Part shown: piece after piece, positions 1 to 64,000 of the stretch
Numbering within the stretch: position 1 is the stretch's first letter
Layout of the letters: the number at the start of each line of letters is the position of its first letter
Assembly: GCF_920987055.1 (NCBI RefSeq)
Contig: NZ_CAKLBX010000001.1
Location: forward strand, 310,001 to 374,000
Direction: 5' to 3'
DNA: 64,000 nt
Source of the DNA: Novosphingobium sp. CECT 9465
GTDB lineage: Bacteria; Pseudomonadota; Alphaproteobacteria; Sphingomonadales; Sphingomonadaceae
Notes under the pieces: model-generated
Seen by the model: only the letters and a program-made list of their open reading frames with translations
The model's database searches: none
Told to the model about the DNA's origin: nothing
Position numbers and translations under genes: made by a program

Positions 1-331
1 GGCGCAACTCGTCGGAGCCAAAGCCCGCGCGGGCCGTTGCGCCGGGGGCGAGGTTCTGGACGAACACATCGGCGCGTTCGAGCAGGCGATGCAACAATGC
101 GCTGTCCTGCGGCTGCTTGATATCGATGCGCAAGGATTCCTTGCCGCGGTTGAGCCACACGAAATAGGCGCTTTCGCCATGAACGACGTGGTCGTAGGCG
201 CGGGCGAAATCGCCCTCTGCGCGTTCGAGCTTGATGACCCGCGCACCCCCTTCCGCCAGTCGCATCGTGCATAGCGGTGCTGCCACCGCCTGCTCCAGTG
301 ATACGACGGTGATCTCATCCAGCGCCGCCAT
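1..331 (-). CDS. CaiB/BaiF family (class III) CoA-transferase, N-terminal part
   Basis: Only the first 110 codons lie in the window; the gene continues past position 1. Family members move CoA between an acyl-CoA donor and a free carboxylic acid in the cytoplasm. The visible N-terminus has the family pattern: a beta strand ITVVSLEQ, a glycine/alanine-rich turn, then LAEGGARVIKLER and the IKQPQD segment, as in the Rossmann-like CoA-binding lobe. The ATG at 331 sits two bases after the stop of the acyl-CoA dehydrogenase (TGACCATG), so the two are co-transcribed. The pairing suggests CoA activation of an acid followed by alpha,beta-dehydrogenation. The catalytic Asp lies outside the window and cannot be checked. 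Confidence 0.85.
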   Translation of the reverse strand, partial: MAALDEITVVSLEQAVAAPLCTMRLAEGGARVIKLERAEGDFARAYDHVVHGESAYFVWLNRGKESLRIDIKQPQDSALLHRLLERADVFVQNLAPGATARAGFGSDELR

Positions 332-333
332 GG

Positions 334-1497
334 TCAGAACGTCTTCGGCATGCCGAGCACGTGCGTACCCACGTGGCTCAGGATCAGGTTGGTGCTGATT
401 GGCGCGACCTGATAAAGCCGCGTTTCGCGGAACTTGCGCTCGACATCGTATTCTTCGGCAAAGCCGAAGCCGCCGTGCGTCTGGACGCACATGTCGGCGG
501 CATACCAGCTCGCCTCGGATGCCAGCATCTTGGCCATGTTCGCCTCGGTCCCACCGGGCAACCCTTCGTCGAACAGGCGGGCGGCCTTGTCGACCATCTC
601 GGCTGCGGCAGAAAGCTGTACGTGGGCGCGCGCGATGGGGAACTGGATAGCCTGATTGGTGGCAATCGGTTTGCCAAAGACGTTGCGGTCGTTGGCATAA
701 GCGGTTGCCCGGTCGATGAAGAACCGCCCGTCGCCAATGCATTCGGCGGCGATCAGGATGCGCTCGGCGTTCATGCCTGAAAGGATGTACTGGAATCCCT
801 TGCCTTCTTCACCCACCAGATTGGCCACCGGAACCTTGAGGTCGTCGAAGAACAGTTCGGTCGTCGCATGGTTGAGCATCGTGCGGATTGGCCGGATCGT
901 CAGGCCATTGCCCACGGCCTCGCGCATATCGACCAGCAATACCGACATGCCCTGCGATGGCTTGGCGCATTCTTCGCGGCGGGTGGTGCGGCACAGCAGC
1001 ACCATCAGATCGCTGTGCTCGGCACGGCTGATCCAGATCTTCTGGCCGGATACGATGTAGTGATCGCCGTCACGCCGGGCGAATGTGCGGATGCGCGTGG
1101 TGTCGGTGCCTGCGGTCGGTTCGGTAACGCCAAAGGCCTGAAGGCGGATCTCGCCGCTGGCAATCGCAGGCAGGTAAGCGGCTTTTTGCGCTGCACTGCC
1201 ATGCTTCAGCACGGTGCCCATCGTGTACATCTGCGCATGGCATGCGCCACCGTTGCAACCTGACCGATGAATTTCTTCAAGAATGGCTGTTGCCGCGCCA
1301 AGGCCCAGACCGGAGCCACCGAATTCTTCAGGGATCAGGACCGAGAGAAAACCCGCCTGCGTCAGCGTCTGGACAAATTCGGTGGGATAAGTGCGTTCGT
1401 GATCAAGCGCTTGCCAATACGTGCCGGGAAATTCGGCGCATAGACGACGCACCGAGTCACGGATTTCAGGATAGGATTGCTCACCAAGTTCAATCAT
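334..1497 (-). CDS. Acyl-CoA dehydrogenase family protein
   Basis: 387 residues, the usual acyl-CoA dehydrogenase length: N-terminal helical domain, middle beta domain with FGVTEPTAGTDTT and WISRAEHSD (FAD and substrate contacts), C-terminal helices ending QTHGGFGFAEEYDVERKFRE. These enzymes make 2,3-enoyl-CoA and pass electrons to ETF. The C-terminal stretch where medium-chain enzymes carry YEGT with the catalytic Glu reads YQVAPISTN here, so the base must be elsewhere or the chemistry differs. I chose the ATG at 1497 (MIELGEQSY) because homologues start there and AGGG precedes it; in-frame ATGs at 1524 and 1578 would add unconserved residues. It is the first gene of an operon with the CoA-transferase. 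Confidence 0.88.
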   Translation of the reverse strand: MIELGEQSYPEIRDSVRRLCAEFPGTYWQALDHERTYPTEFVQTLTQAGFLSVLIPEEFGGSGLGLGAATAILEEIHRSGCNGGACHAQMYTMGTVLKHGSAAQKAAYLPAIASGEIRLQAFGVTEPTAGTDTTRIRTFARRDGDHYIVSGQKIWISRAEHSDLMVLLCRTTRREECAKPSQGMSVLLVDMREAVGNGLTIRPIRTMLNHATTELFFDDLKVPVANLVGEEGKGFQYILSGMNAERILIAAECIGDGRFFIDRATAYANDRNVFGKPIATNQAIQFPIARAHVQLSAAAEMVDKAARLFDEGLPGGTEANMAKMLASEASWYAADMCVQTHGGFGFAEEYDVERKFRETRLYQVAPISTNLILSHVGTHVLGMPKTF

Positions 1498-1716
1498 GTC
1501 GCGCCCTGTATGCTTGATGCTCATCGCGGCTGTGGCCGCTGCATTGATCGGGAACCACAAGCGACGGACAATTGCCACGGTATTGCCGTCAATGACCGGA
1601 TAGCGGACCCCCTATCAAACAGGGTTCATGCGGAACACGCATTTGCAGTCATGGGAAAACCCGAAATCCCGTTGCACCGGCAAGGGTCTGGAAGCAGAGC
1701 GCGAATGCTCACGCAA

Positions 1717-1731
1717 ATTTTCATTGAAAAT
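1717..1731. promoter_or_regulatory. Perfect palindrome ATTTTCA-T-TGAAAAT
   Basis: A perfect 7-bp inverted repeat around one central T, 117-131 bp upstream of the luciferase-like gene start. Arm size and AT content resemble TetR or GntR operators, but no cognate regulator is adjacent. It may instead belong to promoter architecture. Confidence 0.45.
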
Positions 1732-1743
1732 CAAAGCATTGTG

Positions 1744-1761
1744 TAATTATATGCATAATTA
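1744..1761. promoter_or_regulatory. Inverted repeat TAATTAT-ATGC-ATAATTA
   Basis: A perfect 7-bp inverted repeat with a 4-bp spacer, 87-104 bp upstream of the luciferase-like gene and only 12 bp after the previous palindrome. Two symmetrical AT-rich elements in a row in GC-rich DNA look like a double operator. The binding protein is unknown. Confidence 0.5.
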
Positions 1762-1847
1762 TGGCATCGTGCATGATGGCAATTGATTTCGTTGCGCCGC
1801 GGTGCGATGCAAAGGCAAAGACGCCACGATTCTGCGGGAGAGCATCG

Positions 1848-2924
1848 ATGAAAGTTTCATACCTTTGCATGACGGGTTACGATGGTCCTGCGCCTGGGAT
1901 CGAGATATGGCCTGCGTCCCCTGAGTTTTGCGAGCCTGCGGTGGCGCAAGGGTCCTATGCGCGGTATCTTGAGATGGCGGAGACGGCCGAGGCGCTGGGT
2001 TTTGACTGGGTGAGCGTTTCGGAGCATCATTATGCGCCGTACCAGATGACGCCGAACCCGATGATCATGGCATCGGCGATCATCCAGCGTACCCGCCGTG
2101 TGCGTGTCGCCCTGCTGGGTCCGCTGGTGCCGCTGAACAATCCGGTGCGCCTGGCCGAGGAAGTGGCGATGCTCGATGCCTTGAGCGGCGGGCGGCTTGA
2201 AGTGCTGTTCCTGCGCGGCACACCCAACGAACACAAGACTTACGATACCCAGGCCGACCAGACCAAGGCGATGACGCAGGAAGGCATCGACCTGATCCTG
2301 AAAGCCTGGACCAGCGAGAAGCCGTTTGGGTGGGAAGGCGATCAGTACCAGTTCAACACGATCTCGATCTGGCCGCGCATCACGCAATTGCCGCATCCGC
2401 CGGTATTCGGATCGGGCAACAGCGAGGATTCGGTGGTGTTTGCGGCCAGGCGCCGGATCGGCATCGCGTTTTCCTTTGCCGCGCCGGAAACGGTCAAGGG
2501 CTGGATCGAACTGTACCGCGCCGAATGCGCCAAGGAGGGCTGGGAGCCGACCCCTGCGCATGTGATTTACCGCGGCATTGCCTATTGCGCCCCCACCGAC
2601 GAGCAGGCGCAGTCCGACATGATTGCCTATTTCGGGGCGCAGGCCGAAGCACAAGGAACGCTGCAATCGGCAACGCTGGGCGGCCCGCCCGTTCTCGAAC
2701 TGGTGGCAAAGCCCTATTTCGTGGGCAGCCCCGAAACGCTGATCGAAAAGTTCCGCGTGCTGCACGACATCGGCGTGGGCGTGTGCGATCTGCCGTTCGT
2801 GATCGGCACGCCCGACCAGCAGCGCGCATCGCTCGACCTGTTCGGCAGGAAGGTCCTGCCCACCGTGCAAAGCTGGGACATGGCACACTTCCCCCAGATC
2901 GCCCAAACCGAACCCGCCGAATAA
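1848..2924 (+). CDS. LLM-class flavin-dependent oxidoreductase (luciferase-like monooxygenase)
   Basis: 358 residues with a TIM-barrel luciferase fold: YARYLEMAETAEALGFDWVSVSEHHY near the N-terminus, the NPVRLAEEVAMLDALSGGRLE helix typical of the family, and a C-terminal SPETLIEKFRVLHDIGV segment. Such enzymes use reduced flavin supplied by a separate reductase and O2 to oxygenate a substrate, often in Baeyer-Villiger or desulfonation-type reactions. The start at 1848 follows GGGAGAG at a good distance; an upstream in-frame ATG at 1761 overlaps the operator-like repeat and is less likely. No flavin reductase is adjacent. Substrate unknown. Confidence 0.88.
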   Translation: MKVSYLCMTGYDGPAPGIEIWPASPEFCEPAVAQGSYARYLEMAETAEALGFDWVSVSEHHYAPYQMTPNPMIMASAIIQRTRRVRVALLGPLVPLNNPVRLAEEVAMLDALSGGRLEVLFLRGTPNEHKTYDTQADQTKAMTQEGIDLILKAWTSEKPFGWEGDQYQFNTISIWPRITQLPHPPVFGSGNSEDSVVFAARRRIGIAFSFAAPETVKGWIELYRAECAKEGWEPTPAHVIYRGIAYCAPTDEQAQSDMIAYFGAQAEAQGTLQSATLGGPPVLELVAKPYFVGSPETLIEKFRVLHDIGVGVCDLPFVIGTPDQQRASLDLFGRKVLPTVQSWDMAHFPQIAQTEPAE

Positions 2925-2955
2925 TATCCTGCGCGGCGGACAGGCGATCATGGAT

Positions 2956-2986
2956 AAAGGCGCGGCCACACCAGGCCGCGCCTTTT
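2956..2986. terminator. Bidirectional rho-independent terminator
   Basis: A perfect 12-bp stem (AAAGGCGCGGCC at 2956-2967 with its complement at 2974-2985), 6-nt loop, and A and T runs on the two sides. It lies between the convergent luciferase-like gene and the SDR. Confidence 0.85.
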
Positions 2987-2988
2987 GC

Positions 2989-3819
2989 CTATGCGGCGGG
3001 TTGGCCCGCTGCCTGCATCGCGGCCATCATTTCGCGAAAATCTGCGAGTGATGGAGCGTGGCTGGCATAGCCGCCGTCAACGTGCAGATTCTGGCCCGTG
3101 GTATAGCGCGATTCGTCCGATGCAAGGAACACGGCTGCCTTGGCGCAATCTTCTGGGGTACCGATAAAGGGCGTCAACATGTGGCGCAGCATTACATCGC
3201 GCACAGGCGGCGGCATATTGTCTTCGGTTGCCCCCGAAACGATCAGTCCGACCATCAGGACATTCGCCCGGATGCCGAACTTTCCGTACTGGGCCGCAAT
3301 GTTGTAAGTGAGGTTGTGCACCGCGACTTTGGACGCGCCATAGGCGGTCTGCGCAATATCGCCCTGTAGCGCCTTGGTCGATCCGGTGGTGATGACCGAA
3401 CCGCCGCCCTGCCCGATCATATGTGGAATCACATGCTTTGCGCAAAGCATCGGTCCTTTGACGTTCACCGCCATTGTGCGGTCCCACAAGTCCCCGTCCA
3501 TGTGCATCACATCGATATCGCGGGTCATGATATCCGGCCCGGTCATGGCGGCGTTGTTATGCAGCACATCGATCCGGCCATAACTGTCGAGTGTGAACTG
3601 GACCATCGCGCGCACCTGTTGCTCGTCCGCGATGTCGGCGGAAAAGGGTTTGGCCTCACCCCCTGCGGCAACGATCCCGGCAGCGACCTTTTCCGAAGAC
3701 CTGCTCTGGCTGCCGACGATCACCTTGGCGCCCTGCCGCGCATATTCGGCGGCGCAGGCCGCGCCAATGCCCGAACCTGCACCGTTTATGAGGATGACCT
3801 TGCCTTCAAGACGATTCAC
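2989..3819 (-). CDS. SDR family oxidoreductase (NNAA / HxP-tail subfamily)
   Basis: 276 residues, classical SDR. The glycine motif GAGSGIG is at about residues 13-19, NNAA (not NNAG) at 88-91, and the catalytic Ser near 147, Tyr160 and Lys164 (YGASK). These enzymes interconvert alcohols and ketones with NAD(P)H. After the usual DGG end the protein carries a tail YASHAPSLADFRE, a feature shared with other SDRs in this window. It lies downstream of the Old Yellow Enzyme gene on the same strand (76-bp gap), so it may share its promoter. Substrate unknown. Confidence 0.9.
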   Translation of the reverse strand: MNRLEGKVILINGAGSGIGAACAAEYARQGAKVIVGSQSRSSEKVAAGIVAAGGEAKPFSADIADEQQVRAMVQFTLDSYGRIDVLHNNAAMTGPDIMTRDIDVMHMDGDLWDRTMAVNVKGPMLCAKHVIPHMIGQGGGSVITTGSTKALQGDIAQTAYGASKVAVHNLTYNIAAQYGKFGIRANVLMVGLIVSGATEDNMPPPVRDVMLRHMLTPFIGTPEDCAKAAVFLASDESRYTTGQNLHVDGGYASHAPSLADFREMMAAMQAAGQPAA

Positions 3820-3895
3820 GACACTCTCCCCGAATAGATATGATCTTGTGGTTGATGTTCATGCCATGATCGGCGCGCGATCATTCGAGGCGCAG

Positions 3896-5050
3896 TTAAT
3901 CTACGCTGGCCAGGACCCTGGGATGGAATGGCAGAAACGGTTCGCCCGCCTGCACCTTTTCCGCCCATGCCGGATCGGAAATCAGCGAGCGGCCCACGCC
4001 GACCAGATCGAATTCGCCCGCCGCGATCCGCGCTTCCACATCGGGCACGTTGTTCACGGCATCGACTTCACCGGCGAAGCTGTTCTTCAATTCGTTCTGC
4101 AGGCCGATGCCGCCGACCGCCATCGTTGGCAGACCGGTAAGCTTGCGCGCCCAGCCGGCCAGGGTCAGAGGCGAACCTTCGAACGCAGGGTGATGATAGT
4201 AACGGGTGCTGGCATCGAAGATATCGACGCCTGCATCAGCCAGCGCGCCCAGCAGGTCGCCCAGTTCGTCCGGCGTCTGGGCCAGACGTGCGTCATAATC
4301 CTGGGTCTTCCATTGTGAAAAACGGAACATGATCGGCAGATCGCCCACTTCGGCGCGGATCGCTTTCACCACTTCGGCGCCGAAGCGCGCGCGTTCTTTC
4401 AGTGTGCGGCCGCCCCAGCGGTCTTCGCGGCGATTGGTTTCGTGCCAGAAGAACGAATCGGGCAGATAGCCATGCGCACCGTGGATGGCGATGCCATCGA
4501 AGCCGACATCGCGGGCATTGGCGGCGCTGCGTGCGAACGCGGCGATGACGTCGACGATCTCTTCATCGGTCATCGGCGTGGTCGGGGGCAGCATCTGGTC
4601 AAGATAGGGTTGGGGTGCGGTGGTGTAGCCACCCTGTGGTCCCCAAAGACCCGATGGGCGCGACGACATGTATTCAGGGTGCGGCCCGGTGTTATGGGTG
4701 CGGATCACGCCCTGATGCCACAATTGTGGAAAGATCACGCCACCGGCCTGATGCACACCCTCAACGATTTCCCGCCAGCGCGCCAGCGCCGCATCGCCAT
4801 GCAGTTCGGGCATGTTGCCTTCGCCCAGCGAACCCACGCCAAGCGCGGTGGGATGATCGATGCCGATGCCTTCGCTGACGATCAGCCCGACGCCGTGTTC
4901 GGCCCGGCGGCGGTAATAGGCCGCCATCGGTTCTGAAGGAATGCCGCCAGGCGATGCCGTGCGCGTCATTGGTGCCATGACGATACGATTGCGCAAGCTG
5001 ACATTGCGCACGGTCAACGGACGAAAGATCGGTCGTTCCTGAATAGTCAT
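3896..5050 (-). CDS. NADH:flavin oxidoreductase, Old Yellow Enzyme family
   Basis: 384 residues forming one FMN-binding TIM barrel without the C-terminal extension of dienoyl-CoA reductases. Diagnostic pieces are IVMAPMTR, FPQLWHQG, IHGAHGYLPDSFFWHETNRREDRWGG and the phosphate-binding end VGVGRSLISDP. The family reduces activated C=C bonds or nitro groups with NAD(P)H. The ATG at 5050 is chosen because homology begins at MTIQERPIF; an upstream in-frame start at 5185 would add 45 unconserved residues. It is the first gene of a minus-strand unit, divergent from the permease at 5278. Confidence 0.9.
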   Translation of the reverse strand: MTIQERPIFRPLTVRNVSLRNRIVMAPMTRTASPGGIPSEPMAAYYRRRAEHGVGLIVSEGIGIDHPTALGVGSLGEGNMPELHGDAALARWREIVEGVHQAGGVIFPQLWHQGVIRTHNTGPHPEYMSSRPSGLWGPQGGYTTAPQPYLDQMLPPTTPMTDEEIVDVIAAFARSAANARDVGFDGIAIHGAHGYLPDSFFWHETNRREDRWGGRTLKERARFGAEVVKAIRAEVGDLPIMFRFSQWKTQDYDARLAQTPDELGDLLGALADAGVDIFDASTRYYHHPAFEGSPLTLAGWARKLTGLPTMAVGGIGLQNELKNSFAGEVDAVNNVPDVEARIAAGEFDLVGVGRSLISDPAWAEKVQAGEPFLPFHPRVLASVD

Positions 5051-5182
5051 CTCTGGCCTGTCATTGTTGGCACCCCGATAGGCAGGAAGTGCAAAAAACC
5101 TTCCTTTCCTTGTCCAGACAGGCGTGACCAGGCACCTGTCACAAGGCAGGACGCAACGGTCCGGCAAGTTCAACGTCCGGTC

Positions 5183-5198
5183 CATATCAGGCGATAGG
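5183..5198. promoter_or_regulatory. Candidate operator, CCTRYC-N4-GRYAGG family (site 1)
   Basis: Reads CATATC-AGGC-GATAGG: right half exact, left half one mismatch from its mirror image. It ends 80 bp before the permease start at 5278, within the distance range of the other sites in this window. Confidence 0.55.
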
Positions 5199-5277
5199 CG
5201 CGAGCCATCTTCCGCAGTGTAGGCGTTGGTTCAACGGCAGTCGCCACAAGATATGCCGTATCGCGGGAGTAGCTTGA

Positions 5278-6459
5278 GTGGATATCACGCAGAACAGCGA
5301 AAACGGAACCGGGATGCCCGGTGCGATCGGCCTGTGGGCGCTTCTGCTCAGTTCGTTGTTTCCGATGCTGGGGTTGTTTGCGCTTGGCCCCGCGTTGCCC
5401 GCAGTGGCTGCTGCCTTTCCGGGCGATCCCAACGCCGAAGTCATGGCGCAACTTATCGGCGGTGCCAGTGGTATCTCGTTTGCGCTCAGTTCGCCGATCA
5501 TCGGCGGGATGATCGAACGTTGGGGATACAAGCGGATATACATAGCATCGCTGGTTGCGTTCGCGATCTTCGGGACCCTTCCCGTATTGCTCAACAGCCT
5601 GCCACTGATCCTGTTGACGCGGGTGATCATGGGCATGTGTGTTGCAGGAACGATGACGGCGGGCCTTGCAGGCCTTGCCACGCTTCCTGCGCACGTGCGC
5701 CCCGGTCTTTATGGTCGCAACGCCATGATGTCGAGCGTGGGGGCCGTCGTGATCTTTCCGGCAGTAGGGGCCATATCGACTTACGGTTGGCGCTTGCCGT
5801 TTCTGATCCACCTTATTGCGCTTGCGGCGGTGCCGATGGCGATGACATTGCCCACCCGGTCAATCCCCACCAGCCACTCGCGCACAGAAACCGGCGGGCG
5901 CGGGCTGGGCGTATCGCCAGTGCTGCTTGTGCTGGCGGGCTTCATCGGGCTTGTCATGTATGTCGGTCCCATGTTCTCGCCGTTCTACCTTCACACCATC
6001 GACGTGACGGACCCGCGCCTTGCTGCCCTGCCATTAAGCGGCATGTCCATCGGCGCGATGACGATGACAGGCAATTACGGACGGCTTCATGCCAGGCTGG
6101 GCGCGCACAAGCTGTTTGCGCTGACGCTGGTATTGTCTGGAATCGGCTTGCTGATCGCAGGTTTTGCGCCGAACCTGCCGGTGTTCATGGTGGGAATGTT
6201 CTGCGTTTCGTGCGGGATTGCGCTGTTTGCGCCCAACGTCAATTCGCACATCGCGGCCACATCCGCCAATCCGGCGCGCGGCATAGGCTGGGCGATGTCC
6301 GCCATGTTCGCTGTCCAGGTGGCGTTCCCCTTTCTCGCGCGTGCGATTTCACAGGCGGCGGGACCGGCCGGGGTATTCATCGCCTTCGGCATTTGTGCGC
6401 TGGTGCCCGGCCTCGCAACGGTAGCGATGAACCGACGCCGGGCGCACCGGCTTGCCTGA
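5278..6459 (+). CDS. MFS transporter
   Basis: 393 residues with about 12 hydrophobic segments; the first runs WALLLSSLFPMLGLFALGP. The loop after helix 2 reads GGMIERWGYKRIY, a version of the MFS signature GxxxDRxGRR. It is likely a proton-driven importer or exporter of small organic molecules in the inner membrane. I chose the GTG at 5278 because GGGAG lies about ten bases upstream; an in-frame ATG at 5314 is the alternative. It heads a plus-strand run with the EthD protein, GntR regulator and VOC protein, so it may move the compound that this regulator senses. Confidence 0.86.
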   Translation: MDITQNSENGTGMPGAIGLWALLLSSLFPMLGLFALGPALPAVAAAFPGDPNAEVMAQLIGGASGISFALSSPIIGGMIERWGYKRIYIASLVAFAIFGTLPVLLNSLPLILLTRVIMGMCVAGTMTAGLAGLATLPAHVRPGLYGRNAMMSSVGAVVIFPAVGAISTYGWRLPFLIHLIALAAVPMAMTLPTRSIPTSHSRTETGGRGLGVSPVLLVLAGFIGLVMYVGPMFSPFYLHTIDVTDPRLAALPLSGMSIGAMTMTGNYGRLHARLGAHKLFALTLVLSGIGLLIAGFAPNLPVFMVGMFCVSCGIALFAPNVNSHIAATSANPARGIGWAMSAMFAVQVAFPFLARAISQAAGPAGVFIAFGICALVPGLATVAMNRRRAHRLA

Positions 6460-6507
6460 CGGCATGGGTCTGAACAGGATTGAAAATAAAGAAAAGGGAC
6501 ACAGACG

Positions 6508-7227
6508 ATGTGGCGGATCACGGCTTTCCTGAAACGGCACCCCGGCCTGACGCGCAAGGAATTCATCCTGCAGGCAGAAGCGCTGATGACCCGGATCGCC
6601 GATCATCGGGGCGCCCCCGTGCGCGTCATCCTCAACCTTCCGATGGACCCGCTGCCCGTGGAACTGGCAACCATGTTCGGCGACAGGTTCGATGCCGTGG
6701 TCGAGCTGTGGTTTGCCGATGCGCCATCGGCAAATGCCGCGCTTGCACAATTGGCCGCAGACGAGGCCATCGGCGCATTGGCCGCTTCGGCAATTGACCA
6801 AGGTGGCAGCCACGCATGGCTGGCCGAAGTGGTCCCCCAGATACCGCCGCCGCCGGCGTTCCTGAAGTTCGTGGTTGCAGGCCAGATGGCCGATAACTTT
6901 ACCTTGGCCGAAGCGCAGGAATACTGGCGGACAGAGCATCCGCGCCTGTTCCTGACGGTCACCGATTTTGTTCCCTATATCGTTGGCTACACCCAGATGC
7001 ATGGCCGCAATGAATTGGCGCCGGGCGCCATCGATTGGCTGGCTGCTCACGATTTCTATCCGATGTGCGCCGAAATGGGGCTGCGCAGCGTGGAGGATGT
7101 CGTCACGGCTTATTCGATGCCCAGCTATCTTGCGATTATCCGGCCGGACGAGGAATACTTCAGCAAGCCCGGCGAGATGCTTTCGTTTGCTTCTGACCGC
7201 GCATTGGCATGGGATCAGGGCGGGTGA
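6508..7227 (+). CDS. EthD-domain protein, two-domain dimeric alpha-beta barrel
   Basis: 239 residues. Two ferredoxin-like halves are visible: WRITAFLKRHPGLTRKEFIL at the start and FLKFVVAGQMADNFTLAEAQEYWRTEHP in the middle, the second matching the EthD pattern (LTxxEFxxYWxxxHP). EthD-type proteins are found with P450 and dioxygenase systems and in some cases act as small oxygenases, cyclases or decarboxylases. The actual reaction here is unknown. The ATG follows AAAGGGA. It begins 48 bp after the permease and is probably co-transcribed with it. Confidence 0.8.
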   Translation: MWRITAFLKRHPGLTRKEFILQAEALMTRIADHRGAPVRVILNLPMDPLPVELATMFGDRFDAVVELWFADAPSANAALAQLAADEAIGALAASAIDQGGSHAWLAEVVPQIPPPPAFLKFVVAGQMADNFTLAEAQEYWRTEHPRLFLTVTDFVPYIVGYTQMHGRNELAPGAIDWLAAHDFYPMCAEMGLRSVEDVVTAYSMPSYLAIIRPDEEYFSKPGEMLSFASDRALAWDQGG

Positions 7228-7282
7228 AGGTCGTCCGTCCTTGATCCACCCGGCAATTGACAAGGCCGGTCGGGATACTGCT

Positions 7283-8116
7283 ATGATCATTTCCGATGAA
7301 TCAGCAGAATGCAGCCAGCCTTGTAACGCGCCCATCACACATGGCGATGAGCGATCTGGCGTGAGCGTAATGGCGGGCGCGGCAACAGTCCAATCCGGTG
7401 CCGCCGGACTGAACGAGGACGATGACCAGAGCATTACGCACCGGGCTTACGTGCAGATCCGTGCAGGGCTGATTTCCTGTCGGCTCAAACCGGGATCGCG
7501 GTTGAAAATCGCGCAGTTGCAACGCGATCTCGATATCAGCCAGGCAGCGGCTCGCGAAGGACTGTCGCGGCTTGCCGCCGAAGGCCTTGTCACGATTGAG
7601 CGCAACAGCGGATTTCGGGCCGTACCGCTTTCGGTTGATGGCTATCGTGAACTTGCCGATGCTTGTCTGACCATCGAACTCCCCTTGCTGCGTTCATCTA
7701 TTGCACGCAGCGATTTTGCATGGGAAGGTGCGCTGCTTTCAGCCTATCACATCTCATCGCGCGTGTTGGCGCAAGTGGGTGACGACGAGATCAGCATGGA
7801 CGCTTACGTGCGCCATCGCGAGGATTTCCACCGGATACTGTTCGCCAAATGCGGAAACCAGTGGCTGCTGCGCGCATGGTCGCAACTTTATGCCCAGCAG
7901 ATGCGATACCGCCATACTTTCCGCGAACTGGCACGGTATGAACGTGGCTTGCCTGAAGACTACCGCAAGTTTCTCGACGCGGTGATCGAGCATCGTGCCG
8001 AAGATGCCGAAAAGCTGTGGCGCGAAAATCACGACAAGGTCGTCGCCTTTATCGAAGCGAACCTCAAGCATCCCTTGCCCGATGCGGGAAAATCGCGGCG
8101 GAAGCCCAAACAGTAG
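7283..8116 (+). CDS. GntR family transcriptional regulator with FCD domain
   Basis: 277 residues from the chosen ATG. The winged helix-turn-helix spans roughly residues 50-115 (YVQIRAGLISCRLKPGSRL, then LDISQAAAREGLSRLAAEGLV), followed by an all-helical FCD ligand domain with the metal-binding His pattern DFHRILFAKCGN and RYRHTF. FadR/VanR-type repressors of this class sense acyl-CoA or organic acids. The first 45 residues are low-complexity, so the ATG at 7370 is a realistic alternative start. It sits in the permease-EthD run and probably controls it. Confidence 0.86.
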   Translation: MIISDESAECSQPCNAPITHGDERSGVSVMAGAATVQSGAAGLNEDDDQSITHRAYVQIRAGLISCRLKPGSRLKIAQLQRDLDISQAAAREGLSRLAAEGLVTIERNSGFRAVPLSVDGYRELADACLTIELPLLRSSIARSDFAWEGALLSAYHISSRVLAQVGDDEISMDAYVRHREDFHRILFAKCGNQWLLRAWSQLYAQQMRYRHTFRELARYERGLPEDYRKFLDAVIEHRAEDAEKLWRENHDKVVAFIEANLKHPLPDAGKSRRKPKQ

Positions 8117-8150
8117 TCTCTCCTTTCGTCCGGCAGGATACCGCACCCGG

Positions 8151-8166
8151 CCATTCACGCGATAGC
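8151..8166. promoter_or_regulatory. Weak candidate operator, CCTRYC-N4-GRYAGG family (site 2)
   Basis: Reads CCATTC-ACGC-GATAGC, a degenerate match whose right half has one mismatch. It lies 90-105 bp before the VOC gene at 8256, the position expected from the stronger sites. Confidence 0.3.
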
Positions 8167-8255
8167 ATGGGGCAAGAGCCTGTCAGGCCGGATGACCACT
8201 TTTGCGGCCAGAATGTCCGGCTCGGATTTCGGATCTGTCTCACGGGAGAAAATCA

Positions 8256-8633
8256 ATGGTAGCTTATGCAACCGTCGGCACGAACGATGCCGCCAGCGCG
8301 CTGGAATTCTATGACGCCCTGCTAAGCCCGTTTGGCATGGCACGTTATTTCGATCATCCGCGCGGCGGCGCGATCTATGGCAAGGACGGCAAGACCACCT
8401 TTGGCGTACTGGCCCCCTTCGATGGCGCACTGGCGACCGTCGGCAATGGTTCGATGACGGGATTTGCGCTGGAAAGTCGCGCCGAAGTCGATGCCTTCCA
8501 TGCCAAGGCGCTGGAACTGGGCGGTTCGTGCGAGGGCGAGCCGGGTCTGCGCGGGCCAGAGGAAATGGGCATGTACTTCACGTATGTGCGTGACCGCGAA
8601 GGCAACAAGCTTTGCGCGTTCAAGGTCGGCTGA
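8256..8633 (+). CDS. VOC (glyoxalase/bleomycin-resistance) family protein
   Basis: 125 residues, one VOC module with two beta-alpha-beta-beta-beta units: AYATVGTNDAASALEFYDALL and MYFTYVRDREGNKLCAFK. VOC folds bind a metal and catalyse isomerisation, ring cleavage or lyase reactions, or merely bind ligands. The start at 8256 is fixed by GGGAGAA seven bases upstream. It is clearly paralogous to the VOC gene at 33965 (shared FYDALLxPxG, GNG, GEPGxRG and GNKxCA segments). Convergent with the flavin oxidoreductase, with a hairpin between them. Confidence 0.82.
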   Translation: MVAYATVGTNDAASALEFYDALLSPFGMARYFDHPRGGAIYGKDGKTTFGVLAPFDGALATVGNGSMTGFALESRAEVDAFHAKALELGGSCEGEPGLRGPEEMGMYFTYVRDREGNKLCAFKVG

Positions 8634-8653
8634 AACCGGCCCGATCATTTGCA

Positions 8654-8680
8654 ATCGCCGCCGCACCCTGCGGCGGCGAT
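8654..8680. terminator. Terminator-like hairpin between convergent genes
   Basis: A perfect 12-bp GC-rich stem (ATCGCCGCCGCA and complement) with a CCC loop, but no T run on either side, so termination efficiency is uncertain. Confidence 0.55.
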
Positions 8681-8703
8681 GCTTCACCGGGGCAACATGC
8701 CGG

Positions 8704-10284
8704 TCAGCTGGTAACGCTGTCGAAATCCAGCCCCAGATCTTCGAAGATAACTTGCGCCGCATTTCGACCAGGCCCGCCGGTCACGCCGCCGCCGGGGTGG
8801 GTGGACCCTGCCGTCATGTACAATCCTTCGATCGGCATGCGATACTGGCCCCATCCGGGCACGGGGCGGTTCCCGCCCAACTGCCAGCTGTAAAAGGCAA
8901 GATGCTGAATATCGCCGTTCACCAGGCTGGTGTTGTAGCGCGTAATATCGAGCGGCGTCATGAAGTGCTTGCCGAGAATATTCTCGTCAGTCACGTTAGG
9001 CGCGATGGTGCGCAGCCTCTCGATGAAGCGATTGGCCCATTCCTCGCCGATTTCATCCCACTTTTCGCGCCCGCCATCCTTGAGATCGAGCGGGGCGAAA
9101 GCATAGATGTGCAACTGTGCCTTGCCTTCGGGTACGCGCGTGGCATCGGCGCGGAACTGCTGGACATAAATGGCGAAATCGTCGCGCGGAATACCTCGCT
9201 TCAGCTCCTGAAACCCCTGCGCAAACTCGTCGACATCGGCATGGCCGGTTTCGACCCAGTAGAAATCGTCGATTTCCTGTCCGACGAAATGCGCTGGCTC
9301 CTTTAGGGCGAGATGGACGGTCATCGGCTGCAACGATGCATATTTGAGCACATCCACGCGATGAACGAAGCCCGGTGGCAGCTCCGCACCTTCCACCATG
9401 TGCGGAAACACCTGCGCCACATGCAGCCCGGCAACCACCGCCTTGCCTGCACGAATTTCCTCGCCGGAATCGAGCACCACCCCGCGCGCGGTTTGGCCTT
9501 CCAGCAGGATGCGATCGACCTGGGCGTTCAGCCGGATCTGGCCGCCGTGATCCTCGAAGCAGCGCACCAGAGCGTCAGCCAGCACACCCGATCCGCCCAC
9601 CGCGATGCCAAGGCCGAATTTGTAGGTATAGGGCAGGATGAGATAGAAGCCGAAGCCGGTGCCGTAATCGAACGGGTCGAGCATCGTTTCCGATGCATAG
9701 CGCGCAAGCGCAATGCGGATCTTGGGGTGCTCGATCCATTCGCAGATCAGATCCCATGCGCTGATCGCCTGCAACCGCATCAGTTCCTGCCCTTCGGGCG
9801 AGGCATTCATCATCATCGCCTGCGCGCCCGGATCGGGCGGTACGCTGAACATGCCCATGACCAGCAGGTCGAGCGTCTTGTCGACCGTTTCCACGAACCG
9901 CCGATAGTTGCCGGCATCCTTCGGACTGATCCTGGCGATGGACTGGGCGGTGCGCTCCATGTCGCTCCAGAATTCCAGCACGGTGCCATCATCGAACAGC
10001 AGTGCCGAGATGCGTTCGGGATGATTGTATTGCAGCCCGTATTTGGAAAGCAGCTGAAGTTCGTCATTGCGGATCAGCGGATTGCCCTGGATCAGCGAAT
10101 GGCTGACCGAACATACGTCCTGCTTGAAGCCCGGCCCGGTCAGTTCCCGTGTTGCCACGCTGCCTCCGGCCCGGTCCGAACGCTCGACGATCAGCGTTTT
10201 TACGCCTGCCTTTGCCAGATAGCAGCCCACGATCAGCGCGTTGTGGCCGGCGCCTGCGATGACCACGTCATAATTGCCAGACAT
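8704..10284 (-). CDS. Phytoene-dehydrogenase-related FAD-dependent oxidoreductase
   Basis: 526 residues. The N-terminal FAD-binding Rossmann motif is DVVIAGAGHNALIVGCYLAKAG with the acidic VERSDRAGGS end, and the C-terminal FAD motif is LYMTAGSTHPGGGVTGGPGRNAAQ, both typical of the phytoene desaturase / PYROXD2-like amine-oxidase superfamily. These enzymes dehydrogenate or isomerise unsaturated hydrophobic substrates. No carotenoid genes are present, so a role on the pathway substrate is more likely. It is the last gene of a minus-strand run with two SDRs (68-bp gap to the nearer one), sharing their presumed promoter near 12000. Confidence 0.87.
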   Translation of the reverse strand: MSGNYDVVIAGAGHNALIVGCYLAKAGVKTLIVERSDRAGGSVATRELTGPGFKQDVCSVSHSLIQGNPLIRNDELQLLSKYGLQYNHPERISALLFDDGTVLEFWSDMERTAQSIARISPKDAGNYRRFVETVDKTLDLLVMGMFSVPPDPGAQAMMMNASPEGQELMRLQAISAWDLICEWIEHPKIRIALARYASETMLDPFDYGTGFGFYLILPYTYKFGLGIAVGGSGVLADALVRCFEDHGGQIRLNAQVDRILLEGQTARGVVLDSGEEIRAGKAVVAGLHVAQVFPHMVEGAELPPGFVHRVDVLKYASLQPMTVHLALKEPAHFVGQEIDDFYWVETGHADVDEFAQGFQELKRGIPRDDFAIYVQQFRADATRVPEGKAQLHIYAFAPLDLKDGGREKWDEIGEEWANRFIERLRTIAPNVTDENILGKHFMTPLDITRYNTSLVNGDIQHLAFYSWQLGGNRPVPGWGQYRMPIEGLYMTAGSTHPGGGVTGGPGRNAAQVIFEDLGLDFDSVTS

Positions 10285-10352
10285 TTCTTTCTGCCTTTCT
10301 GTCTTGATCCTTCAGGCGCGGCGCACGTTTTCATGCACCGCGCCATGTGCAT

Positions 10353-11168
10353 TCAGAAAGTGTCTACCGGCGGCAGTTCGGGGGCTTCGATTTCGCGCAT
10401 GTCTGCCATCTGTGGCTGATGGGCGGCGTGGCCACCATCGACCGAATAGGCCTGTCCGGTGATGTATTCGGATTCATCTGCCGCAAGAAACGCGGCCATC
10501 GCAGCAATGTCTGCCGGAATGCCGATCCGTGAGGTCAGCGATTGGCGCTTGATACGCTTCACGAGGTCTGGATACGCGGCAAGGCTGTCGTTGATGATCG
10601 GCCCCGGCAGAATGGCGTTGCAGCGGATGCCCTGCCGCCCATGTTGCGCGGCGACATATTTGGTCAGGCCGATCACTGCGGCTTTCGAGGTGCCATAGGC
10701 GATGCGGACGTTATCGCCCATCAGGCCCGAATCCGATGCCGTGTTGATGATCGAACCACCGCCGGCGGCGATCATGTGCGGGATGGCATATTTGCACCCC
10801 AGCATCACCCCCCGCACATTGACGTTCATGACCAGATCCCAGATTTCCAGCGGGATATCGACGGCGGTGCGATCCTGCAGGTTCACTTCCTTCGAAGTGG
10901 CCGCTGCATTGTTGAACAGGATGTCGATCTTGCCAAAGCGCGCAATCACTTCTGCGACGCCGGCTTCGATGGACGAAGGATCGCCGCAATCGAAATGCAG
11001 TCCGATGGACCCGCCGCCAATGCGTTGGGCGGTATCCTTTGCCCGATCTTCGAAAAGATCGGCGACAACGACGGTCGCGCCTTCGCTGACGAACCGCTCT
11101 GCGGTTGCCGAACCAAGGCCGCCGGCACCACCCGTTATAACCGCGATTTTTCCTTCAAGCCTGCGCAT
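10353..11168 (-). CDS. SDR family oxidoreductase (NNAA / HxP-tail subfamily)
   Basis: 271 residues; glycine motif GGAGGLG at about 13-19, Asp37 at the end of strand 2 (favouring NAD), NNAA near 86-89, Tyr158 and Lys162 in YGTSK. The C-terminal tail after DGG reads HAAHQPQMADMREIE. It is closest, within this window, to the SDR at 60734 (shared VRIAYGTSK and VAAQHGxQGxRCNAI). The ribosome site decides the start: GGGAGA is flush against an ATG at 11174, so the ATG at 11168, six bases further on, is preferred. It lies between another SDR and the flavin oxidoreductase in one minus-strand run. Confidence 0.9.
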   Translation of the reverse strand: MRRLEGKIAVITGGAGGLGSATAERFVSEGATVVVADLFEDRAKDTAQRIGGGSIGLHFDCGDPSSIEAGVAEVIARFGKIDILFNNAAATSKEVNLQDRTAVDIPLEIWDLVMNVNVRGVMLGCKYAIPHMIAAGGGSIINTASDSGLMGDNVRIAYGTSKAAVIGLTKYVAAQHGRQGIRCNAILPGPIINDSLAAYPDLVKRIKRQSLTSRIGIPADIAAMAAFLAADESEYITGQAYSVDGGHAAHQPQMADMREIEAPELPPVDTF

Positions 11169-11192
11169 ATGCATTCTCCCGTTTTGTTGCTT

Positions 11193-11960
11193 TCAGCGTG
11201 CCGTATCGATGATGAACCCGCCGTCCGGCGTCAGGCTGTATCCGGTCATGAAGCGCGCATCGGCACTTGCGAGGAACAGCGCCACCGGCGCGATGTCGAG
11301 ATCAGGGGAACCCAGCCGCGCAATGGGGGAGTTGGGCACCCATGTCGGTGTACCGGCGTCGTCCGCCGTGGTCGCATCGAACGAATCGGTCTGTGCAATC
11401 GGCAGGATGTTGTTCACGGTGATGGCATCTGCGCCCCATTCGCGCGCCGCCACCCGGCTCAGTGCGCGGATCGCTTCCTTGGCCATGGCATAGGGCGCAA
11501 AACCCGCGGCGCCGATCACGCCCACCGACGATGCGAAGTTGATGACCCGGCCCGCGCCGCTACGCTTCAGATAGGGATAGGCAGCCTGCATCGTGCGCAG
11601 GCAGGCGATTGGCCCGGTCTGGAACTGCTGCATCAATTGTTCAACCGACAGATCGTTGACCGATGATTGCACCGTAGACAGGTCGAACGCGTTGTTGACC
11701 AGAATATCCAGTCCGCCGAATGCCTCAGCCGTGGCGGCAATGGCCGCGGTTATGTCGTCTTCGCGAGACACGTCACAGGCAACGCCAATCGCGTTGCCGC
11801 CGGTCGCCGTGATTTCGGCCACCACTTTGTCCACATTCGCGCTGGTGCGTGATGTGACGACAACGCGCGCGCCTTCGGCTGCAAACAGCCGGGCAATGGC
11901 ACGGCCAATGCCGCGGCCCGCGCCGGTGACAAACGCTGTTTTCCCGTCCAGACGATTCAT
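11193..11960 (-). CDS. SDR family oxidoreductase (NNAF / AKEAIR subfamily)
   Basis: 255 residues; GAGRGIG at 13-19, Ser-Arg at 37-38 at the end of strand 2 (suggesting NADP), NNAF at about 89-92 in place of NNAG, catalytic Tyr157 and Lys161 in YAMAKEA. Its closest relative here is the SDR at 57179, which shares NNAF and the AKEAIRxLxRxAAREWG helix. GGAGAGG overlaps the upstream ATG at 11972 and points to the ATG at 11960. First gene of the minus-strand unit SDR-SDR-flavin oxidoreductase, with a candidate operator 64-79 bp upstream. Confidence 0.9.
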   Translation of the reverse strand: MNRLDGKTAFVTGAGRGIGRAIARLFAAEGARVVVTSRTSANVDKVVAEITATGGNAIGVACDVSREDDITAAIAATAEAFGGLDILVNNAFDLSTVQSSVNDLSVEQLMQQFQTGPIACLRTMQAAYPYLKRSGAGRVINFASSVGVIGAAGFAPYAMAKEAIRALSRVAAREWGADAITVNNILPIAQTDSFDATTADDAGTPTWVPNSPIARLGSPDLDIAPVALFLASADARFMTGYSLTPDGGFIIDTAR

Positions 11961-12023
11961 GGGCCTCTCCATCGGGCCTTCGCGGCCTTTTGCGCATCTT
12001 GTCGTCAGGCAGCGCTCACTGTT

Positions 12024-12039
12024 CCTATCCGCCGGAGGG
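12024..12039. promoter_or_regulatory. Candidate operator, CCTRYC-N4-GRYAGG family (site 3)
   Basis: Reads CCTATC-CGCC-GGAGGG: left half exact, right half only three of six. It lies 64-79 bp upstream of the minus-strand SDR start at 11960. Confidence 0.4.
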
Positions 12040-12135
12040 GTGGAACTTGCTGAACTGGTCTGACGACCCCGCCGGACGGCGCGTCAAACGAATTGCGCTG
12101 TCAGAGTCTGTCCGGGGCGGTCTTCACAATTCCAA

Positions 12136-12151
12136 CCTGTCATCGGGCAGG
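12136..12151. promoter_or_regulatory. Candidate operator, CCTRYC-N4-GRYAGG family (site 4)
   Basis: Reads CCTGTC-ATCG-GGCAGG, an exact match to the degenerate dyad. It lies 91-106 bp upstream of the SDR at 12242. A CTAAAG that could serve as a -10 element follows about 20 bp downstream. Confidence 0.6.
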
Positions 12152-12241
12152 GCCTGCCACGGGAGGGCAGGCTAAAGTGTGCATGGAGCGATACCGATCC
12201 GAAGATCGGGCGCTGGTTGTGGTTGAGGATCGGAGCTTTCG

Positions 12242-13075
12242 ATGAGTGCAGGTCTGCAAAAGCGCTGGTTCATTACCGGAATTTCAACCGGGTTTGGCCG
12301 GGAACTGGCCCGCGCGGTCGCGCAATCGGGCGAAAAGGTATTGGGCACGGTGCGCAAGGCTGCGCAAATTGCCGAACTGGCCGCCGAGGGCATCGACGCC
12401 ATCGTCATGGATGTGAACGATCAGGTGGCGGTCGATGAAGGAGTGCGCGCTGCAACCGAACGGCTCGGCGGAATAGACGTGCTGGTCAACAACGCTGGTT
12501 TCGGCATGGTCGGTGCCATCGAAGCGCTATCACTGGACGAAGTGCGCGCGGTGATGGAAACCAATTTCTTTGGCGTCCTGCGCGTCACACAGGCGCTGAT
12601 CCCGGCAATGCGCGCCAGCGGCGGCACAATCGTGATGATTTCGTCCATGGCCGGCCAGATCGGCTTTGCCGGGGCGGGAGCCTACTGCGCCTCGAAGTTC
12701 GCGCTTGAAGGCTTGTCGGATGCGCTGGGGGAGGAACTGGCACCATTCGGCGTGAATGTCCTGATCGTTGAACCGGGTGCCTTCCGCACAGATTTTGCCG
12801 GGCGTTCCATGCTGGCGGCCGAAGGGTCCGTCGATGCCTACGCCGGAATGCAGGCTGGCGAGGCCAAGCATCGGGCCGCGTCGTACAGCGGGTCAGAGCC
12901 GGGAGATCCTGTGAAAGGCGCGCAGGCGATCGTCGACATCATCCGTGCAGGCAACATGCCACGTCGCCTGGCCCTGGGCGAAGACGCGGTCAACGGCATC
13001 CTGCATAAACTGGCCAATGTGAAGAATGACGTGGAAACGTGGCGCCAAGCCTCGCTCGGTACGGCATTCGCATGA
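12242..13075 (+). CDS. SDR family oxidoreductase (17-beta-HSD-like C type)
   Basis: 277 residues. The glycine motif is GISTGFG at 13-19, followed by the strand-2 sequence GTVRK typical of this SDR branch, NNAG at 83-86, SSMAG with the catalytic Ser near 135, Tyr148 and Lys152 in YCASK. The C-terminal half is long (TDFAGRSM, then GDPVKGAQAIVDII), as in retinol/steroid-dehydrogenase-like SDRs. A paralogue of the same architecture lies at 59706. It stands alone on the plus strand, divergent from the SDR-SDR-oxidoreductase unit. Confidence 0.88.
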   Translation: MSAGLQKRWFITGISTGFGRELARAVAQSGEKVLGTVRKAAQIAELAAEGIDAIVMDVNDQVAVDEGVRAATERLGGIDVLVNNAGFGMVGAIEALSLDEVRAVMETNFFGVLRVTQALIPAMRASGGTIVMISSMAGQIGFAGAGAYCASKFALEGLSDALGEELAPFGVNVLIVEPGAFRTDFAGRSMLAAEGSVDAYAGMQAGEAKHRAASYSGSEPGDPVKGAQAIVDIIRAGNMPRRLALGEDAVNGILHKLANVKNDVETWRQASLGTAFA

Positions 13076-13099
13076 TGTTTCCCGTGCAATGGGAAACAT
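13075..13099. other. Inverted repeat immediately after the SDR stop codon
   Basis: ATGTTTCCC-GTGCAAT-GGGAAACAT, a perfect 9-bp arm starting on the last base of the stop codon of the preceding SDR gene. No T run follows. It could be an inefficient terminator, an RNA-stabilising hairpin, or an operator for the gene at 13194, which starts 95 bp further on. Confidence 0.5.
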
Positions 13100-13193
13100 T
13101 CCCGAATGCGCGCCGAATGCGTGATGGCGTTCCGGGAGAACCGCCTTCGGCGAAAACGTGTTTCAGGCATTTATCATCACAGGAATCCGAACC

Positions 13194-13598
13194 ATGACCG
13201 ATATCGCAACCAAGCCGGATTCGATCATTGCCGTTGAACGGTGGAACACGTTCTGGGGCGCGCGGGACCTTGAAGGCATGAAGACCGTCGCTGCTGACGA
13301 TTTCATCCAGTGGCATGCGACCGTGCGCAAAAACCTGACCAAGGATGAAGAGTTCGACATGCTGGTCGAGGCGCTCAAGGTCATGCAGATCACGTTCAAG
13401 AACATCTGCCTGACGCCGATGAACAATGATACGGTACTGCAACAATGCGTTGCCGATATTGCCATCGAAGGCGCAGGGACGCGCAACGATGTGCCTTTCG
13501 CCATGGTGTTTCACACGCGCGGGCAGAAAATCACGAAGTGCGAGGAATATATGGACGGCATGTCATTGCCGCCCATAGAATTCACACCGCAGGATTGA
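13194..13598 (+). CDS. NTF2/SnoaL-like small protein
   Basis: 134 residues with the cone-shaped NTF2-fold pattern: an N-terminal helix (SIIAVERWNTFWGARDLEGMKTV), DFIQWHATVRKN, then long strands ending VPFAMVFHTRGQKITKCEEYMDG. Relatives include ketosteroid isomerases, dehydratases and polyketide cyclases. The catalytic residues cannot be assigned with confidence. The ATG at 13194 follows AGGAA. Convergent with the carboxymuconolactone decarboxylase-like gene. Confidence 0.78.
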   Translation: MTDIATKPDSIIAVERWNTFWGARDLEGMKTVAADDFIQWHATVRKNLTKDEEFDMLVEALKVMQITFKNICLTPMNNDTVLQQCVADIAIEGAGTRNDVPFAMVFHTRGQKITKCEEYMDGMSLPPIEFTPQD

Positions 13599-13631
13599 TG
13601 ACGCGACAAGCACCTGAGATGGTTCCGTTTG

Positions 13632-13662
13632 TGGCCGCGCAGAGTTTCGCTCCACGCGGCCA
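13632..13662. terminator. Hairpin between convergent genes
   Basis: TGGCCGCG and its complement separated by 15 nt, between the NTF2-like and CMD-like genes. The long loop and absent T run make it a weak call. Confidence 0.35.
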
Positions 13663-13667
13663 GCGTG

Positions 13668-14252
13668 TCATTCGGCGGCAGCCATGACCGGCTGTTCGCT
13701 CAACTGATCGTTGCGCAGCGCGGCCAGCGTTTCCGCACTTGGCGGCACAACACAGACGCTGCCGATGCCAAGCGCCTTGAGCACGCGGCCGGTGCCGACC
13801 CAGCAGCCAAGCATCAGGTTCGTGTCGCCAATTTCTTCTTCGGTGAACAGGGCGTGCATGCGCTCCCACAGCACATCATCGCCATTGATGCTTTCAATGT
13901 CGCGTTCAAAACGGTCGGCATATTCGATCAACAGCTTCTCCCGATCGGTAAAGCCTTCCCAATCGTAGTTGCAATCGATGGCATTCTGATAGAATTCTTC
14001 GGGAATCTCGCCACCGTCAAAACCCGGCCAATCGCGCCACAGCCGCATGCCCGCGCAGATCGGGCAGTTCGTGCGGGCAGCACCCATGATCCGCATGCCT
14101 TCGCGTTCGCGTGCGGTCAGGGTCGTCTCAGGTGCGTCATAGATTGTGCGGAACATGCGTTGGCGTGTGTCGAGCAGCTTTTCAGTGCCAACGTGGTTGA
14201 GAATGTGGACCAGCGGTTCGCGGTCTGCGGGAATGTCTACTCTGTACGGCAT
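13668..14252 (-). CDS. Carboxymuconolactone decarboxylase / AhpD-like protein
   Basis: 194 residues, all-helical. The AhpD-type motif CPICAGMR puts the two cysteines at 63 and 66; a nearby His for the proton relay, as in AhpD, is not obvious. The family covers gamma-carboxymuconolactone decarboxylase and thiol-dependent peroxidases; without the full relay I cannot choose. The start is set by AGGAGAGG just upstream of the ATG at 14252; the in-frame ATG at 14267 lies before that ribosome site. A candidate operator sits 75-90 bp upstream. Confidence 0.82.
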   Translation of the reverse strand: MPYRVDIPADREPLVHILNHVGTEKLLDTRQRMFRTIYDAPETTLTAREREGMRIMGAARTNCPICAGMRLWRDWPGFDGGEIPEEFYQNAIDCNYDWEGFTDREKLLIEYADRFERDIESINGDDVLWERMHALFTEEEIGDTNLMLGCWVGTGRVLKALGIGSVCVVPPSAETLAALRNDQLSEQPVMAAAE

Positions 14253-14326
14253 TGTCCTCTCCTGCATTATTTCGTCAGGGAATTATCCGACAATGCGCAG
14301 TGCATAGTTTGCAGTTTCAATCCACA

Positions 14327-14342
14327 TCTGTCTTTGGATAGG
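14327..14342. promoter_or_regulatory. Candidate operator, CCTRYC-N4-GRYAGG family (site 5)
   Basis: Reads TCTGTC-TTTG-GATAGG: right half exact, left half one mismatch. It is 75-90 bp upstream of the minus-strand CMD-like gene and 148-163 bp before the plus-strand NTF2-like gene. On the minus strand a TATGCA hexamer follows about 20 bp downstream. Confidence 0.55.
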
Positions 14343-14489
14343 GTTGTAAAATCAGGGGGGGGTCATGGCCTTGCAAAGGCGTGTCCGGGAACGGCATAAT
14401 CCCTGCTTGGCAGATCTTCTGGTAACCGCCGCGATTCTATGCATCATAATGCACGATTCAGATGAAATCGTCATAATGGGAGAGAGAAA

Positions 14490-14990
14490 ATGGCCGACGG
14501 GCAGGCAGGGCTGGCACTTGAAGATGATTCAGGTTTCACCATCGGCAGTTTCATCAGGGCGGTGTACGAACAGGTTCCGGCTACGATTACCCGCGAACAG
14601 GTGCTTGCGACCCTGATTGCGCTTCAGGATACATATGACACGCCCAATATTGCCAAACGGCTGACGTTGCTGGCCGAGGATTGCGTGATCGAAGACCCCG
14701 CGGGATTGCCACGCGGCGGTGGCCGGGCCGGAATGGAAGCCTTCTATCGCAGCACTTTTGACAACGGCGTGAGGATCAACCGCAGCCCGCGCGAACGCAT
14801 CATCGTGGGCAATGAAGCGATCGAGCATTCCGCGATGACTCTGGAAAAGGACGGGCTGGAGCCGCACGACCTGGCGCACGTGGTCCACTATAGGTTTGAT
14901 GATGACGCGCGGATCAAGACAATGCGCGTGTTCTTCGATCTCAAGAGCATATTCCGCCAGCCTGATGTGAAAGCGGACGGCGGCTGGTAA
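14490..14990 (+). CDS. NTF2/SnoaL-like protein (ketosteroid-isomerase-like)
   Basis: 166 residues. It has the NTF2 layout with an extra N-terminal helix, then RLTLLAEDCVIEDPAGLPRGGGRAGMEAFYRSTFD, which closely resembles the EDPxGxPxxxGxxAIxxFY pattern of steroid delta-isomerase-like SnoaL proteins, and late strands HVVHYRFDDDARIKTMRVFFD. A role in double-bond isomerisation or dehydration of a ketone intermediate is plausible but inferred. GGGAGAGA precedes the ATG. An 8-base G run (14355-14362) lies in the upstream region. Confidence 0.8.
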   Translation: MADGQAGLALEDDSGFTIGSFIRAVYEQVPATITREQVLATLIALQDTYDTPNIAKRLTLLAEDCVIEDPAGLPRGGGRAGMEAFYRSTFDNGVRINRSPRERIIVGNEAIEHSAMTLEKDGLEPHDLAHVVHYRFDDDARIKTMRVFFDLKSIFRQPDVKADGGW

Positions 14991-15044
14991 TGCGCTGCGC
15001 TCGCTGTTGTTTCATGCATGATCTGGCGCAAATCGCGATGAGCG

Positions 15045-15060
15045 CCTGCCCGCTGGTAGG
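15045..15060. promoter_or_regulatory. Candidate operator, CCTRYC-N4-GRYAGG family (site 6)
   Basis: Reads CCTGCC-CGCT-GGTAGG, an exact match to the degenerate dyad, 71-86 bp upstream of the start of the four-gene unit at 15131. Confidence 0.65.
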
Positions 15061-15130
15061 ATCGTAGCATGCCGAGGTGAAGCAAAGACGGCGCTCATGC
15101 CGCACAACGATGCAGCAGGGAGAACCGAGG

Positions 15131-15703
15131 ATGCTCACCCTTTCAACCGCGCGCCAAAGTCTTGCCCGGCTCGATGCGCGGATCGCCGCCGAATCCGATG
15201 CCACGCGCCGGGGCTGGCTGACGGTTCATCGCAATCATTGGTGGGGGGAAGTCATCAACGATGTCGACATGGTGATGGAAACGATGTCGCACGGCCCGAT
15301 TTCCTACAGTTTCGACGGACACCCCTTCATGACGCCGGAAGGCGGCATGGCCACTATCGTCGATCGCGCCGGAACCCGCGCAATGTATGAAGGCGTGGTT
15401 GCGCTGGGCGTTCGCATGGCGGGGCCGTTCGATGAAGAACGCGTCGCCTTCGATGAGAACGGACTTATCGTTCGCGCCGTTCTCAGCGCGATCTATCCCG
15501 GCGCTTTCATGACCAGGCATAGCGAACCTGTTGATCCAGATGAGTTCTATCTGGCGCGCTGGCCCAATATCACGATGATGCGCTTCGATGCAGACGGACT
15601 CATGATGGGCGAAGACATCATCAACGGCGCGCCGCTTCTTGTGCAGCAGGTAGACCGCAGCAAAGTCGACATGCTGGTGGACGGTCCGCTCGAATTGGCC
15701 TGA
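15131..15703 (+). CDS. NTF2-like protein
   Basis: 190 residues, longer than the other NTF2-like proteins here. It begins with a helical segment (QSLARLDARIAAESDATRRGWLTVHRNHWWGEV), followed by the strand-rich NTF2 part with FYLARWPNITMMRFDADGLMMGEDI. The start is fixed by GGGAGAAC before the ATG at 15131. It leads an operon with two SDRs and a further NTF2-like gene (27-bp gap, 11-bp gap, 4-bp overlap), so it should act on the same intermediate as those SDRs. No catalytic residue can be assigned. Confidence 0.72.
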   Translation: MLTLSTARQSLARLDARIAAESDATRRGWLTVHRNHWWGEVINDVDMVMETMSHGPISYSFDGHPFMTPEGGMATIVDRAGTRAMYEGVVALGVRMAGPFDEERVAFDENGLIVRAVLSAIYPGAFMTRHSEPVDPDEFYLARWPNITMMRFDADGLMMGEDIINGAPLLVQQVDRSKVDMLVDGPLELA

Positions 15704-15730
15704 TGCCGAATTATCTTGAAGGAATATTCG

Positions 15731-16552
15731 ATGAGACGACTGGAAGGCAAAGTGGCCGTCATCAGCGGCACGGCCGGCGGGATCGGCGCTGCAACAGCGC
15801 GGCGGCTTGCATCCGAAGGGGCGAAAGTGGTGCTGGCCGACATCAATGTCGAAGGCGCGGAAAAAACGGCTCAAGGCATCCGTGACGCCGGTGGCGAAGC
15901 GATGGTGCAGTACCTCGATCTTGCCGAAGAAAGCAGCATCACGGCGCTGATTGCGGCGACGATTGCCAGGTATGGCCAGATCGACGTGCTGTTCAACAAC
16001 GCTGCCGACACCCGTTATGAAACCATGCTGCACGATGCGTCGGTCGAATTCATGGACCCTGACCTGTGGGACAGCGTGTTCCGCATCAACACGCGCGGCA
16101 CCATGCTGATGATCAAGCATACGCTGCCACACATGATCCGGCAGGGCGGGGGTTCGATCATCAATACCAGTTCGGGCGCGTCGCTGCGCGCCGATCTTTT
16201 CCGCGTAGCCTATGCTGCGTCCAAGGCCGCGATCAACGTGCTGACCGAATACGTTGCGGCGCAGTACGGCAAGAAAGGCATTCGCTGCAATGTCGTCTCG
16301 CCCGGTCTGGTGGTGACGGAAAACACCGAGATGAATCAGGGCCACAATCTGGACCTGTACCTTGCCCATCACCTGACCCCGCGTTTGGGACGGCCAGACG
16401 ATCTTGCCGCGATGGTTGCCTTGCTGGCATCGGACGATGGCAAGTTCATAACCGCGCAGATCATCCCGGTGGATGGCGGAATTTCCACCCATTTCCCGCA
16501 TGTCGCAGAAACCCGTGGCGGCGTTGACGCCTACAAACCGGCCAAGAACTGA
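15731..16552 (+). CDS. SDR family oxidoreductase (NNAA / HxP-tail subfamily)
   Basis: 273 residues; GTAGGIG at 13-19, Asp37 (NAD preference), NNAA at about 89-92, Ser near 148, Tyr161 and Lys165 in YAASK. Tail after DGG: ISTHFPHVAETRG. The ATG at 15731 follows GAAGGAA. It is adjacent to and clearly homologous with the next SDR (shared RGTMLMIKH, INTSSGA, AAQYGKxG), which indicates a tandem duplication. Second gene of the 15131-17786 operon. Confidence 0.9.
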   Translation: MRRLEGKVAVISGTAGGIGAATARRLASEGAKVVLADINVEGAEKTAQGIRDAGGEAMVQYLDLAEESSITALIAATIARYGQIDVLFNNAADTRYETMLHDASVEFMDPDLWDSVFRINTRGTMLMIKHTLPHMIRQGGGSIINTSSGASLRADLFRVAYAASKAAINVLTEYVAAQYGKKGIRCNVVSPGLVVTENTEMNQGHNLDLYLAHHLTPRLGRPDDLAAMVALLASDDGKFITAQIIPVDGGISTHFPHVAETRGGVDAYKPAKN

Positions 16553-16563
16553 GGAGCACCCCG

Positions 16564-17394
16564 ATGGGCAGACTGACCGGAAGAACATGCATCGTCACGG
16601 GCGGCGCGGGCGGCCTTGGTTCGGCCACGGTGCGGCGGCTTTGCGCCGAAGGCGGGCAGGTGGTGATCGCCGATGTCATGCTGGAGCCGGCCGAAAAGCT
16701 GGCGGCGGAAATTCGCGCCGAGGGGGGGGATGCCATTGCGCTCCACCTTGACCTGGGCGATCCTGCCAGCATCGAAAAGCTGATCGACGACACGCTGGCG
16801 CATTATGGCAAGCTGGAAGTCGTCTTCAACAATGGCGCAGCCACCAACCCCGATTTCCTGAACCGTGACGGCACGGCTGGCGACATGGAAATCGACGTGT
16901 GGGACGAGACATTCAAGGTGAATGCCCGCGGCACCATGTTGATGATTAAGCACGCGCTGCCTGCATTGATCGCATCGGGCAGTGGCGCGATCATCAACAC
17001 CAGTTCAGGTGCTGCGCTGCTCGGCGATCTTGCCCGCACGGCCTATGCTGCGTCGAAATCGGCGGTCAATGCGCTGACGCTCTATGTCGCTGCGCAATAT
17101 GGCAAGCAGGGCGTCACCTGCAACGTCATCTCGCCGGGCATGGTGCCTACGGCCACATCGCGGGCCAATCAGCCGGAACTGATCCGAATGGTCGAACGTC
17201 ACCACCTGACGCCGGAACTGGGCTATCCCGAAGACATTGCCGCGATGGTGGCACTGCTTGCATCCGAAGACGGGCGCTTCGTCAGCGGGCAAATCCTGCG
17301 TGTGGACGGCGGCGTGAGCAAGGCATTCGCTCATGTGGCCGACAATCGCGACCAGTTCGAAACGCACGTTGCTAATATCAATGGTGCGGCATGA
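16564..17394 (+). CDS. SDR family oxidoreductase, tandem paralogue of the preceding gene
   Basis: 276 residues; GGAGGLG at 13-19, Asp37 at the end of strand 2, NNGA at 89-92 in place of NNAG, Tyr161 and Lys165 in YAASK. The tail is VSKAFAHVADNRDQ, a diverged form of the HxP tail. Divergence in the substrate loop after VISPG compared with its neighbour suggests the two act on different epimers or successive carbons. Its stop codon overlaps the next start (ATGA). Confidence 0.9.
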   Translation: MGRLTGRTCIVTGGAGGLGSATVRRLCAEGGQVVIADVMLEPAEKLAAEIRAEGGDAIALHLDLGDPASIEKLIDDTLAHYGKLEVVFNNGAATNPDFLNRDGTAGDMEIDVWDETFKVNARGTMLMIKHALPALIASGSGAIINTSSGAALLGDLARTAYAASKSAVNALTLYVAAQYGKQGVTCNVISPGMVPTATSRANQPELIRMVERHHLTPELGYPEDIAAMVALLASEDGRFVSGQILRVDGGVSKAFAHVADNRDQFETHVANINGAA

Positions 17395-17786
17395 CCGGGG
17401 CCGCAATCGATCGGGTCGCGGCGGTGGCAGAAAGCTGGGAAGCTGCCTGCCGCTCACGCGATAACCAGCGGATCGTCGCTCATCTGAGCGACGATGCCGT
17501 GGTCTGGTACAACTTCCAGCCCGGCACCGAACATTCAAAGGCGGCCTATCTCGGTATCCTGGAATCGAGCGCCAGGACTTTTTCGAATCAGCGTTACGAT
17601 GACATGCGGGTGCACCTGCATCCGGGCGGCTTTGTCGAACAGGCCACTTTGGCGGGCGATACGGCAAAGGGCGTGATCGAAGTGCCATTCCTGCTGATCG
17701 CCACCGTCGAAGGCGACAAGATCACCCGGATCGCCGAATATTTCGACACCACCATCATGCACAAGGCCGGGCTGGCGACCAGCTAG
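17391..17786 (+). CDS. NTF2/SnoaL-like protein
   Basis: 131 residues with the SnoaL layout: VAESWEAACRSRDNQRIVAHLSDDAVVWYNFQPG, then YDDMRVHLHPGGFVEQATL and VEVPFLL-type strands ending ITRIAEYFDTT. Translationally coupled to the SDR before it through a 4-base ATGA overlap, so an SDR plus NTF2 pair probably forms a reduce/isomerise or oxidise/dehydrate step. Convergent, 7 bp apart, with the next SDR. Confidence 0.8.
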   Translation: MTGAAIDRVAAVAESWEAACRSRDNQRIVAHLSDDAVVWYNFQPGTEHSKAAYLGILESSARTFSNQRYDDMRVHLHPGGFVEQATLAGDTAKGVIEVPFLLIATVEGDKITRIAEYFDTTIMHKAGLATS

Positions 17787-17793
17787 GCCCGGC

Positions 17794-18597
17794 TTACAGG
17801 ATCGAGTTGGTCTGGCCGCCATCGCACAGGATGGTTTCACCTGTTGTGAACCCGGCCTGTTGCGAACACAGGAACAGGCATAATGCGGCCATTTCCTGCG
17901 GTTTTCCGGCACGGCCCGTGGGAATATGCTGCACCATGTTGCCCCGGAAGTCGTCAAAGCTCATTCCGGCGGCTGCTGCCTGCTCGTGCGTCCATGCCCG
18001 ATTGGCTTCTGTGTCGATGTAGCCTGTGCCGATGGTGTTGATGGTGATGCCCTGCGCTGCCACTTCACCCGCAACCGTCTTGGCCAGCGCACTTGCCGCC
18101 ACGCGGGTGCTGTTGGCAAGTACATAGCCAAAGTTCAGGCCGCTGCGCACCAGTTGCTTGGCAGTGCCCGATCCGATGGTCACGATACGGCCCCAGCGTT
18201 GCTGCTGCATGTGCGGCAGCACCACCCGCAGCATGCGCGCATAGCACAAGACGACGCTGTGATAGGCCTGCGCCAGCATGTCCTCGTCCACATCGGCAAA
18301 GGTGCCGGGCGGTGGCGGATCGAGATTGTAGATCGCAATGTCAGGCGCAGCGAGATTTGCCACCGCGAAATCATGAATGCGCTGATAGCTGGCAAGATCG
18401 AGCAGGTCCGCGCTGATGCCAACCGCTTTCACGCCCTTGGCCTGCACCGCGGCGACCGTTTCATCGATGGCCTGCTGCCCACGCGCGACAACGATGACAT
18501 TGGCCCCGGCATCGGCAAGATCGAGTGCAATCTGCCGCCCGATCCCTTTGCTGCCACCCAGCACAAGCGCCGTGCGCCCTGCAATGCCCAGATCCAT
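17794..18597 (-). CDS. SDR-like protein lacking the catalytic lysine
   Basis: 267 residues; the glycine motif GGSKGIG is present at 14-20 and Arg39 suggests NADP. The active site is abnormal: the Tyr158 position reads YVLAN, with Asn162 where YxxxK has Lys, and NNAG is replaced by NLDPPPP. Similar FabG-like SDRs without YxxxK are known, and some may be non-catalytic or use a different mechanism. ATG 18597 follows GGGAGAAC. It lies downstream of the P450 on the same strand but has its own candidate operator 59-74 bp upstream. Confidence 0.82.
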   Translation of the reverse strand: MDLGIAGRTALVLGGSKGIGRQIALDLADAGANVIVVARGQQAIDETVAAVQAKGVKAVGISADLLDLASYQRIHDFAVANLAAPDIAIYNLDPPPPGTFADVDEDMLAQAYHSVVLCYARMLRVVLPHMQQQRWGRIVTIGSGTAKQLVRSGLNFGYVLANSTRVAASALAKTVAGEVAAQGITINTIGTGYIDTEANRAWTHEQAAAAGMSFDDFRGNMVQHIPTGRAGKPQEMAALCLFLCSQQAGFTTGETILCDGGQTNSIL

Positions 18598-18655
18598 TAC
18601 CCGTTCTCCCTATCCGTTGTTGGGACAAGGAAAGGACGGGCGCGCAGCGATGCAA

Positions 18656-18671
18656 TCTGCCGCCCGGTAGG
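18656..18671. promoter_or_regulatory. Candidate operator, CCTRYC-N4-GRYAGG family (site 7)
   Basis: Reads TCTGCC-GCCC-GGTAGG, one mismatch from the dyad, 59-74 bp upstream of the SDR-like gene at 18597. It overlaps a larger perfect inverted repeat, GCCGCCCGGTA at 18659-18669 with its complement at 18682-18692, which may act as a weak terminator for the P450. Confidence 0.5.
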
Positions 18672-18702
18672 TCTTTGTCCATACCGGGCGGCGATAGCGG
18701 GT

Positions 18703-19911
18703 TCAGCCCCAGCGCAAGGGCAGTTCGGTCACCTGAATGACGTTGCCGGGGAACCATGGCACGCGGAAGCCTTCCTGCACCCGAAACTGCGGAATGACCT
18801 TCACGAACTCCTCGATCGCGGTCTGAAGTTCGCGGCGGGCCAGATGCTGGCCAAGGCAGCGATGAAGGCTGTGGCCCAGGGTGACGTGCATCGGCTTGCG
18901 ATCGAGGCGCACGTCCTGTGGATTATCATAGGCTTCAGGATCACGCCCGGCGAGCGGGGTGGACATCGAAACGACATCGCCCGGCAAAAGGGTGTGTCCA
19001 TGAAGCTGGTGCTCTTTCGAAACGATCCGCTGAGTCGAAACCGCAGCATAGGCGCGCAGCAATTCCTCTACGGCCACGACATTCTGCGAAGGGCTGTTCT
19101 CGCGCATGGTCTGCTGATCGTGCGGGTTCTCGGCAAGATGGCGGAACTGCAAGCTGAGATTGGCGGTTACGGTATCAAGCCCGCCGAGGTAGAGATTGAA
19201 GGCGTGGCCGAACACTTCCATGTCGTTCCACTTGCGGCCATCGACTTCGAGCAGCATCGTTTTGCTGATAAGGTCATCGCCGGGGTTCTTGCGGCGTTGC
19301 GCGATGGTTTCCATCAGCAGTTCCTTGACGGCGCGCACACTGGCCACGCGCACATCATGATCGGTTCCGCGCAACAACTGGTTTTCCCATTCCAGGAACT
19401 GTTCCAGTCGTTCCACCGGCAGATCGATCATTTCAAGGAAGATCGTGATCGGGAACAGGACGGCGAAATCCTGCACGAATTCGCATTCGCCCTTGTCCTT
19501 GAACTTCGCGATCAATTCCTGCGCACGACCGCGCACCTTTCCGTCCAGCTTCATCATCTGGCTGGGCGAATAGATGGGATTGAGCGCCGAACGGTACGCG
19601 GTGTGGACCGGGGGGTCGAGTTCGGTGGGGATGATGTCCCAGTCTTCGCCGATCATTTTGGCAAAGCCGGTGTTGCCGCTCTTGTGATAGTTTTCGGTAT
19701 CGGCATAGATCTTGCGCAGATCTTCGGCCCGGCGAACCACCCAGCCCGGCTGATTGAACGAGACGTTGTCGGCATAGAACACGGCAGGTCCGGCATGAAT
19801 TTCCGGAACGATCGTTTCGTGCGGGTTTTCGTAAATGACCGCGCGGTCGAAAAGCGCGCAATGGCGCATTTCGCGGGCGGGTGCCTGCGGACTGGTCGCA
19901 GTATCATTCAT
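18703..19911 (-). CDS. Cytochrome P450, CYP101 (P450cam)-like
   Basis: 402 residues. The I-helix carries YLGGLDTVTANLS (GGLDT at 243-247, the acid/alcohol pair of P450cam), the K-helix EELLR is at 282-286, and the haem loop LGHSLHRCLGQHLARREL has Cys352. The I-helix, haem loop and the IIPTELDPPVHTAYR region resemble P450cam and other CYP101 enzymes of sphingomonads, which hydroxylate terpenoids and related ring compounds. It is soluble and needs a [2Fe-2S] ferredoxin and reductase; the ferredoxin at 35872 is a candidate, and no reductase is in the window. Divergent from the permease at 20183. Confidence 0.93.
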   Translation of the reverse strand: MNDTATSPQAPAREMRHCALFDRAVIYENPHETIVPEIHAGPAVFYADNVSFNQPGWVVRRAEDLRKIYADTENYHKSGNTGFAKMIGEDWDIIPTELDPPVHTAYRSALNPIYSPSQMMKLDGKVRGRAQELIAKFKDKGECEFVQDFAVLFPITIFLEMIDLPVERLEQFLEWENQLLRGTDHDVRVASVRAVKELLMETIAQRRKNPGDDLISKTMLLEVDGRKWNDMEVFGHAFNLYLGGLDTVTANLSLQFRHLAENPHDQQTMRENSPSQNVVAVEELLRAYAAVSTQRIVSKEHQLHGHTLLPGDVVSMSTPLAGRDPEAYDNPQDVRLDRKPMHVTLGHSLHRCLGQHLARRELQTAIEEFVKVIPQFRVQEGFRVPWFPGNVIQVTELPLRWG

Positions 19912-20068
19912 GTCAAACTAGCCTTCCATTCATTACACGGCCAATGCCGCACCGCTGGTGCCGATCGGCGAACTATCCTGATCGCATACTCGCAACATCA
20001 GGAATGCGCGACGCAAATCCCGGCAAGCACGATGATGCAGCGGATGGCAGGCGCAAGGAAGCGGAGCG

Positions 20069-20084
20069 CCTATCCAAAGGCGGG
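20069..20084. promoter_or_regulatory. Candidate operator, CCTRYC-N4-GRYAGG family (site 8)
   Basis: Reads CCTATC-CAAA-GGCGGG: left half exact, right half one mismatch. It lies 99-114 bp upstream of the permease at 20183. A second half-site (ACTATC, 19972-19977) is on the P450 side of the same 271-bp divergent gap, which otherwise holds no gene. Confidence 0.5.
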
Positions 20085-20182
20085 TTCGTCCCGCAAGCTT
20101 TGCCTCGACCTGTTGGGCCAGAATGCTGAACCGCCTCCGCGCGGACCAAATGGCTTAAATTTCAATTCGGAAAGGGGAGGGC

Positions 20183-21517
20183 ATGGTCGGTTCCGCACAA
20201 GCGGAGAAAGCGTCGAGCTATCGTTGGGTCGTCCTGCTGGTCCTGACGCTCGCGCACAGCTGCCATATCATGGACCGCATGGTGGTGAGCATCGTGATGG
20301 AACCTGTGCGTCACGAATTCAACCTGAACGATACACAACTGGGGCTGATTTCGAGTCTGGGCTATGGCTTGTTCTATGGCGCGGCCGTGCTCCCCATGGG
20401 CATGTTGATCGACAGGACCGTCCGCAAGAATGCGCTGGCCGTGATCCTGGCCTTGTGGAGCGCGGCAACGGCGGTCTGCGGGCTGGCGACCAGCTGGATC
20501 GCACTGCTGGTTTCGCGCTGCGTCGTCGGCCTGGCCGAATCGGGCGGATCGCCTGCCGGCCTGTCGCTGCTTTCGGACTATTTCCCGGCGCGCGAACGCT
20601 CGACCGCGGTGGGCTTGTGGTATCTTTCCTCGGCCATCGGGTCGATCGTGACATTCATCGTCGGCGGGATGATTGCAGCGGCCTATGGCTGGCGCATGGC
20701 GTTCTTCCTTGCGGGGGTGCCCGGAATGATCATGGCGGTGGTCGTGTTCTTCGTGGTGCGCGAACCGAAACGCGGGGCAAGCGACGAAGTGCCGGGTGTC
20801 GTCCAGTCGGCTCCTCCGGCCGAAAAGCTGTCGTTCTTCCAATCGCTTGCTGAAATCGGCGCCCGCCCGGCCGCTGTGCATATCCTGCTCGGTGTGCTGC
20901 TGACGGCGGCGGCGATCTCGTCCTATTCGACCTGGTCGATCTCGTTCCTGGTGCGCCAGCACGGCCTCAAGCTTTCGGAAGCCGGGCTTACCGTCGGCCT
21001 TACAACCGGCCTGCTGGGCGCACTTGGCGGCGCCACTTTCGGCTGGCTTGCCGACCGTAGCAGCCGTCGCGATGCACGGGCAAATCCATGGCGGTCGGGC
21101 ATGATCGCTGCAAGCACGTCACTCATTGCGACATTCCTTGGCATTGCCTCGTTGTTGACCGAAAGCACGGTCCCCGCGCTGGTTCTGGTGGCCTGCTATG
21201 CCTTCTTCTTCAACAGCTATAACGGTCCTGCCAACGGACTGCTGCTGATCGTTGTGCCGTCGCAGGTGCGTGGCTTTACCATCGCACTGCTCCAACTCGG
21301 TGCGACGTTGCTGGGCTTTGGCGTGGCACCGTTTGTCGTCGGGCGGCTTAGCGACATGATCGGCGGTTCAAATTCGCTGGGCTGGGCGCTTTCGATCATG
21401 CTGTTGTGCCATCCGGTGGCGGCAATGCACTTCGCACTGGCGGCGCGGCATGTGAAGCGCAAGGGCACCGGCCGTAGCGACGGCCCGGACGACGCGTTGC
21501 ACCCGGCCACTGCATGA
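20183..21517 (+). CDS. MFS transporter, spinster-like
   Basis: 444 residues with about 12 membrane segments. The first helix YRWVVLLVLTLAHSCHIMDRMVVSIVMEPVRHEFNL is followed by DTQLGLISSLGYGLFYG, the pattern of the spinster-like / Spns MFS branch common in sphingomonad catabolic clusters, and a central hydrophilic loop lies near residue 200. It probably brings the hydrophobic pathway substrate across the inner membrane. GGGGAGGGC precedes the ATG. The following HIBDH-type gene is 107 bp downstream on the same strand. A homologue lies at 23010. Confidence 0.87.
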   Translation: MVGSAQAEKASSYRWVVLLVLTLAHSCHIMDRMVVSIVMEPVRHEFNLNDTQLGLISSLGYGLFYGAAVLPMGMLIDRTVRKNALAVILALWSAATAVCGLATSWIALLVSRCVVGLAESGGSPAGLSLLSDYFPARERSTAVGLWYLSSAIGSIVTFIVGGMIAAAYGWRMAFFLAGVPGMIMAVVVFFVVREPKRGASDEVPGVVQSAPPAEKLSFFQSLAEIGARPAAVHILLGVLLTAAAISSYSTWSISFLVRQHGLKLSEAGLTVGLTTGLLGALGGATFGWLADRSSRRDARANPWRSGMIAASTSLIATFLGIASLLTESTVPALVLVACYAFFFNSYNGPANGLLLIVVPSQVRGFTIALLQLGATLLGFGVAPFVVGRLSDMIGGSNSLGWALSIMLLCHPVAAMHFALAARHVKRKGTGRSDGPDDALHPATA

Positions 21518-21624
21518 CGGCGCGACGAAGCTAGTTTTGGCACTCGTGCGAAGACTTGTTGCCGTGACGGTGAACGTGCAGATGGCCTAGAAGGCCGCAA
21601 ATCCCGGTTCAGGAGAGTTCTCAA

Positions 21625-22464
21625 ATGGTGCAGGCGATCGGTTCAGTAGGTTTCATCGGTCTTGGCAGCATGGGCGGATGCCAGGCGCGCGAGCTGGCCA
21701 AGCTGTCGCTGCCGCTGACGGTGTTCGACAAGTTCCCCGCATCGATGGAGCCGTTCCGCGGCAAGGCGACGCTGGCCGGTAGCATCGCCGAACTGGGCGG
21801 TTGCGATGTCGTGGGCATTTGCGTTCAGGACGACAAGCAGGTCACCGAATGTTTTGACGAACTTATCCCGGTCATGAAGCCCGGCTCGGTCATTCTGGTC
21901 CACAGCACCATTCGCCCGGCAACCGCCAAGGCGCTGGCGGAACGCGCGGCGGCTGTCGGCGTTGAACTGATGGACGCTGCCGTCACGCGCACTGAAATGA
22001 CCAATGACGGTCCGTTCGTGTTCTGCATGCTCGGCGGTGACGAGGCGACGATGGCGCGCGTACAGCCCGTGCTCGATGCCTATTCCACCAACACCATGCT
22101 GGTCGGGCCACTCGGTTCGGCGATGGGTCTCAAGATCTGTAACAACCTTGTTTCATGGTGCCAGATCGAACTGGGGCTGGAAGCGATGGACCTTGCCGAA
22201 GCCGCCGGTGTGCCGATCGACAAATTGATCACCGTGATGCAGCGCAATGGCGTGATGACCCCGCCCATGAATGGCTTCATCGCATTTCGCAACAATCCCG
22301 GCGATCAGACCCGCCGCGATCTGATGGCGGTGCAGGCCGGCATCGGTGAAAAGGATCTGACGCTTGCCCATGAACTGGGCGAAGCGGTCGGCAAGCCTTC
22401 GGCGATGGGCGCCAATGTGAAGAATTACGTGAAACAGGCAATCCTTGACGTGTGCCGTCGCTAA
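21625..22464 (+). CDS. NAD(P)-dependent beta-hydroxyacid dehydrogenase (HIBDH family)
   Basis: 279 residues. Rossmann motif GFIGLGSMGG at 9-18, and the catalytic Lys170 in MGLKICNN followed by the all-helical C-domain with the typical MxxxxKDL-like region (IGEKDLTLAHELGEAVG). Relatives oxidise 3-hydroxyisobutyrate or reduce tartronate semialdehyde. The substrate-anchoring loop, usually DAPVSGG, reads DAAVTRTEM here, so the substrate is likely not a simple C4 acid. AGGAGAG precedes the ATG. Co-directional with the permease before it and MaoC after it. Confidence 0.88.
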   Translation: MVQAIGSVGFIGLGSMGGCQARELAKLSLPLTVFDKFPASMEPFRGKATLAGSIAELGGCDVVGICVQDDKQVTECFDELIPVMKPGSVILVHSTIRPATAKALAERAAAVGVELMDAAVTRTEMTNDGPFVFCMLGGDEATMARVQPVLDAYSTNTMLVGPLGSAMGLKICNNLVSWCQIELGLEAMDLAEAAGVPIDKLITVMQRNGVMTPPMNGFIAFRNNPGDQTRRDLMAVQAGIGEKDLTLAHELGEAVGKPSAMGANVKNYVKQAILDVCRR

Positions 22465-22551
22465 ATCAGCCGTGTGACTGTGATCTGATGCCGTCCTTCA
22501 AGCGGGTTGGTGCTGCTTGACGGACGGCGTTCTCGTCTCCAGTCAGGCATC

Positions 22552-23013
22552 ATGACAGACCGCCAGCCTCGCCGCCGTTTCGACGAACTGGTCGTGGGAG
22601 AGCGACGCCAATCCCCTCCGATCGTGCTGGATGAGCAGGCAATCATCGCTTTTGCGCGACAGTTCGATCCGCAGTGGTTCCACGTCGATCGCGATGCAGC
22701 GATGCAATCGGCCTTTGGCGGCCTGATCGCAAGCGGAGCGCACCTTATCGCGATATGGCGGCGCATGGATCACGATCTGAACGGCGATATCGATTACTAT
22801 TGTGGCGTGGCAATAGAGGATTTGCGCTTTCGAATGGCCGTTCGTCCAGGCGACAGCCTGACTTTGGAATCCGAAATCGTGGCATGCCGTCCTTCGTCGT
22901 CTGATCCAGGGCGGGGGCTGGTCACCCAGGCCTATCGCATGGTCAGTGGCAAAGGCGATGTCGTGCTGGAATTACGCGCGATCAATCTTGTCTATCGTGG
23001 AGCAGGGGCATGA
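22552..23013 (+). CDS. MaoC-like dehydratase (hot-dog fold)
   Basis: 153 residues. The hydratase-2 motif is seen as FARQFDPQWFHVDRDAAMQSAFGGLIASGAH, with the catalytic Asp and His of the FDxxxxHxD pattern, followed by strands with RPGDSLTLESEI. Such enzymes hydrate trans-2-enoyl-CoA or dehydrate 3-hydroxyacyl-CoA. Its stop overlaps the start of the following permease (ATGA), so it is in the same operon. The likely role is a beta-oxidation-type step on the CoA ester of the degraded compound. Confidence 0.88.
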   Translation: MTDRQPRRRFDELVVGERRQSPPIVLDEQAIIAFARQFDPQWFHVDRDAAMQSAFGGLIASGAHLIAIWRRMDHDLNGDIDYYCGVAIEDLRFRMAVRPGDSLTLESEIVACRPSSSDPGRGLVTQAYRMVSGKGDVVLELRAINLVYRGAGA

Positions 23014-24341
23014 ACGAAGCAACGCCGGGCGGACAGGCCACCGCCGGCAGCGAGCGCTGGTTTCTCCTGCTGCTTGGGCTGATCTACATGATGAACTTCG
23101 TGGACCGAACGATCATTTCGGTGGCTGGCGAAGCGATCCGGCGTGAGTTGAATCTGTCGGATCTGCAGCTGGGTTTGCTGGGCGGCCTTGCTTTCTCGCT
23201 GTTCTATGCGGCGCTTGGCATTCCGCTGGCACGTCTGGCAGAGCGCCGCAGCCGTGTCGGGATCATCGCTACGGTGACCGCAATCTGGTCAGTCATGACG
23301 GCATTGACGGGTGCAGCCGGCAATTTCGTGCAAATCCTGCTGTGTCGCATGGGTGTTGGCGTGGGCGAGGCCGGATTCACGCCCGCCCTGGTTTCGATGA
23401 TATCGGACCGTTTTCCCGAAGAACGTCGCGCCAGCGCCTTTTCCACCATCGCTATCTGGGTTTCGATTGGCGGCGCGGTTTCTGCGACGGTCGGTGGCTG
23501 GGTGGTGCAGAATTACGGCTGGCGCGCGGCATTCGTGGTGCTGGGCCTGCCCGGCATCATCCTTGCCGTTCTGCTGAAGCTGACAATCCCGGAGCCGCCG
23601 CGCCGCAACGCAGGCGATGTGACGCCGTCGTTCGGTGCAGTGCTGCGGCGTGTCGGACGATCCCCTGCGTTTCTCTATCTTACCGCCGCCAGCGGGTTGG
23701 TCGGCATGGTCAGCTTCGGGCTGAACCTGTTCATGATCCCGCTGCTGGTGCGCCGATACGGTCTCGATATCGCACAGGCAGGCATGATCTTTGCCATCTC
23801 GCTCAGCCTTGCGATGGTCATCGGCAATTATTCCGGGGGCCGCGCGGCCGATTGGCTGGGCAAGCGCGACATCGGCTGGTTCGGCAAAGCGCCAGCCCTG
23901 CTGCTGATGATCTCGCTGCCGCTTTATCTGACGGCCATCCTGCAATCGGACTGGCGCTGGTTCATGGTGCTGATGTTCTTCGCTGCCGGATCGCTCAACG
24001 CATTCCTGCCTGCGATCATGACCGTGACGCAGCGGTTGGTGGAGCCGCGGATGCGGGCGTCTGCCGCGGCACTGCATGCCTTCGGGCAAACGGTGGCGGG
24101 GCTGGGGATAGGATCCGTCCTGCTGGGCTGGCTGAGCGACCGTCTGGCCGCCCAAGCCTATGCCGGCGATTATCAGGCGGATTGCGCTCATAAAGCCGTG
24201 ACGCAGGCGTGCAGCGTCGGCGCGGCACAAGGATTGCAGCATGCGATGATGGCGGTTGGCGTGGTGCTGGTCGGTGCGATCATATTCTATCTTCGCGCTG
24301 CCAGGGCGCTGCGCCGCGAAATTCCGGCCAAGGCGGCATAG
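23010..24341 (+). CDS. MFS transporter, spinster-like
   Basis: 443 residues with about 12 membrane segments. The N-terminus WFLLLLGLIYMMNFVDRTIISVAGEAIRRELNLSDLQLGLLGG has the same layout as the permease at 20183, and SRVGIIATVTAIWSVMTALTG matches the family loop and helix 3. Overlaps the MaoC gene by four bases. Two related permeases in one operon suggest uptake and export of different intermediates, or of substrate and by-product; direction cannot be told from sequence. Confidence 0.88.
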   Translation: MNEATPGGQATAGSERWFLLLLGLIYMMNFVDRTIISVAGEAIRRELNLSDLQLGLLGGLAFSLFYAALGIPLARLAERRSRVGIIATVTAIWSVMTALTGAAGNFVQILLCRMGVGVGEAGFTPALVSMISDRFPEERRASAFSTIAIWVSIGGAVSATVGGWVVQNYGWRAAFVVLGLPGIILAVLLKLTIPEPPRRNAGDVTPSFGAVLRRVGRSPAFLYLTAASGLVGMVSFGLNLFMIPLLVRRYGLDIAQAGMIFAISLSLAMVIGNYSGGRAADWLGKRDIGWFGKAPALLLMISLPLYLTAILQSDWRWFMVLMFFAAGSLNAFLPAIMTVTQRLVEPRMRASAAALHAFGQTVAGLGIGSVLLGWLSDRLAAQAYAGDYQADCAHKAVTQACSVGAAQGLQHAMMAVGVVLVGAIIFYLRAARALRREIPAKAA

Positions 24342-24381
24342 CGATTGCCCGTTAGGGCAATTCTTTTTGGCCCCGTCGGCT

Positions 24382-24397
24382 CCTACCTTACGAAAGG
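24382..24397. promoter_or_regulatory. Candidate operator, CCTRYC-N4-GRYAGG family (site 9)
   Basis: Reads CCTACC-TTAC-GAAAGG: left half matches the consensus, right half one mismatch. It lies 72-87 bp upstream of the monooxygenase start at 24469 and indicates that this gene has its own promoter. Confidence 0.55.
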
Positions 24398-24468
24398 CAC
24401 GGCGTCCGCTCTGCGGGCTTACAGCCCCGCATGTAATAAGATGCGTGCGTGAGATAAAGGATGTGCAG

Positions 24469-25647
24469 ATGGCAAGCTCGATCGCCGAAGTGACCATGGA
24501 TCGCAACGATCCTCAAGCCATGCTGGATAGCGCGCGCGCGATGTTGCCGCAGGTCATCGCCACAAGGGACGAAGCAAACCGTCAGGCGGACGTACTGCCC
24601 GAAACCATCGCGGCAATGAAGGCTGCGGGTCTGTTGCGCGCCTTTCAGCCCAAGCGCTGGGGCGGTCTGGAACTCGATCCGCGCCACGTCTTTGCGCTGC
24701 AAAACGTATTTGCGGAACATTGCATGTCCACCGCCTGGGTGTTCGGTGTACTGTCCGTGCAGTCATTCATGCTTGGTCGGATGGATCCGCTGGCCCAGGC
24801 CGACGTCTGGGGCGACGATCCCGACGCGCTGGCTTCGTCATCCTTCGCCCCGGTCGGGAAGGTCACGCCGACTGACGGCGGCTATCGCATCAGCGGGCGC
24901 TTCACCTTTTCCAGCGGCAGCAGCCACGCCAAATGGGCGGTCGTGGGCGGCATGGTCCCGCCGGATGAAGCGCGCCCAGCGCCGCAGATGCGCCTGTTCC
25001 TTGTGCCGATGAGCGATTGCCGCATCGACCGCGTGTGGGATACATTCGGCCTGCGCGCCACGGGCAGCAACGATCTGGTAATCGACGATGCCTTCGTGCC
25101 CGCCTATCGTACCTATGTTCCCGACAGCGGGCTATTGCCGCTTCCGGCGGCATCGGGCCTGTCACCACTTTATCGCCTGCCGTGGCTCTATGTCTTTGCC
25201 TCGTCCATTTCCAGCCTTTCGATCGGAGCTGTGCGCGGCGCATTGGCCTCCTTCACGGCCTCCACGCGCGAAAGGCAAGGCGCTTTCGGTTCCGGCGCAT
25301 CACGCGACAATCCCCGTTTTCTATCGATGATCGGCCGCGCGCGCGTTGAACTCGATTCGATCGAGCGTCAGTTCCACGACAATTACGCGCGACTGAGCGA
25401 AATCGTTGCGCGTGATGAGACGCTGCCGATGGACGAGGCGCTGCTATACCGTGCGCAACTGACGGGCTTCATGCGCCGTCTTGCCCCGTTGGTGGACGAA
25501 ATGATGCTTCTGCTTGGTGGGCGCGGCATCCAGCGCGATGGGCCGCTGACGCAACTGTGGCTGGACATGTCCGCCGCACGGGCACACGCTGGCAACGATC
25601 CGTCTGCCGTGCATTCCCAGATCGCCGGGGAATTGCTGAACGCCTGA
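24469..25647 (+). CDS. HsaA-like flavin-dependent monooxygenase (acyl-CoA dehydrogenase fold)
   Basis: 392 residues. The fold is acyl-CoA-dehydrogenase-like, but the sequence pattern is that of two-component flavin hydroxylases (HsaA, DszC, HpaH types): QADVLPETIAAMKAAGLLRAFQPKRWGGLELDP at the start, GRFTFSSGSSHAKWAVVGG in the beta domain, TFGLRATGSNDLVIDDAFVP, and a C-terminal MMLLLGGRGIQRDGPLTQLWLDMSAARAHAGNDP. HsaA hydroxylates the phenolic ring of the seco-steroid before meta-cleavage. A separate flavin reductase is needed and none is adjacent. AAAGGA lies eight bases before the ATG. A strong terminator follows. Confidence 0.85.
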   Translation: MASSIAEVTMDRNDPQAMLDSARAMLPQVIATRDEANRQADVLPETIAAMKAAGLLRAFQPKRWGGLELDPRHVFALQNVFAEHCMSTAWVFGVLSVQSFMLGRMDPLAQADVWGDDPDALASSSFAPVGKVTPTDGGYRISGRFTFSSGSSHAKWAVVGGMVPPDEARPAPQMRLFLVPMSDCRIDRVWDTFGLRATGSNDLVIDDAFVPAYRTYVPDSGLLPLPAASGLSPLYRLPWLYVFASSISSLSIGAVRGALASFTASTRERQGAFGSGASRDNPRFLSMIGRARVELDSIERQFHDNYARLSEIVARDETLPMDEALLYRAQLTGFMRRLAPLVDEMMLLLGGRGIQRDGPLTQLWLDMSAARAHAGNDPSAVHSQIAGELLNA

Positions 25648-25682
25648 TTTGCCGCGAATGGCTTCGAATCTGGACCAAAAAT

Positions 25683-25715
25683 GAAAACGCCGCCGAGACT
25701 CTCGGCGGCGTTTTC
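25683..25715. terminator. Strong bidirectional rho-independent terminator
   Basis: A perfect 15-bp stem (25683-25697 with 25701-25715) with an ACT loop, AAAA on the left and TTTT on the right, between the convergent monooxygenase and small exported protein. Confidence 0.9.
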
Positions 25716-25767
25716 AGTGGGAAAGGTGGGGCTGGCGCCGCCTGTCAGCGCGCCAGCACACAACCGA

Positions 25768-26079
25768 TCAAAGGCGGCTGATTTCCTTGCGGCTCAGCGA
25801 GCTGACAAGGCCGCGTTCGCTGACCGTCAGGGTAGCGATCGGAATGTAGACCATCTGCATATCGCTCACCACCGCAACAGCCGAACCGCGTACGCGGTCA
25901 ACACGTCCGATGCGGCGACCGTCTGCCGACCAAACCATTTCGCCACCCTTGATTTGGGGCGCGGCGACAGCGGCAGCAGCGGGGGTGGCGGTGGGGGCAG
26001 CAGCGGGTTCTGCCATCTGCGCTGCGGCGGGAAGTGCGACAAGGCCAAGGGCCAGTGCGAACACGGAATGGATTTTCAT
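25768..26079 (-). CDS. Small exported protein, PRC-barrel-like
   Basis: 103 residues. The N-terminus MKIHSVFALALGLVALPAAAQ is a typical Sec signal peptide with cleavage expected after AAA. An Ala/Pro-rich linker follows, then about 55 residues (GGEMVWSADGRRIGRVDRVRGSAVAVVSDMQMVYIPIATLTVSERG) resembling a PRC-barrel strand pattern. Function unknown; it is not obviously part of the catabolic pathway. I chose the ATG at 26079 because the signal peptide starts there; an in-frame ATG at 26091 is possible. Confidence 0.72.
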   Translation of the reverse strand: MKIHSVFALALGLVALPAAAQMAEPAAAPTATPAAAAVAAPQIKGGEMVWSADGRRIGRVDRVRGSAVAVVSDMQMVYIPIATLTVSERGLVSSLSRKEISRL

Positions 26080-26299
26080 GTCTGTCACCAATGTTTCAAT
26101 ACGATGGGTGACGGGGTGGCCCGCCGTCGGTTCCGATTACCGCTGACCGGACCTATTGTCGATAGCGATTCGGAAAATAACTTGCAGACGGACAGGCCAG
26201 ATATATGGATCGCTTGCACATATGGTCGAGACGGTTCAGTCTGTCGCCAAGCGCTCAGAAAGGCGCATTTGCCGGGTGAAGGACGGAAAGGAGCCAAAA

Positions 26300-26947
26300 T
26301 TGATCGTCAACAGTGCGCCGGTTCGCAAGGATTCCTGTCCTCCCGCACCGGATCCTGCCCTTTCGGGCAAGCGCGCGGTTGGTCGGCCCCGCCGCCTCAC
26401 TCTTGACGCGATCGTGGATGCAGCCTGTTCGGTGGGAATCGAACGGCTTGAAATGTGTTCGGTAGCGCAGCAGCTGAATACCGGCGTCGCGACGCTCTAT
26501 GGCTACGTTCGCGGCCGCGACCACTTGCTTGAACTGGTTGCCGAACGCATGGCATCGCGGTCCATCCCCGATAACTACGGCGGCACATGGCAGGAAGTGC
26601 TGTTCGGGCACGCCGCGCTGTGCTTTGCCATGTTCAATTCCAGGCCCGAAATGATCGGAAACCTGATCGGCGGAGAAAAGACCGACCGTGAAGTCGCCTA
26701 TGCCACCAACATCATCGCGATGCTGGAAAAGCGCGGACTTTCACGCGAATTGGCTCTCGATCTTTATGTCGAGGCAAACCAGGCGGTCATCGGCGCAGCT
26801 GTCATGCTGGTCCGGCGCAAGATTCTGGCGCATGCAGGCGTGGACGAACAAGGCAATGTTATTGCTCTGCCTCCGGGGCTGGGTGACTACCGGCCAACGC
26901 TCGACCGGATCGTGCGGGCTTACGAAGAGATACTGGCTGCGGATTGA
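26300..26947 (+). CDS. TetR family transcriptional regulator, probable TTG start
   Basis: 215 residues from a TTG at 26300, chosen because AAAGGAG lies six bases upstream; the nearest in-frame ATG (26222) has no ribosome site. After a proline-rich stretch comes RAVGRPRRLTLDAIVDAACSVGIERLEMCSVAQQLNTGVATLYGYVRGRDHLLELV, the TetR helix-turn-helix with the recognition helix GVATLYGYV. The ligand domain is unassigned. It lies just upstream of the KstD-like gene and may regulate it, or the small exported gene divergent from it. A short CTAT-N5-ATAG dyad near 26153 could be its operator. Confidence 0.83.
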   Translation: MIVNSAPVRKDSCPPAPDPALSGKRAVGRPRRLTLDAIVDAACSVGIERLEMCSVAQQLNTGVATLYGYVRGRDHLLELVAERMASRSIPDNYGGTWQEVLFGHAALCFAMFNSRPEMIGNLIGGEKTDREVAYATNIIAMLEKRGLSRELALDLYVEANQAVIGAAVMLVRRKILAHAGVDEQGNVIALPPGLGDYRPTLDRIVRAYEEILAAD

Positions 26948-27069
26948 TCGTCCGGTTGCTAATTGTAAGCACCGTTCAACGATTATTGTCTTCGCTTTGG
27001 ACTGCCTCTCCTAGATTTCCCCGCATAAAGGCAGTGCCGGATCAACCGAGCCAGGCCTGTTCGGGAGAA

Positions 27070-28782
27070 ATGGCTGTGGCGGAAGTCATCCGCAAGGACG
27101 TGGTCGTCATTGGCTCTGGCGGAGCCGGGCTTACCTGCGCGCTGGTTGCGGCACGTGCCGGGCTGGATGTCCTGCTTGTTGAAAAGGAAGACCGTATCGG
27201 CGGTACGCTGGCGTGGTCCGGCGGCGGCGTATGGTTCCCGTTGAGCAAACCGGGGCGCGATGCCGGTTTCGATGACAGCCGCGAAAATGTCCTGACTTAT
27301 CTGGAAACCATTGGCGAAGGCACGTTCGATCCTGCCTTGATCGCCGCCTACGTCGATACCGCGCCAGAACTTGTCGATATGCTTCACGCCACCACCGACA
27401 TACGCCTGATCGCCTATCCCGGCATGGGCGACTGGTTTCCCGAAGCCCCTGGCGCCGCCGCCGCAGGTGGGCGCGCGCTGGCCCCGGCGGAATCGGATGG
27501 CAAGCGTCTGGGTAAGGACTTCGCACGGTTGCGGCATCCGCTGGGCGTTTTCAATGCGCCGGGCGGTGGCTTCATGGTCGATCTGCCGGACTTGCCTCAC
27601 CTTGCCGCCATCGGAAAATCCCTGAAATCGACGCTGTATCTGGCCCGCCTGTTCGCACGGTTCCTCGCCGATCGTGTGCGATTCGGGCGGGGTACACGCC
27701 TGACCATGGGCAATTCGCTGGCCGCCGGGTTGATGAAAGCGGCACTGGAGGCGGGGGTGGAAATGTGGACAGATTCGCCCGCCACCGCCCTGCTGACTGG
27801 CGAGAACGGACGCGTGACGGGGGCAACGGTAAGACGCCAAGGGCGCGATGTGCAGGTTCATGCCACGCGCGGCGTATTGCTGGCGTCAGGCGGATTTTCC
27901 GCCGATGCCGAAATGCGCCGCAAATACATCCCCTTCGGCGACCAGCACTATTCGCTGATGTCCGATTCCAATGCGGGCGATGGTATCCGCATGGGGCAGG
28001 CGGCAGGCGGCGAGTTCGTGGAAAAGGGATTCCAGCACGGCGGCTGGGTCATGCTGTCGCTGGTCCCGCAGGAAGATGGCAGTTTCGTCAAGTTTCCGCA
28101 CATGGTCGCCGATCGGACGAAGCCTGGCTATATCACCGTGAACAAGGCCGGTCAGCGGTTCACCAATGAAGCCTCGCTCGATCCCATCTCAGGCATGCAC
28201 GCTACCGGTTCGGTGCCAGCCTGGCTGATCTGCGATCATACCGCGATGCGCAAGTATGGCATGGGTCCGGTCAGGCCCGGTGGCATGGGGTTGAAGCGTC
28301 ATCTGCGGCCCGATTACATCGAGACGGCGCAAACCATACCGGAACTGGCAGCGAAGCTGGGCATCGACCCTGCCGGACTTGCCGCCACGGTCGAGCGCCA
28401 GAACGGATTTGCGCGCACTGGCGATGATCTCGATTTCGCGCGAGGCAAGTCTGCCGCCGACCGCTCCTTGGGCGATCCGGGGCATGAACCCAATCCCAAC
28501 CTTGGCGAGATCACGACTGCTCCGTTTTATGGATTGCGCGTTCATCCCGGCGATTCCGCCACGATGCTGGGTCTGCGCGTTGATCGTGATGCGCGCGTGC
28601 TCGATCCGCGGGGCAATCCGGTAGATGGTCTTTATGCTGCCGGTCTGGACATGAACTCGGTGTTCCGTGGCCGCTCCCCCGGCAGCGGTTCGAACAACGG
28701 TCCGGCGATGATCTTTGGCTACCTTGCGGCCAAGGCAATGGCGCGGGGCGTGAACCGGACTGGTGAGGAAGACGCCACTTGA
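27070..28782 (+). CDS. FAD-dependent 3-ketosteroid-delta1-dehydrogenase-like flavoprotein
   Basis: 570 residues. The N-terminal FAD motif VVVIGSGGAGLTCALVAARAGLDVLLVEKEDRIGGTLAWSGGGVWFP matches the KstD/fumarate-reductase flavoprotein family, the SGGGxWxP element being typical of 3-oxosteroid dehydrogenases; the C-terminal FAD contact is RGRSPGSGSNNGPAMIFGYLAA. Enzymes of this branch desaturate C1-C2 of 3-keto steroids or comparable cyclic ketones. I did not locate the catalytic Tyr pair with certainty. GGGAGAA abuts the ATG at 27070, so the in-frame GTG at 27076, eight bases from GGGAG, may be the real start. Confidence 0.85.
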   Translation: MAVAEVIRKDVVVIGSGGAGLTCALVAARAGLDVLLVEKEDRIGGTLAWSGGGVWFPLSKPGRDAGFDDSRENVLTYLETIGEGTFDPALIAAYVDTAPELVDMLHATTDIRLIAYPGMGDWFPEAPGAAAAGGRALAPAESDGKRLGKDFARLRHPLGVFNAPGGGFMVDLPDLPHLAAIGKSLKSTLYLARLFARFLADRVRFGRGTRLTMGNSLAAGLMKAALEAGVEMWTDSPATALLTGENGRVTGATVRRQGRDVQVHATRGVLLASGGFSADAEMRRKYIPFGDQHYSLMSDSNAGDGIRMGQAAGGEFVEKGFQHGGWVMLSLVPQEDGSFVKFPHMVADRTKPGYITVNKAGQRFTNEASLDPISGMHATGSVPAWLICDHTAMRKYGMGPVRPGGMGLKRHLRPDYIETAQTIPELAAKLGIDPAGLAATVERQNGFARTGDDLDFARGKSAADRSLGDPGHEPNPNLGEITTAPFYGLRVHPGDSATMLGLRVDRDARVLDPRGNPVDGLYAAGLDMNSVFRGRSPGSGSNNGPAMIFGYLAAKAMARGVNRTGEEDAT

Positions 28783-28969
28783 CGCTCCGTCAATGAAATT
28801 GTCGGCTAAAATGCGCGGATTTGGCCGCTGCGCCAAACAGTTATCGCCTCTGGTAGAGGCCAGCCCCTTGCCGAGCAAGCGGTTACCCCTATCCTTCGAG
28901 TCAGTAAAAACGAATCATAAGCGCACGTGTGCATGAAAACGTGCCATGGACCCTGGAGAGGACCACCCG

Positions 28970-31657
28970 ATGAGCGTCATGCCGACCGCAGTCGTGCCGC
29001 CTCGCGCGCCACACGATCAAATTGTCCGCCCGAACCTGGAAGCCAAGATCGATGCGGTTGACCGGTCACGCGTCACCACTGTGTTTGCGCCCGCCGGTTT
29101 CGGCAAGACCATGGCCGTGCTGCAATGGGCAACTGCACTGGCCGGGCGGGGTCGCCCGGTGCTATGGCTTGCCTCGCGGGCTGGAATCGCCAGTTTCGAG
29201 CAGTTCGCCGATGCCTTGCGCGCTGCCTGCACGGCCAATGCGCTGGACTGGACTCATCAGACAGCCGGCGCACAATGTATCGATGCGGCCGCCAGCTTCG
29301 CCGCGATGGTCGCCTCATGCCCGGCACGACCGGTGCTTGTGATCGACGATGCCCAGGTCCTGCCGCCCGAAGTGCACGATTTCCTGACCGACGTTATCGC
29401 AGGCGCGCGCGATGCGATGACTACGATCATCGTATCACGAAGCTTCGGCAATGTGCCCATCGCGCGCCTTCGCGCACAGGGCTATCTGTTCGAAATCGGC
29501 TGGGGGGATTTGCGCTTTTCGGTCGAGGAAACCACCGACCTGATTGATTGCGTTGGCGCGGTGCCGCTTTCATCCGATGAAATCGAAGTGATGGTGGCGC
29601 AAACGCAAGGGTGGCCGGCCGGCATCACGATGACCCGGCTGATACAGGATCGCGAAATGCGCGATGGCGAAGGCCGCTTCATCCCGCCTTCCGGTCTGCG
29701 CCGGGAATTTGAAGAGTATTTCGGCGAAGAAGTGATGTCGCGCGAACCTGCCGACGTGCGCGAATTCCTCGTCAGCACGATCATCCTTGAAGAACTGACC
29801 GCTGATATTTGCGCGGCGATGACCGGAAACGACGATTCCCGCGCCGTGATGGAGCGGGTCGAGGAGCGCGGCCTGTTTCTGCGCGCCAGCGATCTTGACC
29901 GGACCAGCTATCGCTATCATCCGCTGTTCCGGGAAATGGTGCTCCGCCGCCTGAATGATCGCGATCCGGTGCGCGCGGCCGAATTGCAGCGCCGTGCCAG
30001 CCGCCACTTCGCGGCCGTCGGCCAGTACCTGAAGGCCGTGGAACATGCGCGGTTAAGCAATGACGCCGAATTTCTGGCGGACATGCTGGATGAACTTGCC
30101 GATCCCCTGACATTTTCGGGCAATCTCGATCTGGTCGATCAACTGGTTGCAGCGCTTCCCACCACCGTGTGCCGCACGCGTCCCCGGCTGGCGCTGGCCA
30201 TTGCGTGGCGGCGCATTCGGTCGCTTGCGTTCGAATCTGCCGAAACGCTCGTCGGCATGGCGCAGGCCGAATGGGAACGCCGCCAGGCTCTGGCCCATAA
30301 CCCCATCGACCAGCAGCGTCTGGCAATGGCGATAGAGCACCGTGAACTGATGCTTGCCGCCGGGCGCGACGATATGCGCGCTATCGAAACCCGCGCTGAA
30401 ACCCTGTTGCGCAAATTCGGTGATGACGAACCTTATCTCAGCTGCACGGTACTGGCGCAACTGATGGCATCGCGGCGTGAACTGTACCATTTCAAGGACG
30501 TGCTGCGGCTTGAGGCGGAAGCCCGTCACGCGCTGCGACGGCCGGGATCGGATTTCGCTGCCATCGCGCTCAAGACATCGATTGCGCCCACTCTGGCCGC
30601 ACAGGGCAAGACCGATGCAGCCGAAGCCATGCTGGAAGAAGCACTCGATTATGCCCGCGCGCTGGGCAAGCCGGGGATCGCGGCGCTGCCATCACTGCCA
30701 CTGGCAGAAATGCTCTATGATCGCGGTGATGTCGCACGGGCGCGGGCGCTGGTCGAAGAACACCTGCCGGTTGCACACGAATGGGGCTTCGTCGATCAGA
30801 TCGTTTCCGGTCACATCGTCAAGGCGCGATTGCTGTTCAACGATGGCGATGCCGCCGGTGCGGCAAAAGTGCTGAAGGAAATGCAGGTTCTGGCTATCGA
30901 ATACGGCCTGGACCGCATGCGTGCCATCGCCGTCAGCGAACAGGTGCGGATGCTGATCCGTTCGGGCGAGGCGCAGCAAGCGCGCACTTTGATGGAAACC
31001 AGCAATTTCTGGCCCTCGGCCGAACCCTACCCCACGCTCAATCCCTCGCGCCTGCACGAAAGCATCGCCATAGCGGTGATCCGCATAGAAATGCACGGGC
31101 ATCGCCTTTTGCCAGCGCGCAAGATTGCCAAGCGCTGGTCCGAATTCGTCCGCAGGAACGGTGCCGTTCGATCGGGCGTGACCTTCGAACTGCTGCTGGC
31201 CGAAATCGCGATTCTGGGAGGCGACAGATCGGAAGCGCGCCGCGCGGTGCGCGAAGCCGTCACGCTGGCCGCGCCAAGCGGATGGACGCAGATATTTCTT
31301 GATGAAGGCGAAGCTATCAAGGCGATCCTGAGCGAAGCTTATGGCCAGGGGCCACTCGTCGATAGCGTCCCAGACAGGTTTGGGCGCAAACTGGTTGCCG
31401 CGATGCAAACGGTGATCGCCATCGACAATCAGGATGGCAACGACAGCGACTATGGCCTTTCCGGCCGGCTGATGAACCGTGAAATCGACATTCTGCGCAT
31501 GGTCGGCGGCGGGTTGCGCAACCGTGAAATCGGGGACCGGCTGGGGCTGACCGAAGGCACGGTGAAATGGTACATGCAGCAGATCTACGACAAGCTGGGC
31601 GTCCGGCGGCGACCGCAGGCCGTAACCCGCGCCCGCCAGCTCGGCGTCCTCGGCTGA
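28970..31657 (+). CDS. LAL-type (MalT-like) LuxR family transcriptional regulator
   Basis: 895 residues. It has an N-terminal STAND-type ATPase with Walker A FAPAGFGKT (about residues 35-43) and Walker B PVLVIDDAQ, a long helical TPR-like middle region, and a C-terminal LuxR helix-turn-helix MNREIDILRMVGGGLRNREIGDRLGLTEGTVKWYMQQIYDKLG. Such large ATP-binding activators respond to small inducers. GGAGAGGA precedes the ATG at 28970; the in-frame ATG at 28946 lacks a site. It is the only large activator in the window and the best candidate to read the recurring dyad; a CCTATC half-site lies at 28888-28893, about 80 bp upstream. Ends 7 bp from the convergent PQQ gene. Confidence 0.92.
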   Translation: MSVMPTAVVPPRAPHDQIVRPNLEAKIDAVDRSRVTTVFAPAGFGKTMAVLQWATALAGRGRPVLWLASRAGIASFEQFADALRAACTANALDWTHQTAGAQCIDAAASFAAMVASCPARPVLVIDDAQVLPPEVHDFLTDVIAGARDAMTTIIVSRSFGNVPIARLRAQGYLFEIGWGDLRFSVEETTDLIDCVGAVPLSSDEIEVMVAQTQGWPAGITMTRLIQDREMRDGEGRFIPPSGLRREFEEYFGEEVMSREPADVREFLVSTIILEELTADICAAMTGNDDSRAVMERVEERGLFLRASDLDRTSYRYHPLFREMVLRRLNDRDPVRAAELQRRASRHFAAVGQYLKAVEHARLSNDAEFLADMLDELADPLTFSGNLDLVDQLVAALPTTVCRTRPRLALAIAWRRIRSLAFESAETLVGMAQAEWERRQALAHNPIDQQRLAMAIEHRELMLAAGRDDMRAIETRAETLLRKFGDDEPYLSCTVLAQLMASRRELYHFKDVLRLEAEARHALRRPGSDFAAIALKTSIAPTLAAQGKTDAAEAMLEEALDYARALGKPGIAALPSLPLAEMLYDRGDVARARALVEEHLPVAHEWGFVDQIVSGHIVKARLLFNDGDAAGAAKVLKEMQVLAIEYGLDRMRAIAVSEQVRMLIRSGEAQQARTLMETSNFWPSAEPYPTLNPSRLHESIAIAVIRIEMHGHRLLPARKIAKRWSEFVRRNGAVRSGVTFELLLAEIAILGGDRSEARRAVREAVTLAAPSGWTQIFLDEGEAIKAILSEAYGQGPLVDSVPDRFGRKLVAAMQTVIAIDNQDGNDSDYGLSGRLMNREIDILRMVGGGLRNREIGDRLGLTEGTVKWYMQQIYDKLGVRRRPQAVTRARQLGVLG

Positions 31658-31664
31658 TTTTCGA

Positions 31665-33809
31665 TCAGGGCTTTTGCGGCGCGTCCACGGCGAAGACGTA
31701 AATCGCATTTCCGGTGGATGGCAGGTAGATATTGCCGATCTGTCCGGTCACGACCGCCCAGGCACCCAGCGGACCTGCGGGCACCGCGATGAATTGTCGC
31801 CCGCCTGCCGTATAACTGATCGGGAAACCGTGCGCCGGAGCGCCAAGCCTCGCCTGCCACAGCACTTTGCCGGTAGTGCTGTCATGCGCGCGGAAATGGC
31901 GGTCGGCATCGCCGATGAACACCAGTCCGCCCGCCGTGGTCAACGCGCCTGTCGTAAATGGCGTCCGCTGCTGATAATCCCACACTTGCGCCAATGTGCG
32001 CACGTCGTAAGCGGCGAGTTTACCGAAATTGCCGTTGCTGCCCGGCATTTCGATCTTGCCGCCGGGTTCGATGGCATTCGCGCCGCCAAGCCCTCCGCCG
32101 CCGATCTTGAATTCTACCTCTGCCCCCTTCATGCCTCCGCACATCTGCAACAAGGGGATGATCAGTGCGCCGCGCTTTGAATCATAAGCGCTCGCCGGCC
32201 AATCGTGCCCGCCGAATGTGGTGGGGCAAGTGCGCACCACATCGCCCACTTTTGCGGTCAGGATGTCTGGCCGGTATGTCAGGCGGCCGGTCCTGCGATC
32301 GATTTTGGACCACACATCCTGATAGACGGTTTCGGCAACGTCGATAAAAGCGCCGGACTTGCGGTCAAGCTTCCACAGCAACCCGTCCTTGCCGATAGTG
32401 AACACGTTCTGCCGCCCGTCAATATCTACCAGCACCCGTTCGAACACGCTATCGAGATCGAGCGTGTCGCCCGGCATATGCTGGAAATGCCACTTGATCC
32501 TGCCGGTGCGCGGATCAAGTGCGAGCGTGGAGTTGGTGTAGAGCGCCGCATCGCGGGGGGTCATGTGACGGCTGGCGGCGACCCACGGCTTGGCCTGCGC
32601 GGTGCCGATATAGAACGTATCGAGCGCGGCATCATAGCTGCCCGGAATCCAGCCATCGCCGCCCGCGCGAAATTCGGACGGCAGGCCTGCCCAAGTATCG
32701 CCGCCGGGCTGGCCGGGCTGGGCGATAGTGGATGTGCGCCACAGTTCCTTGCCCGTTGCAGGATCATACCCTGCGACAAAGCACGGCGTCTTCTTGAAGC
32801 GGTCACAGCCGTTGATGCCGCCTACCAATACACCGTTTGCCACGATGGGCGCGGCCGTCTGGGTAAATCCTTCAGCAGTATCCGCGCGCTGGGTACGCCA
32901 CACTTCCTCACCGCTGCGTGCATCGATGGCAACCAGTGCGGCATCCTGCGTCGCGATGAAAAGATTGGTGCCATAGATCGCCATGTTGCGCACCGGACCA
33001 AGCGCAACCGGCTCTCCATCGGCGCGCTCATAGCGGTACTTCCAGATGAAATCGCCGGTTGCCGCATCCAGCGCCTGCACCTGGCCCCCCGGCGCAAGCA
33101 TGTACATGATGTCATCGTGAACGATGGGCGTCGGTTCGTTGGTGCCATCGGGCAGGGCCATGACCCATGCCAGCTTCAAGCCGCCGACATTGCCGACGTC
33201 GATCTGCGCCAAGGGGCTTTCGCCATGACCATCGCGGGTGCGCCGCCAGTTCAGCCAATCGCCCGGCGGCGGCGTGGTAAGCATCGCCTCGGTCACCGGA
33301 GTGAATGTTTCGACCCGGCGGTTGGGCGTGGCAAAGGTCGCCATCAACTGGGCAAAGGCGTTGCTTTCGGGCGAATCGCTGTGCGCGCTCGCTCCGATAA
33401 CCGGTGTGGGTTCAGCGCGCGCCACACGCGGGGCTGCGGCCTCGTTCCGGGCCATGACATATTCCGTCACGGCCAGCGCTTCACGGTCCGTCAGCGTACC
33501 GGGCGATCCGGGCGGCATCATCGCCTTGATATAACTGCCAAGATCGCCGCTGCTGCGCGTACGCCATTTGTCCAGAAACACCGGTCCGGTCAAAGCCGGA
33601 CCATGCGATGATCCGCGCAGGCTGGAATCATGGCAAGCGGCACAATTCGCCTCGAACACCGCCTTGCCCCGATCCACCTGCATCTGGCTGAATGGCGCAC
33701 CCACATCGGCCCGTTCGGGCGCTTGCGCAGCGGTTGTCGTTGTCAGCACCGCAAGCAGGGTCGCGATGCCAGACGCCGCCATACCCTTGCTTGCAGACGA
33801 TACCGGCAT
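31665..33809 (-). CDS. PQQ-dependent dehydrogenase with N-terminal cytochrome c domain
   Basis: 714 residues. A signal peptide ([20 protein letters not shown], cleaved near residue 30) is followed by a cytochrome c domain with CAACH at 56-60 and the axial-ligand segment MPPGSPG, then an eight-bladed propeller of PQQ-enzyme repeats (for example [47 protein letters not shown]). Periplasmic oxidation of alcohols, electrons going to the haem. In quinohaemoprotein alcohol dehydrogenases the haem domain is usually C-terminal, so the order is reversed. No adjacent-cysteine ring was seen, and no PQQ synthesis genes are present. The ATG at 33809 follows GGGGGAAGAG. Confidence 0.9.
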
Positions 33810-33863
33810 CTCTTCCCCCTTGTTTTCGTGTGGGTCATCCTCACCCCCAGCGATGGCGCGGCA

Positions 33864-33879
33864 TCTGCCGACCGATAGG
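33864..33879. promoter_or_regulatory. Candidate operator, CCTRYC-N4-GRYAGG family (site 10)
   Basis: Reads TCTGCC-GACC-GATAGG: right half exact, left half one mismatch. It lies in the divergent gap, 55-70 bp from the PQQ dehydrogenase start and 86-101 bp from the VOC start, so it could serve both. Confidence 0.6.
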
Positions 33880-33964
33880 TTTGCGGTTCTGCGCCATTTG
33901 CGTGACACAACCTGCCTGCCAGAGGACGGGATACGATCCGCCTCATATCGTGGATTTTCGGGGC

Positions 33965-34351
33965 ATGAGCATTTTTACGCACATCTGCATCGGCGCCAAC
34001 GACTTGCAGCGGGCGCAGCGTTTCTATGACGCGGTATTGACACCCCTGGGCATCCGCAATCTTGGCGCCTTCCTCGATCAGGGCGTGGGTTATGGCCACA
34101 AGCTGGCAGAACTGCTGATCCTGCGCCCGCTGGATGGTACGCCGGCCCAGGCGGGGAACGGCGGAACGGTCAGCTTCAAGGCGCCGGGGCGCGAAGCGGT
34201 GCGCGCATTTCATGCGGCGGGGCTGGCCGCAGGCGGCACCGACGCAGGCGAACCCGGCCCGCGCGGCGCGGTGGAACACGCCTATGGTGCCTATCTGCGC
34301 GATCCCGACGGGAACAAGATCTGCGCCTATTGCTTTGGCGCCAACGACTGA
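33965..34351 (+). CDS. VOC (glyoxalase-like) family protein
   Basis: 128 residues; [27 protein letters not shown] at the start and [18 protein letters not shown] at the end give the paired VOC modules, with His5 and a possible acidic ligand near the C-terminus. Paralogue of the VOC protein at 8256. The ATG at 33965 is the first with homology; upstream in-frame codons have no ribosome site. Divergent from the PQQ dehydrogenase and convergent, 10 bp apart, with the Rieske oxygenase. Confidence 0.83.
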
Positions 34352-34361
34352 GCGGGAACGC

Positions 34362-35573
34362 TCAGCCCTTTACATGCGGCGCAAGGATCGGCTTGACCCG
34401 CAGCGCCGGGGGCACATTGTCCGCACCGATCTTGCGATCGATTTCCTCGTTGTACCAATAGATGAACTGTTCCTGGAAGCTGAGCACGACATCGGTGATG
34501 TCCCCTTGCTTGTAGGATCGCTGGATCGTGGGAAACAGCCCGATATCTTCTGCCAGAACGGTTTGCTGGTTTTCCAGCATGGTTTCCCAGAACTTGGTAT
34601 CTTCGTCGTCGTCGCGCGGCCAGCCCATCAGCATGTTGGACATCACCATCTTGTCCGGTCCCTTGGGCCAGAAAGTCTGCCAGTTGAAGCCCACCGGATC
34701 GAGCGCGGTAAAGCTGTTGGGAAAACAGGGCAGCGCGAACACGTGGTCCCTGAAGCGTGTGGTGAAATCGTCGGGTGTGGCCTCATCATGGCCCGCGGAA
34801 AAGAACGACTGGCCGCCGCGCTTGCGTGTGACAAAGCGGGCATGGCCGCCTTCGAACAGCGAAATCGTGAAGCTTTTCGATTCAAGGTAGGGTGACAGCG
34901 TTTTGGCGTGCACCGTGTTCACGTGATAGATTTCGAGGAAATTATCGTACGCGGTCTTCCAGTTGCAGTCGATCTCCACGTCCAGAACGCGCTTCACCAC
35001 CATGCCATCGATCGGAAAATCATCGATCTGCGTGGTCAAAGGCCCCAGAAATTCAGCCAGCGGCCCGGCATTTTCATCGAAATTGATGAAGATGAAGCCG
35101 CGCCATGTCTCGCAGCGTACCTGAAGCAGCGGCTTGTCCGCCTTGTTCAGGCAGGCGAAGTTGTGGGCTTCGGGAACCGACTTCAGCTCGCCTTCCGATG
35201 AAAACCCCCATGCATGATAAGGGCAGATGAACCGCTTTGCCACGCCTTCGGGCTGGGTAACCAGCGCCGCGCCGCGATGTCGGCAGGCGTTCTTGAATGC
35301 GCGGATCGTGTCGTCCGTCCCGCGGCTGAGAATGATCGACTGATCGAATTGTTCGAACAGGCGATACGATCCCTTCTGCGGCAACTGGCTCGCATGGCCG
35401 ACGCACAGCCAGGTCTTGCGGAATACGTGTTCCATTTCGAGCCGATAGAATTCAGGATCGAAGTAGCGCGCTGCCGCCAGATCCGGCAACGCCGGAAAAT
35501 CTTCGGGATATGTCGAACGCTGAAATTCGCTTTCGACTTCGGCATACATGGTTTCGAGTGATTTCGGGTCCAT
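34362..35573 (-). CDS. Rieske-type aromatic ring-hydroxylating oxygenase, alpha subunit
   Basis: 403 residues. The N-terminal Rieske [2Fe-2S] ligands are CRHRG (Cys97, His99) and CPYHAW (Cys117, His120). The mononuclear iron site is DNFLEIYHVNTVH, with His217 and His222, and a likely third ligand in LAEDIGLFP. These enzymes insert O2 atoms into aromatic or alicyclic C-H bonds using electrons from a ferredoxin; a beta subunit is absent nearby, as in homomeric oxygenases. The ferredoxin gene lies 298 bp upstream on the same strand and is a natural partner. Substrate class unknown; phthalate/vanillate-type and steroid-type oxygenases share these motifs. Confidence 0.93.
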   Translation of the reverse strand: MDPKSLETMYAEVESEFQRSTYPEDFPALPDLAAARYFDPEFYRLEMEHVFRKTWLCVGHASQLPQKGSYRLFEQFDQSIILSRGTDDTIRAFKNACRHRGAALVTQPEGVAKRFICPYHAWGFSSEGELKSVPEAHNFACLNKADKPLLQVRCETWRGFIFINFDENAGPLAEFLGPLTTQIDDFPIDGMVVKRVLDVEIDCNWKTAYDNFLEIYHVNTVHAKTLSPYLESKSFTISLFEGGHARFVTRKRGGQSFFSAGHDEATPDDFTTRFRDHVFALPCFPNSFTALDPVGFNWQTFWPKGPDKMVMSNMLMGWPRDDDEDTKFWETMLENQQTVLAEDIGLFPTIQRSYKQGDITDVVLSFQEQFIYWYNEEIDRKIGADNVPPALRVKPILAPHVKG

Positions 35574-35871
35574 CGGCTATCTTCCCCAAGTCATTATTTT
35601 TTCGGACTATCTTGCGATTATATTGCGTGACTTAGCGAACTGCGGGAACAGTTTCAGAGGCCGGTCGCGCCAAGGGGCGCTCCAGACTTGCGTAAATCAG
35701 GATACTTGTGTCCTGCGGCCCCATTGCATGCTCCCGGAGTCTTCACATTGCTGAAGCGGGCTTATCATGAATGCGGGGGGCGTGCAGTCACCCTCGCTTG
35801 ACGGTCAGTCCGACAAGCCGGTGGGCCGAAACGGCGTGGTGGCGCGGGCATGACCGCGCCACCCATTCAAC
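35574..35871. other. 298-bp gap between ferredoxin and Rieske genes
   Basis: No gene is visible. Next to the Rieske start, ACTATC-TTGC-GATTAT (35606-35621) is a poor relative of the recurring dyad. At 35838-35863 a perfect 10-bp stem (GGTGGCGCGG and complement, 6-nt loop) follows the ferredoxin stop without a T run and may partly end ferredoxin transcripts. The region 35580-35630 is AT-rich and may hold the Rieske promoter. Confidence 0.5.
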
Positions 35872-36189
35872 TCAGTCTTCAGGAGCGATCGTCACGCGCA
35901 TGCCATCAAGTGCGCTGGTGAAATTGATCTGGCACGAAAGGCGTGAATTGGCCTGACGGTGGTCCGAACTGTCGAGCAGATCGTTCTCGTCGGCGGTGAC
36001 TTCGGGCAACTGGCCAGCGAAGCTTTCGTCGACATAGATATGGCAGGTTGCGCAGGAACAGCATCCGCCGCACAGCGCCAGCAATTCGTCCACGCCGGCA
36101 TCACGGATGATTTCCATGACCGAAACATTGGTGCTGGCATCGACGTTCTGTTCTGAACCATCGCGCTTGGTGACAATAAGCGTGGGCAT
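35872..36189 (-). CDS. [2Fe-2S] ferredoxin, putidaredoxin/adrenodoxin type
   Basis: 105 residues. The cluster ligands follow the adrenodoxin pattern C-x5-C-x2-C ([11 protein letters not shown]) with the last Cys in SRLSCQI; the end [12 protein letters not shown] also matches putidaredoxin-like proteins. It carries electrons from a reductase to a P450 or Rieske oxygenase. Since the window has a CYP101-like P450 and a Rieske enzyme but no ferredoxin reductase, it may serve either. The ATG at 36189 ([11 protein letters not shown]) follows CCGGAG; an in-frame ATG at 36219 is less likely. An exact candidate operator lies 85-100 bp upstream. Confidence 0.93.
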
Positions 36190-36273
36190 TGCTGGATCTA
36201 CTCCGGAATTGAGTGGCAACTGTGGGCCTAGGCTGCCCGTATGCGCCCTGCACTGTCAGGCGCGTCAACGTCC

Positions 36274-36289
36274 CCTGCCTGTCGATAGG
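36274..36289. promoter_or_regulatory. Candidate operator, CCTRYC-N4-GRYAGG family (site 11)
   Basis: Reads CCTGCC-TGTC-GATAGG, an exact match to the degenerate dyad. It is in the divergent gap, 85-100 bp from the ferredoxin start and 56-71 bp from the ABM-domain gene. Confidence 0.65.
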
Positions 36290-36344
36290 TCTGCCCCATG
36301 GGTGTAAGGTCTAGCTGGCGATGACCGCTGCGGAGATTCCGATC

Positions 36345-36635
36345 ATGGCCGCTTACGTACGTTTTTACCGGATGACGGCGCGCGGTGGCGAAGGTGCCGC
36401 GCTGCGCAGCGCTCTTGAAGCGCTGGCCGGCACGGTGCAGCAAATCGAAGGCTGCACCGGCACGGAATTGCTCGAATATGCAGACAAACCCGGCCAGTTC
36501 GTGTTCCTCGAACGCTGGGTTTCTGCCGATGCCCACAAGGCTGGCGGCAAGCTGCTGGGCAAGGACGTGTTCGGTCCGGTCATGGCCGCGCTTGACGGCC
36601 CGCCCGATGCGGCCGCGCTTACGCCGCTGGATTAA
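36345..36635 (+). CDS. Antibiotic biosynthesis monooxygenase (ABM) domain protein
   Basis: 96 residues, a single ferredoxin-like ABM domain: AAYVRFYRMTARGGEGAALRSALEALAGTVQQIEGCTGTELLEYADKPGQFVFLERW, with the central GC-x-ELL and the FxxxERW strand. ABM domains dimerise and act as cofactor-free oxygenases or degrade reactive intermediates. I chose the ATG at 36345 since GGAG lies nine bases upstream; the ATG at 36321 is the alternative. Convergent with the next VOC gene, only 3 bp apart. Confidence 0.82.
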   Translation: MAAYVRFYRMTARGGEGAALRSALEALAGTVQQIEGCTGTELLEYADKPGQFVFLERWVSADAHKAGGKLLGKDVFGPVMAALDGPPDAAALTPLD

Positions 36636-36638
36636 AGA

Positions 36639-37169
36639 CTACGCGAGCTTCGGCACGATACCTGCCATGTAGGCCGTCACTTCGTCCGAGAACCAGCAAT
36701 GCTCGACGTAGTGGCCCAATGTGCCGCGTTCGTCGGTATAGAACCAGCGCACATCGTCGCCTGCCCAGCCATCCACGACCACCGGATGCTTCACCGTATC
36801 CCATGTCGCGCGATAGCGTTCGAAATCGGCAAGCGTCCCCCGCACGGTAGTGCCGAAGTGATGAAACAGCATGGCGAACGAACCGTCTTTCGGCAGTGGG
36901 TCCGACCAGACTTCGGCGCCCGGTCCAAGCGGCTCGATCACTTCCAGTTCGGTTCCGGCCGTTCTTACCAGGGCGAGGCGCAAGGGCGGTTGATCGGGGT
37001 GGGTCTGGTTCTCCTGCGTGTTCATGATGCAATAGCGTTCCAGTTCGAACGCTGCATCCAGACGGCGCAGTGCCTCGTCCAGATCGGTGGTTACATAGGC
37101 AATCTGATGCATGTGCAGGGACGGAAAGCTGAGCATTCCGCCAGCATTGCCTTTCGGTTGTTCAATCAT
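36639..37169 (-). CDS. VOC-like protein
   Basis: 176 residues; starts with SLHMHQIAYVTTDLDEALRRLDAAFELERYC, the first VOC module, and ends RWFYTDERGTLGHYVEHCWF, matching the last strand with a possible Glu ligand. Proteins of this kind occur in steroid and terpenoid degradation clusters of sphingomonads, but the reaction is unknown. AGGGG lies upstream of the ATG. Confidence 0.75.
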   Translation of the reverse strand: MIEQPKGNAGGMLSFPSLHMHQIAYVTTDLDEALRRLDAAFELERYCIMNTQENQTHPDQPPLRLALVRTAGTELEVIEPLGPGAEVWSDPLPKDGSFAMLFHHFGTTVRGTLADFERYRATWDTVKHPVVVDGWAGDDVRWFYTDERGTLGHYVEHCWFSDEVTAYMAGIVPKLA

Positions 37170-37280
37170 GGTTTGATCATCCCCTCAGCACTTGTTGTTG
37201 CGTTCAAACGGTTCTTCCAACGCGGCGTTTCCCGCAGGCATGACTATTCTTCTGGGCCGACATCAAGCCCGCACCGCGGC

Positions 37281-37922
37281 CTATTTGCGCAAGGCGCGCA
37301 TGATGAAATCAAGCGCAAAAGTGCGTGTGTCGGCCGGGTTCTGCTGCCAGTTGCGCCCTGAATACCGTTCAAGCATCGTCGAGGAAGACAGGCAGCCGAC
37401 CGTGATGATCACGGTCATGAACTCGATCTTGTTGCTGTCGATGTCAGGGTGAAAAACGCCTTCGGCCTGTCCTCGGCGGACGACCTCGGCAAGGCGATCT
37501 GCCAGCAATTTCTGCAAGTTGCGGATCTCGTTGATTGAACGCAGCTGTGCGCCGTCGTGCATGCTCTGATCAAGCGAGACCATCCCGATCAGCGGGTCTT
37601 CGGCATAGATGTCGTAAACGTCTTCAAGATAAGTGCGGATCGCCTGTTCCGGCGAGAGGTCTTCGAACGGAATCCGCAGCAGGCGCTCGTTCGTGGTGAT
37701 CGAGATGTCTTTGAGCAATTCCCAGTACAGTTCGTCCTTCCCCTTGAAATAGAAGTAGACGATCTGCTTGCTGACGCTGGCGCGACGCGCGATGTGTTCG
37801 ACTTTGGTGCCATCAAAGCCATTTGCACCGAATTCCTTGCGCGCAGCTTCCAGAATTTTCCGGATGGTCGCCATCGGATCGCGCGTACCGCGTGGCCGCG
37901 CAGAAGTTTGCTCTTCAGTCAC
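37281..37922 (-). CDS. TetR family transcriptional regulator
   Basis: 213 residues. The helix-turn-helix DGTKVEHIARRASVSKQIVYFYFKGKDELYWELL has recognition helix VSKQIVYFYF; the remaining helices form the ligand domain, with a TetR_C-like segment LSPEQAIRTYLEDVYDIYAEDPLIGMV. It begins 4 bp after the end of the EthD gene on the same strand, so the pair is one operon. It probably regulates that operon and perhaps the divergent SDR at 38903. Confidence 0.9.
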   Translation of the reverse strand: MTEEQTSARPRGTRDPMATIRKILEAARKEFGANGFDGTKVEHIARRASVSKQIVYFYFKGKDELYWELLKDISITTNERLLRIPFEDLSPEQAIRTYLEDVYDIYAEDPLIGMVSLDQSMHDGAQLRSINEIRNLQKLLADRLAEVVRRGQAEGVFHPDIDSNKIEFMTVIITVGCLSSSTMLERYSGRNWQQNPADTRTFALDFIMRALRK

Positions 37923-37926
37923 CCGT

Positions 37927-38745
37927 TCAACCTACCAAGCTGCGGCACATCTTGCCAGCCCATCGCGGAGGCAGGCCCGTCCGGCCAAAATCCCGTGCTT
38001 CTGCACGGCCGCCCGAATGCTCTGAAGCCTTGCCTGCACACAAGGCGTCTTCCAACGCAGTTGTGCACACCGGCCATCCACTTTCCGCGCCCGGCGCCAC
38101 GAACAATTCGCGCTCGGCCACCATCATCGTAACGATGGCCGTCCGATCGACGAATAGCAGTTCGTCGTCCGCAATCGCGCGCATGACCGGCGATTCCGCG
38201 CCGACTTCGGCCAGATCTGCGGGATCGACCCAGAATTCCGGCATACCATCGAAATCCAGCGCGGAGCCGCGTGGCTGATCACTGTCAAACACATGATTCT
38301 GGAAATAGAGCTGAAGAAAATCAGCGGCATTGTGCTCCACCAGGCCGACTTCAACATGGCGGGTCCGCCAGTGATGCTGGGCTTGTTCGCGCGTCAGATC
38401 GGCGCGGCGCATCAGAGTCACCATGATCTTGTTTGGCAATGGCCGCGTCCCGCGGTCGTTTATGAGCAGCGGATTGACATAAAGCTGTACGCAATCACCC
38501 CCTTCACGAACATTGGCGGCAAAAGCATCGGCGCTCTCACGGCCTGAAAACCACGTTTCGATGATGGCGACATAAGGCGGCAAGGGATCACCTCCACCCC
38601 GCACGTCCACCGGCAAAACCTCGTTGAAAACCAACCGCGTGAGGCCGGCAATGTCTGTTGCCAGCCGCGTCCTGACGAAGTCCTCCCATGCTTGTGCGGA
38701 ATGTGCGGGGCCAAGCAGCGAAATAAGCTTTACCGAACCGTTCAT
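37927..38745 (-). CDS. EthD-domain protein with long C-terminal tail
   Basis: 272 residues. Two ferredoxin-like halves are seen: VKLISLLGPAHSAQAWEDFV at the start and the EthD-type KIMVTLMRRADLTREQAQHHWRTRHVEVG in the centre. The last ~50 residues are rich in Gly, Arg and Ala and look unlike an EthD fold, so a late frameshift or read-on into a new C-terminus is possible. Reaction unknown. It forms an operon with the TetR gene, divergent from the SDR at 38903. Confidence 0.75.
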   Translation of the reverse strand: MNGSVKLISLLGPAHSAQAWEDFVRTRLATDIAGLTRLVFNEVLPVDVRGGGDPLPPYVAIIETWFSGRESADAFAANVREGGDCVQLYVNPLLINDRGTRPLPNKIMVTLMRRADLTREQAQHHWRTRHVEVGLVEHNAADFLQLYFQNHVFDSDQPRGSALDFDGMPEFWVDPADLAEVGAESPVMRAIADDELLFVDRTAIVTMMVAERELFVAPGAESGWPVCTTALEDALCAGKASEHSGGRAEARDFGRTGLPPRWAGKMCRSLVG

Positions 38746-38902
38746 AAATTTCGTCCGCCCTTGCTTTTGCCTGTCCGGCGATCATCCCTCGTACCGTCCT
38801 TCCTGGGCCACACCGTCGGCAAGGTTGCCCGCCGCCGGGCAGGTCACGTCATTGGTCCTTCACGCTCTTTTGCCGGGCATCGACGTGCGGACAAGGAATG
38901 GC

Positions 38903-39685
38903 ATGGAGCGGATGAAGGGCAAGGTCGCGCTCGTTACCGGCGGCGCGGGCGGGATCGGCAGCGGCATCTCGCGGCGTATGGCAGCCGAAGGTGCGATCGT
39001 GCTGGTTGCCGACATCCTGCTGGACGAAGCGCAAAAAATTGCTGCTGATATCGGCAACGGGGCCTCTGCGATTCGTTTCGATGCCTATGATGAACGGTCG
39101 ATCACAGCGATGGTCGCCACCGTGCTTGAGCGACACGGTCAACTTCATGTACTGGTCAATAATGTGGCTGATACCTCGCTCACCACTTTCGATGGCAACG
39201 TGCTCGAAACCGATCTGGCGACATTCGACAAATCGGTCGCTTCGAACCTGCGCTCAATCTTTATTGCAACCAAGGCAGCCCTGCCGCACCTGATCGAAAG
39301 CAAAGGCGCGATCGTGAACATCGCTTCCGGCTCGGCCATTGGTGGCGACACGTGGCTGACGGCCTATTCGGCGGCAAAGGCGGGCTTGCTTTCTCTCACC
39401 CGGAATACCGCCGTGCAGTTTGGCAAGCTTGGTGTTCGTTGCAACTCGATCTGCCCCGGCTTCATCGCGCATGGCAAGGCCAAGGAAATGATGCCCGATA
39501 CCTTGCGCTCGGTGCTCGATGTTTCGTTTGTGACCCGCAATGGAGAGCCTGAAGATATTGCGGCGCTAGCCACGTTCCTTGCATCTGACGAAGCCGCTTT
39601 CATCAATGGCGAGAACGTGGTTTGCGATGGCGGGCATTCGGTGGGGACAACGCCATGGCGCACTGGTGCGGTCAACGCGGCTTGA
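38903..39685 (+). CDS. SDR family oxidoreductase
   Basis: 260 residues; GGAGGIG at 13-19, Asp37 at the end of strand 2 (NAD preference), NNVA at about 86-89, Tyr155 and Lys159 in YSAAK. The tail after DGG (HSVGTTPWRTG) is shorter than in the HxP-tail SDRs to which it is otherwise similar. AAGGAA precedes the ATG at 38903. First gene of a plus-strand series with nitroreductase, phosphatase and FAH-family genes. Confidence 0.9.
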   Translation: MERMKGKVALVTGGAGGIGSGISRRMAAEGAIVLVADILLDEAQKIAADIGNGASAIRFDAYDERSITAMVATVLERHGQLHVLVNNVADTSLTTFDGNVLETDLATFDKSVASNLRSIFIATKAALPHLIESKGAIVNIASGSAIGGDTWLTAYSAAKAGLLSLTRNTAVQFGKLGVRCNSICPGFIAHGKAKEMMPDTLRSVLDVSFVTRNGEPEDIAALATFLASDEAAFINGENVVCDGGHSVGTTPWRTGAVNAA

Positions 39686-39777
39686 TCGGCCCTTTTGCAT
39701 GATCGGCGCGATGTTGCCCGTCGAAGGCCGTAGGCGGCAGATCAGGTCCGCAATATACTTTCCGTAACGAGGATATG

Positions 39778-40371
39778 ATGGAAAAGAACCCGCTCGACCC
39801 CCACGCTCTCGCCCAGCTTTTTACCGAGGCGCGGACTTACAACAGCTGGTCCGATCGCAAGGTGGATGAAGCAACCCTGCGCCAGCTTTATGCGCTGGTG
39901 TCAACCGGGCCGACGACCGCCAATTCCAACCCCGGCCGCTTCGTATTCATCCGCAGTGCCCAGGCCCGTGAAAGGCTGCGCCCGCACCTGAGCGCGGGCA
40001 ATCTCGACAAGACGATGAGCGCGCCGGTCTGCGTGATCGTGGCTTATGACACGCAGTTCTACGAATTCATGCCGCAGCTTTTTCCGGGGCGCGATTTTTC
40101 CGCCACGTTTGCAGGCAAGGACGCGGTCATCGCCGACACGGCAACGCGAAGTTCCACGCTGGCGGGTGCCTACCTTATCCTGGCGGCGCGCGCGCTTGGT
40201 CTCGACACCGGGCCGATGTCGGGCTTCAACAAGGAAACGCTGGATGCCGAATTCTTCCCCGACGGGCGCTGGAAGTCCAATTTCCTGTGCAACATCGGCT
40301 ACGGTACGCAGGAAAACCTGTTTCCCCGCAACCCCCGGCTCGCCTTCGAGCAAGCCTGCCTTGATCTGTAG
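39778..40371 (+). CDS. Nitroreductase family protein, RutE-like
   Basis: 197 residues. The pattern LFTEARTYNSWSDRKVDEATLRQLYALVSTGPTTANSNPGRFVFI and the GAYLILAARALGLDTGPMSGFN segment match the malonic semialdehyde reductase RutE branch of FMN nitroreductases. It would reduce an aldehyde or activated double bond with NAD(P)H. No other rut genes are nearby, so a pathway aldehyde is more likely than pyrimidine degradation. GAGG favours the ATG at 39778 over that at 39775. Six bases separate it from the phosphatase gene. Confidence 0.85.
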   Translation: MEKNPLDPHALAQLFTEARTYNSWSDRKVDEATLRQLYALVSTGPTTANSNPGRFVFIRSAQARERLRPHLSAGNLDKTMSAPVCVIVAYDTQFYEFMPQLFPGRDFSATFAGKDAVIADTATRSSTLAGAYLILAARALGLDTGPMSGFNKETLDAEFFPDGRWKSNFLCNIGYGTQENLFPRNPRLAFEQACLDL

Positions 40372-40377
40372 GGCAGC

Positions 40378-41172
40378 ATGACATTTCACCAACCATACCA
40401 GCCCATGCTGATCGGCGGCTGCAACTTGCGCGATCTGGGCGGACACGAAACCGCCGACGGGCGCGAAGTGCGCAAGGGGGTACTCTACCGGTCGGGGGTG
40501 CTGGCCTACCTCACACCTTCGGACCACTGCTGCCTCGCGCGATCACAGATCCGCACCATCGTCGATCTGCGCCGACCGGACGAGATTGCAGAGGAACCGA
40601 CCGAATGGGCGCTGCCGGTCCGCCAGTTTGCCTATCGCCTTGATGCCGAACGCGAAGCCGCGCAAAAAGGCGCTCCTTGGATGCAGTCCGGCACCCCGGA
40701 AGAGGCGCGGACGTGGATGATCGAATCCTACCGCTCGATGCACGAATGGTTGGCCACGCCATTGCGCGCGATCTTCGATGCGATCCTCGATCAGGAAATG
40801 GCCGTGCTGTTCCACTGTGCAGCGGGCAAGGACCGCACCGGCTTCTGCGCGGCTATCGTCCTGGGCCTTCTGGGCGTTTCGGAATCGACGATTCTCGAAG
40901 AATATGCCTTTACTGAAAAGGCCATCGATCTTCTGGCCTTCGCCGCCACGCACCGGGCCGCCCGGCTTGGCCTTGCCGCCACGCGCGAAATCACCGAAGG
41001 CGCCGGCGCCGGAATGATGGCCGTTCTGACACGCGCCGATCCTGATTACCTGCGCGCCGGACTGAACGCCGTCATCACGCGATATGGTTCTGTCGAAGGG
41101 TATGTCCAGCAGGCGGTCGGCCTGACGGATGAACAGATCGCTACCGTACGTTATCAACTGCTCGAAGACTGA
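40378..41172 (+). CDS. Tyrosine/dual-specificity protein phosphatase family protein
   Basis: 264 residues. The P-loop HCAAGKDRTG (146-155) gives the Cys-x5-Arg nucleophile site, preceded by NLRDLGG and IRTIVDLRRPDEI, the hallmark of the PTP-like (DSP/Y_phosphatase3) branch. It may dephosphorylate proteins or small phosphoesters. Placed between a nitroreductase and an FAH-family gene in one plus-strand series, which is odd for a pathway enzyme; a regulatory or housekeeping role cannot be excluded. Confidence 0.88.
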   Translation: MTFHQPYQPMLIGGCNLRDLGGHETADGREVRKGVLYRSGVLAYLTPSDHCCLARSQIRTIVDLRRPDEIAEEPTEWALPVRQFAYRLDAEREAAQKGAPWMQSGTPEEARTWMIESYRSMHEWLATPLRAIFDAILDQEMAVLFHCAAGKDRTGFCAAIVLGLLGVSESTILEEYAFTEKAIDLLAFAATHRAARLGLAATREITEGAGAGMMAVLTRADPDYLRAGLNAVITRYGSVEGYVQQAVGLTDEQIATVRYQLLED

Positions 41173-41275
41173 CGTTGCGCAGTTTCGATTGCGTTTACCC
41201 ACCCAAAGAAAGGTGGCGCGCTGGGCCTGTTTGCACTTAGAGGCGGGCACACCTGTCTGCGCAAGGAGTCTTTTG

Positions 41276-42136
41276 ATGCGGTTCGTTCGATACGATGATG
41301 GCGGCACCCCCCGTCTTGGCCTGGTCCGTGGCGAGGCGATCGTTTCGCTCGCACCGATTGCGGATGCCTATCCCACCATGCATGCCATCATCGAAGGCGG
41401 TGACGCTGCACTTGCTGCCGCGCGCGGCGTACTGGACACCGGTGCCGATGCACTTGCGCTCAAGGATGCAAAGCTTCTCGCGCCGATCGAACGGCCCAGC
41501 AAGTTCATGGCCATCGGCATGAACTATGCCAAGCACCTTGAAGAAGCCGACCGTCTTGGCATCGCGCGCGTTGCCACCCAGATCTGGTTCAACAAGCAGA
41601 CGACCTGCATTTCCGGGCCTTTCGATGATATTGATCCGGGCGTTACCGAAAAGCTCGATTACGAAGTCGAACTGGGCGTGGTGATCGGCAAATCGGCCAA
41701 GAAGGTCAGCATTGAAAACGCCAAGGACTATGTCTTCGGTTATTTCGTGGTGAATGACGTGTCCGCGCGCGACTGGCAGTTCCAGTCGCCCACGATGACG
41801 ATGGGCAAGTCGTTCGACACGCACGGCCCGATGGGTCCGTGGATCATCACCGCCGATGAAGTTGCCGATCCGCATGCGCTGGATCTGCGCTGCTACGTGA
41901 ACGGTGAACTGCGCCAGTCGAACAACACCGGCAACATGATCACCAATGTCTGGTCGCAGATTTCGCACCTGTCGACCGCGTTCACCCTGCTGCCGGGCGA
42001 TCTGATCGCCACCGGCACACCTGAAGGCGTTGCGGCCGGCATGGAACCGCCTGTGTTCCTGAAAGCCGGCGACGTGATCCGCTGTGAAGTGGACGGCATC
42101 GGCGCCATCGAAAACACGGTGATCGCGCCAGCCTGA
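41276..42136 (+). CDS. Fumarylacetoacetate hydrolase (FAH) family protein
   Basis: 286 residues. The metal site is visible as LDYEVELGVVIGK (Glu130, Glu132) and the following VNDVSARDWQ (Asp161), with the C-terminal LPGDLIATGTPEGVAAG typical of the family. Members hydrolyse beta-diketones, hydrate 2-oxopent-4-enoates or isomerise/decarboxylate meta-cleavage products. This fits the lower part of a meta-cleavage pathway beginning at the extradiol dioxygenase at 54014. AAGGAG lies before the ATG at 41276. A terminator follows. Confidence 0.9.
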   Translation: MRFVRYDDGGTPRLGLVRGEAIVSLAPIADAYPTMHAIIEGGDAALAAARGVLDTGADALALKDAKLLAPIERPSKFMAIGMNYAKHLEEADRLGIARVATQIWFNKQTTCISGPFDDIDPGVTEKLDYEVELGVVIGKSAKKVSIENAKDYVFGYFVVNDVSARDWQFQSPTMTMGKSFDTHGPMGPWIITADEVADPHALDLRCYVNGELRQSNNTGNMITNVWSQISHLSTAFTLLPGDLIATGTPEGVAAGMEPPVFLKAGDVIRCEVDGIGAIENTVIAPA

Positions 42137-42149
42137 TTTGCATTTGGGA

Positions 42150-42235
42150 ATGCCCACCCCCAACCCCTCCCGCTTGCGGGAGGGGAGCGAGACTTTCGGC
42201 TCCGCAGGAGACGTTAGTCGCAGCGGGGTGGGCAT
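42150..42235. repeat. Nested inverted-repeat (REP/MITE-like) element
   Basis: An 86-bp unit bounded by the 11-bp inverted pair ATGCCCACCCC (42150-42160) and GGGGTGGGCAT (42225-42235). Just inside the left end is a second perfect hairpin, CCCCTCCCGC-TT-GCGGGAGGGG (42164-42185). Such compact intergenic units are common as dispersed repeats in alphaproteobacteria, but only one copy was seen in this window. Confidence 0.55.
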
Positions 42236-42258
42236 CCGGCGCTCGATTTACGCACATC

Positions 42259-42295
42259 AAAAAGGCCCCGCGCGATCACCGCGCGGGGCCTTTTT
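42259..42295. terminator. Strong bidirectional rho-independent terminator
   Basis: A perfect 16-bp stem starting AAAAAGGCCCCGCGCG, 5-nt loop ATCAC, followed by TTTTT, between the convergent FAH-family gene and the minus-strand SDR. Confidence 0.92.
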
Positions 42296-42310
42296 ACGTC
42301 TGCAATAGCC

Positions 42311-43087
42311 TTACTTCGATTGACCGGTGCCACTGCCGGTGGCGGGCATCAGCATGTTGGACATGCCGCCATCGACCAGCACGTCGATGCCATTGATGTG
42401 CCCGGCCTGCGGTGAACACAGGAACAGGATGGCGTTGGCGACATCTTCAGCCGTGCCCAGCTTGCCCAGCGGGATCGCGGATTCGCGCTGCTTGCGGCGC
42501 GTGTCATCGTCGTATCCTGCCTTCGTCATCGGGGTGTAGGTCGGCCCCGGCGAAACGGTGTTGCAGCGGATGCGGTCCGGTCCCCATTCCAGACAAAGCT
42601 GGCGCATCAGCATCAGCAGCGCGGCCTTGCTTGATGAGTAGAAGCCAAGCGCAGGCGTTGGCTGCGTGGCAGACATCGAGGCGGTGGCGATGATCGCGCC
42701 GTGGCTTTCGCGCAGATAAGGGTGCGCCGCCTTGGCGATCAGCCAGGTTGCGCGGGTGTTGATGGCATACATCAGATCGAACTGTTCGGGTGCCAGATCG
42801 ACCAGCGCGCCGCCCATGATGATCCCGGCGTTCGAAATCACCGCATCGATCCCGCCCATGTGCGCGATGGCCGCATCGACGATGCGCGTGCCGCAATCGA
42901 GGCTGGACAGATCGACCACGGCAGTTGCCGCGCTGGCGCCTATGGCGTCTGCCACAACCGCAAGATTGGCCGCGTCGCGATCCGCCAGCAGCATCTGGTG
43001 CTCACCCGGAATGGCCGTGCCACCAGCAAGAAGTTCGGCGCAGGCCCGGCCTATGCCGCTGGCGGCCCCGGTGATGATAAAGCGCAT
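42311..43087 (-). CDS. SDR family oxidoreductase
   Basis: 258 residues. The protein starts almost at the glycine motif (GAASGIG at 7-13), as in 3-alpha-hydroxysteroid dehydrogenase/carbonyl reductase-like SDRs, with Asp36 (LLADRD) favouring NAD, SNAG at 85-88, Tyr150 and Lys154 in YSSSK. The C-terminal DGGMSNMLMP is typical of that branch. It ends the minus-strand unit, 10 bp after the acyl-CoA ligase, and precedes the strong terminator. It may oxidise a ring hydroxyl before or after CoA activation. Confidence 0.9.
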   Translation of the reverse strand: MRFIITGAASGIGRACAELLAGGTAIPGEHQMLLADRDAANLAVVADAIGASAATAVVDLSSLDCGTRIVDAAIAHMGGIDAVISNAGIIMGGALVDLAPEQFDLMYAINTRATWLIAKAAHPYLRESHGAIIATASMSATQPTPALGFYSSSKAALLMLMRQLCLEWGPDRIRCNTVSPGPTYTPMTKAGYDDDTRRKQRESAIPLGKLGTAEDVANAILFLCSPQAGHINGIDVLVDGGMSNMLMPATGSGTGQSK

Positions 43088-43097
43088 CGCGGTATCC

Positions 43098-44816
43098 TTA
43101 TTCGACTATATCGAGTTCGGTGATGAGTTGCTGGCGCAGCTTGAACTTCTGTATCTTCGAAGCCGACATTGGCCATTCGTCGATCAGGCGGATGTGGCGC
43201 GGCACCTTGAACGAAGCGATCCGCTGGCCGACGAAAGCGATCAGTTCGGCCGCGAATTCTTCTTCCGAAATGGTTATCGGCCCGTCTGTTTCAACGAACG
43301 CCGCCGGAATTTCAGCCAGACGCGCATCGGGCAGGCCGACAACTTGCGCAAGGCGGACCAGCGGGTGCGAGGCCAGCACGGCCTCGACTTCCGCCGCAGC
43401 CACGTTTTCGCCGCCGACCTTGAGCATGTCCTTGAAGCGACCGTGGAACATCAGGTGCCCGGCATCATCGAGCGAGCCGATATCACCCGAATGATACCAG
43501 CCTTGCGGGTCAAGCGCCTCTGCGGTCTTTTCGGGGTCCTTGTAGTATCCGTCGAACAGGTTGTAGCCCCGGATCAGCACTTCACCGCGCGTTCCGGTGG
43601 GCAGGTCATGGCCATTGGCATCGACAATGCGCACTTCGATGCCCAGCAACGGCGTGCCGAGCCGGGTGAAGCCCATTTCCGGGTCCATGTCATAGCCGCC
43701 GGTGGTGACGATCCCGCTGGCTTCGGTCATGCCGAAGGTGCCGACCTGACGCATGTTCGGGGCCTTGTCGCGATAGGCCTGACCCACCGATTCCGGCATG
43801 AAGGCAAAGCATGAATTTTGCAGGCGCACCGAACTGAGATCGGCCTTGGCCCAATCGGGATGCGCGATCATCGCCTGATGGAACGTGACGAACGGCAGGA
43901 ACATCATCGTTGCCTTTTCCGCCTCGATCTGGCGCAGGCTTTCGCCCGGATCGAAGTGGGGCTGGCCGATGAATGTACCGGCGACGTTCACCGCGCCCAG
44001 CATCGCCAGCATGGCGGCGATATGGAACAGCGGCATGGGCGACCACGCGCGTTCGTCAGGCGTGAAAGCCCAGCGATTGGCCGTGAGGTTGATCGTTTCG
44101 CGCACGATGGCCTCATGGCTGAGCAGGCAACCCTTGGGATTGGCCGATGTGCCCGATGTGTACAGGATCATCGCGGTATCGCGCAGCCGGACGCACAAGC
44201 GGCGGCGATGGACATCTGCAACCGGGACCGTACCGGCAGCCGCATCGAACGCGTCCTGCCCAAGGCAGCCGGGAGTGACGCTGCCTGCCCCCGAACCATC
44301 GGTCGCGCGCAGCACCACGATGCGGCGCAAGGCAGGCGCAGCATTCAACGCCAGCGCTGCGGGATCGGCCTGACCGGCAAGATCGGGGAAGGCTTCTGCC
44401 AGGCGGCCGGTGAAGTTGACATGCTGCGTTTGCGTATCGTCGGTAACAATCGCAACGAGATCGGCATTGTCGGCGACATAGGCCATTTCGGGCGCCTTGT
44501 AGCGCGCGTTCATCAGCACCGAAACGGCCCCGACCATGGCATTGGCGAACAGCGTTTCGACAAAGGCGATGCCTGACGGGAGCAGCACGCCAACATGATC
44601 GCCCGGCCTGACGCCCAAGGCCAGAAGGGCACGAGCTTTGAGCAGGACGGCATCGACGACGGCGGAATACGTTTTCCGCCCTTCGGGGAAGACCAGCATC
44701 TCCTTGTCGGGTGCGCGATCGCAAGCTCCCAGCAAAAGATCGCCCAGTGTCGTCGCCGTGATCCGTATGCGCGCCGGATCTTCCGACAAGCCCGAACCAC
44801 CACCCCTGTCAATCAT
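43098..44816 (-). CDS. Acyl-CoA synthetase / AMP-dependent ligase
   Basis: 572 residues. ANL-superfamily motifs in order: P-loop ILYTSGTSANPKGCLLSH, aromatic and GTFGMTEASG region, WYHSGDIG, GRFKDMLKVGGENVAAAEVE hinge, and the C-terminal SKIQKFK containing the adenylation Lys. It activates a carboxylic acid to acyl-AMP and then acyl-CoA. The start at 44816 (MIDRGGG) is chosen over 44861 because homology begins later. First gene of a unit with the SDR; a candidate operator is 80-95 bp upstream. Substrate unknown; cyclohexane-carboxylate, medium-chain and aryl acids are all handled by this family. Confidence 0.9.
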   Translation of the reverse strand: MIDRGGGSGLSEDPARIRITATTLGDLLLGACDRAPDKEMLVFPEGRKTYSAVVDAVLLKARALLALGVRPGDHVGVLLPSGIAFVETLFANAMVGAVSVLMNARYKAPEMAYVADNADLVAIVTDDTQTQHVNFTGRLAEAFPDLAGQADPAALALNAAPALRRIVVLRATDGSGAGSVTPGCLGQDAFDAAAGTVPVADVHRRRLCVRLRDTAMILYTSGTSANPKGCLLSHEAIVRETINLTANRWAFTPDERAWSPMPLFHIAAMLAMLGAVNVAGTFIGQPHFDPGESLRQIEAEKATMMFLPFVTFHQAMIAHPDWAKADLSSVRLQNSCFAFMPESVGQAYRDKAPNMRQVGTFGMTEASGIVTTGGYDMDPEMGFTRLGTPLLGIEVRIVDANGHDLPTGTRGEVLIRGYNLFDGYYKDPEKTAEALDPQGWYHSGDIGSLDDAGHLMFHGRFKDMLKVGGENVAAAEVEAVLASHPLVRLAQVVGLPDARLAEIPAAFVETDGPITISEEEFAAELIAFVGQRIASFKVPRHIRLIDEWPMSASKIQKFKLRQQLITELDIVE

Positions 44817-44895
44817 CCCTGAACCCACCCTGTAAACTTGACACCATGCAACAAAGTCCAACCACCAAGACTAGGGACAGCGCGCTGTTCGCGGT

Positions 44896-44911
44896 CCTTT
44901 CCATCGGTAGG
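44896..44911. promoter_or_regulatory. Candidate operator, CCTRYC-N4-GRYAGG family (site 12)
   Basis: Reads CCTTTC-CATC-GGTAGG: right half exact to consensus, left half one mismatch. It is 80-95 bp upstream of the acyl-CoA ligase start, in the 116-bp gap after the next SDR. Confidence 0.55.
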
Positions 44912-44932
44912 GGTTGGACCGCGCGGCGGTTG

Positions 44933-45709
44933 TCAGCCGCAGCCGACTACGCCACCATCGACCGGGATTTGCGCGCCGGTAACATATCCGCCACCCCTGC
45001 CGCACAGGAACACGATCACTGCCGCAATATCGCCCGGCGTGCCCAGACGGCGCAGCGGAATATGGGCCAGCAGATCAGGGTCCACGCTATCTTCATCGCG
45101 CATGTGTGCGGTCATCTTCGTGGGGAAGAAGCCGGGGATGACCGCGTTGACGGTGATGTTGCGCTCAGCCAGGTCACCCGCCAGATCGCGCGTCATCATG
45201 TGCACGGCGGCCTTCGAAGCCGAATAGCTATAGGCATGCAGGCGTTCGACCGACATGCCAGCGACCGAACCGATGTTGATCACCCGCGCAGGATCGTCGG
45301 GCGTACCCGCCGCTGCCAGTTCGGGCAGCAGTTCGCGCACCATCGTGAACGGCGTCTGCACATTCACTGCCATGACCGATGGCCACGCCTTGTCGGGGAA
45401 AGTATCGATCTCTCCGCCCCAGGTCTTTCCGGCATTGTTGACGAGGATGTGGCAGGGACCGACCGCCGCGCGATACCGCTGGACCAGTTCCACCGCCGCT
45501 TCAGGGGTCGAAAGGTCCGCAGGCAGCGCGATACAGCGCCCCAGCGACGCCATTTCGGCCGCCGCCGCTTCGCACACATCGGCCTTGCGCGAGGTGATCG
45601 CCACGGTTGCGCCCGCAGAAAGCAGCCCCTCCGCGATCATCCGGCCCAGGCCCTGCGCCCCGCCGGTCACCAGCGCCGTCTTGCCGGTAAGGTCGAAAAG
45701 CGGCGACAT
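44933..45709 (-). CDS. SDR family oxidoreductase (RhlG-like)
   Basis: 258 residues; GGAQGLG at 16-22, Ser-Arg at 40-41 (NADP preference), NNAG at 91-94, Tyr162 and Lys166 in YSASK. The INIGSVAGM and AVIPGFFPTKM segments resemble RhlG-type beta-ketoacyl reductases and place it with the SDR at 52036. Its start overlaps the stop of the zinc-type dehydrogenase (TAATG), so the two are translated together. Confidence 0.9.
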   Translation of the reverse strand: MSPLFDLTGKTALVTGGAQGLGRMIAEGLLSAGATVAITSRKADVCEAAAAEMASLGRCIALPADLSTPEAAVELVQRYRAAVGPCHILVNNAGKTWGGEIDTFPDKAWPSVMAVNVQTPFTMVRELLPELAAAGTPDDPARVINIGSVAGMSVERLHAYSYSASKAAVHMMTRDLAGDLAERNITVNAVIPGFFPTKMTAHMRDEDSVDPDLLAHIPLRRLGTPGDIAAVIVFLCGRGGGYVTGAQIPVDGGVVGCG

Positions 45710-46719
45710 TACATCACCACCGAAATCTTGCCGAATGAATGCTTGTCACGCAAGTGCAGCAGCGCCTCACGCGCTTCAGCCAGCGGGAACGTGCGTTCGA
45801 TCACGGGCTTGATCTTGTGCTGATCGGCAAAGAGCAGCATTTCCCGGAAATCGACAGGATCACCCACCTGGCTGCCGAGCAGCGTTGCGCTTTTCAGGAA
45901 CAGGTCGGTTGCGTTGAACTTGATTTCGTTGCCTGCGGTTGATCCGTAGATCACGATGCGGCCGCCGGGATTGATCGCGCGGATATAGTTGGGCAGGCTG
46001 GGGCTGGGCGCGCCATCGAGCACCACGTCGACGCCGCCGGTCATCTTGCCGACCTTCTTGCGCCAATCGGGATCGGTGAACAGCAACCCGTCCTTCGCCC
46101 CCATCTTGCGCGCCTGATCGAGCACTTCCTCACTTTCGCCGGTGCAATAGACGTTGGCGCCAAGAGCCACTGCAAAGGCCAGACCGAACGTGGCAACGCC
46201 GCCGCCGATGCCGGAAATAAGCAGGGTTTCGCCCGGCTTGAGCTGGCCCTTGAACATGATCGCCCGCCAGGACGTGAGCGCGGTAAGCGGCATCGCGCCA
46301 GCTTCTTCCCAGGTCATGAACGCGGGCTTGGGGGCAAGGTTTTCAGCCGGAACGCAAATATATTCGGCAATCGTGCCGGGGAAGGGCATGCCCAGCAGGC
46401 CAAAATCGGGCGCTGGCGTATCGCGGCGATCGCCCCACTGCCGTGCAGGATAAAGGATCACTTCGTCCCCCACGCTGGCGCCGGTCACGCCTTCGCCCAG
46501 CATGTCGACAACGCCCGCGCCATCACAACCCATGACTGAAGGAACCGTCATGCCGGGATACTGCCCGTGCGCGATGAACAGTTCGCGGTGGTTGACCGAT
46601 GCGGCCTTGACCGCAACGCGGACTTCGCCGGGACCGGGGGTGGGAATTTCCACGTCCCGCACAGCAACGGCTTCAGGTCCATCGGTGGATTCGAGCAACA
46701 GCGCCTTCATTGTCGTCAT
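45709..46719 (-). CDS. Zinc-independent MDR family dehydrogenase (quinone-reductase-like)
   Basis: 336 residues. GroES-like N-domain with VKAASVNHRELFIAHGQYPGM and GCDGAGVVDMLGEGV, Rossmann domain with LLISGIGGGVATFGLAFAVALG. The catalytic zinc cysteine of alcohol dehydrogenases is absent, so it is closer to NADPH-quinone/enoyl reductases. It would reduce a conjugated double bond or act on a ketone. Start at 46719 (MTTMKALLLE), since homology begins there and the earlier in-frame frame start lacks support. First of the MDR-SDR unit, with an exact candidate operator 77-92 bp upstream. Confidence 0.88.
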   Translation of the reverse strand: MTTMKALLLESTDGPEAVAVRDVEIPTPGPGEVRVAVKAASVNHRELFIAHGQYPGMTVPSVMGCDGAGVVDMLGEGVTGASVGDEVILYPARQWGDRRDTPAPDFGLLGMPFPGTIAEYICVPAENLAPKPAFMTWEEAGAMPLTALTSWRAIMFKGQLKPGETLLISGIGGGVATFGLAFAVALGANVYCTGESEEVLDQARKMGAKDGLLFTDPDWRKKVGKMTGGVDVVLDGAPSPSLPNYIRAINPGGRIVIYGSTAGNEIKFNATDLFLKSATLLGSQVGDPVDFREMLLFADQHKIKPVIERTFPLAEAREALLHLRDKHSFGKISVVM

Positions 46720-46795
46720 CGTAATAGTATCCCGGTTGCCATGGTCGGCCGCGCGACCGTTTGCGTCGCGTTGCGCGGTCCCGCAAATTGCGGAA

Positions 46796-46811
46796 CCTGT
46801 CAACCGATAGG
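46796..46811. promoter_or_regulatory. Candidate operator, CCTRYC-N4-GRYAGG family (site 13)
   Basis: Reads CCTGTC-AACC-GATAGG, an exact match to the degenerate dyad, 77-92 bp upstream of the MDR gene on the minus strand. Confidence 0.65.
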
Positions 46812-46922
46812 CGGGCAGCTTCCGTTGCGATGCCGCCCCCATGGTTGATGATGCGCAGTAGTAATGCCGATCGCACCCGCTATGAAGCGCGCAGTGCAAG
46901 TCCGCGAAATTCAGGCAGACCG

Positions 46923-47261
46923 ATGGCCCGCAAACACTCGAAACATGAACCTTATGGCGACGTGCAGGATGATGACGATGCACCGCCGCCGGTAGTGCCC
47001 TGCTGGCTGTGCGGCAGGCCCACGGGCAAGACCATCGTCTGGCACCATCCCGTGCCCAAAAGCCGGGGCGGGCGCGATGTCGTGCCCATGCATTCCATTT
47101 GCCAGCAGACGCTGATCACCAATTTTACCAATTCGGAGCTTCAGCGCCACGGACTGGATGTCGAAGCCTTGCTCGCCAACCCTGTTGTACGAAAATTCGT
47201 CGATTGGGTGGCGAACAAGGACCCCGATTTCACGGCAACGATAGCCAGGAAGAAGCGCTGA
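46923..47261 (+). CDS. Small HNH-endonuclease-like protein
   Basis: 112 residues. CWLC (27-30) followed by WHHPVPKSRGG (40-50) and MHSICQQTL resembles the zinc-knuckle HNH nuclease core, with His41-His42 as the HH of the beta-beta-alpha-metal motif. A charged N-terminus precedes it. No terminase, intein or restriction partner is nearby. Convergent with the acyl-CoA dehydrogenase, 3 bp apart. Standalone HNH proteins are common in alphaproteobacteria and their role is unclear. The start at 46923 (MARKHSKHEP) gives the compact domain. Confidence 0.75.
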   Translation: MARKHSKHEPYGDVQDDDDAPPPVVPCWLCGRPTGKTIVWHHPVPKSRGGRDVVPMHSICQQTLITNFTNSELQRHGLDVEALLANPVVRKFVDWVANKDPDFTATIARKKR

Positions 47262-47264
47262 TCC

Positions 47265-48428
47265 TTAATAGGAGCGCGGCAGGCCAAGGCTTTCGGCAAT
47301 GCCGTTGCGCACCATTTCATTGGTGATCGGGCCGATCCGCCACAGCCGGGAATCGCGCCAGTACCGCTGCATGTCGGTTTCTGCCGAATAGCCCATGCCG
47401 CCCAGGATCTGAATGCCGAGGTCCGCCGCCTGATTGGCGTTTTCCGATGCCATCAGTTTCAGCATGTTCGCCTCGACACCGACAGGCTCGCCCTGGCTCT
47501 GCTTGTCGGCGCAATACATCATCATCAGTTCGGTGGTCTTCTGCATCGTGGCGATATCGGCCACATAATGCTGCAGGCTCTGGAAACGGCCGATGATGCC
47601 GCCAAACGCCTTGCGCTGCTTCATGTAATCGACCGCGTCTTCCAGCACGCCGTCGATCACGCCCAGACAGAACGCGCCGACCATGATGCGCTCATTGTTG
47701 AGCGTTGGCAGCAGCATGTACCAGGCCTTGTGCGGCTCTCCCAGCACCAGTTCGTCGGGCACGAACGCATCTTCGAAGTGGATCGAGCATGATCCCATCG
47801 AACGCATGCCAAGCTTTGCCAGCGGGGTAATCTTCACGCCCGGCGTACTGGTAGGCACCCAGAACAGGGTCAGGCCCTGATGCTTCTTTTCCGCTGCCTT
47901 GTCGCTGCGCGCGATGACCAGCAGGTAGTCCGCCACGTGGGCCGATGAACTCCAGATCTTTTCGCCGCTGATCTTCCAGCCGCCATCCACGCGCTCTGCC
48001 GTGGTGGTCATCGCGCCGAGCAGATCGGTGCCGCCCGCCGGTTCGGTAAAGGCGATGGCAGCCTTGAGCTGGCCCGTGGCGATCAGCGGCAGGAACTTCT
48101 TCTTCTGTTCGTCGCTGCCGTAAAGCCCGATGGACTTCGACCCGGCGAACGAGGTGATGCCCCATATCCACGCAAGACCGCCCAGCGACCGCGCCAGTTC
48201 GCGCGCCAGCAACATCTGCATCAGCACATCGCCGCCCTGACCGCCAAATTCCTCAGCAATGCCGACGCCGTGGAAGCCCGCCTCGGTGAACTTGTCCCAC
48301 AGCGCGAAGGGATAGGCGTGTTCATCGGCTTCCAGCTTTCGCGCCCATTCCTTGGGCACTTCGGCATCGACCCAGCGGTGGACCATATCGCGGAACGCGC
48401 GGTATTCTTCGGGAAGTTCGAAATCCAT
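47265..48428 (-). CDS. Acyl-CoA dehydrogenase family protein
   Basis: 387 residues; MDFELPEEYRAFRDMVHRWVDAEVPKEWARKLEADEHAYP start, IAFTEPAGGTDLLGAMTTTAERV in the middle domain, ILGGMGYSAETDMQRYWRDSRLWRIGPITNEMV at the end. As in the enzyme at 334, the canonical YEGT glutamate is replaced (RIGPITNEM). FAD and an ETF partner are expected. It directly follows the GntR gene (3-bp gap) in one operon, so its transcription is probably autoregulated by that repressor, with an acyl-CoA as the likely signal. Confidence 0.9.
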   Translation of the reverse strand: MDFELPEEYRAFRDMVHRWVDAEVPKEWARKLEADEHAYPFALWDKFTEAGFHGVGIAEEFGGQGGDVLMQMLLARELARSLGGLAWIWGITSFAGSKSIGLYGSDEQKKKFLPLIATGQLKAAIAFTEPAGGTDLLGAMTTTAERVDGGWKISGEKIWSSSAHVADYLLVIARSDKAAEKKHQGLTLFWVPTSTPGVKITPLAKLGMRSMGSCSIHFEDAFVPDELVLGEPHKAWYMLLPTLNNERIMVGAFCLGVIDGVLEDAVDYMKQRKAFGGIIGRFQSLQHYVADIATMQKTTELMMMYCADKQSQGEPVGVEANMLKLMASENANQAADLGIQILGGMGYSAETDMQRYWRDSRLWRIGPITNEMVRNGIAESLGLPRSY

Positions 48429-48431
48429 GGG

Positions 48432-49118
48432 CTATTCTCCAGCAGGTTGGGGGCTTGCGGCCCCAGGCTCGGCAAGCGCGATCATGCGCCCGGCAAGCGA
48501 ATCGAAATGGGCGAGGGCCTGCTCGCGATCGCCGCGCTCCAGCGCAGCAAGGATGCCTTCATGCAGGCGCAGGCCCGCAGGGCTGATCGTTGATCCACCA
48601 CGCAGCAGGATGAATCGCGCGACCAGTGCCAGCCGGTCCAGCGTGACCCGCAGCAATTCGGTATTGGCGGCGGCGGAAATGATCGTGGTATGAAACGCGT
48701 GGCTGGCACGGATCGCATCCAGACGGTTTTCCGCGCCCGCAGCCAGAACGCGGCGATATATTCCCACCTGCATATTCAGGTCACGGATTTGTGCGCTGCC
48801 GATGTGCGGCATGCCGCGCACGTATCCCAGCCGCCACAAGTGCGCCTGAACGTCCAGAAGATCGCGCGTCGCGGCAAGATCGATGGGCGTAACCCGCTTG
48901 TGGCGATGGGCTTCGATCTCCACCAGCCCCTCGGCCTGCAACACCCCCATCGCTTCGCGAACCGGTGTCGCGCTTACGCCCAGTTGTGCCGCCAGCGCGG
49001 TTTCGCGCAGAAACACGCCCGGCTCCAGAATGCCCATGACGATGGCGTCGCGCAGACTGTCGACCACCACGTCCCGGCGAGTGGCGGGCGCGCCGACACG
49101 TACAAGCGAAAGTGACAT
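48432..49118 (-). CDS. GntR family transcriptional regulator with FCD domain
   Basis: 228 residues. The winged helix is VVVDSLRDAIVMGILEPGVFLRETALAAQLGVSATPVREAMGVLQAEGLVEIEAHRHKRV, and the FCD part has the His-rich SHAFHTTIISAA and RLHEGILAALERG helices. FadR-like repressors bind short palindromes; a perfect 12-bp palindrome lies 66-77 bp upstream of its start and 148-159 bp before the divergent metallo-beta-lactamase gene. It probably represses both its own operon and that unit. Confidence 0.9.
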   Translation of the reverse strand: MSLSLVRVGAPATRRDVVVDSLRDAIVMGILEPGVFLRETALAAQLGVSATPVREAMGVLQAEGLVEIEAHRHKRVTPIDLAATRDLLDVQAHLWRLGYVRGMPHIGSAQIRDLNMQVGIYRRVLAAGAENRLDAIRASHAFHTTIISAAANTELLRVTLDRLALVARFILLRGGSTISPAGLRLHEGILAALERGDREQALAHFDSLAGRMIALAEPGAASPQPAGE

Positions 49119-49183
49119 GGGGTTTCGTCGCTCCTGGATGGTCCGGCCGATGCGATATCGGCGAAATGCAAGTCAGTCAATAT

Positions 49184-49195
49184 ATTCTATAGAAT
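49184..49195. promoter_or_regulatory. Perfect palindrome ATTCTATAGAAT, probable GntR operator
   Basis: A 12-bp perfect palindrome within an AT-rich stretch (CAATATATTCTATAGAATGTT) in the divergent gap between the GntR gene and the metallo-beta-lactamase gene. Size, symmetry and position fit a FadR/VanR-type operator. Its link to the adjacent GntR is inferred. Confidence 0.65.
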
Positions 49196-49342
49196 GTTAA
49201 GGCACAGCGCATCGCATGGCTGGCAAGCGATAGTGTGGGCGCACAGGCACAAGTGAGCGCTCTTGCCAAAAAGCGCCCTCCTGCTGACGATAGGAGCGAA
49301 GATGAGCGGAGCAACGACCGCTTGGACAGTATGGAGAGGCGC

Positions 49343-50605
49343 ATGACCCGTTTTCGCACGCTCGATCACCCGATGATGCCCGCGATCGCGTGGATTCCCG
49401 ATCGCCCGGCCGAATGGCTGAACGATCACATTGCGATGAACCGCGCCACGTCCAACGCCTACCTCATCCCCGGCGATGAAGGCGATGTGGTGATCAACAC
49501 CGGCACGGGCGCGCAGGGTGAACAGATCCGCAAAAACTTCGAAGCCCTGATCGGCCGCCCTTTGAAGGTTGCGAAGATCGTCTTCACGCAAAGCCACCCG
49601 GACCATACCGGCGGGTGGCAGTTCTTTGCCGATGAAGGCGTGGAAACCATCGTGCAGCGCAAGTTCGAGCGCATCTGCCTGGAACGCAAGCAGATGGGCC
49701 AGTTCTTCGGGCGCCGCAATGCCAAGGTGCTTGCTGCGCTGATTCCGCCGGGCAGCACCGGTGCCTTCTGGTTCGAAACGCGCGATCCTGCCCCGCTCAC
49801 CGAATTTGCCGATTCCCATGAAATGACCGTGTCGGGTCATCACTACCAACTGCTGTCGATCCCGTCGGGCGAAACGCTCGACGCGCTGGCCGTGTGGATG
49901 CCAGCCGAAAAGACGCTGTTTTTCGGCAATTGGGCCGGTGCGATAATGGGCGCTTTTCCCAACTTCTACACTGCGCGCGGTGATCGCGACCGGTCGATCG
50001 TATTCTGGCTGGAGGAATGCCAGATGATGATCGATCTTGCGCCGGAAATGCTGGTGACGGGGCACGATGATCCCATCGTCGGGGCCGATGCCGTTCGCGC
50101 CCACCTGACCAAGCTGCGCGATGCCGTGCAATATGTGCATGACGAAACGGTGGCAGGCATGAACGAAGGCAAGACCTTGCCCGAACTGATGGCATCGATC
50201 ACGCTTCCGGCGCACTTGCAAACCAACCCCGGACGTGGACCGATCAACTGGTATGTCCGCTCCACATGGGAGGAATACGCGGGCTGGTTCCGGCAGGAAC
50301 GCACCAGCGAGCTTTATGCCACGCCGGCCAGCGCGGTCTGGCCGGAACTGGCGGAACTTGCCGGCGGACTACAGGTGCTGGCCGACAAGGCGCGCGCGCA
50401 TCTGGATGCGGGCGACCCGGAAAAAGCGCTTCACCTGATCGAAGTCGCCGTCGTTGCCGCCCCGCAGGACCGCACCGTGCGCGAGACCGAACTGGCCATC
50501 CTCGAAGCCCTGGCAGATCGCACCGAAGGCCGCGTGTTTGACGAATTGGGCTGGCTGGAAAGCGCCATCATCGAAACGCGTAATGCGTTGAACACGAACG
50601 CATAA
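49343..50605 (+). CDS. Metallo-beta-lactamase fold hydrolase, alkylsulfatase-like
   Basis: 420 residues. An N-terminal MBL domain with the metal loop TQSHPDHTGG (82-91), in which the first His of THxHxDH is Gln, then a C-terminal segment ending in an alkyl-sulfatase dimerisation-like region (INWYVRSTWEEYAGWF, then PELAELAGGLQVLADKARAHLDAGDPEKALHLIEVAV). SdsA-type enzymes hydrolyse alkyl sulfates. The altered metal ligand makes the reaction uncertain. GGAGAGG lies before the ATG at 49343; upstream in-frame starts are unsupported. A sulfotransferase gene follows after 14 bp. Confidence 0.83.
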   Translation: MTRFRTLDHPMMPAIAWIPDRPAEWLNDHIAMNRATSNAYLIPGDEGDVVINTGTGAQGEQIRKNFEALIGRPLKVAKIVFTQSHPDHTGGWQFFADEGVETIVQRKFERICLERKQMGQFFGRRNAKVLAALIPPGSTGAFWFETRDPAPLTEFADSHEMTVSGHHYQLLSIPSGETLDALAVWMPAEKTLFFGNWAGAIMGAFPNFYTARGDRDRSIVFWLEECQMMIDLAPEMLVTGHDDPIVGADAVRAHLTKLRDAVQYVHDETVAGMNEGKTLPELMASITLPAHLQTNPGRGPINWYVRSTWEEYAGWFRQERTSELYATPASAVWPELAELAGGLQVLADKARAHLDAGDPEKALHLIEVAVVAAPQDRTVRETELAILEALADRTEGRVFDELGWLESAIIETRNALNTNA

Positions 50606-50619
50606 GGGGGATCGCTGCC

Positions 50620-51876
50620 ATGTCCGAAGTCGCCGAAAAGATCCGCCTGACCGATCTTGCCAATCCCGTGCTTACCGACATGCAGGTGGGCGCACTGGCA
50701 TGGTCGCAGGCCAATCCCGTGACCCTCACGCCCCAAGCGGTGCTGGCAGCCGCACAGCAAGCCACCGGCCTGTCCGATTTCGGCCCGGACGATTTCCGCG
50801 AACGGCTGGCGGTGTGGATGCGCGCTGGCGATAATGACACCGAACTGAGCGCCGCCGGGCGCGGAACGCTGTTCAGCGAAGCAGTGCGGCTGGCATCCAA
50901 CCGCCTGCAGCTGGAAGACACCGTGCAGCGTCATCCCGAAATCCTCGACATCAATATCGAGCGGCCCCTGATTATCGCCGGTCTGCCCCGATCGGGAACG
51001 ACCTATACGCTGCAACTCATGTCGGCCGATCCACGCCTGCGTTCGTTGCCGCACTGGGAAGCGACGCGGCCCATCGCCGCGCCGTGGATCAAGGACGGCA
51101 AGGACACCCGTTACGATCTGTGCGCTGCCGAATGGGCGCAGATGGACGCGGTAATGCCCTATATCAAGATGATCCACGAATTCACGCCGGATCACATTTC
51201 CGAAGACATCGAATTGCAGGGCCTTGATTTCGGAGGGTACTATTTCGAATGGATCGCGCACGTGCCCGAATGGCGCGATTATCAGTTCGCGCACGATGCC
51301 ACCTCGATCATGCGCTATGTGCGCAAGGCCATGCAGGTGCTCAGCTGGCAGAAAGGCCCCAACCGCTGGGTTTCGAAATGCCCGCAACACATGGAACAGT
51401 TGCCGGCAGTCAAAGGGGCCTTCCCGGATTCCTACATTGTCATCAATCACCGCGATCCCGTGGCTTCGATCCAGTCGGCGATTACCGGCATCGCTTATGG
51501 TGCGCGGCTGACACGCACACGGGTCGATATGCAGGGAATCGCGGACTACTGGATTGATCGTTACGAACGCCTGCTTCGTGCCTGTGTGCGTGATCGCGAT
51601 CGGCTTGATGCCTCGGAATCATATGATCTGTATTTCCACGAATTGATGGCAGATCCCTTCGGCCAGTTGCAACGGGTCTACGAAGGTGCAGGCGTTCCGT
51701 TCGACCAGCAGACGCGCGATGCCTTCCAGCAGGCGATCGACGCCAACAAGCGCGGCAAGCACGGACAACTCGCCTACAATCTGCGCGAGGATTTCGGGAT
51801 CGAACCGGCGGCCATCCGCGAACGCTTCCAGTTTTACTATGACCGCTTCCCCGAAGTGCGCGTGGAGGTGAAATAG
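50620..51876 (+). CDS. PAPS-dependent sulfotransferase family protein
   Basis: 418 residues. The PAPS 5'-phosphosulfate loop is PRSGTTY (123-129), and the 3'-phosphate region is VINHRDPVASIQSA. The family transfers sulfate from PAPS to hydroxyls of small molecules; bacterial members of this long type are common in sphingomonads and mycobacteria. It begins 14 bp after the alkylsulfatase-like gene, an unusual pairing of sulfate addition and removal. GGGGGAT precedes the ATG. Confidence 0.88.
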   Translation: MSEVAEKIRLTDLANPVLTDMQVGALAWSQANPVTLTPQAVLAAAQQATGLSDFGPDDFRERLAVWMRAGDNDTELSAAGRGTLFSEAVRLASNRLQLEDTVQRHPEILDINIERPLIIAGLPRSGTTYTLQLMSADPRLRSLPHWEATRPIAAPWIKDGKDTRYDLCAAEWAQMDAVMPYIKMIHEFTPDHISEDIELQGLDFGGYYFEWIAHVPEWRDYQFAHDATSIMRYVRKAMQVLSWQKGPNRWVSKCPQHMEQLPAVKGAFPDSYIVINHRDPVASIQSAITGIAYGARLTRTRVDMQGIADYWIDRYERLLRACVRDRDRLDASESYDLYFHELMADPFGQLQRVYEGAGVPFDQQTRDAFQQAIDANKRGKHGQLAYNLREDFGIEPAAIRERFQFYYDRFPEVRVEVK

Positions 51877-52035
51877 CGCCACGAACGCCCCGCACAGTCG
51901 GGACAGTCCTATCCGCCCTGCCATAAGGAAGGTTTGCCGCTATAGCCCACCGGGCATGACTGCGCCGCAATACGGCCCCGCTTGCGGGAACGGTTTGCAT
52001 GCCTTTGTGGCAGCCTTGAAAAATGTGGAGCGGAA

Positions 52036-52800
52036 ATGAGCGGATTGTTGTCGGTTGAAGGCAAGACGGCGCTGGTAACAGGTGGCGGCAGCGGCATCGG
52101 GCGGATGATCGCGCAAGTGCTGGTGGCGCAGGGCGCGCGCACGTATATCGTTGGCCGTACCCTCGCCACGCTGGAGGCCACTGCCGCCGAACTTTCTGCA
52201 AGCGGCACTTGCATTGCGCTGGCCGGTGACCTTTCGTCGGTCGAAGGTGGCCGTGCCGTTGCAAGCGCCTTTGCCGGAATGGAACCGAAACTGGACCTGC
52301 TGGTGAATAATGCCGGCACGATGTATGATGCGCCGATCGAAGAATTTACCGAAGAGGGCTGGGATTCGGTCGTTGATCTCAACCTGAAATCGGTGTTCTT
52401 CCTCACCCAGGCGCTGTTGCCGCAGCTGCGCGCGGCGGCATCGACCGACTCCCACGCAGCCGTGGTCAACATCGGTTCGATCGGCGGGCTGCGCATCGGT
52501 CCGAAGGAAAACTATTCCTATCAAGCCGCCAAGGCTGCGCTGCACCACATGTCCGGCGGGCTGGCCAAACGCCTTGCGGCAGAAAACATCACCGTCAATG
52601 CCATTGCTCCGGGCTTCTTCCCTTCGGCACTGACGCCGGTCGATAACCCGGCCATCGTTGAAATGATGTCGGGGCTGGTCCCGCGCAAGCGCATCGGTAC
52701 GCCTGAAGATATCGGCGGCACTGTGGCATTCCTTGGCAGCCGGGCTGCCAGCTTCATCACCGGTGCCGTGATCCCGCTCGAAGGCGGCATGGCGCTCTGA
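52036..52800 (+). CDS. SDR family oxidoreductase (RhlG-like)
   Basis: 254 residues; GGGSGIG at 16-22, Arg41 (NADP preference), NNAG at 91-94, Ser near 148, Tyr162 and Lys166 in YQAAK, and the FFPSALT loop. It resembles the SDR at 44933 more than the other SDRs here. GGAGCGG precedes the ATG. Opens the second half of the plus-strand unit, 16 bp before the epoxide hydrolase. Confidence 0.9.
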   Translation: MSGLLSVEGKTALVTGGGSGIGRMIAQVLVAQGARTYIVGRTLATLEATAAELSASGTCIALAGDLSSVEGGRAVASAFAGMEPKLDLLVNNAGTMYDAPIEEFTEEGWDSVVDLNLKSVFFLTQALLPQLRAAASTDSHAAVVNIGSIGGLRIGPKENYSYQAAKAALHHMSGGLAKRLAAENITVNAIAPGFFPSALTPVDNPAIVEMMSGLVPRKRIGTPEDIGGTVAFLGSRAASFITGAVIPLEGGMAL

Positions 52801-52816
52801 CCACAAGGAACCTGTG

Positions 52817-53974
52817 ATGAGCGCAGTCACGATCAAGCCGTTCGAGGTCGTCATCGATCCCGCCGATGTTGCCGATCTGCGGGGGCGGCTTGCGCGCACC
52901 CGGTGGACGGACTGGCTGCCGGAAACAGGCTGGACTTATGGCACCGATGAAACATTCATCAAACGCTTGTGCAGTTATTGGCAAGATGGCTTCGATTTCG
53001 GCGCCTTCGCCGCGCGGCTGAACGCATACCCGCAGTTTCTGGCTGAAGCGCACGGCGAACGACTGCACTTTTATCATGTCCGGTCGCCGGTCGCGACGGC
53101 ACGCCCGCTGGTGCTGGTCCATGGCTGGCCGGGTTCGATCGTCGAATTCCTTGATCTGATCGGACCGCTCAGCGATCCCGAAGCGCATGGCGGCAAAGCG
53201 GAAGACGCTTTCCACGTGATCGTTCCCTCGCTGCCCGGATACGGCTTTTCCGGTCCGACCCGGCATACGGGCGTAAATGTGGAGCGGACCGGCGCGATGA
53301 TCGCCAGCGTGATGGAGACGCTGGGATATTCACGCTATTTCGTTCAGGGTGGCGATTGGGGTTCGATCGTCACCAGCAGAATGGCGCAGGATTATCCGCA
53401 GGCCGTCGCCGCTCTTCACGTCAATATGGCCCCCGGTGGCCCAAACAATCCCGCCATCCCGGTAGAAGGGCTGGACGAAGCAGAAGCGGCCGAATACGCC
53501 CGGTTGGGCCAGCACATGGCGATAGATGCAGCCTATGCCTTCATCCAGTCCACCCGCCCGCAGACGCTGGCCGTGGCGATGAACGATTCCCCGGCCGGGC
53601 TTGCGACTTGGATCATCGACAAGTTCTACGCGTGGACCGATCACGGCGGCGATCTTGAATCCGTGTTCGATTTCGATCACCTGCTGGATAATCTGTCGGT
53701 CTACTGGTTCACCGGCACCGCCGGTTCCAGCTTCCGGCTCTATCATGAAAACAACTTCCGCACGGTCTATGCTCACGCCGTGGTCGACGTGCCAACGGGC
53801 GTTGCGCGCTTTGCCGGTGAACCGTTCCGCTGGCCACGCTCACTGGTAGAGCGTACTTATCGCAACGTGCAGGACTGGCAGGAATTGCCGCATGGCGGCC
53901 ATTTCGCGGCGTTTCAGCGCAAGGACGATTTCCTGCGGGTGGTGCGCGGTTTCTTTGCCAGTCAGGCGCTGTAA
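52817..53974 (+). CDS. Epoxide hydrolase, EHN-family alpha/beta hydrolase
   Basis: 385 residues. An N-terminal EHN region (VADLRGRLARTRWTDWLPETGWTYGTDETFIKRLCSYWQDGFDF), the oxyanion-side HGWPGS, the nucleophile Asp in GGDWGS, and the catalytic His in LPHGGHFAAFQ, the arrangement of juvenile-hormone/limonene-like epoxide hydrolases. It opens epoxides to diols; the pathway would then make epoxides through the P450 or by another oxygenase. AAGGAAC lies seven bases before the ATG at 52817. It is 39 bp from the extradiol dioxygenase. Confidence 0.88.
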   Translation: MSAVTIKPFEVVIDPADVADLRGRLARTRWTDWLPETGWTYGTDETFIKRLCSYWQDGFDFGAFAARLNAYPQFLAEAHGERLHFYHVRSPVATARPLVLVHGWPGSIVEFLDLIGPLSDPEAHGGKAEDAFHVIVPSLPGYGFSGPTRHTGVNVERTGAMIASVMETLGYSRYFVQGGDWGSIVTSRMAQDYPQAVAALHVNMAPGGPNNPAIPVEGLDEAEAAEYARLGQHMAIDAAYAFIQSTRPQTLAVAMNDSPAGLATWIIDKFYAWTDHGGDLESVFDFDHLLDNLSVYWFTGTAGSSFRLYHENNFRTVYAHAVVDVPTGVARFAGEPFRWPRSLVERTYRNVQDWQELPHGGHFAAFQRKDDFLRVVRGFFASQAL

Positions 53975-54013
53975 ATCGTTCTGGATTAATGATTTGATGG
54001 AAATGAGAGGACA

Positions 54014-54973
54014 ATGACGATGGCTACGACCGAGCAGGCTGGCGGCCCTGCTGTTCATTCGCTGGACCACTTCTGCCTCACTGTGCCCGATCTTGACGAG
54101 GCGCGGACGTTCTACAGCGAGTTCGGGCTGGATGTGCGCGACGTTTCGAACGGATTGGAGCTTTACACTTTCGGCAACCCGCACCGCTGGGCCGTGATCC
54201 GTCCTGGAGCGCGCAAGAAGCTCGAATATCTGTCATTCGGTGCCTATGCAGGCGATCTTGAACGGTTCCGGCAGAAGTTTGCCGACCTTGGCATCGAAAT
54301 CATCGATACGCCCGCGATCGCCAAGGGCAGTGGCGATGATAGGGGCATCTGGTTCCGCAATCACGACAATACGCCCATTCAGGTGGTGGAAGCCGAAAAG
54401 TGCTCGCCCGATGAAAAGGCCCAGTTTCTCACCCGCTCGGTCGGACCGGGTGAAAGCGCCGCCGTTTTGCGCAGCAAGGCGCAGAAAGTGCGCCCGCGCC
54501 GCCTGTCACACTTCCTGATCTTCACCACCAGCGTCTCGCGTGACATAGAGTTCTACAGCGAGACGCTCGGCTTGAAGCTCTCCGATCGCTCGGCCGATGC
54601 GGTCGCCTTCATGCACGGCGTCTTCGGCAGCGACCATCACATGCTGGCACTGGCCGGATCGGCGGGGCCGGGCATGCACCATTCCAGCTGGGACGTCGGC
54701 ACGGTTCAGGAAGTGGGCATTGGCGGATCGCACATGGCAAGCCTTGGCTATGACAAGGGCTGGGGCTTCGGCCAGCACGTGCTGGGCGCCAACTATTTTC
54801 ACTATGTTCCCGATCCATGGGGCAGCTATGCCGAATACAGCTGCGACATTGATTACGTACCGGCCGGGCATGATTGGCCCGCTGGCGACCATGCAGTGGA
54901 GGACTCGCTCTATCTGTGGGGACCGCCGCTGCCGGAAAACTTCATCACCAACTTCGAGCTTCAGGATTCCTGA
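54014..54973 (+). CDS. Type I extradiol ring-cleavage dioxygenase (VOC fold)
   Basis: 319 residues, two VOC domains. In the C-terminal domain LSHFLIFTTSV gives the first His ligand, GMHHSSWDV the second, and YVPDPWGSYAEYSCDIDY the Glu; the PDPxGxxxE segment is close to the extradiol dioxygenase signature. These Fe(II) enzymes cleave catecholic rings next to the hydroxyls. It is directly followed by an alpha/beta hydrolase, the usual next enzyme of a meta-cleavage pathway. GAGAGG sits 3 bp before the ATG at 54014, so the ATG at 54020 may be used. Confidence 0.88.
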   Translation: MTMATTEQAGGPAVHSLDHFCLTVPDLDEARTFYSEFGLDVRDVSNGLELYTFGNPHRWAVIRPGARKKLEYLSFGAYAGDLERFRQKFADLGIEIIDTPAIAKGSGDDRGIWFRNHDNTPIQVVEAEKCSPDEKAQFLTRSVGPGESAAVLRSKAQKVRPRRLSHFLIFTTSVSRDIEFYSETLGLKLSDRSADAVAFMHGVFGSDHHMLALAGSAGPGMHHSSWDVGTVQEVGIGGSHMASLGYDKGWGFGQHVLGANYFHYVPDPWGSYAEYSCDIDYVPAGHDWPAGDHAVEDSLYLWGPPLPENFITNFELQDS

Positions 54974-55012
54974 ATCCCGCACCGATCACGACAGAACAAG
55001 GACAGCAGCGCG

Positions 55013-55744
55013 ATGGCGACAATAGTTTTCCTCCACGGCGGAGGCATGGGTGGCTGGGTTTGGGACGAACTGGCCACGACCCTTCGCGCCGAAGGGCACA
55101 AGGTTTTCACCCCCACCTTCACAGGCTTTGGTGAACGCTCGCACCTGATCAGCCGCGATGTGACCCATGACGTGCACGTCACCGATATCGTCAACGTCCT
55201 CGAATTCGAAGACCTGCACGATGTCGTGCTCGTCGCCTTCAGCTATGGCGGTTCGGTTGCTCCGGGCGTGGTTGCGCGCGCGGGCGACAGGGTGCGCCGC
55301 GTGGTCTATTTCGACGGCATCGTGCCGATCGCGGGCAAGAGTGTGGGCGAGGCCATCGGCTATATGAAGACCGAGGATGCGGCGGGCCTTGATGCCCTGC
55401 TGGCTTCGGGCGAAGGCCCTGTCGGCACCGGCGTTGCCGAAATGCAGCGCAATGCCGCCAAGGAAAAGCCTTACAAGATGACCCCCGAAAAGCAGGAATG
55501 GCTGCTCGCACGGATGAGCGACATGCCCCTGCGCGGCATGGTCAGCCCGGTCACTGCTGGTGGCGACGCCATCGACAAGCCGGTCGATTATCTTGGCATC
55601 CTGGGTGATGTGATGGACCCGATGCAGCATGATCGGGCACGTGAACTGGGCTGGAAGGTTGAAACTGCCGGGCCAGACATCGATCACGCCTTCATCGTCG
55701 GCGCGCCCGATCGCGCGCTGGCATTCCTGCGCCCGCTCCTTTGA
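55013..55744 (+). CDS. Alpha/beta hydrolase
   Basis: 243 residues. Oxyanion motif FLHGGGMGGWVWDEL, nucleophile elbow FSYGGS with Ser about residue 79, catalytic His in DIDHAFIVGAPDRALAF near the end. It is small, like the EstA/RutD-type or lactone-hydrolase-like enzymes. By position after the extradiol dioxygenase it could hydrolyse the C-C bond of the ring-cleavage product, although the sequence does not match HsaD/BphD closely. Last gene of the unit; a terminator-like hairpin follows. Confidence 0.85.
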   Translation: MATIVFLHGGGMGGWVWDELATTLRAEGHKVFTPTFTGFGERSHLISRDVTHDVHVTDIVNVLEFEDLHDVVLVAFSYGGSVAPGVVARAGDRVRRVVYFDGIVPIAGKSVGEAIGYMKTEDAAGLDALLASGEGPVGTGVAEMQRNAAKEKPYKMTPEKQEWLLARMSDMPLRGMVSPVTAGGDAIDKPVDYLGILGDVMDPMQHDRARELGWKVETAGPDIDHAFIVGAPDRALAFLRPLL

Positions 55745-55750
55745 TTTGCC

Positions 55751-55782
55751 TTGGCCGGACCTGCCTGGTCAGGTCCGGCCAA
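55751..55782. terminator. Hairpin between convergent genes
   Basis: A perfect 13-bp stem TTGGCCGGACCTG with its complement and a 6-nt loop. T runs are absent, but the stem sits exactly between the convergent hydrolase and SDR. Confidence 0.6.
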
Positions 55783-55795
55783 CAGCATTACGTGA

Positions 55796-56596
55796 TCAAT
55801 AGCACTGGGCCATCATCCCGCCATCAAGCGTGATGGTATCGCCGCTGTGATATCGTGACATATCACTGGCAAGATAGACCGCGATTCCGGCCAGATCATC
55901 GGGTTTGCCAATCTGCTTGATTGGCGTTCGTGCCACCGTAATATCGATCATGTGCTGCACCATCGCGGCATTTGCGCCTGCATCTTCACCGCCGATGTCA
56001 GTGGGGATATAGCCGGGGCAGATCACATTGCAGCGCACATCATATGCGCCCATTTCCACCGCGATCGTCTTGGCCATGGAGTTCAGCCCGCCTTTTGCCG
56101 CGGCATAATGCGCCATCCCGCCAACGCCGGTAAACACCATCAGGCTGCCGTTGAGGATGATCGATCCGCCACGGTCGCCTGCATCGGCCCGCGCTTTCAT
56201 GTGCTTTGCCGCTTCGCGCACGGTGTAGAACACCCCGTGCAGGTTGACATCAAGCAACCCGTGCCATGTCGCATCGCTCATCATGTCGACAGGCTCCATC
56301 GTGGCAAGCCCGGCATTGGCGATCACGCAATCGATCCGCCCGAATTCCGCAACGGCAGCATCCATCGCAGCGGCAACCGCCGCGGGATCGGTCACGTCAA
56401 CCGCGCGGCTGCCCGTGCGGCCGCCGAATTGGGCCAGTTTCGCCACAGCCTCGCGGTTGCGATCTTCGCGTCTTCCCCATATGATCACATCGGCACCGGC
56501 GCGCGCCAGCCCGGTCGCAAAGGCCAGGCCAAGGCCGGAATTGCCGCCGGTGACCAGCGCCACCTTGCCAGTCAGATCGAACAGGTTTTCCGCCAT
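55796..56596 (-). CDS. SDR family oxidoreductase
   Basis: 266 residues; GGNSGLG at 17-23, Arg42-Arg43 (NADP preference), ANAG at 93-96, Tyr164 and Lys168 in YAAAK. The C-terminal end TLDGGMMAQCY is typical of 3-oxoacyl-reductase-like SDRs. GGGAGCGG sits in front of the ATG at 56596; the in-frame ATG at 56647 is not supported. Probably the last gene of the unit SDR-NTF2-SDR, though a 111-bp gap with a GCTATC half-site suggests its own promoter. Confidence 0.9.
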   Translation of the reverse strand: MAENLFDLTGKVALVTGGNSGLGLAFATGLARAGADVIIWGRREDRNREAVAKLAQFGGRTGSRAVDVTDPAAVAAAMDAAVAEFGRIDCVIANAGLATMEPVDMMSDATWHGLLDVNLHGVFYTVREAAKHMKARADAGDRGGSIILNGSLMVFTGVGGMAHYAAAKGGLNSMAKTIAVEMGAYDVRCNVICPGYIPTDIGGEDAGANAAMVQHMIDITVARTPIKQIGKPDDLAGIAVYLASDMSRYHSGDTITLDGGMMAQCY

Positions 56597-56707
56597 TTGC
56601 ACCGCTCCCGCATATTGGCTCCGCCCACTCTGGACAGGCCGGATCACGCCATCAAGCCGGTTCGCTATCGCTTGGGTGCCAGCGTTGTTTGCTGCGCGCC
56701 GCCTATT

Positions 56708-57160
56708 TCAATCGGCCGATTTTCCCCAAAGCAGCCGATCGGCATATTTGGTGTCGAGATACTCCCAGTATTCCGCCACCCGGCCGTTTTCACAACGATA
56801 GAAGAAGTTGTAGAAATTGCGGTAATGCTCGTTCGCGCGCACGGTCATCGCATCGAGGATGAACCGGCAATCGACATAATCGCCTTCGGCGATGATCGTC
56901 TGGATTTCAATCGTCACGGTGCCGCGCCGGTACAGCACATCATGGAAACAGCTGCGTATTTCCTCGACGATGGAATCGCGGCTGGCAATGGTCTGCGCGC
57001 CGTGCTGTCCATCGTCGACCATGAAGGATGGCGCGACATAATGCTGCACGACATTTTCGGCGAGGCTATCGCGAATACCCTCCAGATCGAACGCCGCGAC
57101 CGATTGCAGGTACTTGGTCACCACCGCCTTGTTCATGGCCAATGTGTCGGCAACGCTCAT
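56708..57160 (-). CDS. NTF2/SnoaL-like protein
   Basis: 150 residues with the SnoaL layout: VVTKYLQSVAAFDLEGIRDSLAENVVQHYVAPSF, later RANEHYRNFYNFFYRCENGRVAEYWEYLDTKYAD. GGAGACC in front of the ATG at 57160 decides the start over 57172. It follows the SDR by 18 bp on the same strand, repeating the SDR plus NTF2 pairing found at 16564-17786. Reaction unknown. Confidence 0.8.
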   Translation of the reverse strand: MSVADTLAMNKAVVTKYLQSVAAFDLEGIRDSLAENVVQHYVAPSFMVDDGQHGAQTIASRDSIVEEIRSCFHDVLYRRGTVTIEIQTIIAEGDYVDCRFILDAMTVRANEHYRNFYNFFYRCENGRVAEYWEYLDTKYADRLLWGKSAD

Positions 57161-57178
57161 CAAGGTCTCCATTGCCCG

Positions 57179-57940
57179 TCAGCGCCCGGCGTCCATCTTC
57201 AGCCCGCCATCGGCAAACCAGCTGTATCCGGTGACGTAACCCGCCTCCGGGCTGACGAGGAACAGCGCGACCGGCACGATGTCCTTGTCCAGATCGCCCA
57301 TGCGCGGCACCGGGCTGGGGGCGACTTGCGCCAATCCCTGATCCAGTGCGTTCTGGAAGCTTTCGGTCAGCGCGACCGGCATCAGCGCATTGACGGTGAT
57401 GCGCTTGTCGCCCCATTCGCGCGCGGCGGTGCGGGTCAAACCCCGGATCGCTTCCTTGGCCATGTTGTAGGGCGCCATGCCCATGGTCCCCTCGATCGCG
57501 GCGGCAGAGCCGAAATTGAGAATGCGCCCGTCGCGCCCTTCCATGAAGGGATAGACCGCCTGCATCATTCTGAGCGCGGCCAGCGGGCCGGTGATCATCT
57601 GGCGGTTGAAATCTGCTTCCGAAGTGCCGAGCACGGACTTGGCGGCAGAGGCCAGTTCAAACGCATTGTTGCAGACGATGTCGATCGTTCCGAACACTTC
57701 GGCGGTGTGGGCCACCGCTTGCGCGATGTCCGCTTCCTCGCCCACGTCGCAACGGATGGCGAGGGCAGTGTGTCCGCCGTGCGCCTCGTTAAGTTCGCGG
57801 GCCAGCGATACGGCGTTTTCATGGGTGAACGACGTGACGGCGACTTTTGCCCCTTCAGCCGCAAAACGCCGCGCCATGGCACGGCCGATGCCCCGTCCCG
57901 CGCCGGTGATGATGGCGACTTTGCCTGCAAGCCTTCCCAT
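57179..57940 (-). CDS. SDR family oxidoreductase (NNAF / AKEAIR subfamily)
   Basis: 253 residues; GAGRGIG at 13-19, Ser37 at strand 2, NNAF at 91-94, Tyr158 and Lys162 in YNMAKEA. Clearly a paralogue of the SDR at 11193 (NNAFxL and AKEAIRxLxRxAAREWG). AGGAGAGACC lies before the ATG at 57940; the TTG at 57961 is not needed. First gene of a minus-strand unit, divergent from the aldehyde dehydrogenase, with a candidate operator 64-79 bp upstream. Confidence 0.9.
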   Translation of the reverse strand: MGRLAGKVAIITGAGRGIGRAMARRFAAEGAKVAVTSFTHENAVSLARELNEAHGGHTALAIRCDVGEEADIAQAVAHTAEVFGTIDIVCNNAFELASAAKSVLGTSEADFNRQMITGPLAALRMMQAVYPFMEGRDGRILNFGSAAAIEGTMGMAPYNMAKEAIRGLTRTAAREWGDKRITVNALMPVALTESFQNALDQGLAQVAPSPVPRMGDLDKDIVPVALFLVSPEAGYVTGYSWFADGGLKMDAGR

Positions 57941-58003
57941 GGTCTCTCCTGTGGGTTCCAAGTCCCTTTCTCGCAGGACTCCGGGATGGCGCGCTGAATT
58001 TCA

Positions 58004-58019
58004 CCTGCCGGGGGAAGGG
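58004..58019. promoter_or_regulatory. Candidate operator, CCTRYC-N4-GRYAGG family (site 14)
   Basis: Reads CCTGCC-GGGG-GAAGGG: left half exact to consensus, right half two mismatches. It lies 64-79 bp from the minus-strand SDR at 57940 and 126-141 bp from the aldehyde dehydrogenase. Confidence 0.4.
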
Positions 58020-58144
58020 CCACGGCAATGTTTTCCCGGAGGATAAGGGTGTCTTCCTGACGGACCGTAAAGCTCTCGCCGGGAGCCGCGATTGTGCGCG
58101 GCCGGGGCGGGGCCTATGGTTGCAGCCAACCTTGAAGAAAAGAC

Positions 58145-59647
58145 ATGGGAGATGTCGAAGTGGCAAGCGTGATTGACAATGTGGACGCCCATCTCAAATA
58201 TCTCAAACACGGCGGAAAGCTGTTCATCAACAATCAGTGGGTTGATGCGAAATCGGGCAAGACTCTCGATGTGTTCGATCCTTCTACCGGCAAGGTGATT
58301 GCCCACGTGGCGGCGGCCGACAAGGAAGATGTGGACGATGCCGTGATGGCAGCACGCGCTGCATTCGATGGCGGCAAGTGGTCGCAGCTTACCCCTTCGG
58401 TACGCGGCCAGTTGCTGTGGAAAATCGCCGAACTTCTTGAGCGCGATTTCGACGCTTTCTGCCACCTCGAAACGGTGGACAACGGCAAACCGCTGGCATT
58501 TTCGCGCGGCGATGTGACGCTGGCGATCGACATGTTCCGCTATATGGCAGGCTGGGCCACCAAGATTCGTGGAGAGACCACTCCACTATCGCTGGGCTTT
58601 CCGCACCTGAGCTATACCACGCGCGAACCGGTGGGCGTTGCGGCACAGATCGTGCCGTGGAACTTCCCGCTGTTGATGGCCGTGTGGAAACTTGCCCCTG
58701 CGCTGGCGGCCGGATGCACCGTCGTGCTCAAGAGCGCGGAACAGACCCCGCTTTCGGTCTACAAGCTGGCAGAACTTTTCCAGGAAGCCGAATTTCCGGC
58801 GGGCGCGGTCAACATCATTTCGGGCTTTGGCGAAACCGCAGGCGCCGCGATGGCGGCACATCCGGCGGTAGACAAGGTGGCGTTCACCGGATCGACCGAA
58901 GTGGGCAAGATGATTGTCCGCGCCGCGACCGGCAACCTCAAGAAGGTGACACTGGAACTGGGCGGAAAATCGCCGGTGGTGGTCCTGCCGGACGCCGATC
59001 TTGATGCTGCCGCGGCAGGTGCTGCTGCCGGTATCTTCTACAATCAGGGTCAGGTCTGCACCGCGGGTTCGCGGCTTTACGTGCACAAGACGGTGTTCGA
59101 CAGGGTCGTCGGCGCGGTGGCCGATCGCGCCAATGCTATCAAGGTCGGCCCCGGTCTTGATGAAAGCAACGACATGGGACCGCTGGTATCGCAGGAACAG
59201 CATGATCGCGTAATGGGCTTCTTCGATTCAGGCCGCGAAGAGGGCGCGCGCGCGGTTGCAGGCGGTGAGCGGCACGGTGATACGGGCTATTTCGTAAAGC
59301 CGACCGTCTATGCCGACACCACGCATGACATGCGGCTGGTTCGTGAGGAAATCTTCGGCCCGGTGATTACCGCCATGCCTTATGACGACGACGATCTTGA
59401 CCGGATCGCCGCCATCGCCAACGATTCCGACTTCGGCCTTGCCGCATCGGTGTGGAGCCGCGACATTTCCAAGGCGCTGAAGCTGGCCGGCAAGATCAAA
59501 TCGGGCACGGTGTGGATCAATTCGCACAACGTCTATGACGCGGCGCTGCCGTTCGGCGGGTTCAAGCAATCGGGCTGGGGCCGCGAAATGGGCGAATACG
59601 CGATCCAGAACTATACCGAGGTAAAAGCCGTTACCGTCAAGCTTTGA
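58145..59647 (+). CDS. Aldehyde dehydrogenase (NAD-dependent)
   Basis: 500 residues. The substrate/NAD site is seen in order: IVPWNFPLLM, FTGSTEVGKMI, LELGGKSPVVV (general-base Glu), NQGQVCTAGSR (nucleophile Cys), EEIFGPV and the ending FGGFKQSGWGREMG. Oxidises aldehydes to acids, feeding the acyl-CoA ligase or CoA-transferase. The GTG at 58160 has GGGAG nine bases upstream and could be the start instead of the ATG at 58145, which has only a weak AAGAAAAG. A terminator hairpin follows. Confidence 0.94.
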   Translation: MGDVEVASVIDNVDAHLKYLKHGGKLFINNQWVDAKSGKTLDVFDPSTGKVIAHVAAADKEDVDDAVMAARAAFDGGKWSQLTPSVRGQLLWKIAELLERDFDAFCHLETVDNGKPLAFSRGDVTLAIDMFRYMAGWATKIRGETTPLSLGFPHLSYTTREPVGVAAQIVPWNFPLLMAVWKLAPALAAGCTVVLKSAEQTPLSVYKLAELFQEAEFPAGAVNIISGFGETAGAAMAAHPAVDKVAFTGSTEVGKMIVRAATGNLKKVTLELGGKSPVVVLPDADLDAAAAGAAAGIFYNQGQVCTAGSRLYVHKTVFDRVVGAVADRANAIKVGPGLDESNDMGPLVSQEQHDRVMGFFDSGREEGARAVAGGERHGDTGYFVKPTVYADTTHDMRLVREEIFGPVITAMPYDDDDLDRIAAIANDSDFGLAASVWSRDISKALKLAGKIKSGTVWINSHNVYDAALPFGGFKQSGWGREMGEYAIQNYTEVKAVTVKL

Positions 59648-59665
59648 ACCGGCACCTTATCGGGG

Positions 59666-59698
59666 CAGGGATGCCGCCAGCCAACGGCGGCATCCCTG
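59666..59698. terminator. Terminator-like hairpin
   Basis: A perfect 13-bp stem (CAGGGATGCCGCC and complement) with a 7-nt loop, between the convergent aldehyde dehydrogenase and SDR. No T run. Confidence 0.6.
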
Positions 59699-59705
59699 GT
59701 CAGTG

Positions 59706-60536
59706 TCAGTAAGCCGTTGCGATGCTGACCGAACGGTTGCTCTCGATATCGGATGCGATGGCAGAAACCTTGGCTTCGACCACGGCCATCCCGTCCGCGC
59801 CGCCGACAAGGTAGAGCGGCAGCGTTTCGCCTTCGATCATGTCGATCATCAGTTGTGCGAGCTTTGCAGGGTCGCCCAGCTCATTGCCCACATGCTCCTG
59901 CGAGCGTTCTGCAACCTGCCCACACGGGTAGGCACCGTAGACATCGCGCATCCCATCCCGGATGGTGTTCGAGCGTGCCGACCAGAAATCGGTGCGGTAA
60001 CCGCCCGGTAGCGAGACCATCACCCGTACCCCCAGCGGGGTCAGTTCAGCATGCAGCGCCTCGCTCAACCCTACGACGGCATGTTTCGCCGCAGCATAAG
60101 CCGATCCGCCGCCAAAGCCTTCCATCCCGGCCATGGACGCCACGTTGATCAGGGTGCCGCGTGTGGCGCGCAAATGGGGCAGGGTCGCCTGGCATACCGC
60201 TACGGTGCCGAAGTAGTTGACGTTCATGGCCAAGCGGAAATCGTCGATTGAGCAGGCTTCGACAACGCCGAACATGCCGCAGCCGGCATTGTTCACAACC
60301 ACATCGATCCCGCCCAGCCATTGCGCCGCTTCGGCAACGCCTTGCGCCACGCTGGCCGGATCGCTGACATCCAGCGTGACAAGCCGGGCGTTGTCTGCTT
60401 GCGCATGGGGCGGCAGTGGAGAAGGCACATTTCGCACCGTGCCGACAACCCTGTCGCCATGCGCGACAACCGCTTCCATCAATGCCTTGCCAAGGCCGCT
60501 CGACACCCCGGTGATAAGCCAGTTCCTGCCCGCCAT
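59706..60536 (-). CDS. SDR family oxidoreductase (17-beta-HSD-like C type)
   Basis: 276 residues; GVSSGLG at 10-16, strand-2 GTVRN, NNAG at 82-85, VASMAG Ser, Tyr147 and Lys151 in YAAAK. It shares the layout and long C-terminal half of the SDR at 12242. GAGAGG precedes the ATG at 60536; the in-frame ATG at 60551 overlaps the ribosome site. A close-to-consensus operator lies 57-72 bp upstream, in the divergent gap with the next SDR. Confidence 0.9.
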   Translation of the reverse strand: MAGRNWLITGVSSGLGKALMEAVVAHGDRVVGTVRNVPSPLPPHAQADNARLVTLDVSDPASVAQGVAEAAQWLGGIDVVVNNAGCGMFGVVEACSIDDFRLAMNVNYFGTVAVCQATLPHLRATRGTLINVASMAGMEGFGGGSAYAAAKHAVVGLSEALHAELTPLGVRVMVSLPGGYRTDFWSARSNTIRDGMRDVYGAYPCGQVAERSQEHVGNELGDPAKLAQLMIDMIEGETLPLYLVGGADGMAVVEAKVSAIASDIESNRSVSIATAY

Positions 60537-60592
60537 CTCGCCTCTCTCCATAATTGTTCAGCCGATGCTTAGTGCAAGCGGGCGCGGACGGG

Positions 60593-60608
60593 CCTGTCAT
60601 CGGGAAGG
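60593..60608. promoter_or_regulatory. Candidate operator, CCTRYC-N4-GRYAGG family (site 15)
   Basis: Reads CCTGTC-ATCG-GGAAGG, one mismatch from the dyad. It sits 57-72 bp upstream of the SDR at 60536 and 126-141 bp from the plus-strand SDR at 60734. A CTAAGC hexamer follows about 20 bp downstream on the minus strand. Confidence 0.55.
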
Positions 60609-60733
60609 CGTGTTCTGCCGCAATTGGACGGTGCGTGGCGTGGCGGGCTTGGACTCTTCGTGCGCGCCTTTGTATCCCTGCCCGGTAATCGAGCGCACCG
60701 GCAAAGGTGCCACGAAGTGGGGAGAGCAATGTC

Positions 60734-61534
60734 GTGCGGGGATTGAACGGGAAGATCGCCATCGTGACCGGCGGGGCCGGGCGCATCGGCAGGGCCGTGG
60801 TGGCGCGGCTCGTGGCCGAAGGTGTGCAGACCGTGGTGGCAGACATCAACCATGCCGATGCTCACGCCGTGGCTGCCCTGCATGGCGATATGGCCCATGC
60901 GATTGCTTTTGACGCTGGCGATGCCGCTTCAGTGCGCGCGCTGGTCGATGGCGCGGTGGACAAGTTCGGCGGGCTGGACATACTGCACAACAACGCCGCG
61001 TTCGTGGGCCTGGGCGAACTGGGCGTGGATACCACCGCACCCGAAACTCCGCTGGATTTGTGGGACATGACCATGAACATCAACGTGCGCGGCTATTTCG
61101 TTGCCTGCGCGCAGGCCATTCCGCACATGATCGCAAGGGGCGGCGGTTCCATCATCAACACCAGTTCGGGTTCAGGCCATCGCGGCGATGATGTGCGCAT
61201 CGCCTATGGCACTTCGAAGGGCGCGGTTTCTGCGATGACGCTCTATGTCGCTGCACAGCACGGCAAGCAGGGTGTGCGCTGCAACGCCATTGCCCCCGGC
61301 CTGATAGCGGATGAACGCCTGCGCGAACTTGCCCCCAGGCTGGTTGCCTTGAACGAGCGGCACAACCTGCTGGCCCGCGTGGGCAATCCAGACGACATCG
61401 CCTCGCTGGTGGCCTTTCTGGCGTCCGATGAATCCGCGTTCATCACCGGCCAGGTCATCACGATTGATGGCGGCCAGACTTCGCACAACCCGCAGATGGT
61501 CGAGGCGATCGAACTGGGCAGCGCCTACTCCTGA
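60734..61534 (+). CDS. SDR family oxidoreductase (NNAA / HxP-tail subfamily), GTG start
   Basis: 266 residues from a GTG at 60734, chosen because GGGGAGAG lies eight bases upstream. GGAGRIG at 13-19, Asp37 (NAD), NNAA at 86-89, Tyr158 and Lys162 in YGTSK, tail QTSHNPQMVEAIE. It is the closest relative in the window of the SDR at 10353. Followed after 20 bp by the two-domain VOC gene, so the pair forms a plus-strand unit. Confidence 0.9.
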   Translation: MRGLNGKIAIVTGGAGRIGRAVVARLVAEGVQTVVADINHADAHAVAALHGDMAHAIAFDAGDAASVRALVDGAVDKFGGLDILHNNAAFVGLGELGVDTTAPETPLDLWDMTMNINVRGYFVACAQAIPHMIARGGGSIINTSSGSGHRGDDVRIAYGTSKGAVSAMTLYVAAQHGKQGVRCNAIAPGLIADERLRELAPRLVALNERHNLLARVGNPDDIASLVAFLASDESAFITGQVITIDGGQTSHNPQMVEAIELGSAYS

Positions 61535-61554
61535 ACATTTCTGAAAGACACGCC

Positions 61555-62373
61555 ATGACCCGACCCACCCGTTTCTGCCGCGTCGCCTGGATCGTCGACG
61601 ACATGGATTCCACCCTTGCGCAGTTTCGCGATCTGTTCGGCATGGGCATGCGGTTTGGCCCCATCGCGCCCGATATTATCAAGGCCGGGATCGACGAACA
61701 CGGGTTCGAGCCGATCCAGCTTTACGTGCCCGCAGCGGAACTGCCGTTCATGCAGGGGCTGCCCTATCCGCTGGTCGAGGTAGCGCTGGCGGTCGATGAT
61801 TGCGAGGAAACCTATCGTTTGCTCGCCGCCGATGACATCTTGCCTTCATTCACCAGCCCTCTGCCGGGACCGGATACGCAGGAACATCTCTATGCCCACG
61901 GCTTTGGCGGCATTCCGGTCATGTCGTGCACCGATGGCGATAACGAATCGATGATGGAACCCTTTCTCGATCTGGAACATGCGCCGGTCCCCAAATGTGG
62001 CGTGGTGGTTGTGGCGGCAGATGATATCGATGCCATGGCCGCGAAATTTTCCCGGTATTTTGGCATGACATGGGTAGCGACGGATGCAGGCGGCCTTGGC
62101 GCGCGGGCGCTGGTCGGGCCGCACCGGATCAAGCTGGTGGAAACGCCGTCAACGGTCGCCCGCACACATGCCATGCAATGCGTGTTGTCATCCGAGATCA
62201 TGGTTGAGGACGTGGATGCGTCACGCGCCAGGCTGGAGGCAGCAGGGTACAAGGTACTGATCGAACGCACCTTTTCCAGCGGGCGCAAGGGCTGGTACTT
62301 TGGCAAGGTACTCGCCGGGATGCCGATCGGCATTTACGACGCGCGCGATGACGCCGAGGCGCGGGGGTTGTAA
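61555..62373 (+). CDS. Two-domain VOC family protein
   Basis: 272 residues. Two VOC-type halves: RFCRVAWIVDDMDSTLAQFRDLFGM and CGVVVVAADDIDAMAAKFSRYFGMTW, each followed by mixed beta strands. The second half does not keep a clear His-His-Glu extradiol set, so a ring-cleavage function is doubtful; an epimerase-like or binding role is also possible. It overlaps no neighbour and ends 2 bp before the convergent permease gene. Confidence 0.8.
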   Translation: MTRPTRFCRVAWIVDDMDSTLAQFRDLFGMGMRFGPIAPDIIKAGIDEHGFEPIQLYVPAAELPFMQGLPYPLVEVALAVDDCEETYRLLAADDILPSFTSPLPGPDTQEHLYAHGFGGIPVMSCTDGDNESMMEPFLDLEHAPVPKCGVVVVAADDIDAMAAKFSRYFGMTWVATDAGGLGARALVGPHRIKLVETPSTVARTHAMQCVLSSEIMVEDVDASRARLEAAGYKVLIERTFSSGRKGWYFGKVLAGMPIGIYDARDDAEARGL

Positions 62374-62375
62374 AA

Positions 62376-63731
62376 TCACGCGCGGATAGCGGCCAGTTCC
62401 TCGCGGACGGCGGCGTGGCGTGCGGGAGTGAGGCCGAAGCGGCTGACGACCAGAGCCGACGCTATATAAAGCACCCCCGGCACAACCCCATACAGGATCG
62501 AAACGCCGCGCAGCGCGGCTTCGCTGTTGGCCGGACTACCCGCCTTGAACCCGATAAGGTCGAGCGCAAAATAGACGATGCCGATGGACATCGCCTGCCC
62601 GAATTTGTGGGTGACGGTGAGGAGCGCAAAGAGCATGCCGGTGCGGTCCTGCCCTGAAACCAGCCGGTCCTCATCCGCAACGTCTGCCATCATCGAACGC
62701 GGCAGCATATCGACCGAGCAGGCCATCGTGCCACCCAGCAGGCCCATGCCGAAGAAATAGACCATGTTGCCCGGCGGCATCGCCATCATCAGCACCATGT
62801 ACGTGGCAAAACCGCAGCAGCCGATGGCCAGCGCGCGGTGCCGTCCGACACGGTTTGAAATCATTGACCAGACCGGCGCGGTAGCAACGCCTACGACATA
62901 GAACGCCACGAATTGCAGGCCGACATAGGCGAACGGCACTTGTTTCAGCATCGTGAAGAAGAACAGGAACACCGCCGCGCTGATTCCCAGGCCCAGGCCG
63001 ACACACAATTGCGTGATCAGCAGGAGGCGGGTGGAGGAAAGCCCGAACAGGCCGAGATAATCATGCAGCCTTGCGGTATGCGCCTGTTTCGGGGCATCGC
63101 CTTCGCGCACGGCCGCAACCGTCACCGCGATCGTCAACGGTACGCTGGCAAGGATGAACCAGCCCATCGTGCGCACGGTAAAGCTGCTGTCATTGGCAAT
63201 CCGGTCTGCAAAGAACACAGGCATCGCCATGACAAGGATCTGCCCGACGGTGTTGAACACCATCCACCACGCGAACACGCGCGATCGTTGCTGGTAATCG
63301 TCGGTAATGGCAGCGCCCATGCCCATTTGCGACAGCACCACAATGGAATAGCCGACATAGGCAAGGACCAGCCCGACCGAAAGATAGAGGGGTCCCACCC
63401 CTGGCCGCGCCATGAACAGCATCCACGTCCCCGCCATCACCAGCGGACCGCCCAGAAGCAGCCACGGGCGGAACTGGCCCCAGCGGGTGCGCGTACGGTC
63501 CATCAGTCCGCCCACGAACGGATCGAACAGCAGGTCGGCCAGCCGCACAACAGTGAAAATCAGGCCTACCGTCGCGAGATTCAGTCCCAGCGTGTGGGCA
63601 TAGAATTCCGGCAGGTAGATGATCAGCGGCAAGGTGAGTGCCGACATCGGCAGGGCGGGCATGGCCAGCGCGGCCAGCAGGAGATGCGAACGGTGGCTGC
63701 GGGAATGCAGCACGGCGGTTTCATCCGACAT
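62376..63731 (-). CDS. MFS transporter, GPH (MelB-like) family
   Basis: 451 residues with about 12 membrane segments. The N-terminal half carries FTVVRLADLLFDPFVGGLMDRTRTRWGQFRPWLLLGG, the melibiose-carrier pattern DxxxxPxxGxxxDxT-x-TRWGxxRPW, so it belongs to the glycoside-pentoside-hexuronide:cation symporters. In sphingomonads such carriers often lie beside degradation genes for glycosides or terpenoid glucosides. Start at 63731 (MSDETAV) follows GAAGG; the in-frame ATG at 63809 adds an unconserved stretch. Confidence 0.87.
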   Translation of the reverse strand: MSDETAVLHSRSHRSHLLLAALAMPALPMSALTLPLIIYLPEFYAHTLGLNLATVGLIFTVVRLADLLFDPFVGGLMDRTRTRWGQFRPWLLLGGPLVMAGTWMLFMARPGVGPLYLSVGLVLAYVGYSIVVLSQMGMGAAITDDYQQRSRVFAWWMVFNTVGQILVMAMPVFFADRIANDSSFTVRTMGWFILASVPLTIAVTVAAVREGDAPKQAHTARLHDYLGLFGLSSTRLLLITQLCVGLGLGISAAVFLFFFTMLKQVPFAYVGLQFVAFYVVGVATAPVWSMISNRVGRHRALAIGCCGFATYMVLMMAMPPGNMVYFFGMGLLGGTMACSVDMLPRSMMADVADEDRLVSGQDRTGMLFALLTVTHKFGQAMSIGIVYFALDLIGFKAGSPANSEAALRGVSILYGVVPGVLYIASALVVSRFGLTPARHAAVREELAAIRA

Positions 63732-64000
63732 TGACGGCGACCTTCGCGATGGAGGGTTCTGGCATGCCGGATTGGCCGGAAGCTTCATCTGATAGTCGTG
63801 CTGCATCAAGATTTGGATCGGTCATGCAAGTCTCATCCGCCCGCAGCAGAAAACACGGTCGCTGCCATGCCATCTGCCTATCGCAACGCGCGCGACACCA
63901 GCACTATCTTGCGAAAGGCTAAACCTGTCCTTGCGGATTTTGATCCGCACTTGCTGAAACCGCAGCCTGGCGAACGCCGGTGCCGAATGCCTTTGACCAG
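63732..64000. other. Right end of window, no supported gene
   Basis: From the permease start to the window edge, 269 bp. A plus-strand open frame from the ATG at 63867 (MPSAYRNARDTSTIL) is still open at the edge, but it has no ribosome site and no recognisable family. CCTATC half-site at 63877-63882 and a weak GATAGT at 63791-63796 are the only motif traces. Confidence 0.3.

Follow-up and report, generated by a model that had tools for sequence, protein, structure and literature searches.

A 16-bp dyad, CCTRYC-N4-GRYAGG, that recurs in a catabolic island of Novosphingobium sp. CECT 9465 is real and conserved. With a probability of about 0.86, we take it to serve as operator for a clade of LAL (MalT/AlkS-like STAND) activators, in which case a signal from one or two sensors may turn on dozens of genes together.

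The window, the whole 64-kb stretch of DNA analysed, was scanned for the pattern, and five exact matches were found (12136, 15045, 36274, 46796 and 5135) where ∼0.13 were expected. The first four had been picked out in an earlier, sequence-only reading of this DNA, and each proved exact; the site at 5135 had been overlooked. The eight sites credited there with one mismatch to the degenerate dyad (5183, 14327, 18656, 20069, 24382, 33864, 44896 and 60593) were as claimed, and four more of this class had been missed (8122, 33915, 38828 and 51917). The weaker sites proposed at 8151 (three mismatches), 12024 (two) and 58004 (two) were not supported, and may be single chance matches. The rate assumed in that reading, one exact match per ∼1 million positions, was too low for the host DNA: about one per 0.5 Mb is calculated at 61% G+C, and a reversed control pattern matched 9 times in the 4.386-Mb genome. 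At the control rate, the Poisson tail is 3e-7 for five exact sites in 64 kb and 9e-14 for 11 exact sites in 160 kb. The sites, listed without strand, are the following.

5135..5150: exact dyad, CCTGTCACAAGGCAGG, between divergent FMN-oxidoreductase (−) and MFS (+) genes; exact-pattern counterparts in relatives G105 and G173.
5183..5198: one mismatch; pairs with 5135 at 48 bp; one-mismatch counterparts in G105 and G173, 5′ of the MFS gene.
8122..8137: one mismatch; near 8151; no orthologs above the 55% filter.
12136..12151: exact; 90 bp 5′ of SDR gene 12242-13075 (+), with TAAAGT at offset 22; identical in G065, the sole relative with an ortholog.
14327..14342: one mismatch; 59 bp 5′ of gene 13668-14267 (−); counterparts in G105 and G173 with one mismatch each (the exact G065 site listed for this gene actually aligns with 15045).
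15045..15060: exact; ∼70 bp 5′ of a + strand ATG at 15131; exact-pattern counterpart at G065:C32:25196-25211.
18656..18671: one mismatch; 58 bp 5′ of SDR gene 17794-18597 (−); site not found in G065 (three mismatches), the sole relative with an ortholog.
20069..20084: one mismatch; between P450 (18703-19911, −) and MFS (20183-21517, +) genes; one-mismatch counterparts at the MFS gene in G065, G105 and G173.
24382..24397: one mismatch; 5′ of where acyl-CoA dehydrogenase gene 24256-25647 (+) probably starts; one-mismatch counterparts in G065, G105 and G173.
33864..33879: one mismatch; close to where PQQ-dehydrogenase gene 31665-33908 (−) starts; G065 counterpart also with one mismatch.
33915..33930: one mismatch; at the start of the same gene, 31665-33908 (−); G065 again has a counterpart with one mismatch.
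36274..36289: exact; between ferredoxin (35872-36219, −) and ABM-domain (36321-36635, +) genes; exact-pattern counterparts in G065, G105 and G173, absent in G098.
38828..38843: one mismatch; 82 bp 5′ of EthD gene 37927-38745 (−), after which a TetR gene comes next; the G065 and G173 counterparts have one mismatch, and that of G105 has two.
44896..44911: one mismatch; 34 bp 5′ of acyl-CoA ligase gene 43098-44861 (−); one mismatch in G105, G173 and G098.
46796..46811: exact; within the 5′ region of ORF 45709-46983 (−), the real start of which probably lies downstream of the site; identical in G065, G105 and G173, absent in G098.
51917..51932: one mismatch; 49 bp 5′ of the SDR gene at 51982 (+); one mismatch in G105 and G173, with a G065 counterpart at a shifted distance.
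60593..60608: one mismatch; between SDR genes 59706-60551 (−) and 60707-61534 (+); conservation unconfirmed.

For 60593, G065 has two mismatches at the first SDR gene. An exact G065 match at the second was discounted, because it also answers to 12136 and so belongs to another SDR locus.

The exact sites had all been described as intergenic, which holds only once gene starts are corrected; as called, 46796 and 15045 do not conform. The former falls within a mechanical ORF, the ADH_N domain of which starts only at residue 117. The latter precedes + strand genes masked by a − strand ORF, 15143-16588, which was rejected as spurious from the way mismatches are spread over codon positions and from the open frame on the + strand. 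Distances to called starts ran from ∼31 to 127 bp, a wider range than the 55-115 bp first given. In the suggested comparison of intergenic with coding density, sites with zero or one mismatch favoured DNA outside ORF calls: in C1:290001-514000, where ORF calls take up 92.3% of bases, 29/49 such sites lay outside them as compared with 17/128 sites with two mismatches. Since several ORF starts were called too far upstream and 15143-16588 is spurious, these counts of ‘coding’ sites are too high.

A site within one mismatch was kept in 100/119 orthologous gene-genome pairs, as compared with 19/301 pairs for site-less genes and 0/420 for the reversed pattern; these conservation figures are inflated by the choice of pattern-like sites, by divergent genes with a common site and by related genomes. 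Over 70 site pairs, the core columns were 96% identical, the N4 52% and the flanks 45%, with 64–77% identity at the four bases next 3′ of the dyad. Unlike half-sites were joined in 19 of the 25 distinct exact sites, leaving 6 concordant against 7.7 expected under independence. Half-sites that vary independently around a free spacer fit a dyad contacted by two half-sites. These counts also oppose the view that the dyads are RNA hairpins, acting as terminators or leader structures. Where the halves match, a 6-bp stem with a 4-base loop is possible, but the sites precede genes and sit upstream of the −10 where one is suggested, and we consider hairpins a very remote alternative.

Genome-wide, 14 of 15 exact dyads fell into two clusters, of 11 sites at C1:315-474 kb, window included, and of three at C1:3.19-3.20 Mb. 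Both adjoin catabolic genes. The earlier idea of a common operator for the island is supported in kind but not in extent, since the regulon would exceed the window, covering ∼160 kb and a remote cluster. A matrix scan, which had been proposed as a check, placed strong sites in the island only, among the stretches scanned. The matrix was trained on foreign LAL promoters; being too strict for CCTGCC-type sites, it was used only as a non-circular test. It found 18 sites of at least 12 bits in the 160-kb island (Markov expectation 1.55), with none in 64 kb of flanks and none in 80 kb of control stretches. At 9 bits, it barely separated the island (0.33 per kb) from the flanks (0.22 per kb).

The genome has only two full-length LAL matches, both in the island.

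28946..31657 (window), + strand: LAL1, 903 aa, with a MalT-like N-terminal part, TPR and GerE HTH.
C1:440704-443409, outside the window: LAL2, the second LAL of the island.

The TPR region (PF17874) and the C-terminal GerE HTH (PF00196) scored above cut-off in both proteins, and their Pfam hits included no autoinducer-binding domain. The AAA/NTPase Pfam hits of LAL1 were all below cut-offs; its residues 18-420 matched the MalT structure 8bob (E 3e-36), and residues 10-896 of LAL2 matched the NCBIfam MalT model, below the equivalog cut-off. As judged from sequence, the nucleotide-binding domain that marks LAL / MalT-type STAND regulators is present in both. Their HTH domains are 85% identical and their other domains 37–54%. 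LAL2 has an exact dyad 66 bp before its ORF. The LAL1 promoter has no dyad, the best candidate in 320 bp upstream having three mismatches.

The dyad accompanies LAL genes elsewhere. Among 78 LAL loci, 64 had an exact copy ≤320 bp upstream of the LAL gene, even where identity was as low as 30%, and in most cases 75-106 bp ahead of the aligned start; by record titles, the dyad-bearing loci include Sphingomonadales, Caulobacterales, Nitratireductor, Hyphomonadaceae and Burkholderia/Paraburkholderia. No exact upstream dyad was found at LAL1 or its 73% relative (L016). An exact dyad was also lacking at two loci of ∼52% identity (L021, L054), which had two or three mismatches, and at seven loci that were more distant.

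In a survey of the genus, the excess of motif over control averaged +6.7 in 14 LAL genomes, taken as those with a LAL of ∼50% identity or more, and +0.10 in 178 without (Mann-Whitney p 1e-8). The strict dyad was present in 9/14 LAL genomes and in 6/181 others. Three genomes with LALs at 28–31% identity showed no consistent excess (+2, −4, −4), the excess was merely +2 or +3 in LAL genomes G083, G084 and G197, and it reached 7 or more in 5/178 LAL-less genomes. For the six strict-motif genomes without such a LAL, no LAL match was found in the eight stretches examined. G209, which has no such LAL, carries a strict-site array beside MFS and TetR genes that looks like a separate system. The presence of the dyad in the LALs' own promoters, together with its tracking of LAL between genomes of the genus, upholds the suggestion that a LAL regulator reads the operator. 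Were the sites chance matches picked by eye in a G+C-rich genome, one could point to the nine control matches that so degenerate a pattern gives per genome and to the lack of a mean excess in LAL-less genomes; against the clustering, the conservation and the independent LAL promoters, we regard this as a next to negligible prospect.

That one LAL regulator serves the sites was part of the sequence-only reading. The LAL type is supported, but the window's LAL1 is probably not the main regulator; LAL2 is probably the better candidate. In G065, G105 and G173, the single LAL match is the LAL2 ortholog and LAL1 is absent, yet orthologs of window genes retain sites, which favours LAL2. The same three genomes weigh on the proposal that the dyad is a LAL operator under split control, with LAL1 acting on the window half of the island and LAL2 on the other. 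Such a division would suit the position of LAL1 amid the window genes, and an HTH similar to that of LAL2 beside a NOD part only 37% identical, but with sites kept where the LAL2 ortholog is alone, we think it rather unlikely.

A different reader of the dyad would be the island TetR protein (37281-37922), as a metabolite-released repressor with the LAL genes among its targets. All of G065, G105 and G173 retain the TetR gene, TetR genes are annotated in the N. resinovorum and Croceicoccus islands, and a similar dyad lies beside the TetR gene of G209. A 16-bp dyad suits TetR proteins. However, the dyad tracks LAL genes across several orders, the TetR genes of two loci (L094, L095) are not directly preceded by any site within one mismatch, the window and G209 TetR proteins have only 40/221 aligned positions in common, and a location near −42 fits an activator better. 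A 32.7-kb Massilia stretch (L096) has five one-mismatch sites, one of them at the LAL, and no TetR in its incomplete gene table, a weak point because two one-mismatch matches to the control pattern occur in that stretch too. Control by TetR is, in our estimation, improbable.

The location of the dyad is in keeping with the preferred reading, an operator for LAL activators. In 33 of 45 non-redundant LAL promoters, TTGC or TTGT, read as a −35 box, was found at offset 10; A precedes the dyad in 84% and follows it in 80%, and the dyad is not extended. For island sites, a −35 box at offset 10 was rejected, TTG occurring in only 3/53 oriented sites, one of them LAL2's own. A TA-containing hexamer had been noted ∼20 bp on from several sites. 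TA is indeed enriched at offset 22-23, clearly in foreign loci (36/271 oriented sites) but weakly in the island, where among 74 oriented sites it occurred at offset 22 in six, at 23 in four and at other offsets in up to five. This enrichment after target dyads suggests a dyad centre near −42 at targets, and the LAL promoters suggest one near −52.5.

We propose that LAL2, and perhaps LAL1 too, would bind the dyad via their very similar C-terminal GerE HTH domains. On detection of a catabolite by the sensor part, the LAL would bind the dyad and recruit RNA polymerase, activating rather than repressing. At catabolic promoters, the dyad would be centred near −42, over the place of the −35 box. At the LAL2 promoter, it would lie roughly a helical turn farther upstream, near −52.5, before a recognizable −35, a layout that could provide basal expression and feedback (of inferred sign). 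The island also holds a complete coenzyme F420 pathway (CofGH, NpdG, CofE, CofD and CofC) with a conserved one-mismatch dyad upstream. More tentatively, one dyad and two activators with the same kind of HTH and different sensors could form a two-input island switch that also controls F420 synthesis. If so, the dyad upstream of the pathway would mean that F420 is made on demand for one substrate class.

The operator is provisionally assigned to a LAL clade found repeatedly in Sphingomonadales, Caulobacterales and Burkholderiales, whose annotation, where seen, is only ‘LuxR C-terminal-related transcriptional regulator’. Knowledge of the operator makes it possible to predict regulons from sequence, to trace the substrate via induced genes and to construct a reporter; the two spacings, −42 at targets and −52.5 at the regulator's own gene, offer a concrete test of how a MalT-type activator contacts RNA polymerase. 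In the excerpts available, the steroid and bile-salt literature names AraC, TetR, Lrp and LuxR regulators and not the present operator, and our literature search found in such excerpts no description of the dyad operator or of the LAL clade.

MalT of Escherichia coli resembles the island LALs in its TPR and GerE domains and in the N-terminal match to 8bob. However, the two LALs score 252.8 and 228.6 bits with the NCBIfam MalT model, below the equivalog cut-off of 537, and MalT boxes are asymmetric, in contrast to the dyad. LuxR-type quorum-sensing activators share the GerE domain, and the lux box is also centred near −42, but it is longer than the present dyad, and their autoinducer-binding domain has no counterpart among the Pfam hits of the island LALs.

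In Caenibius tardaugens, according to the available excerpts, EdcR and a LuxR-type regulator of the pdc cluster act in steroid catabolism, the latter paired with a luciferase-like monooxygenase (PMC8700777, PMC12239570). The likeness is that of regulators of sphingomonad steroid catabolism, the pdc regulator being compared with the LAL clade by description only; EdcR differs, as excerpted, in that it acts as a repressor, and its palindrome, which lies over the −10, is unrelated. AlkS of Pseudomonas putida GPo1, a LuxR/MalT-family activator of alkane degradation, has operators before the promoter it targets and before its own gene, which produces positive feedback, in the excerpts available (PMC8784404). 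It is alike as a MalT-type activator with the same operator before targets and own gene, an arrangement seen for LAL2 and not LAL1. AlkS, compared by its excerpted description only, uses a 20-bp inverted repeat, whereas the dyad here is of 16 bp with half-site CCTRYC, and dozens of sites in ∼160 kb and two LALs are brought together in one island.

Five exact copies of CCTRYC-N4-GRYAGG were returned by a pattern scan of the window (5135, 12136, 15045, 36274 and 46796). The sequence-only reading had correctly identified the last four as exact and had overlooked 5135. The eight sites it gave as one-mismatch forms each proved to have one mismatch, and the scan added four (8122, 33915, 38828 and 51917), but its weaker sites carry three mismatches (8151) or two (12024 and 58004). 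The copies at 5135 and 5183 form a tandem pair 48 bp apart; elsewhere in the genus, dyads occur directly back to back at G098:C9:16569-16600 and G043:C339:25373-25404. The whole genome (4,385,946 bases in six contigs, with the window at C1:310001-374000) holds 15 exact dyads as compared with nine matches to the reversed control pattern. Eleven of the exact dyads lie in C1:315135-473654, three in C1:3192512-3201221 and one on C3, within a called MFS ORF. When one mismatch was allowed, there were 239 matches as compared with 150 for the control, and the 160 kb island takes 45 of the 239. The remote cluster at 3.19-3.20 Mb, far from the island, probably forms a second portion of the regulon:

C1:3192512, 3197756 and 3201206: remote exact dyads, three in 9 kb, by genes for an SDR, a SnoaL/Rieske pair and a TonB-plug protein.

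In C1:290001-514000, where ORF calls span 92.3% of bases, 29 of 49 sites with no more than one mismatch fell outside called ORFs, as did 17 of 128 sites with two mismatches. Some of the 'coding' sites are probably in miscalled 5' ends, because ADH_N starts only at residue 117 of the ORF at 46796 and the dehydrogenase domain only at residue 87 of that at 24382. Near 15045, mismatches to the relative G065 numbered 171, 54 and 56 by codon position. These counts and an open + strand frame indicate + strand genes downstream of 15045, and exclude the - strand ORF 15143-16588 as a spurious automatic call. Window 15077-16552 holds two + strand genes that are likely the real ones, the second SDR-like by eye.

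Conservation of individual sites was assessed by tblastn of island proteins against sequence fetched from five relatives. Genes with a site (up to one mismatch) near their start had an ortholog with a site in 100 of 119 pairs, as compared with 19 of 301 pairs for genes without one and 0 of 420 for the reversed pattern; the pairs are non-independent, as divergent genes have common sites and paralogs may enter. Across 70 aligned site pairs, involving 28 of the strain's own sites, identity was 96% in the core (a value inflated by the admission of pairs with up to two mismatches) and 79% in the R/Y columns, dropping to 52% across N4 and 45% in the flanks. The promoter of 473711, for example, reads CCTGCC-GAGA-GATAGG here; in five relatives CCTGCC is kept, N4 differs and the second half reads GATAGG or GACAGG. 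Conserved one-mismatch forms include CCTTTC and GGAAGG, suggesting that T is also accepted at position 4 and that CCTDYC-N4-GRHAGG may describe the dyad better. Neither 18656 nor 12024 had a counterpart in G065, the sole relative with an ortholog, and conservation of 60593 was unconfirmed in the ortholog comparison.

Among 195 genomes of the genus, 17 had a match to the large MalT/AlkS-like activator (LAL) at E 1e-60 or better, 14 of them at about 50% identity or more and three at 28-31%. The mean excess of motif over control was +6.7 in the 14, as compared with +0.10 (SD 3.0) in the 178 genomes without a LAL, and the excess reached at least 7 in 9/14 and 5/178, respectively; as the genomes share kinship, p values for this comparison are indicative only. 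The three genomes with distant LALs scored +2, -4 and -4, and excess was low despite a LAL in G083 (+2), G084 (+2) and G197 (+3). The strict dyad occurred in 9/14 LAL genomes and 6/181 others. Among the matches listed, dyads were grouped near the LAL; in G098, for instance, 12 of 14 fall within C9:8.6-84 kb. A different array in G209 (L097:9949-11560, L098:2141-2285), with paired CTATC-N4-GATAG-like dyads 55-59 bp apart, precedes an MFS gene, one ORF and a TetR gene, and probably belongs to another regulator with a similar operator.

With the window LAL as query, public genomes yielded 57 loci; 16 from the genus, the strain's own two and three plasmids brought the number to 78, some records being present twice. 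Of the 78, 64 had an exact dyad in the 320 bp preceding the LAL, two had no upstream sequence, and 12 had no exact dyad in that interval: LAL1 (window 28946-31657, +), its 73% relative L016, one partial locus, a pair of about 52% identity from Acidocella and an Acetobacteraceae MAG, and seven that are distant or have a divergent HTH. LALs of Burkholderia and Paraburkholderia, at only 30-31% identity, likewise have the dyad. When the half-site letters were permuted in 120 orderings over the 57 loci, CCTRYC gave 81 matches against a mean of 2.8; the second-best ordering, CCYRTC (59), overlaps it. In Sphingobium fontiphilum DSM 29348, three LALs of the clade lie on separate contigs (L016, L037 and L041), two preceded by an exact dyad and the LAL1-like one not. 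The most serious rival, a TetR protein as reader of the dyad, is disfavoured mainly because the dyad tracks LAL genes across several orders. An RNA hairpin is also disfavoured, since, of 25 distinct exact sites, 19 have half-sites that differ. The proposal of a shared operator is right in substance and larger than claimed: the dyad is very probably a conserved operator of the LAL activator clade, spread over about 160 kb.

The genome has two full-length LALs, LAL1 and LAL2 (C1:440704-443409), 51% identical overall, 85% in the HTH, 54% in the TPR and 37% over the first 250 residues. An exact dyad lies upstream of LAL2 and none upstream of LAL1. G065, G105, G173 and G178 each have a single LAL, 85-91% identical to LAL2; orthologs of window genes retain sites in the first three, the fetched part of G178 bearing mainly on the island outside the window. 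Since these sites are kept without LAL1, LAL2 alone suffices to account for their conservation. The neighbours of LAL1 are kept in G065, G105 and G173, and no close ortholog of LAL1 or the adjacent 612-residue FAD protein (together at window 26944-31657) was found in the fetched parts of the five relatives. LAL1 is likely a later arrival by insertion, and may read the same sites as LAL2.

The island is catabolic, judged by its domains. Among 57 window ORFs, the spurious one included, Pfam scans revealed SDRs, acyl-CoA dehydrogenases, a luciferase-like oxygenase, P450, Rieske oxygenase, ferredoxin, acyl-CoA ligase and PQQ dehydrogenase, along with SnoaL, EthD and glyoxalase-fold proteins, MFS transporters, TetR, GntR/FCD and one LAL. 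Thirty proteins scanned from part of the island outside the window included TonB receptors, the second LAL, thiolase, molybdopterin oxidoreductase, BKACE, CoA transferase and P450s. There the island also encodes CofGH, NpdG, CofE, CofD and CofC, all over NCBIfam cut-offs:

C1:391436-398515 (L002:17436 to L003:4515): complete coenzyme F420 pathway, then an F420-dependent LLM protein; within the island, outside the window.

The dyad at C1:391221, itself with one mismatch, is matched by one-mismatch sites in G065, G105, G173 and G178 and by none in G098. The N. resinovorum and Croceicoccus islands likewise have annotated F420 genes.

In the 45 distinct foreign LAL promoters with a dyad, TTGC or TTGT stands 10 bases after it in 33, with a GATAAG-like consensus near offset 33-38; a TATAAT-like hexamer (at least four matches) follows at a distance of 17 bases in 11 promoters, 16 in six and 15 in three. 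This spacing would place the dyad centre near -52.5. Non-LAL sites showed no prominent -35 in the offset comparison. TA stood at offset 22-23 in 36 of 271 foreign oriented sites and at no other single offset in more than 13, a trend rather than a start map because the set includes related and chance sites; among 74 oriented island sites it occurred six times at offset 22, four at 23 and at most five elsewhere. This enrichment suggests a centre near -42 at targets, about one helical turn from the LAL position. At targets, the activator would take the place of the -35; at its own gene, it would boost an already readable promoter.

So far as the literature search shows, the operator, its tie to the LAL clade, the two spacings and the F420 pathway in the island are new; a MalT-type catabolic activator as a kind of system is already known. 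AlkS is described in a review with operators at its target and at its own gene (PMC8784404), and the dyads here likewise lie both at targets and at the regulator's own gene, that of LAL2.
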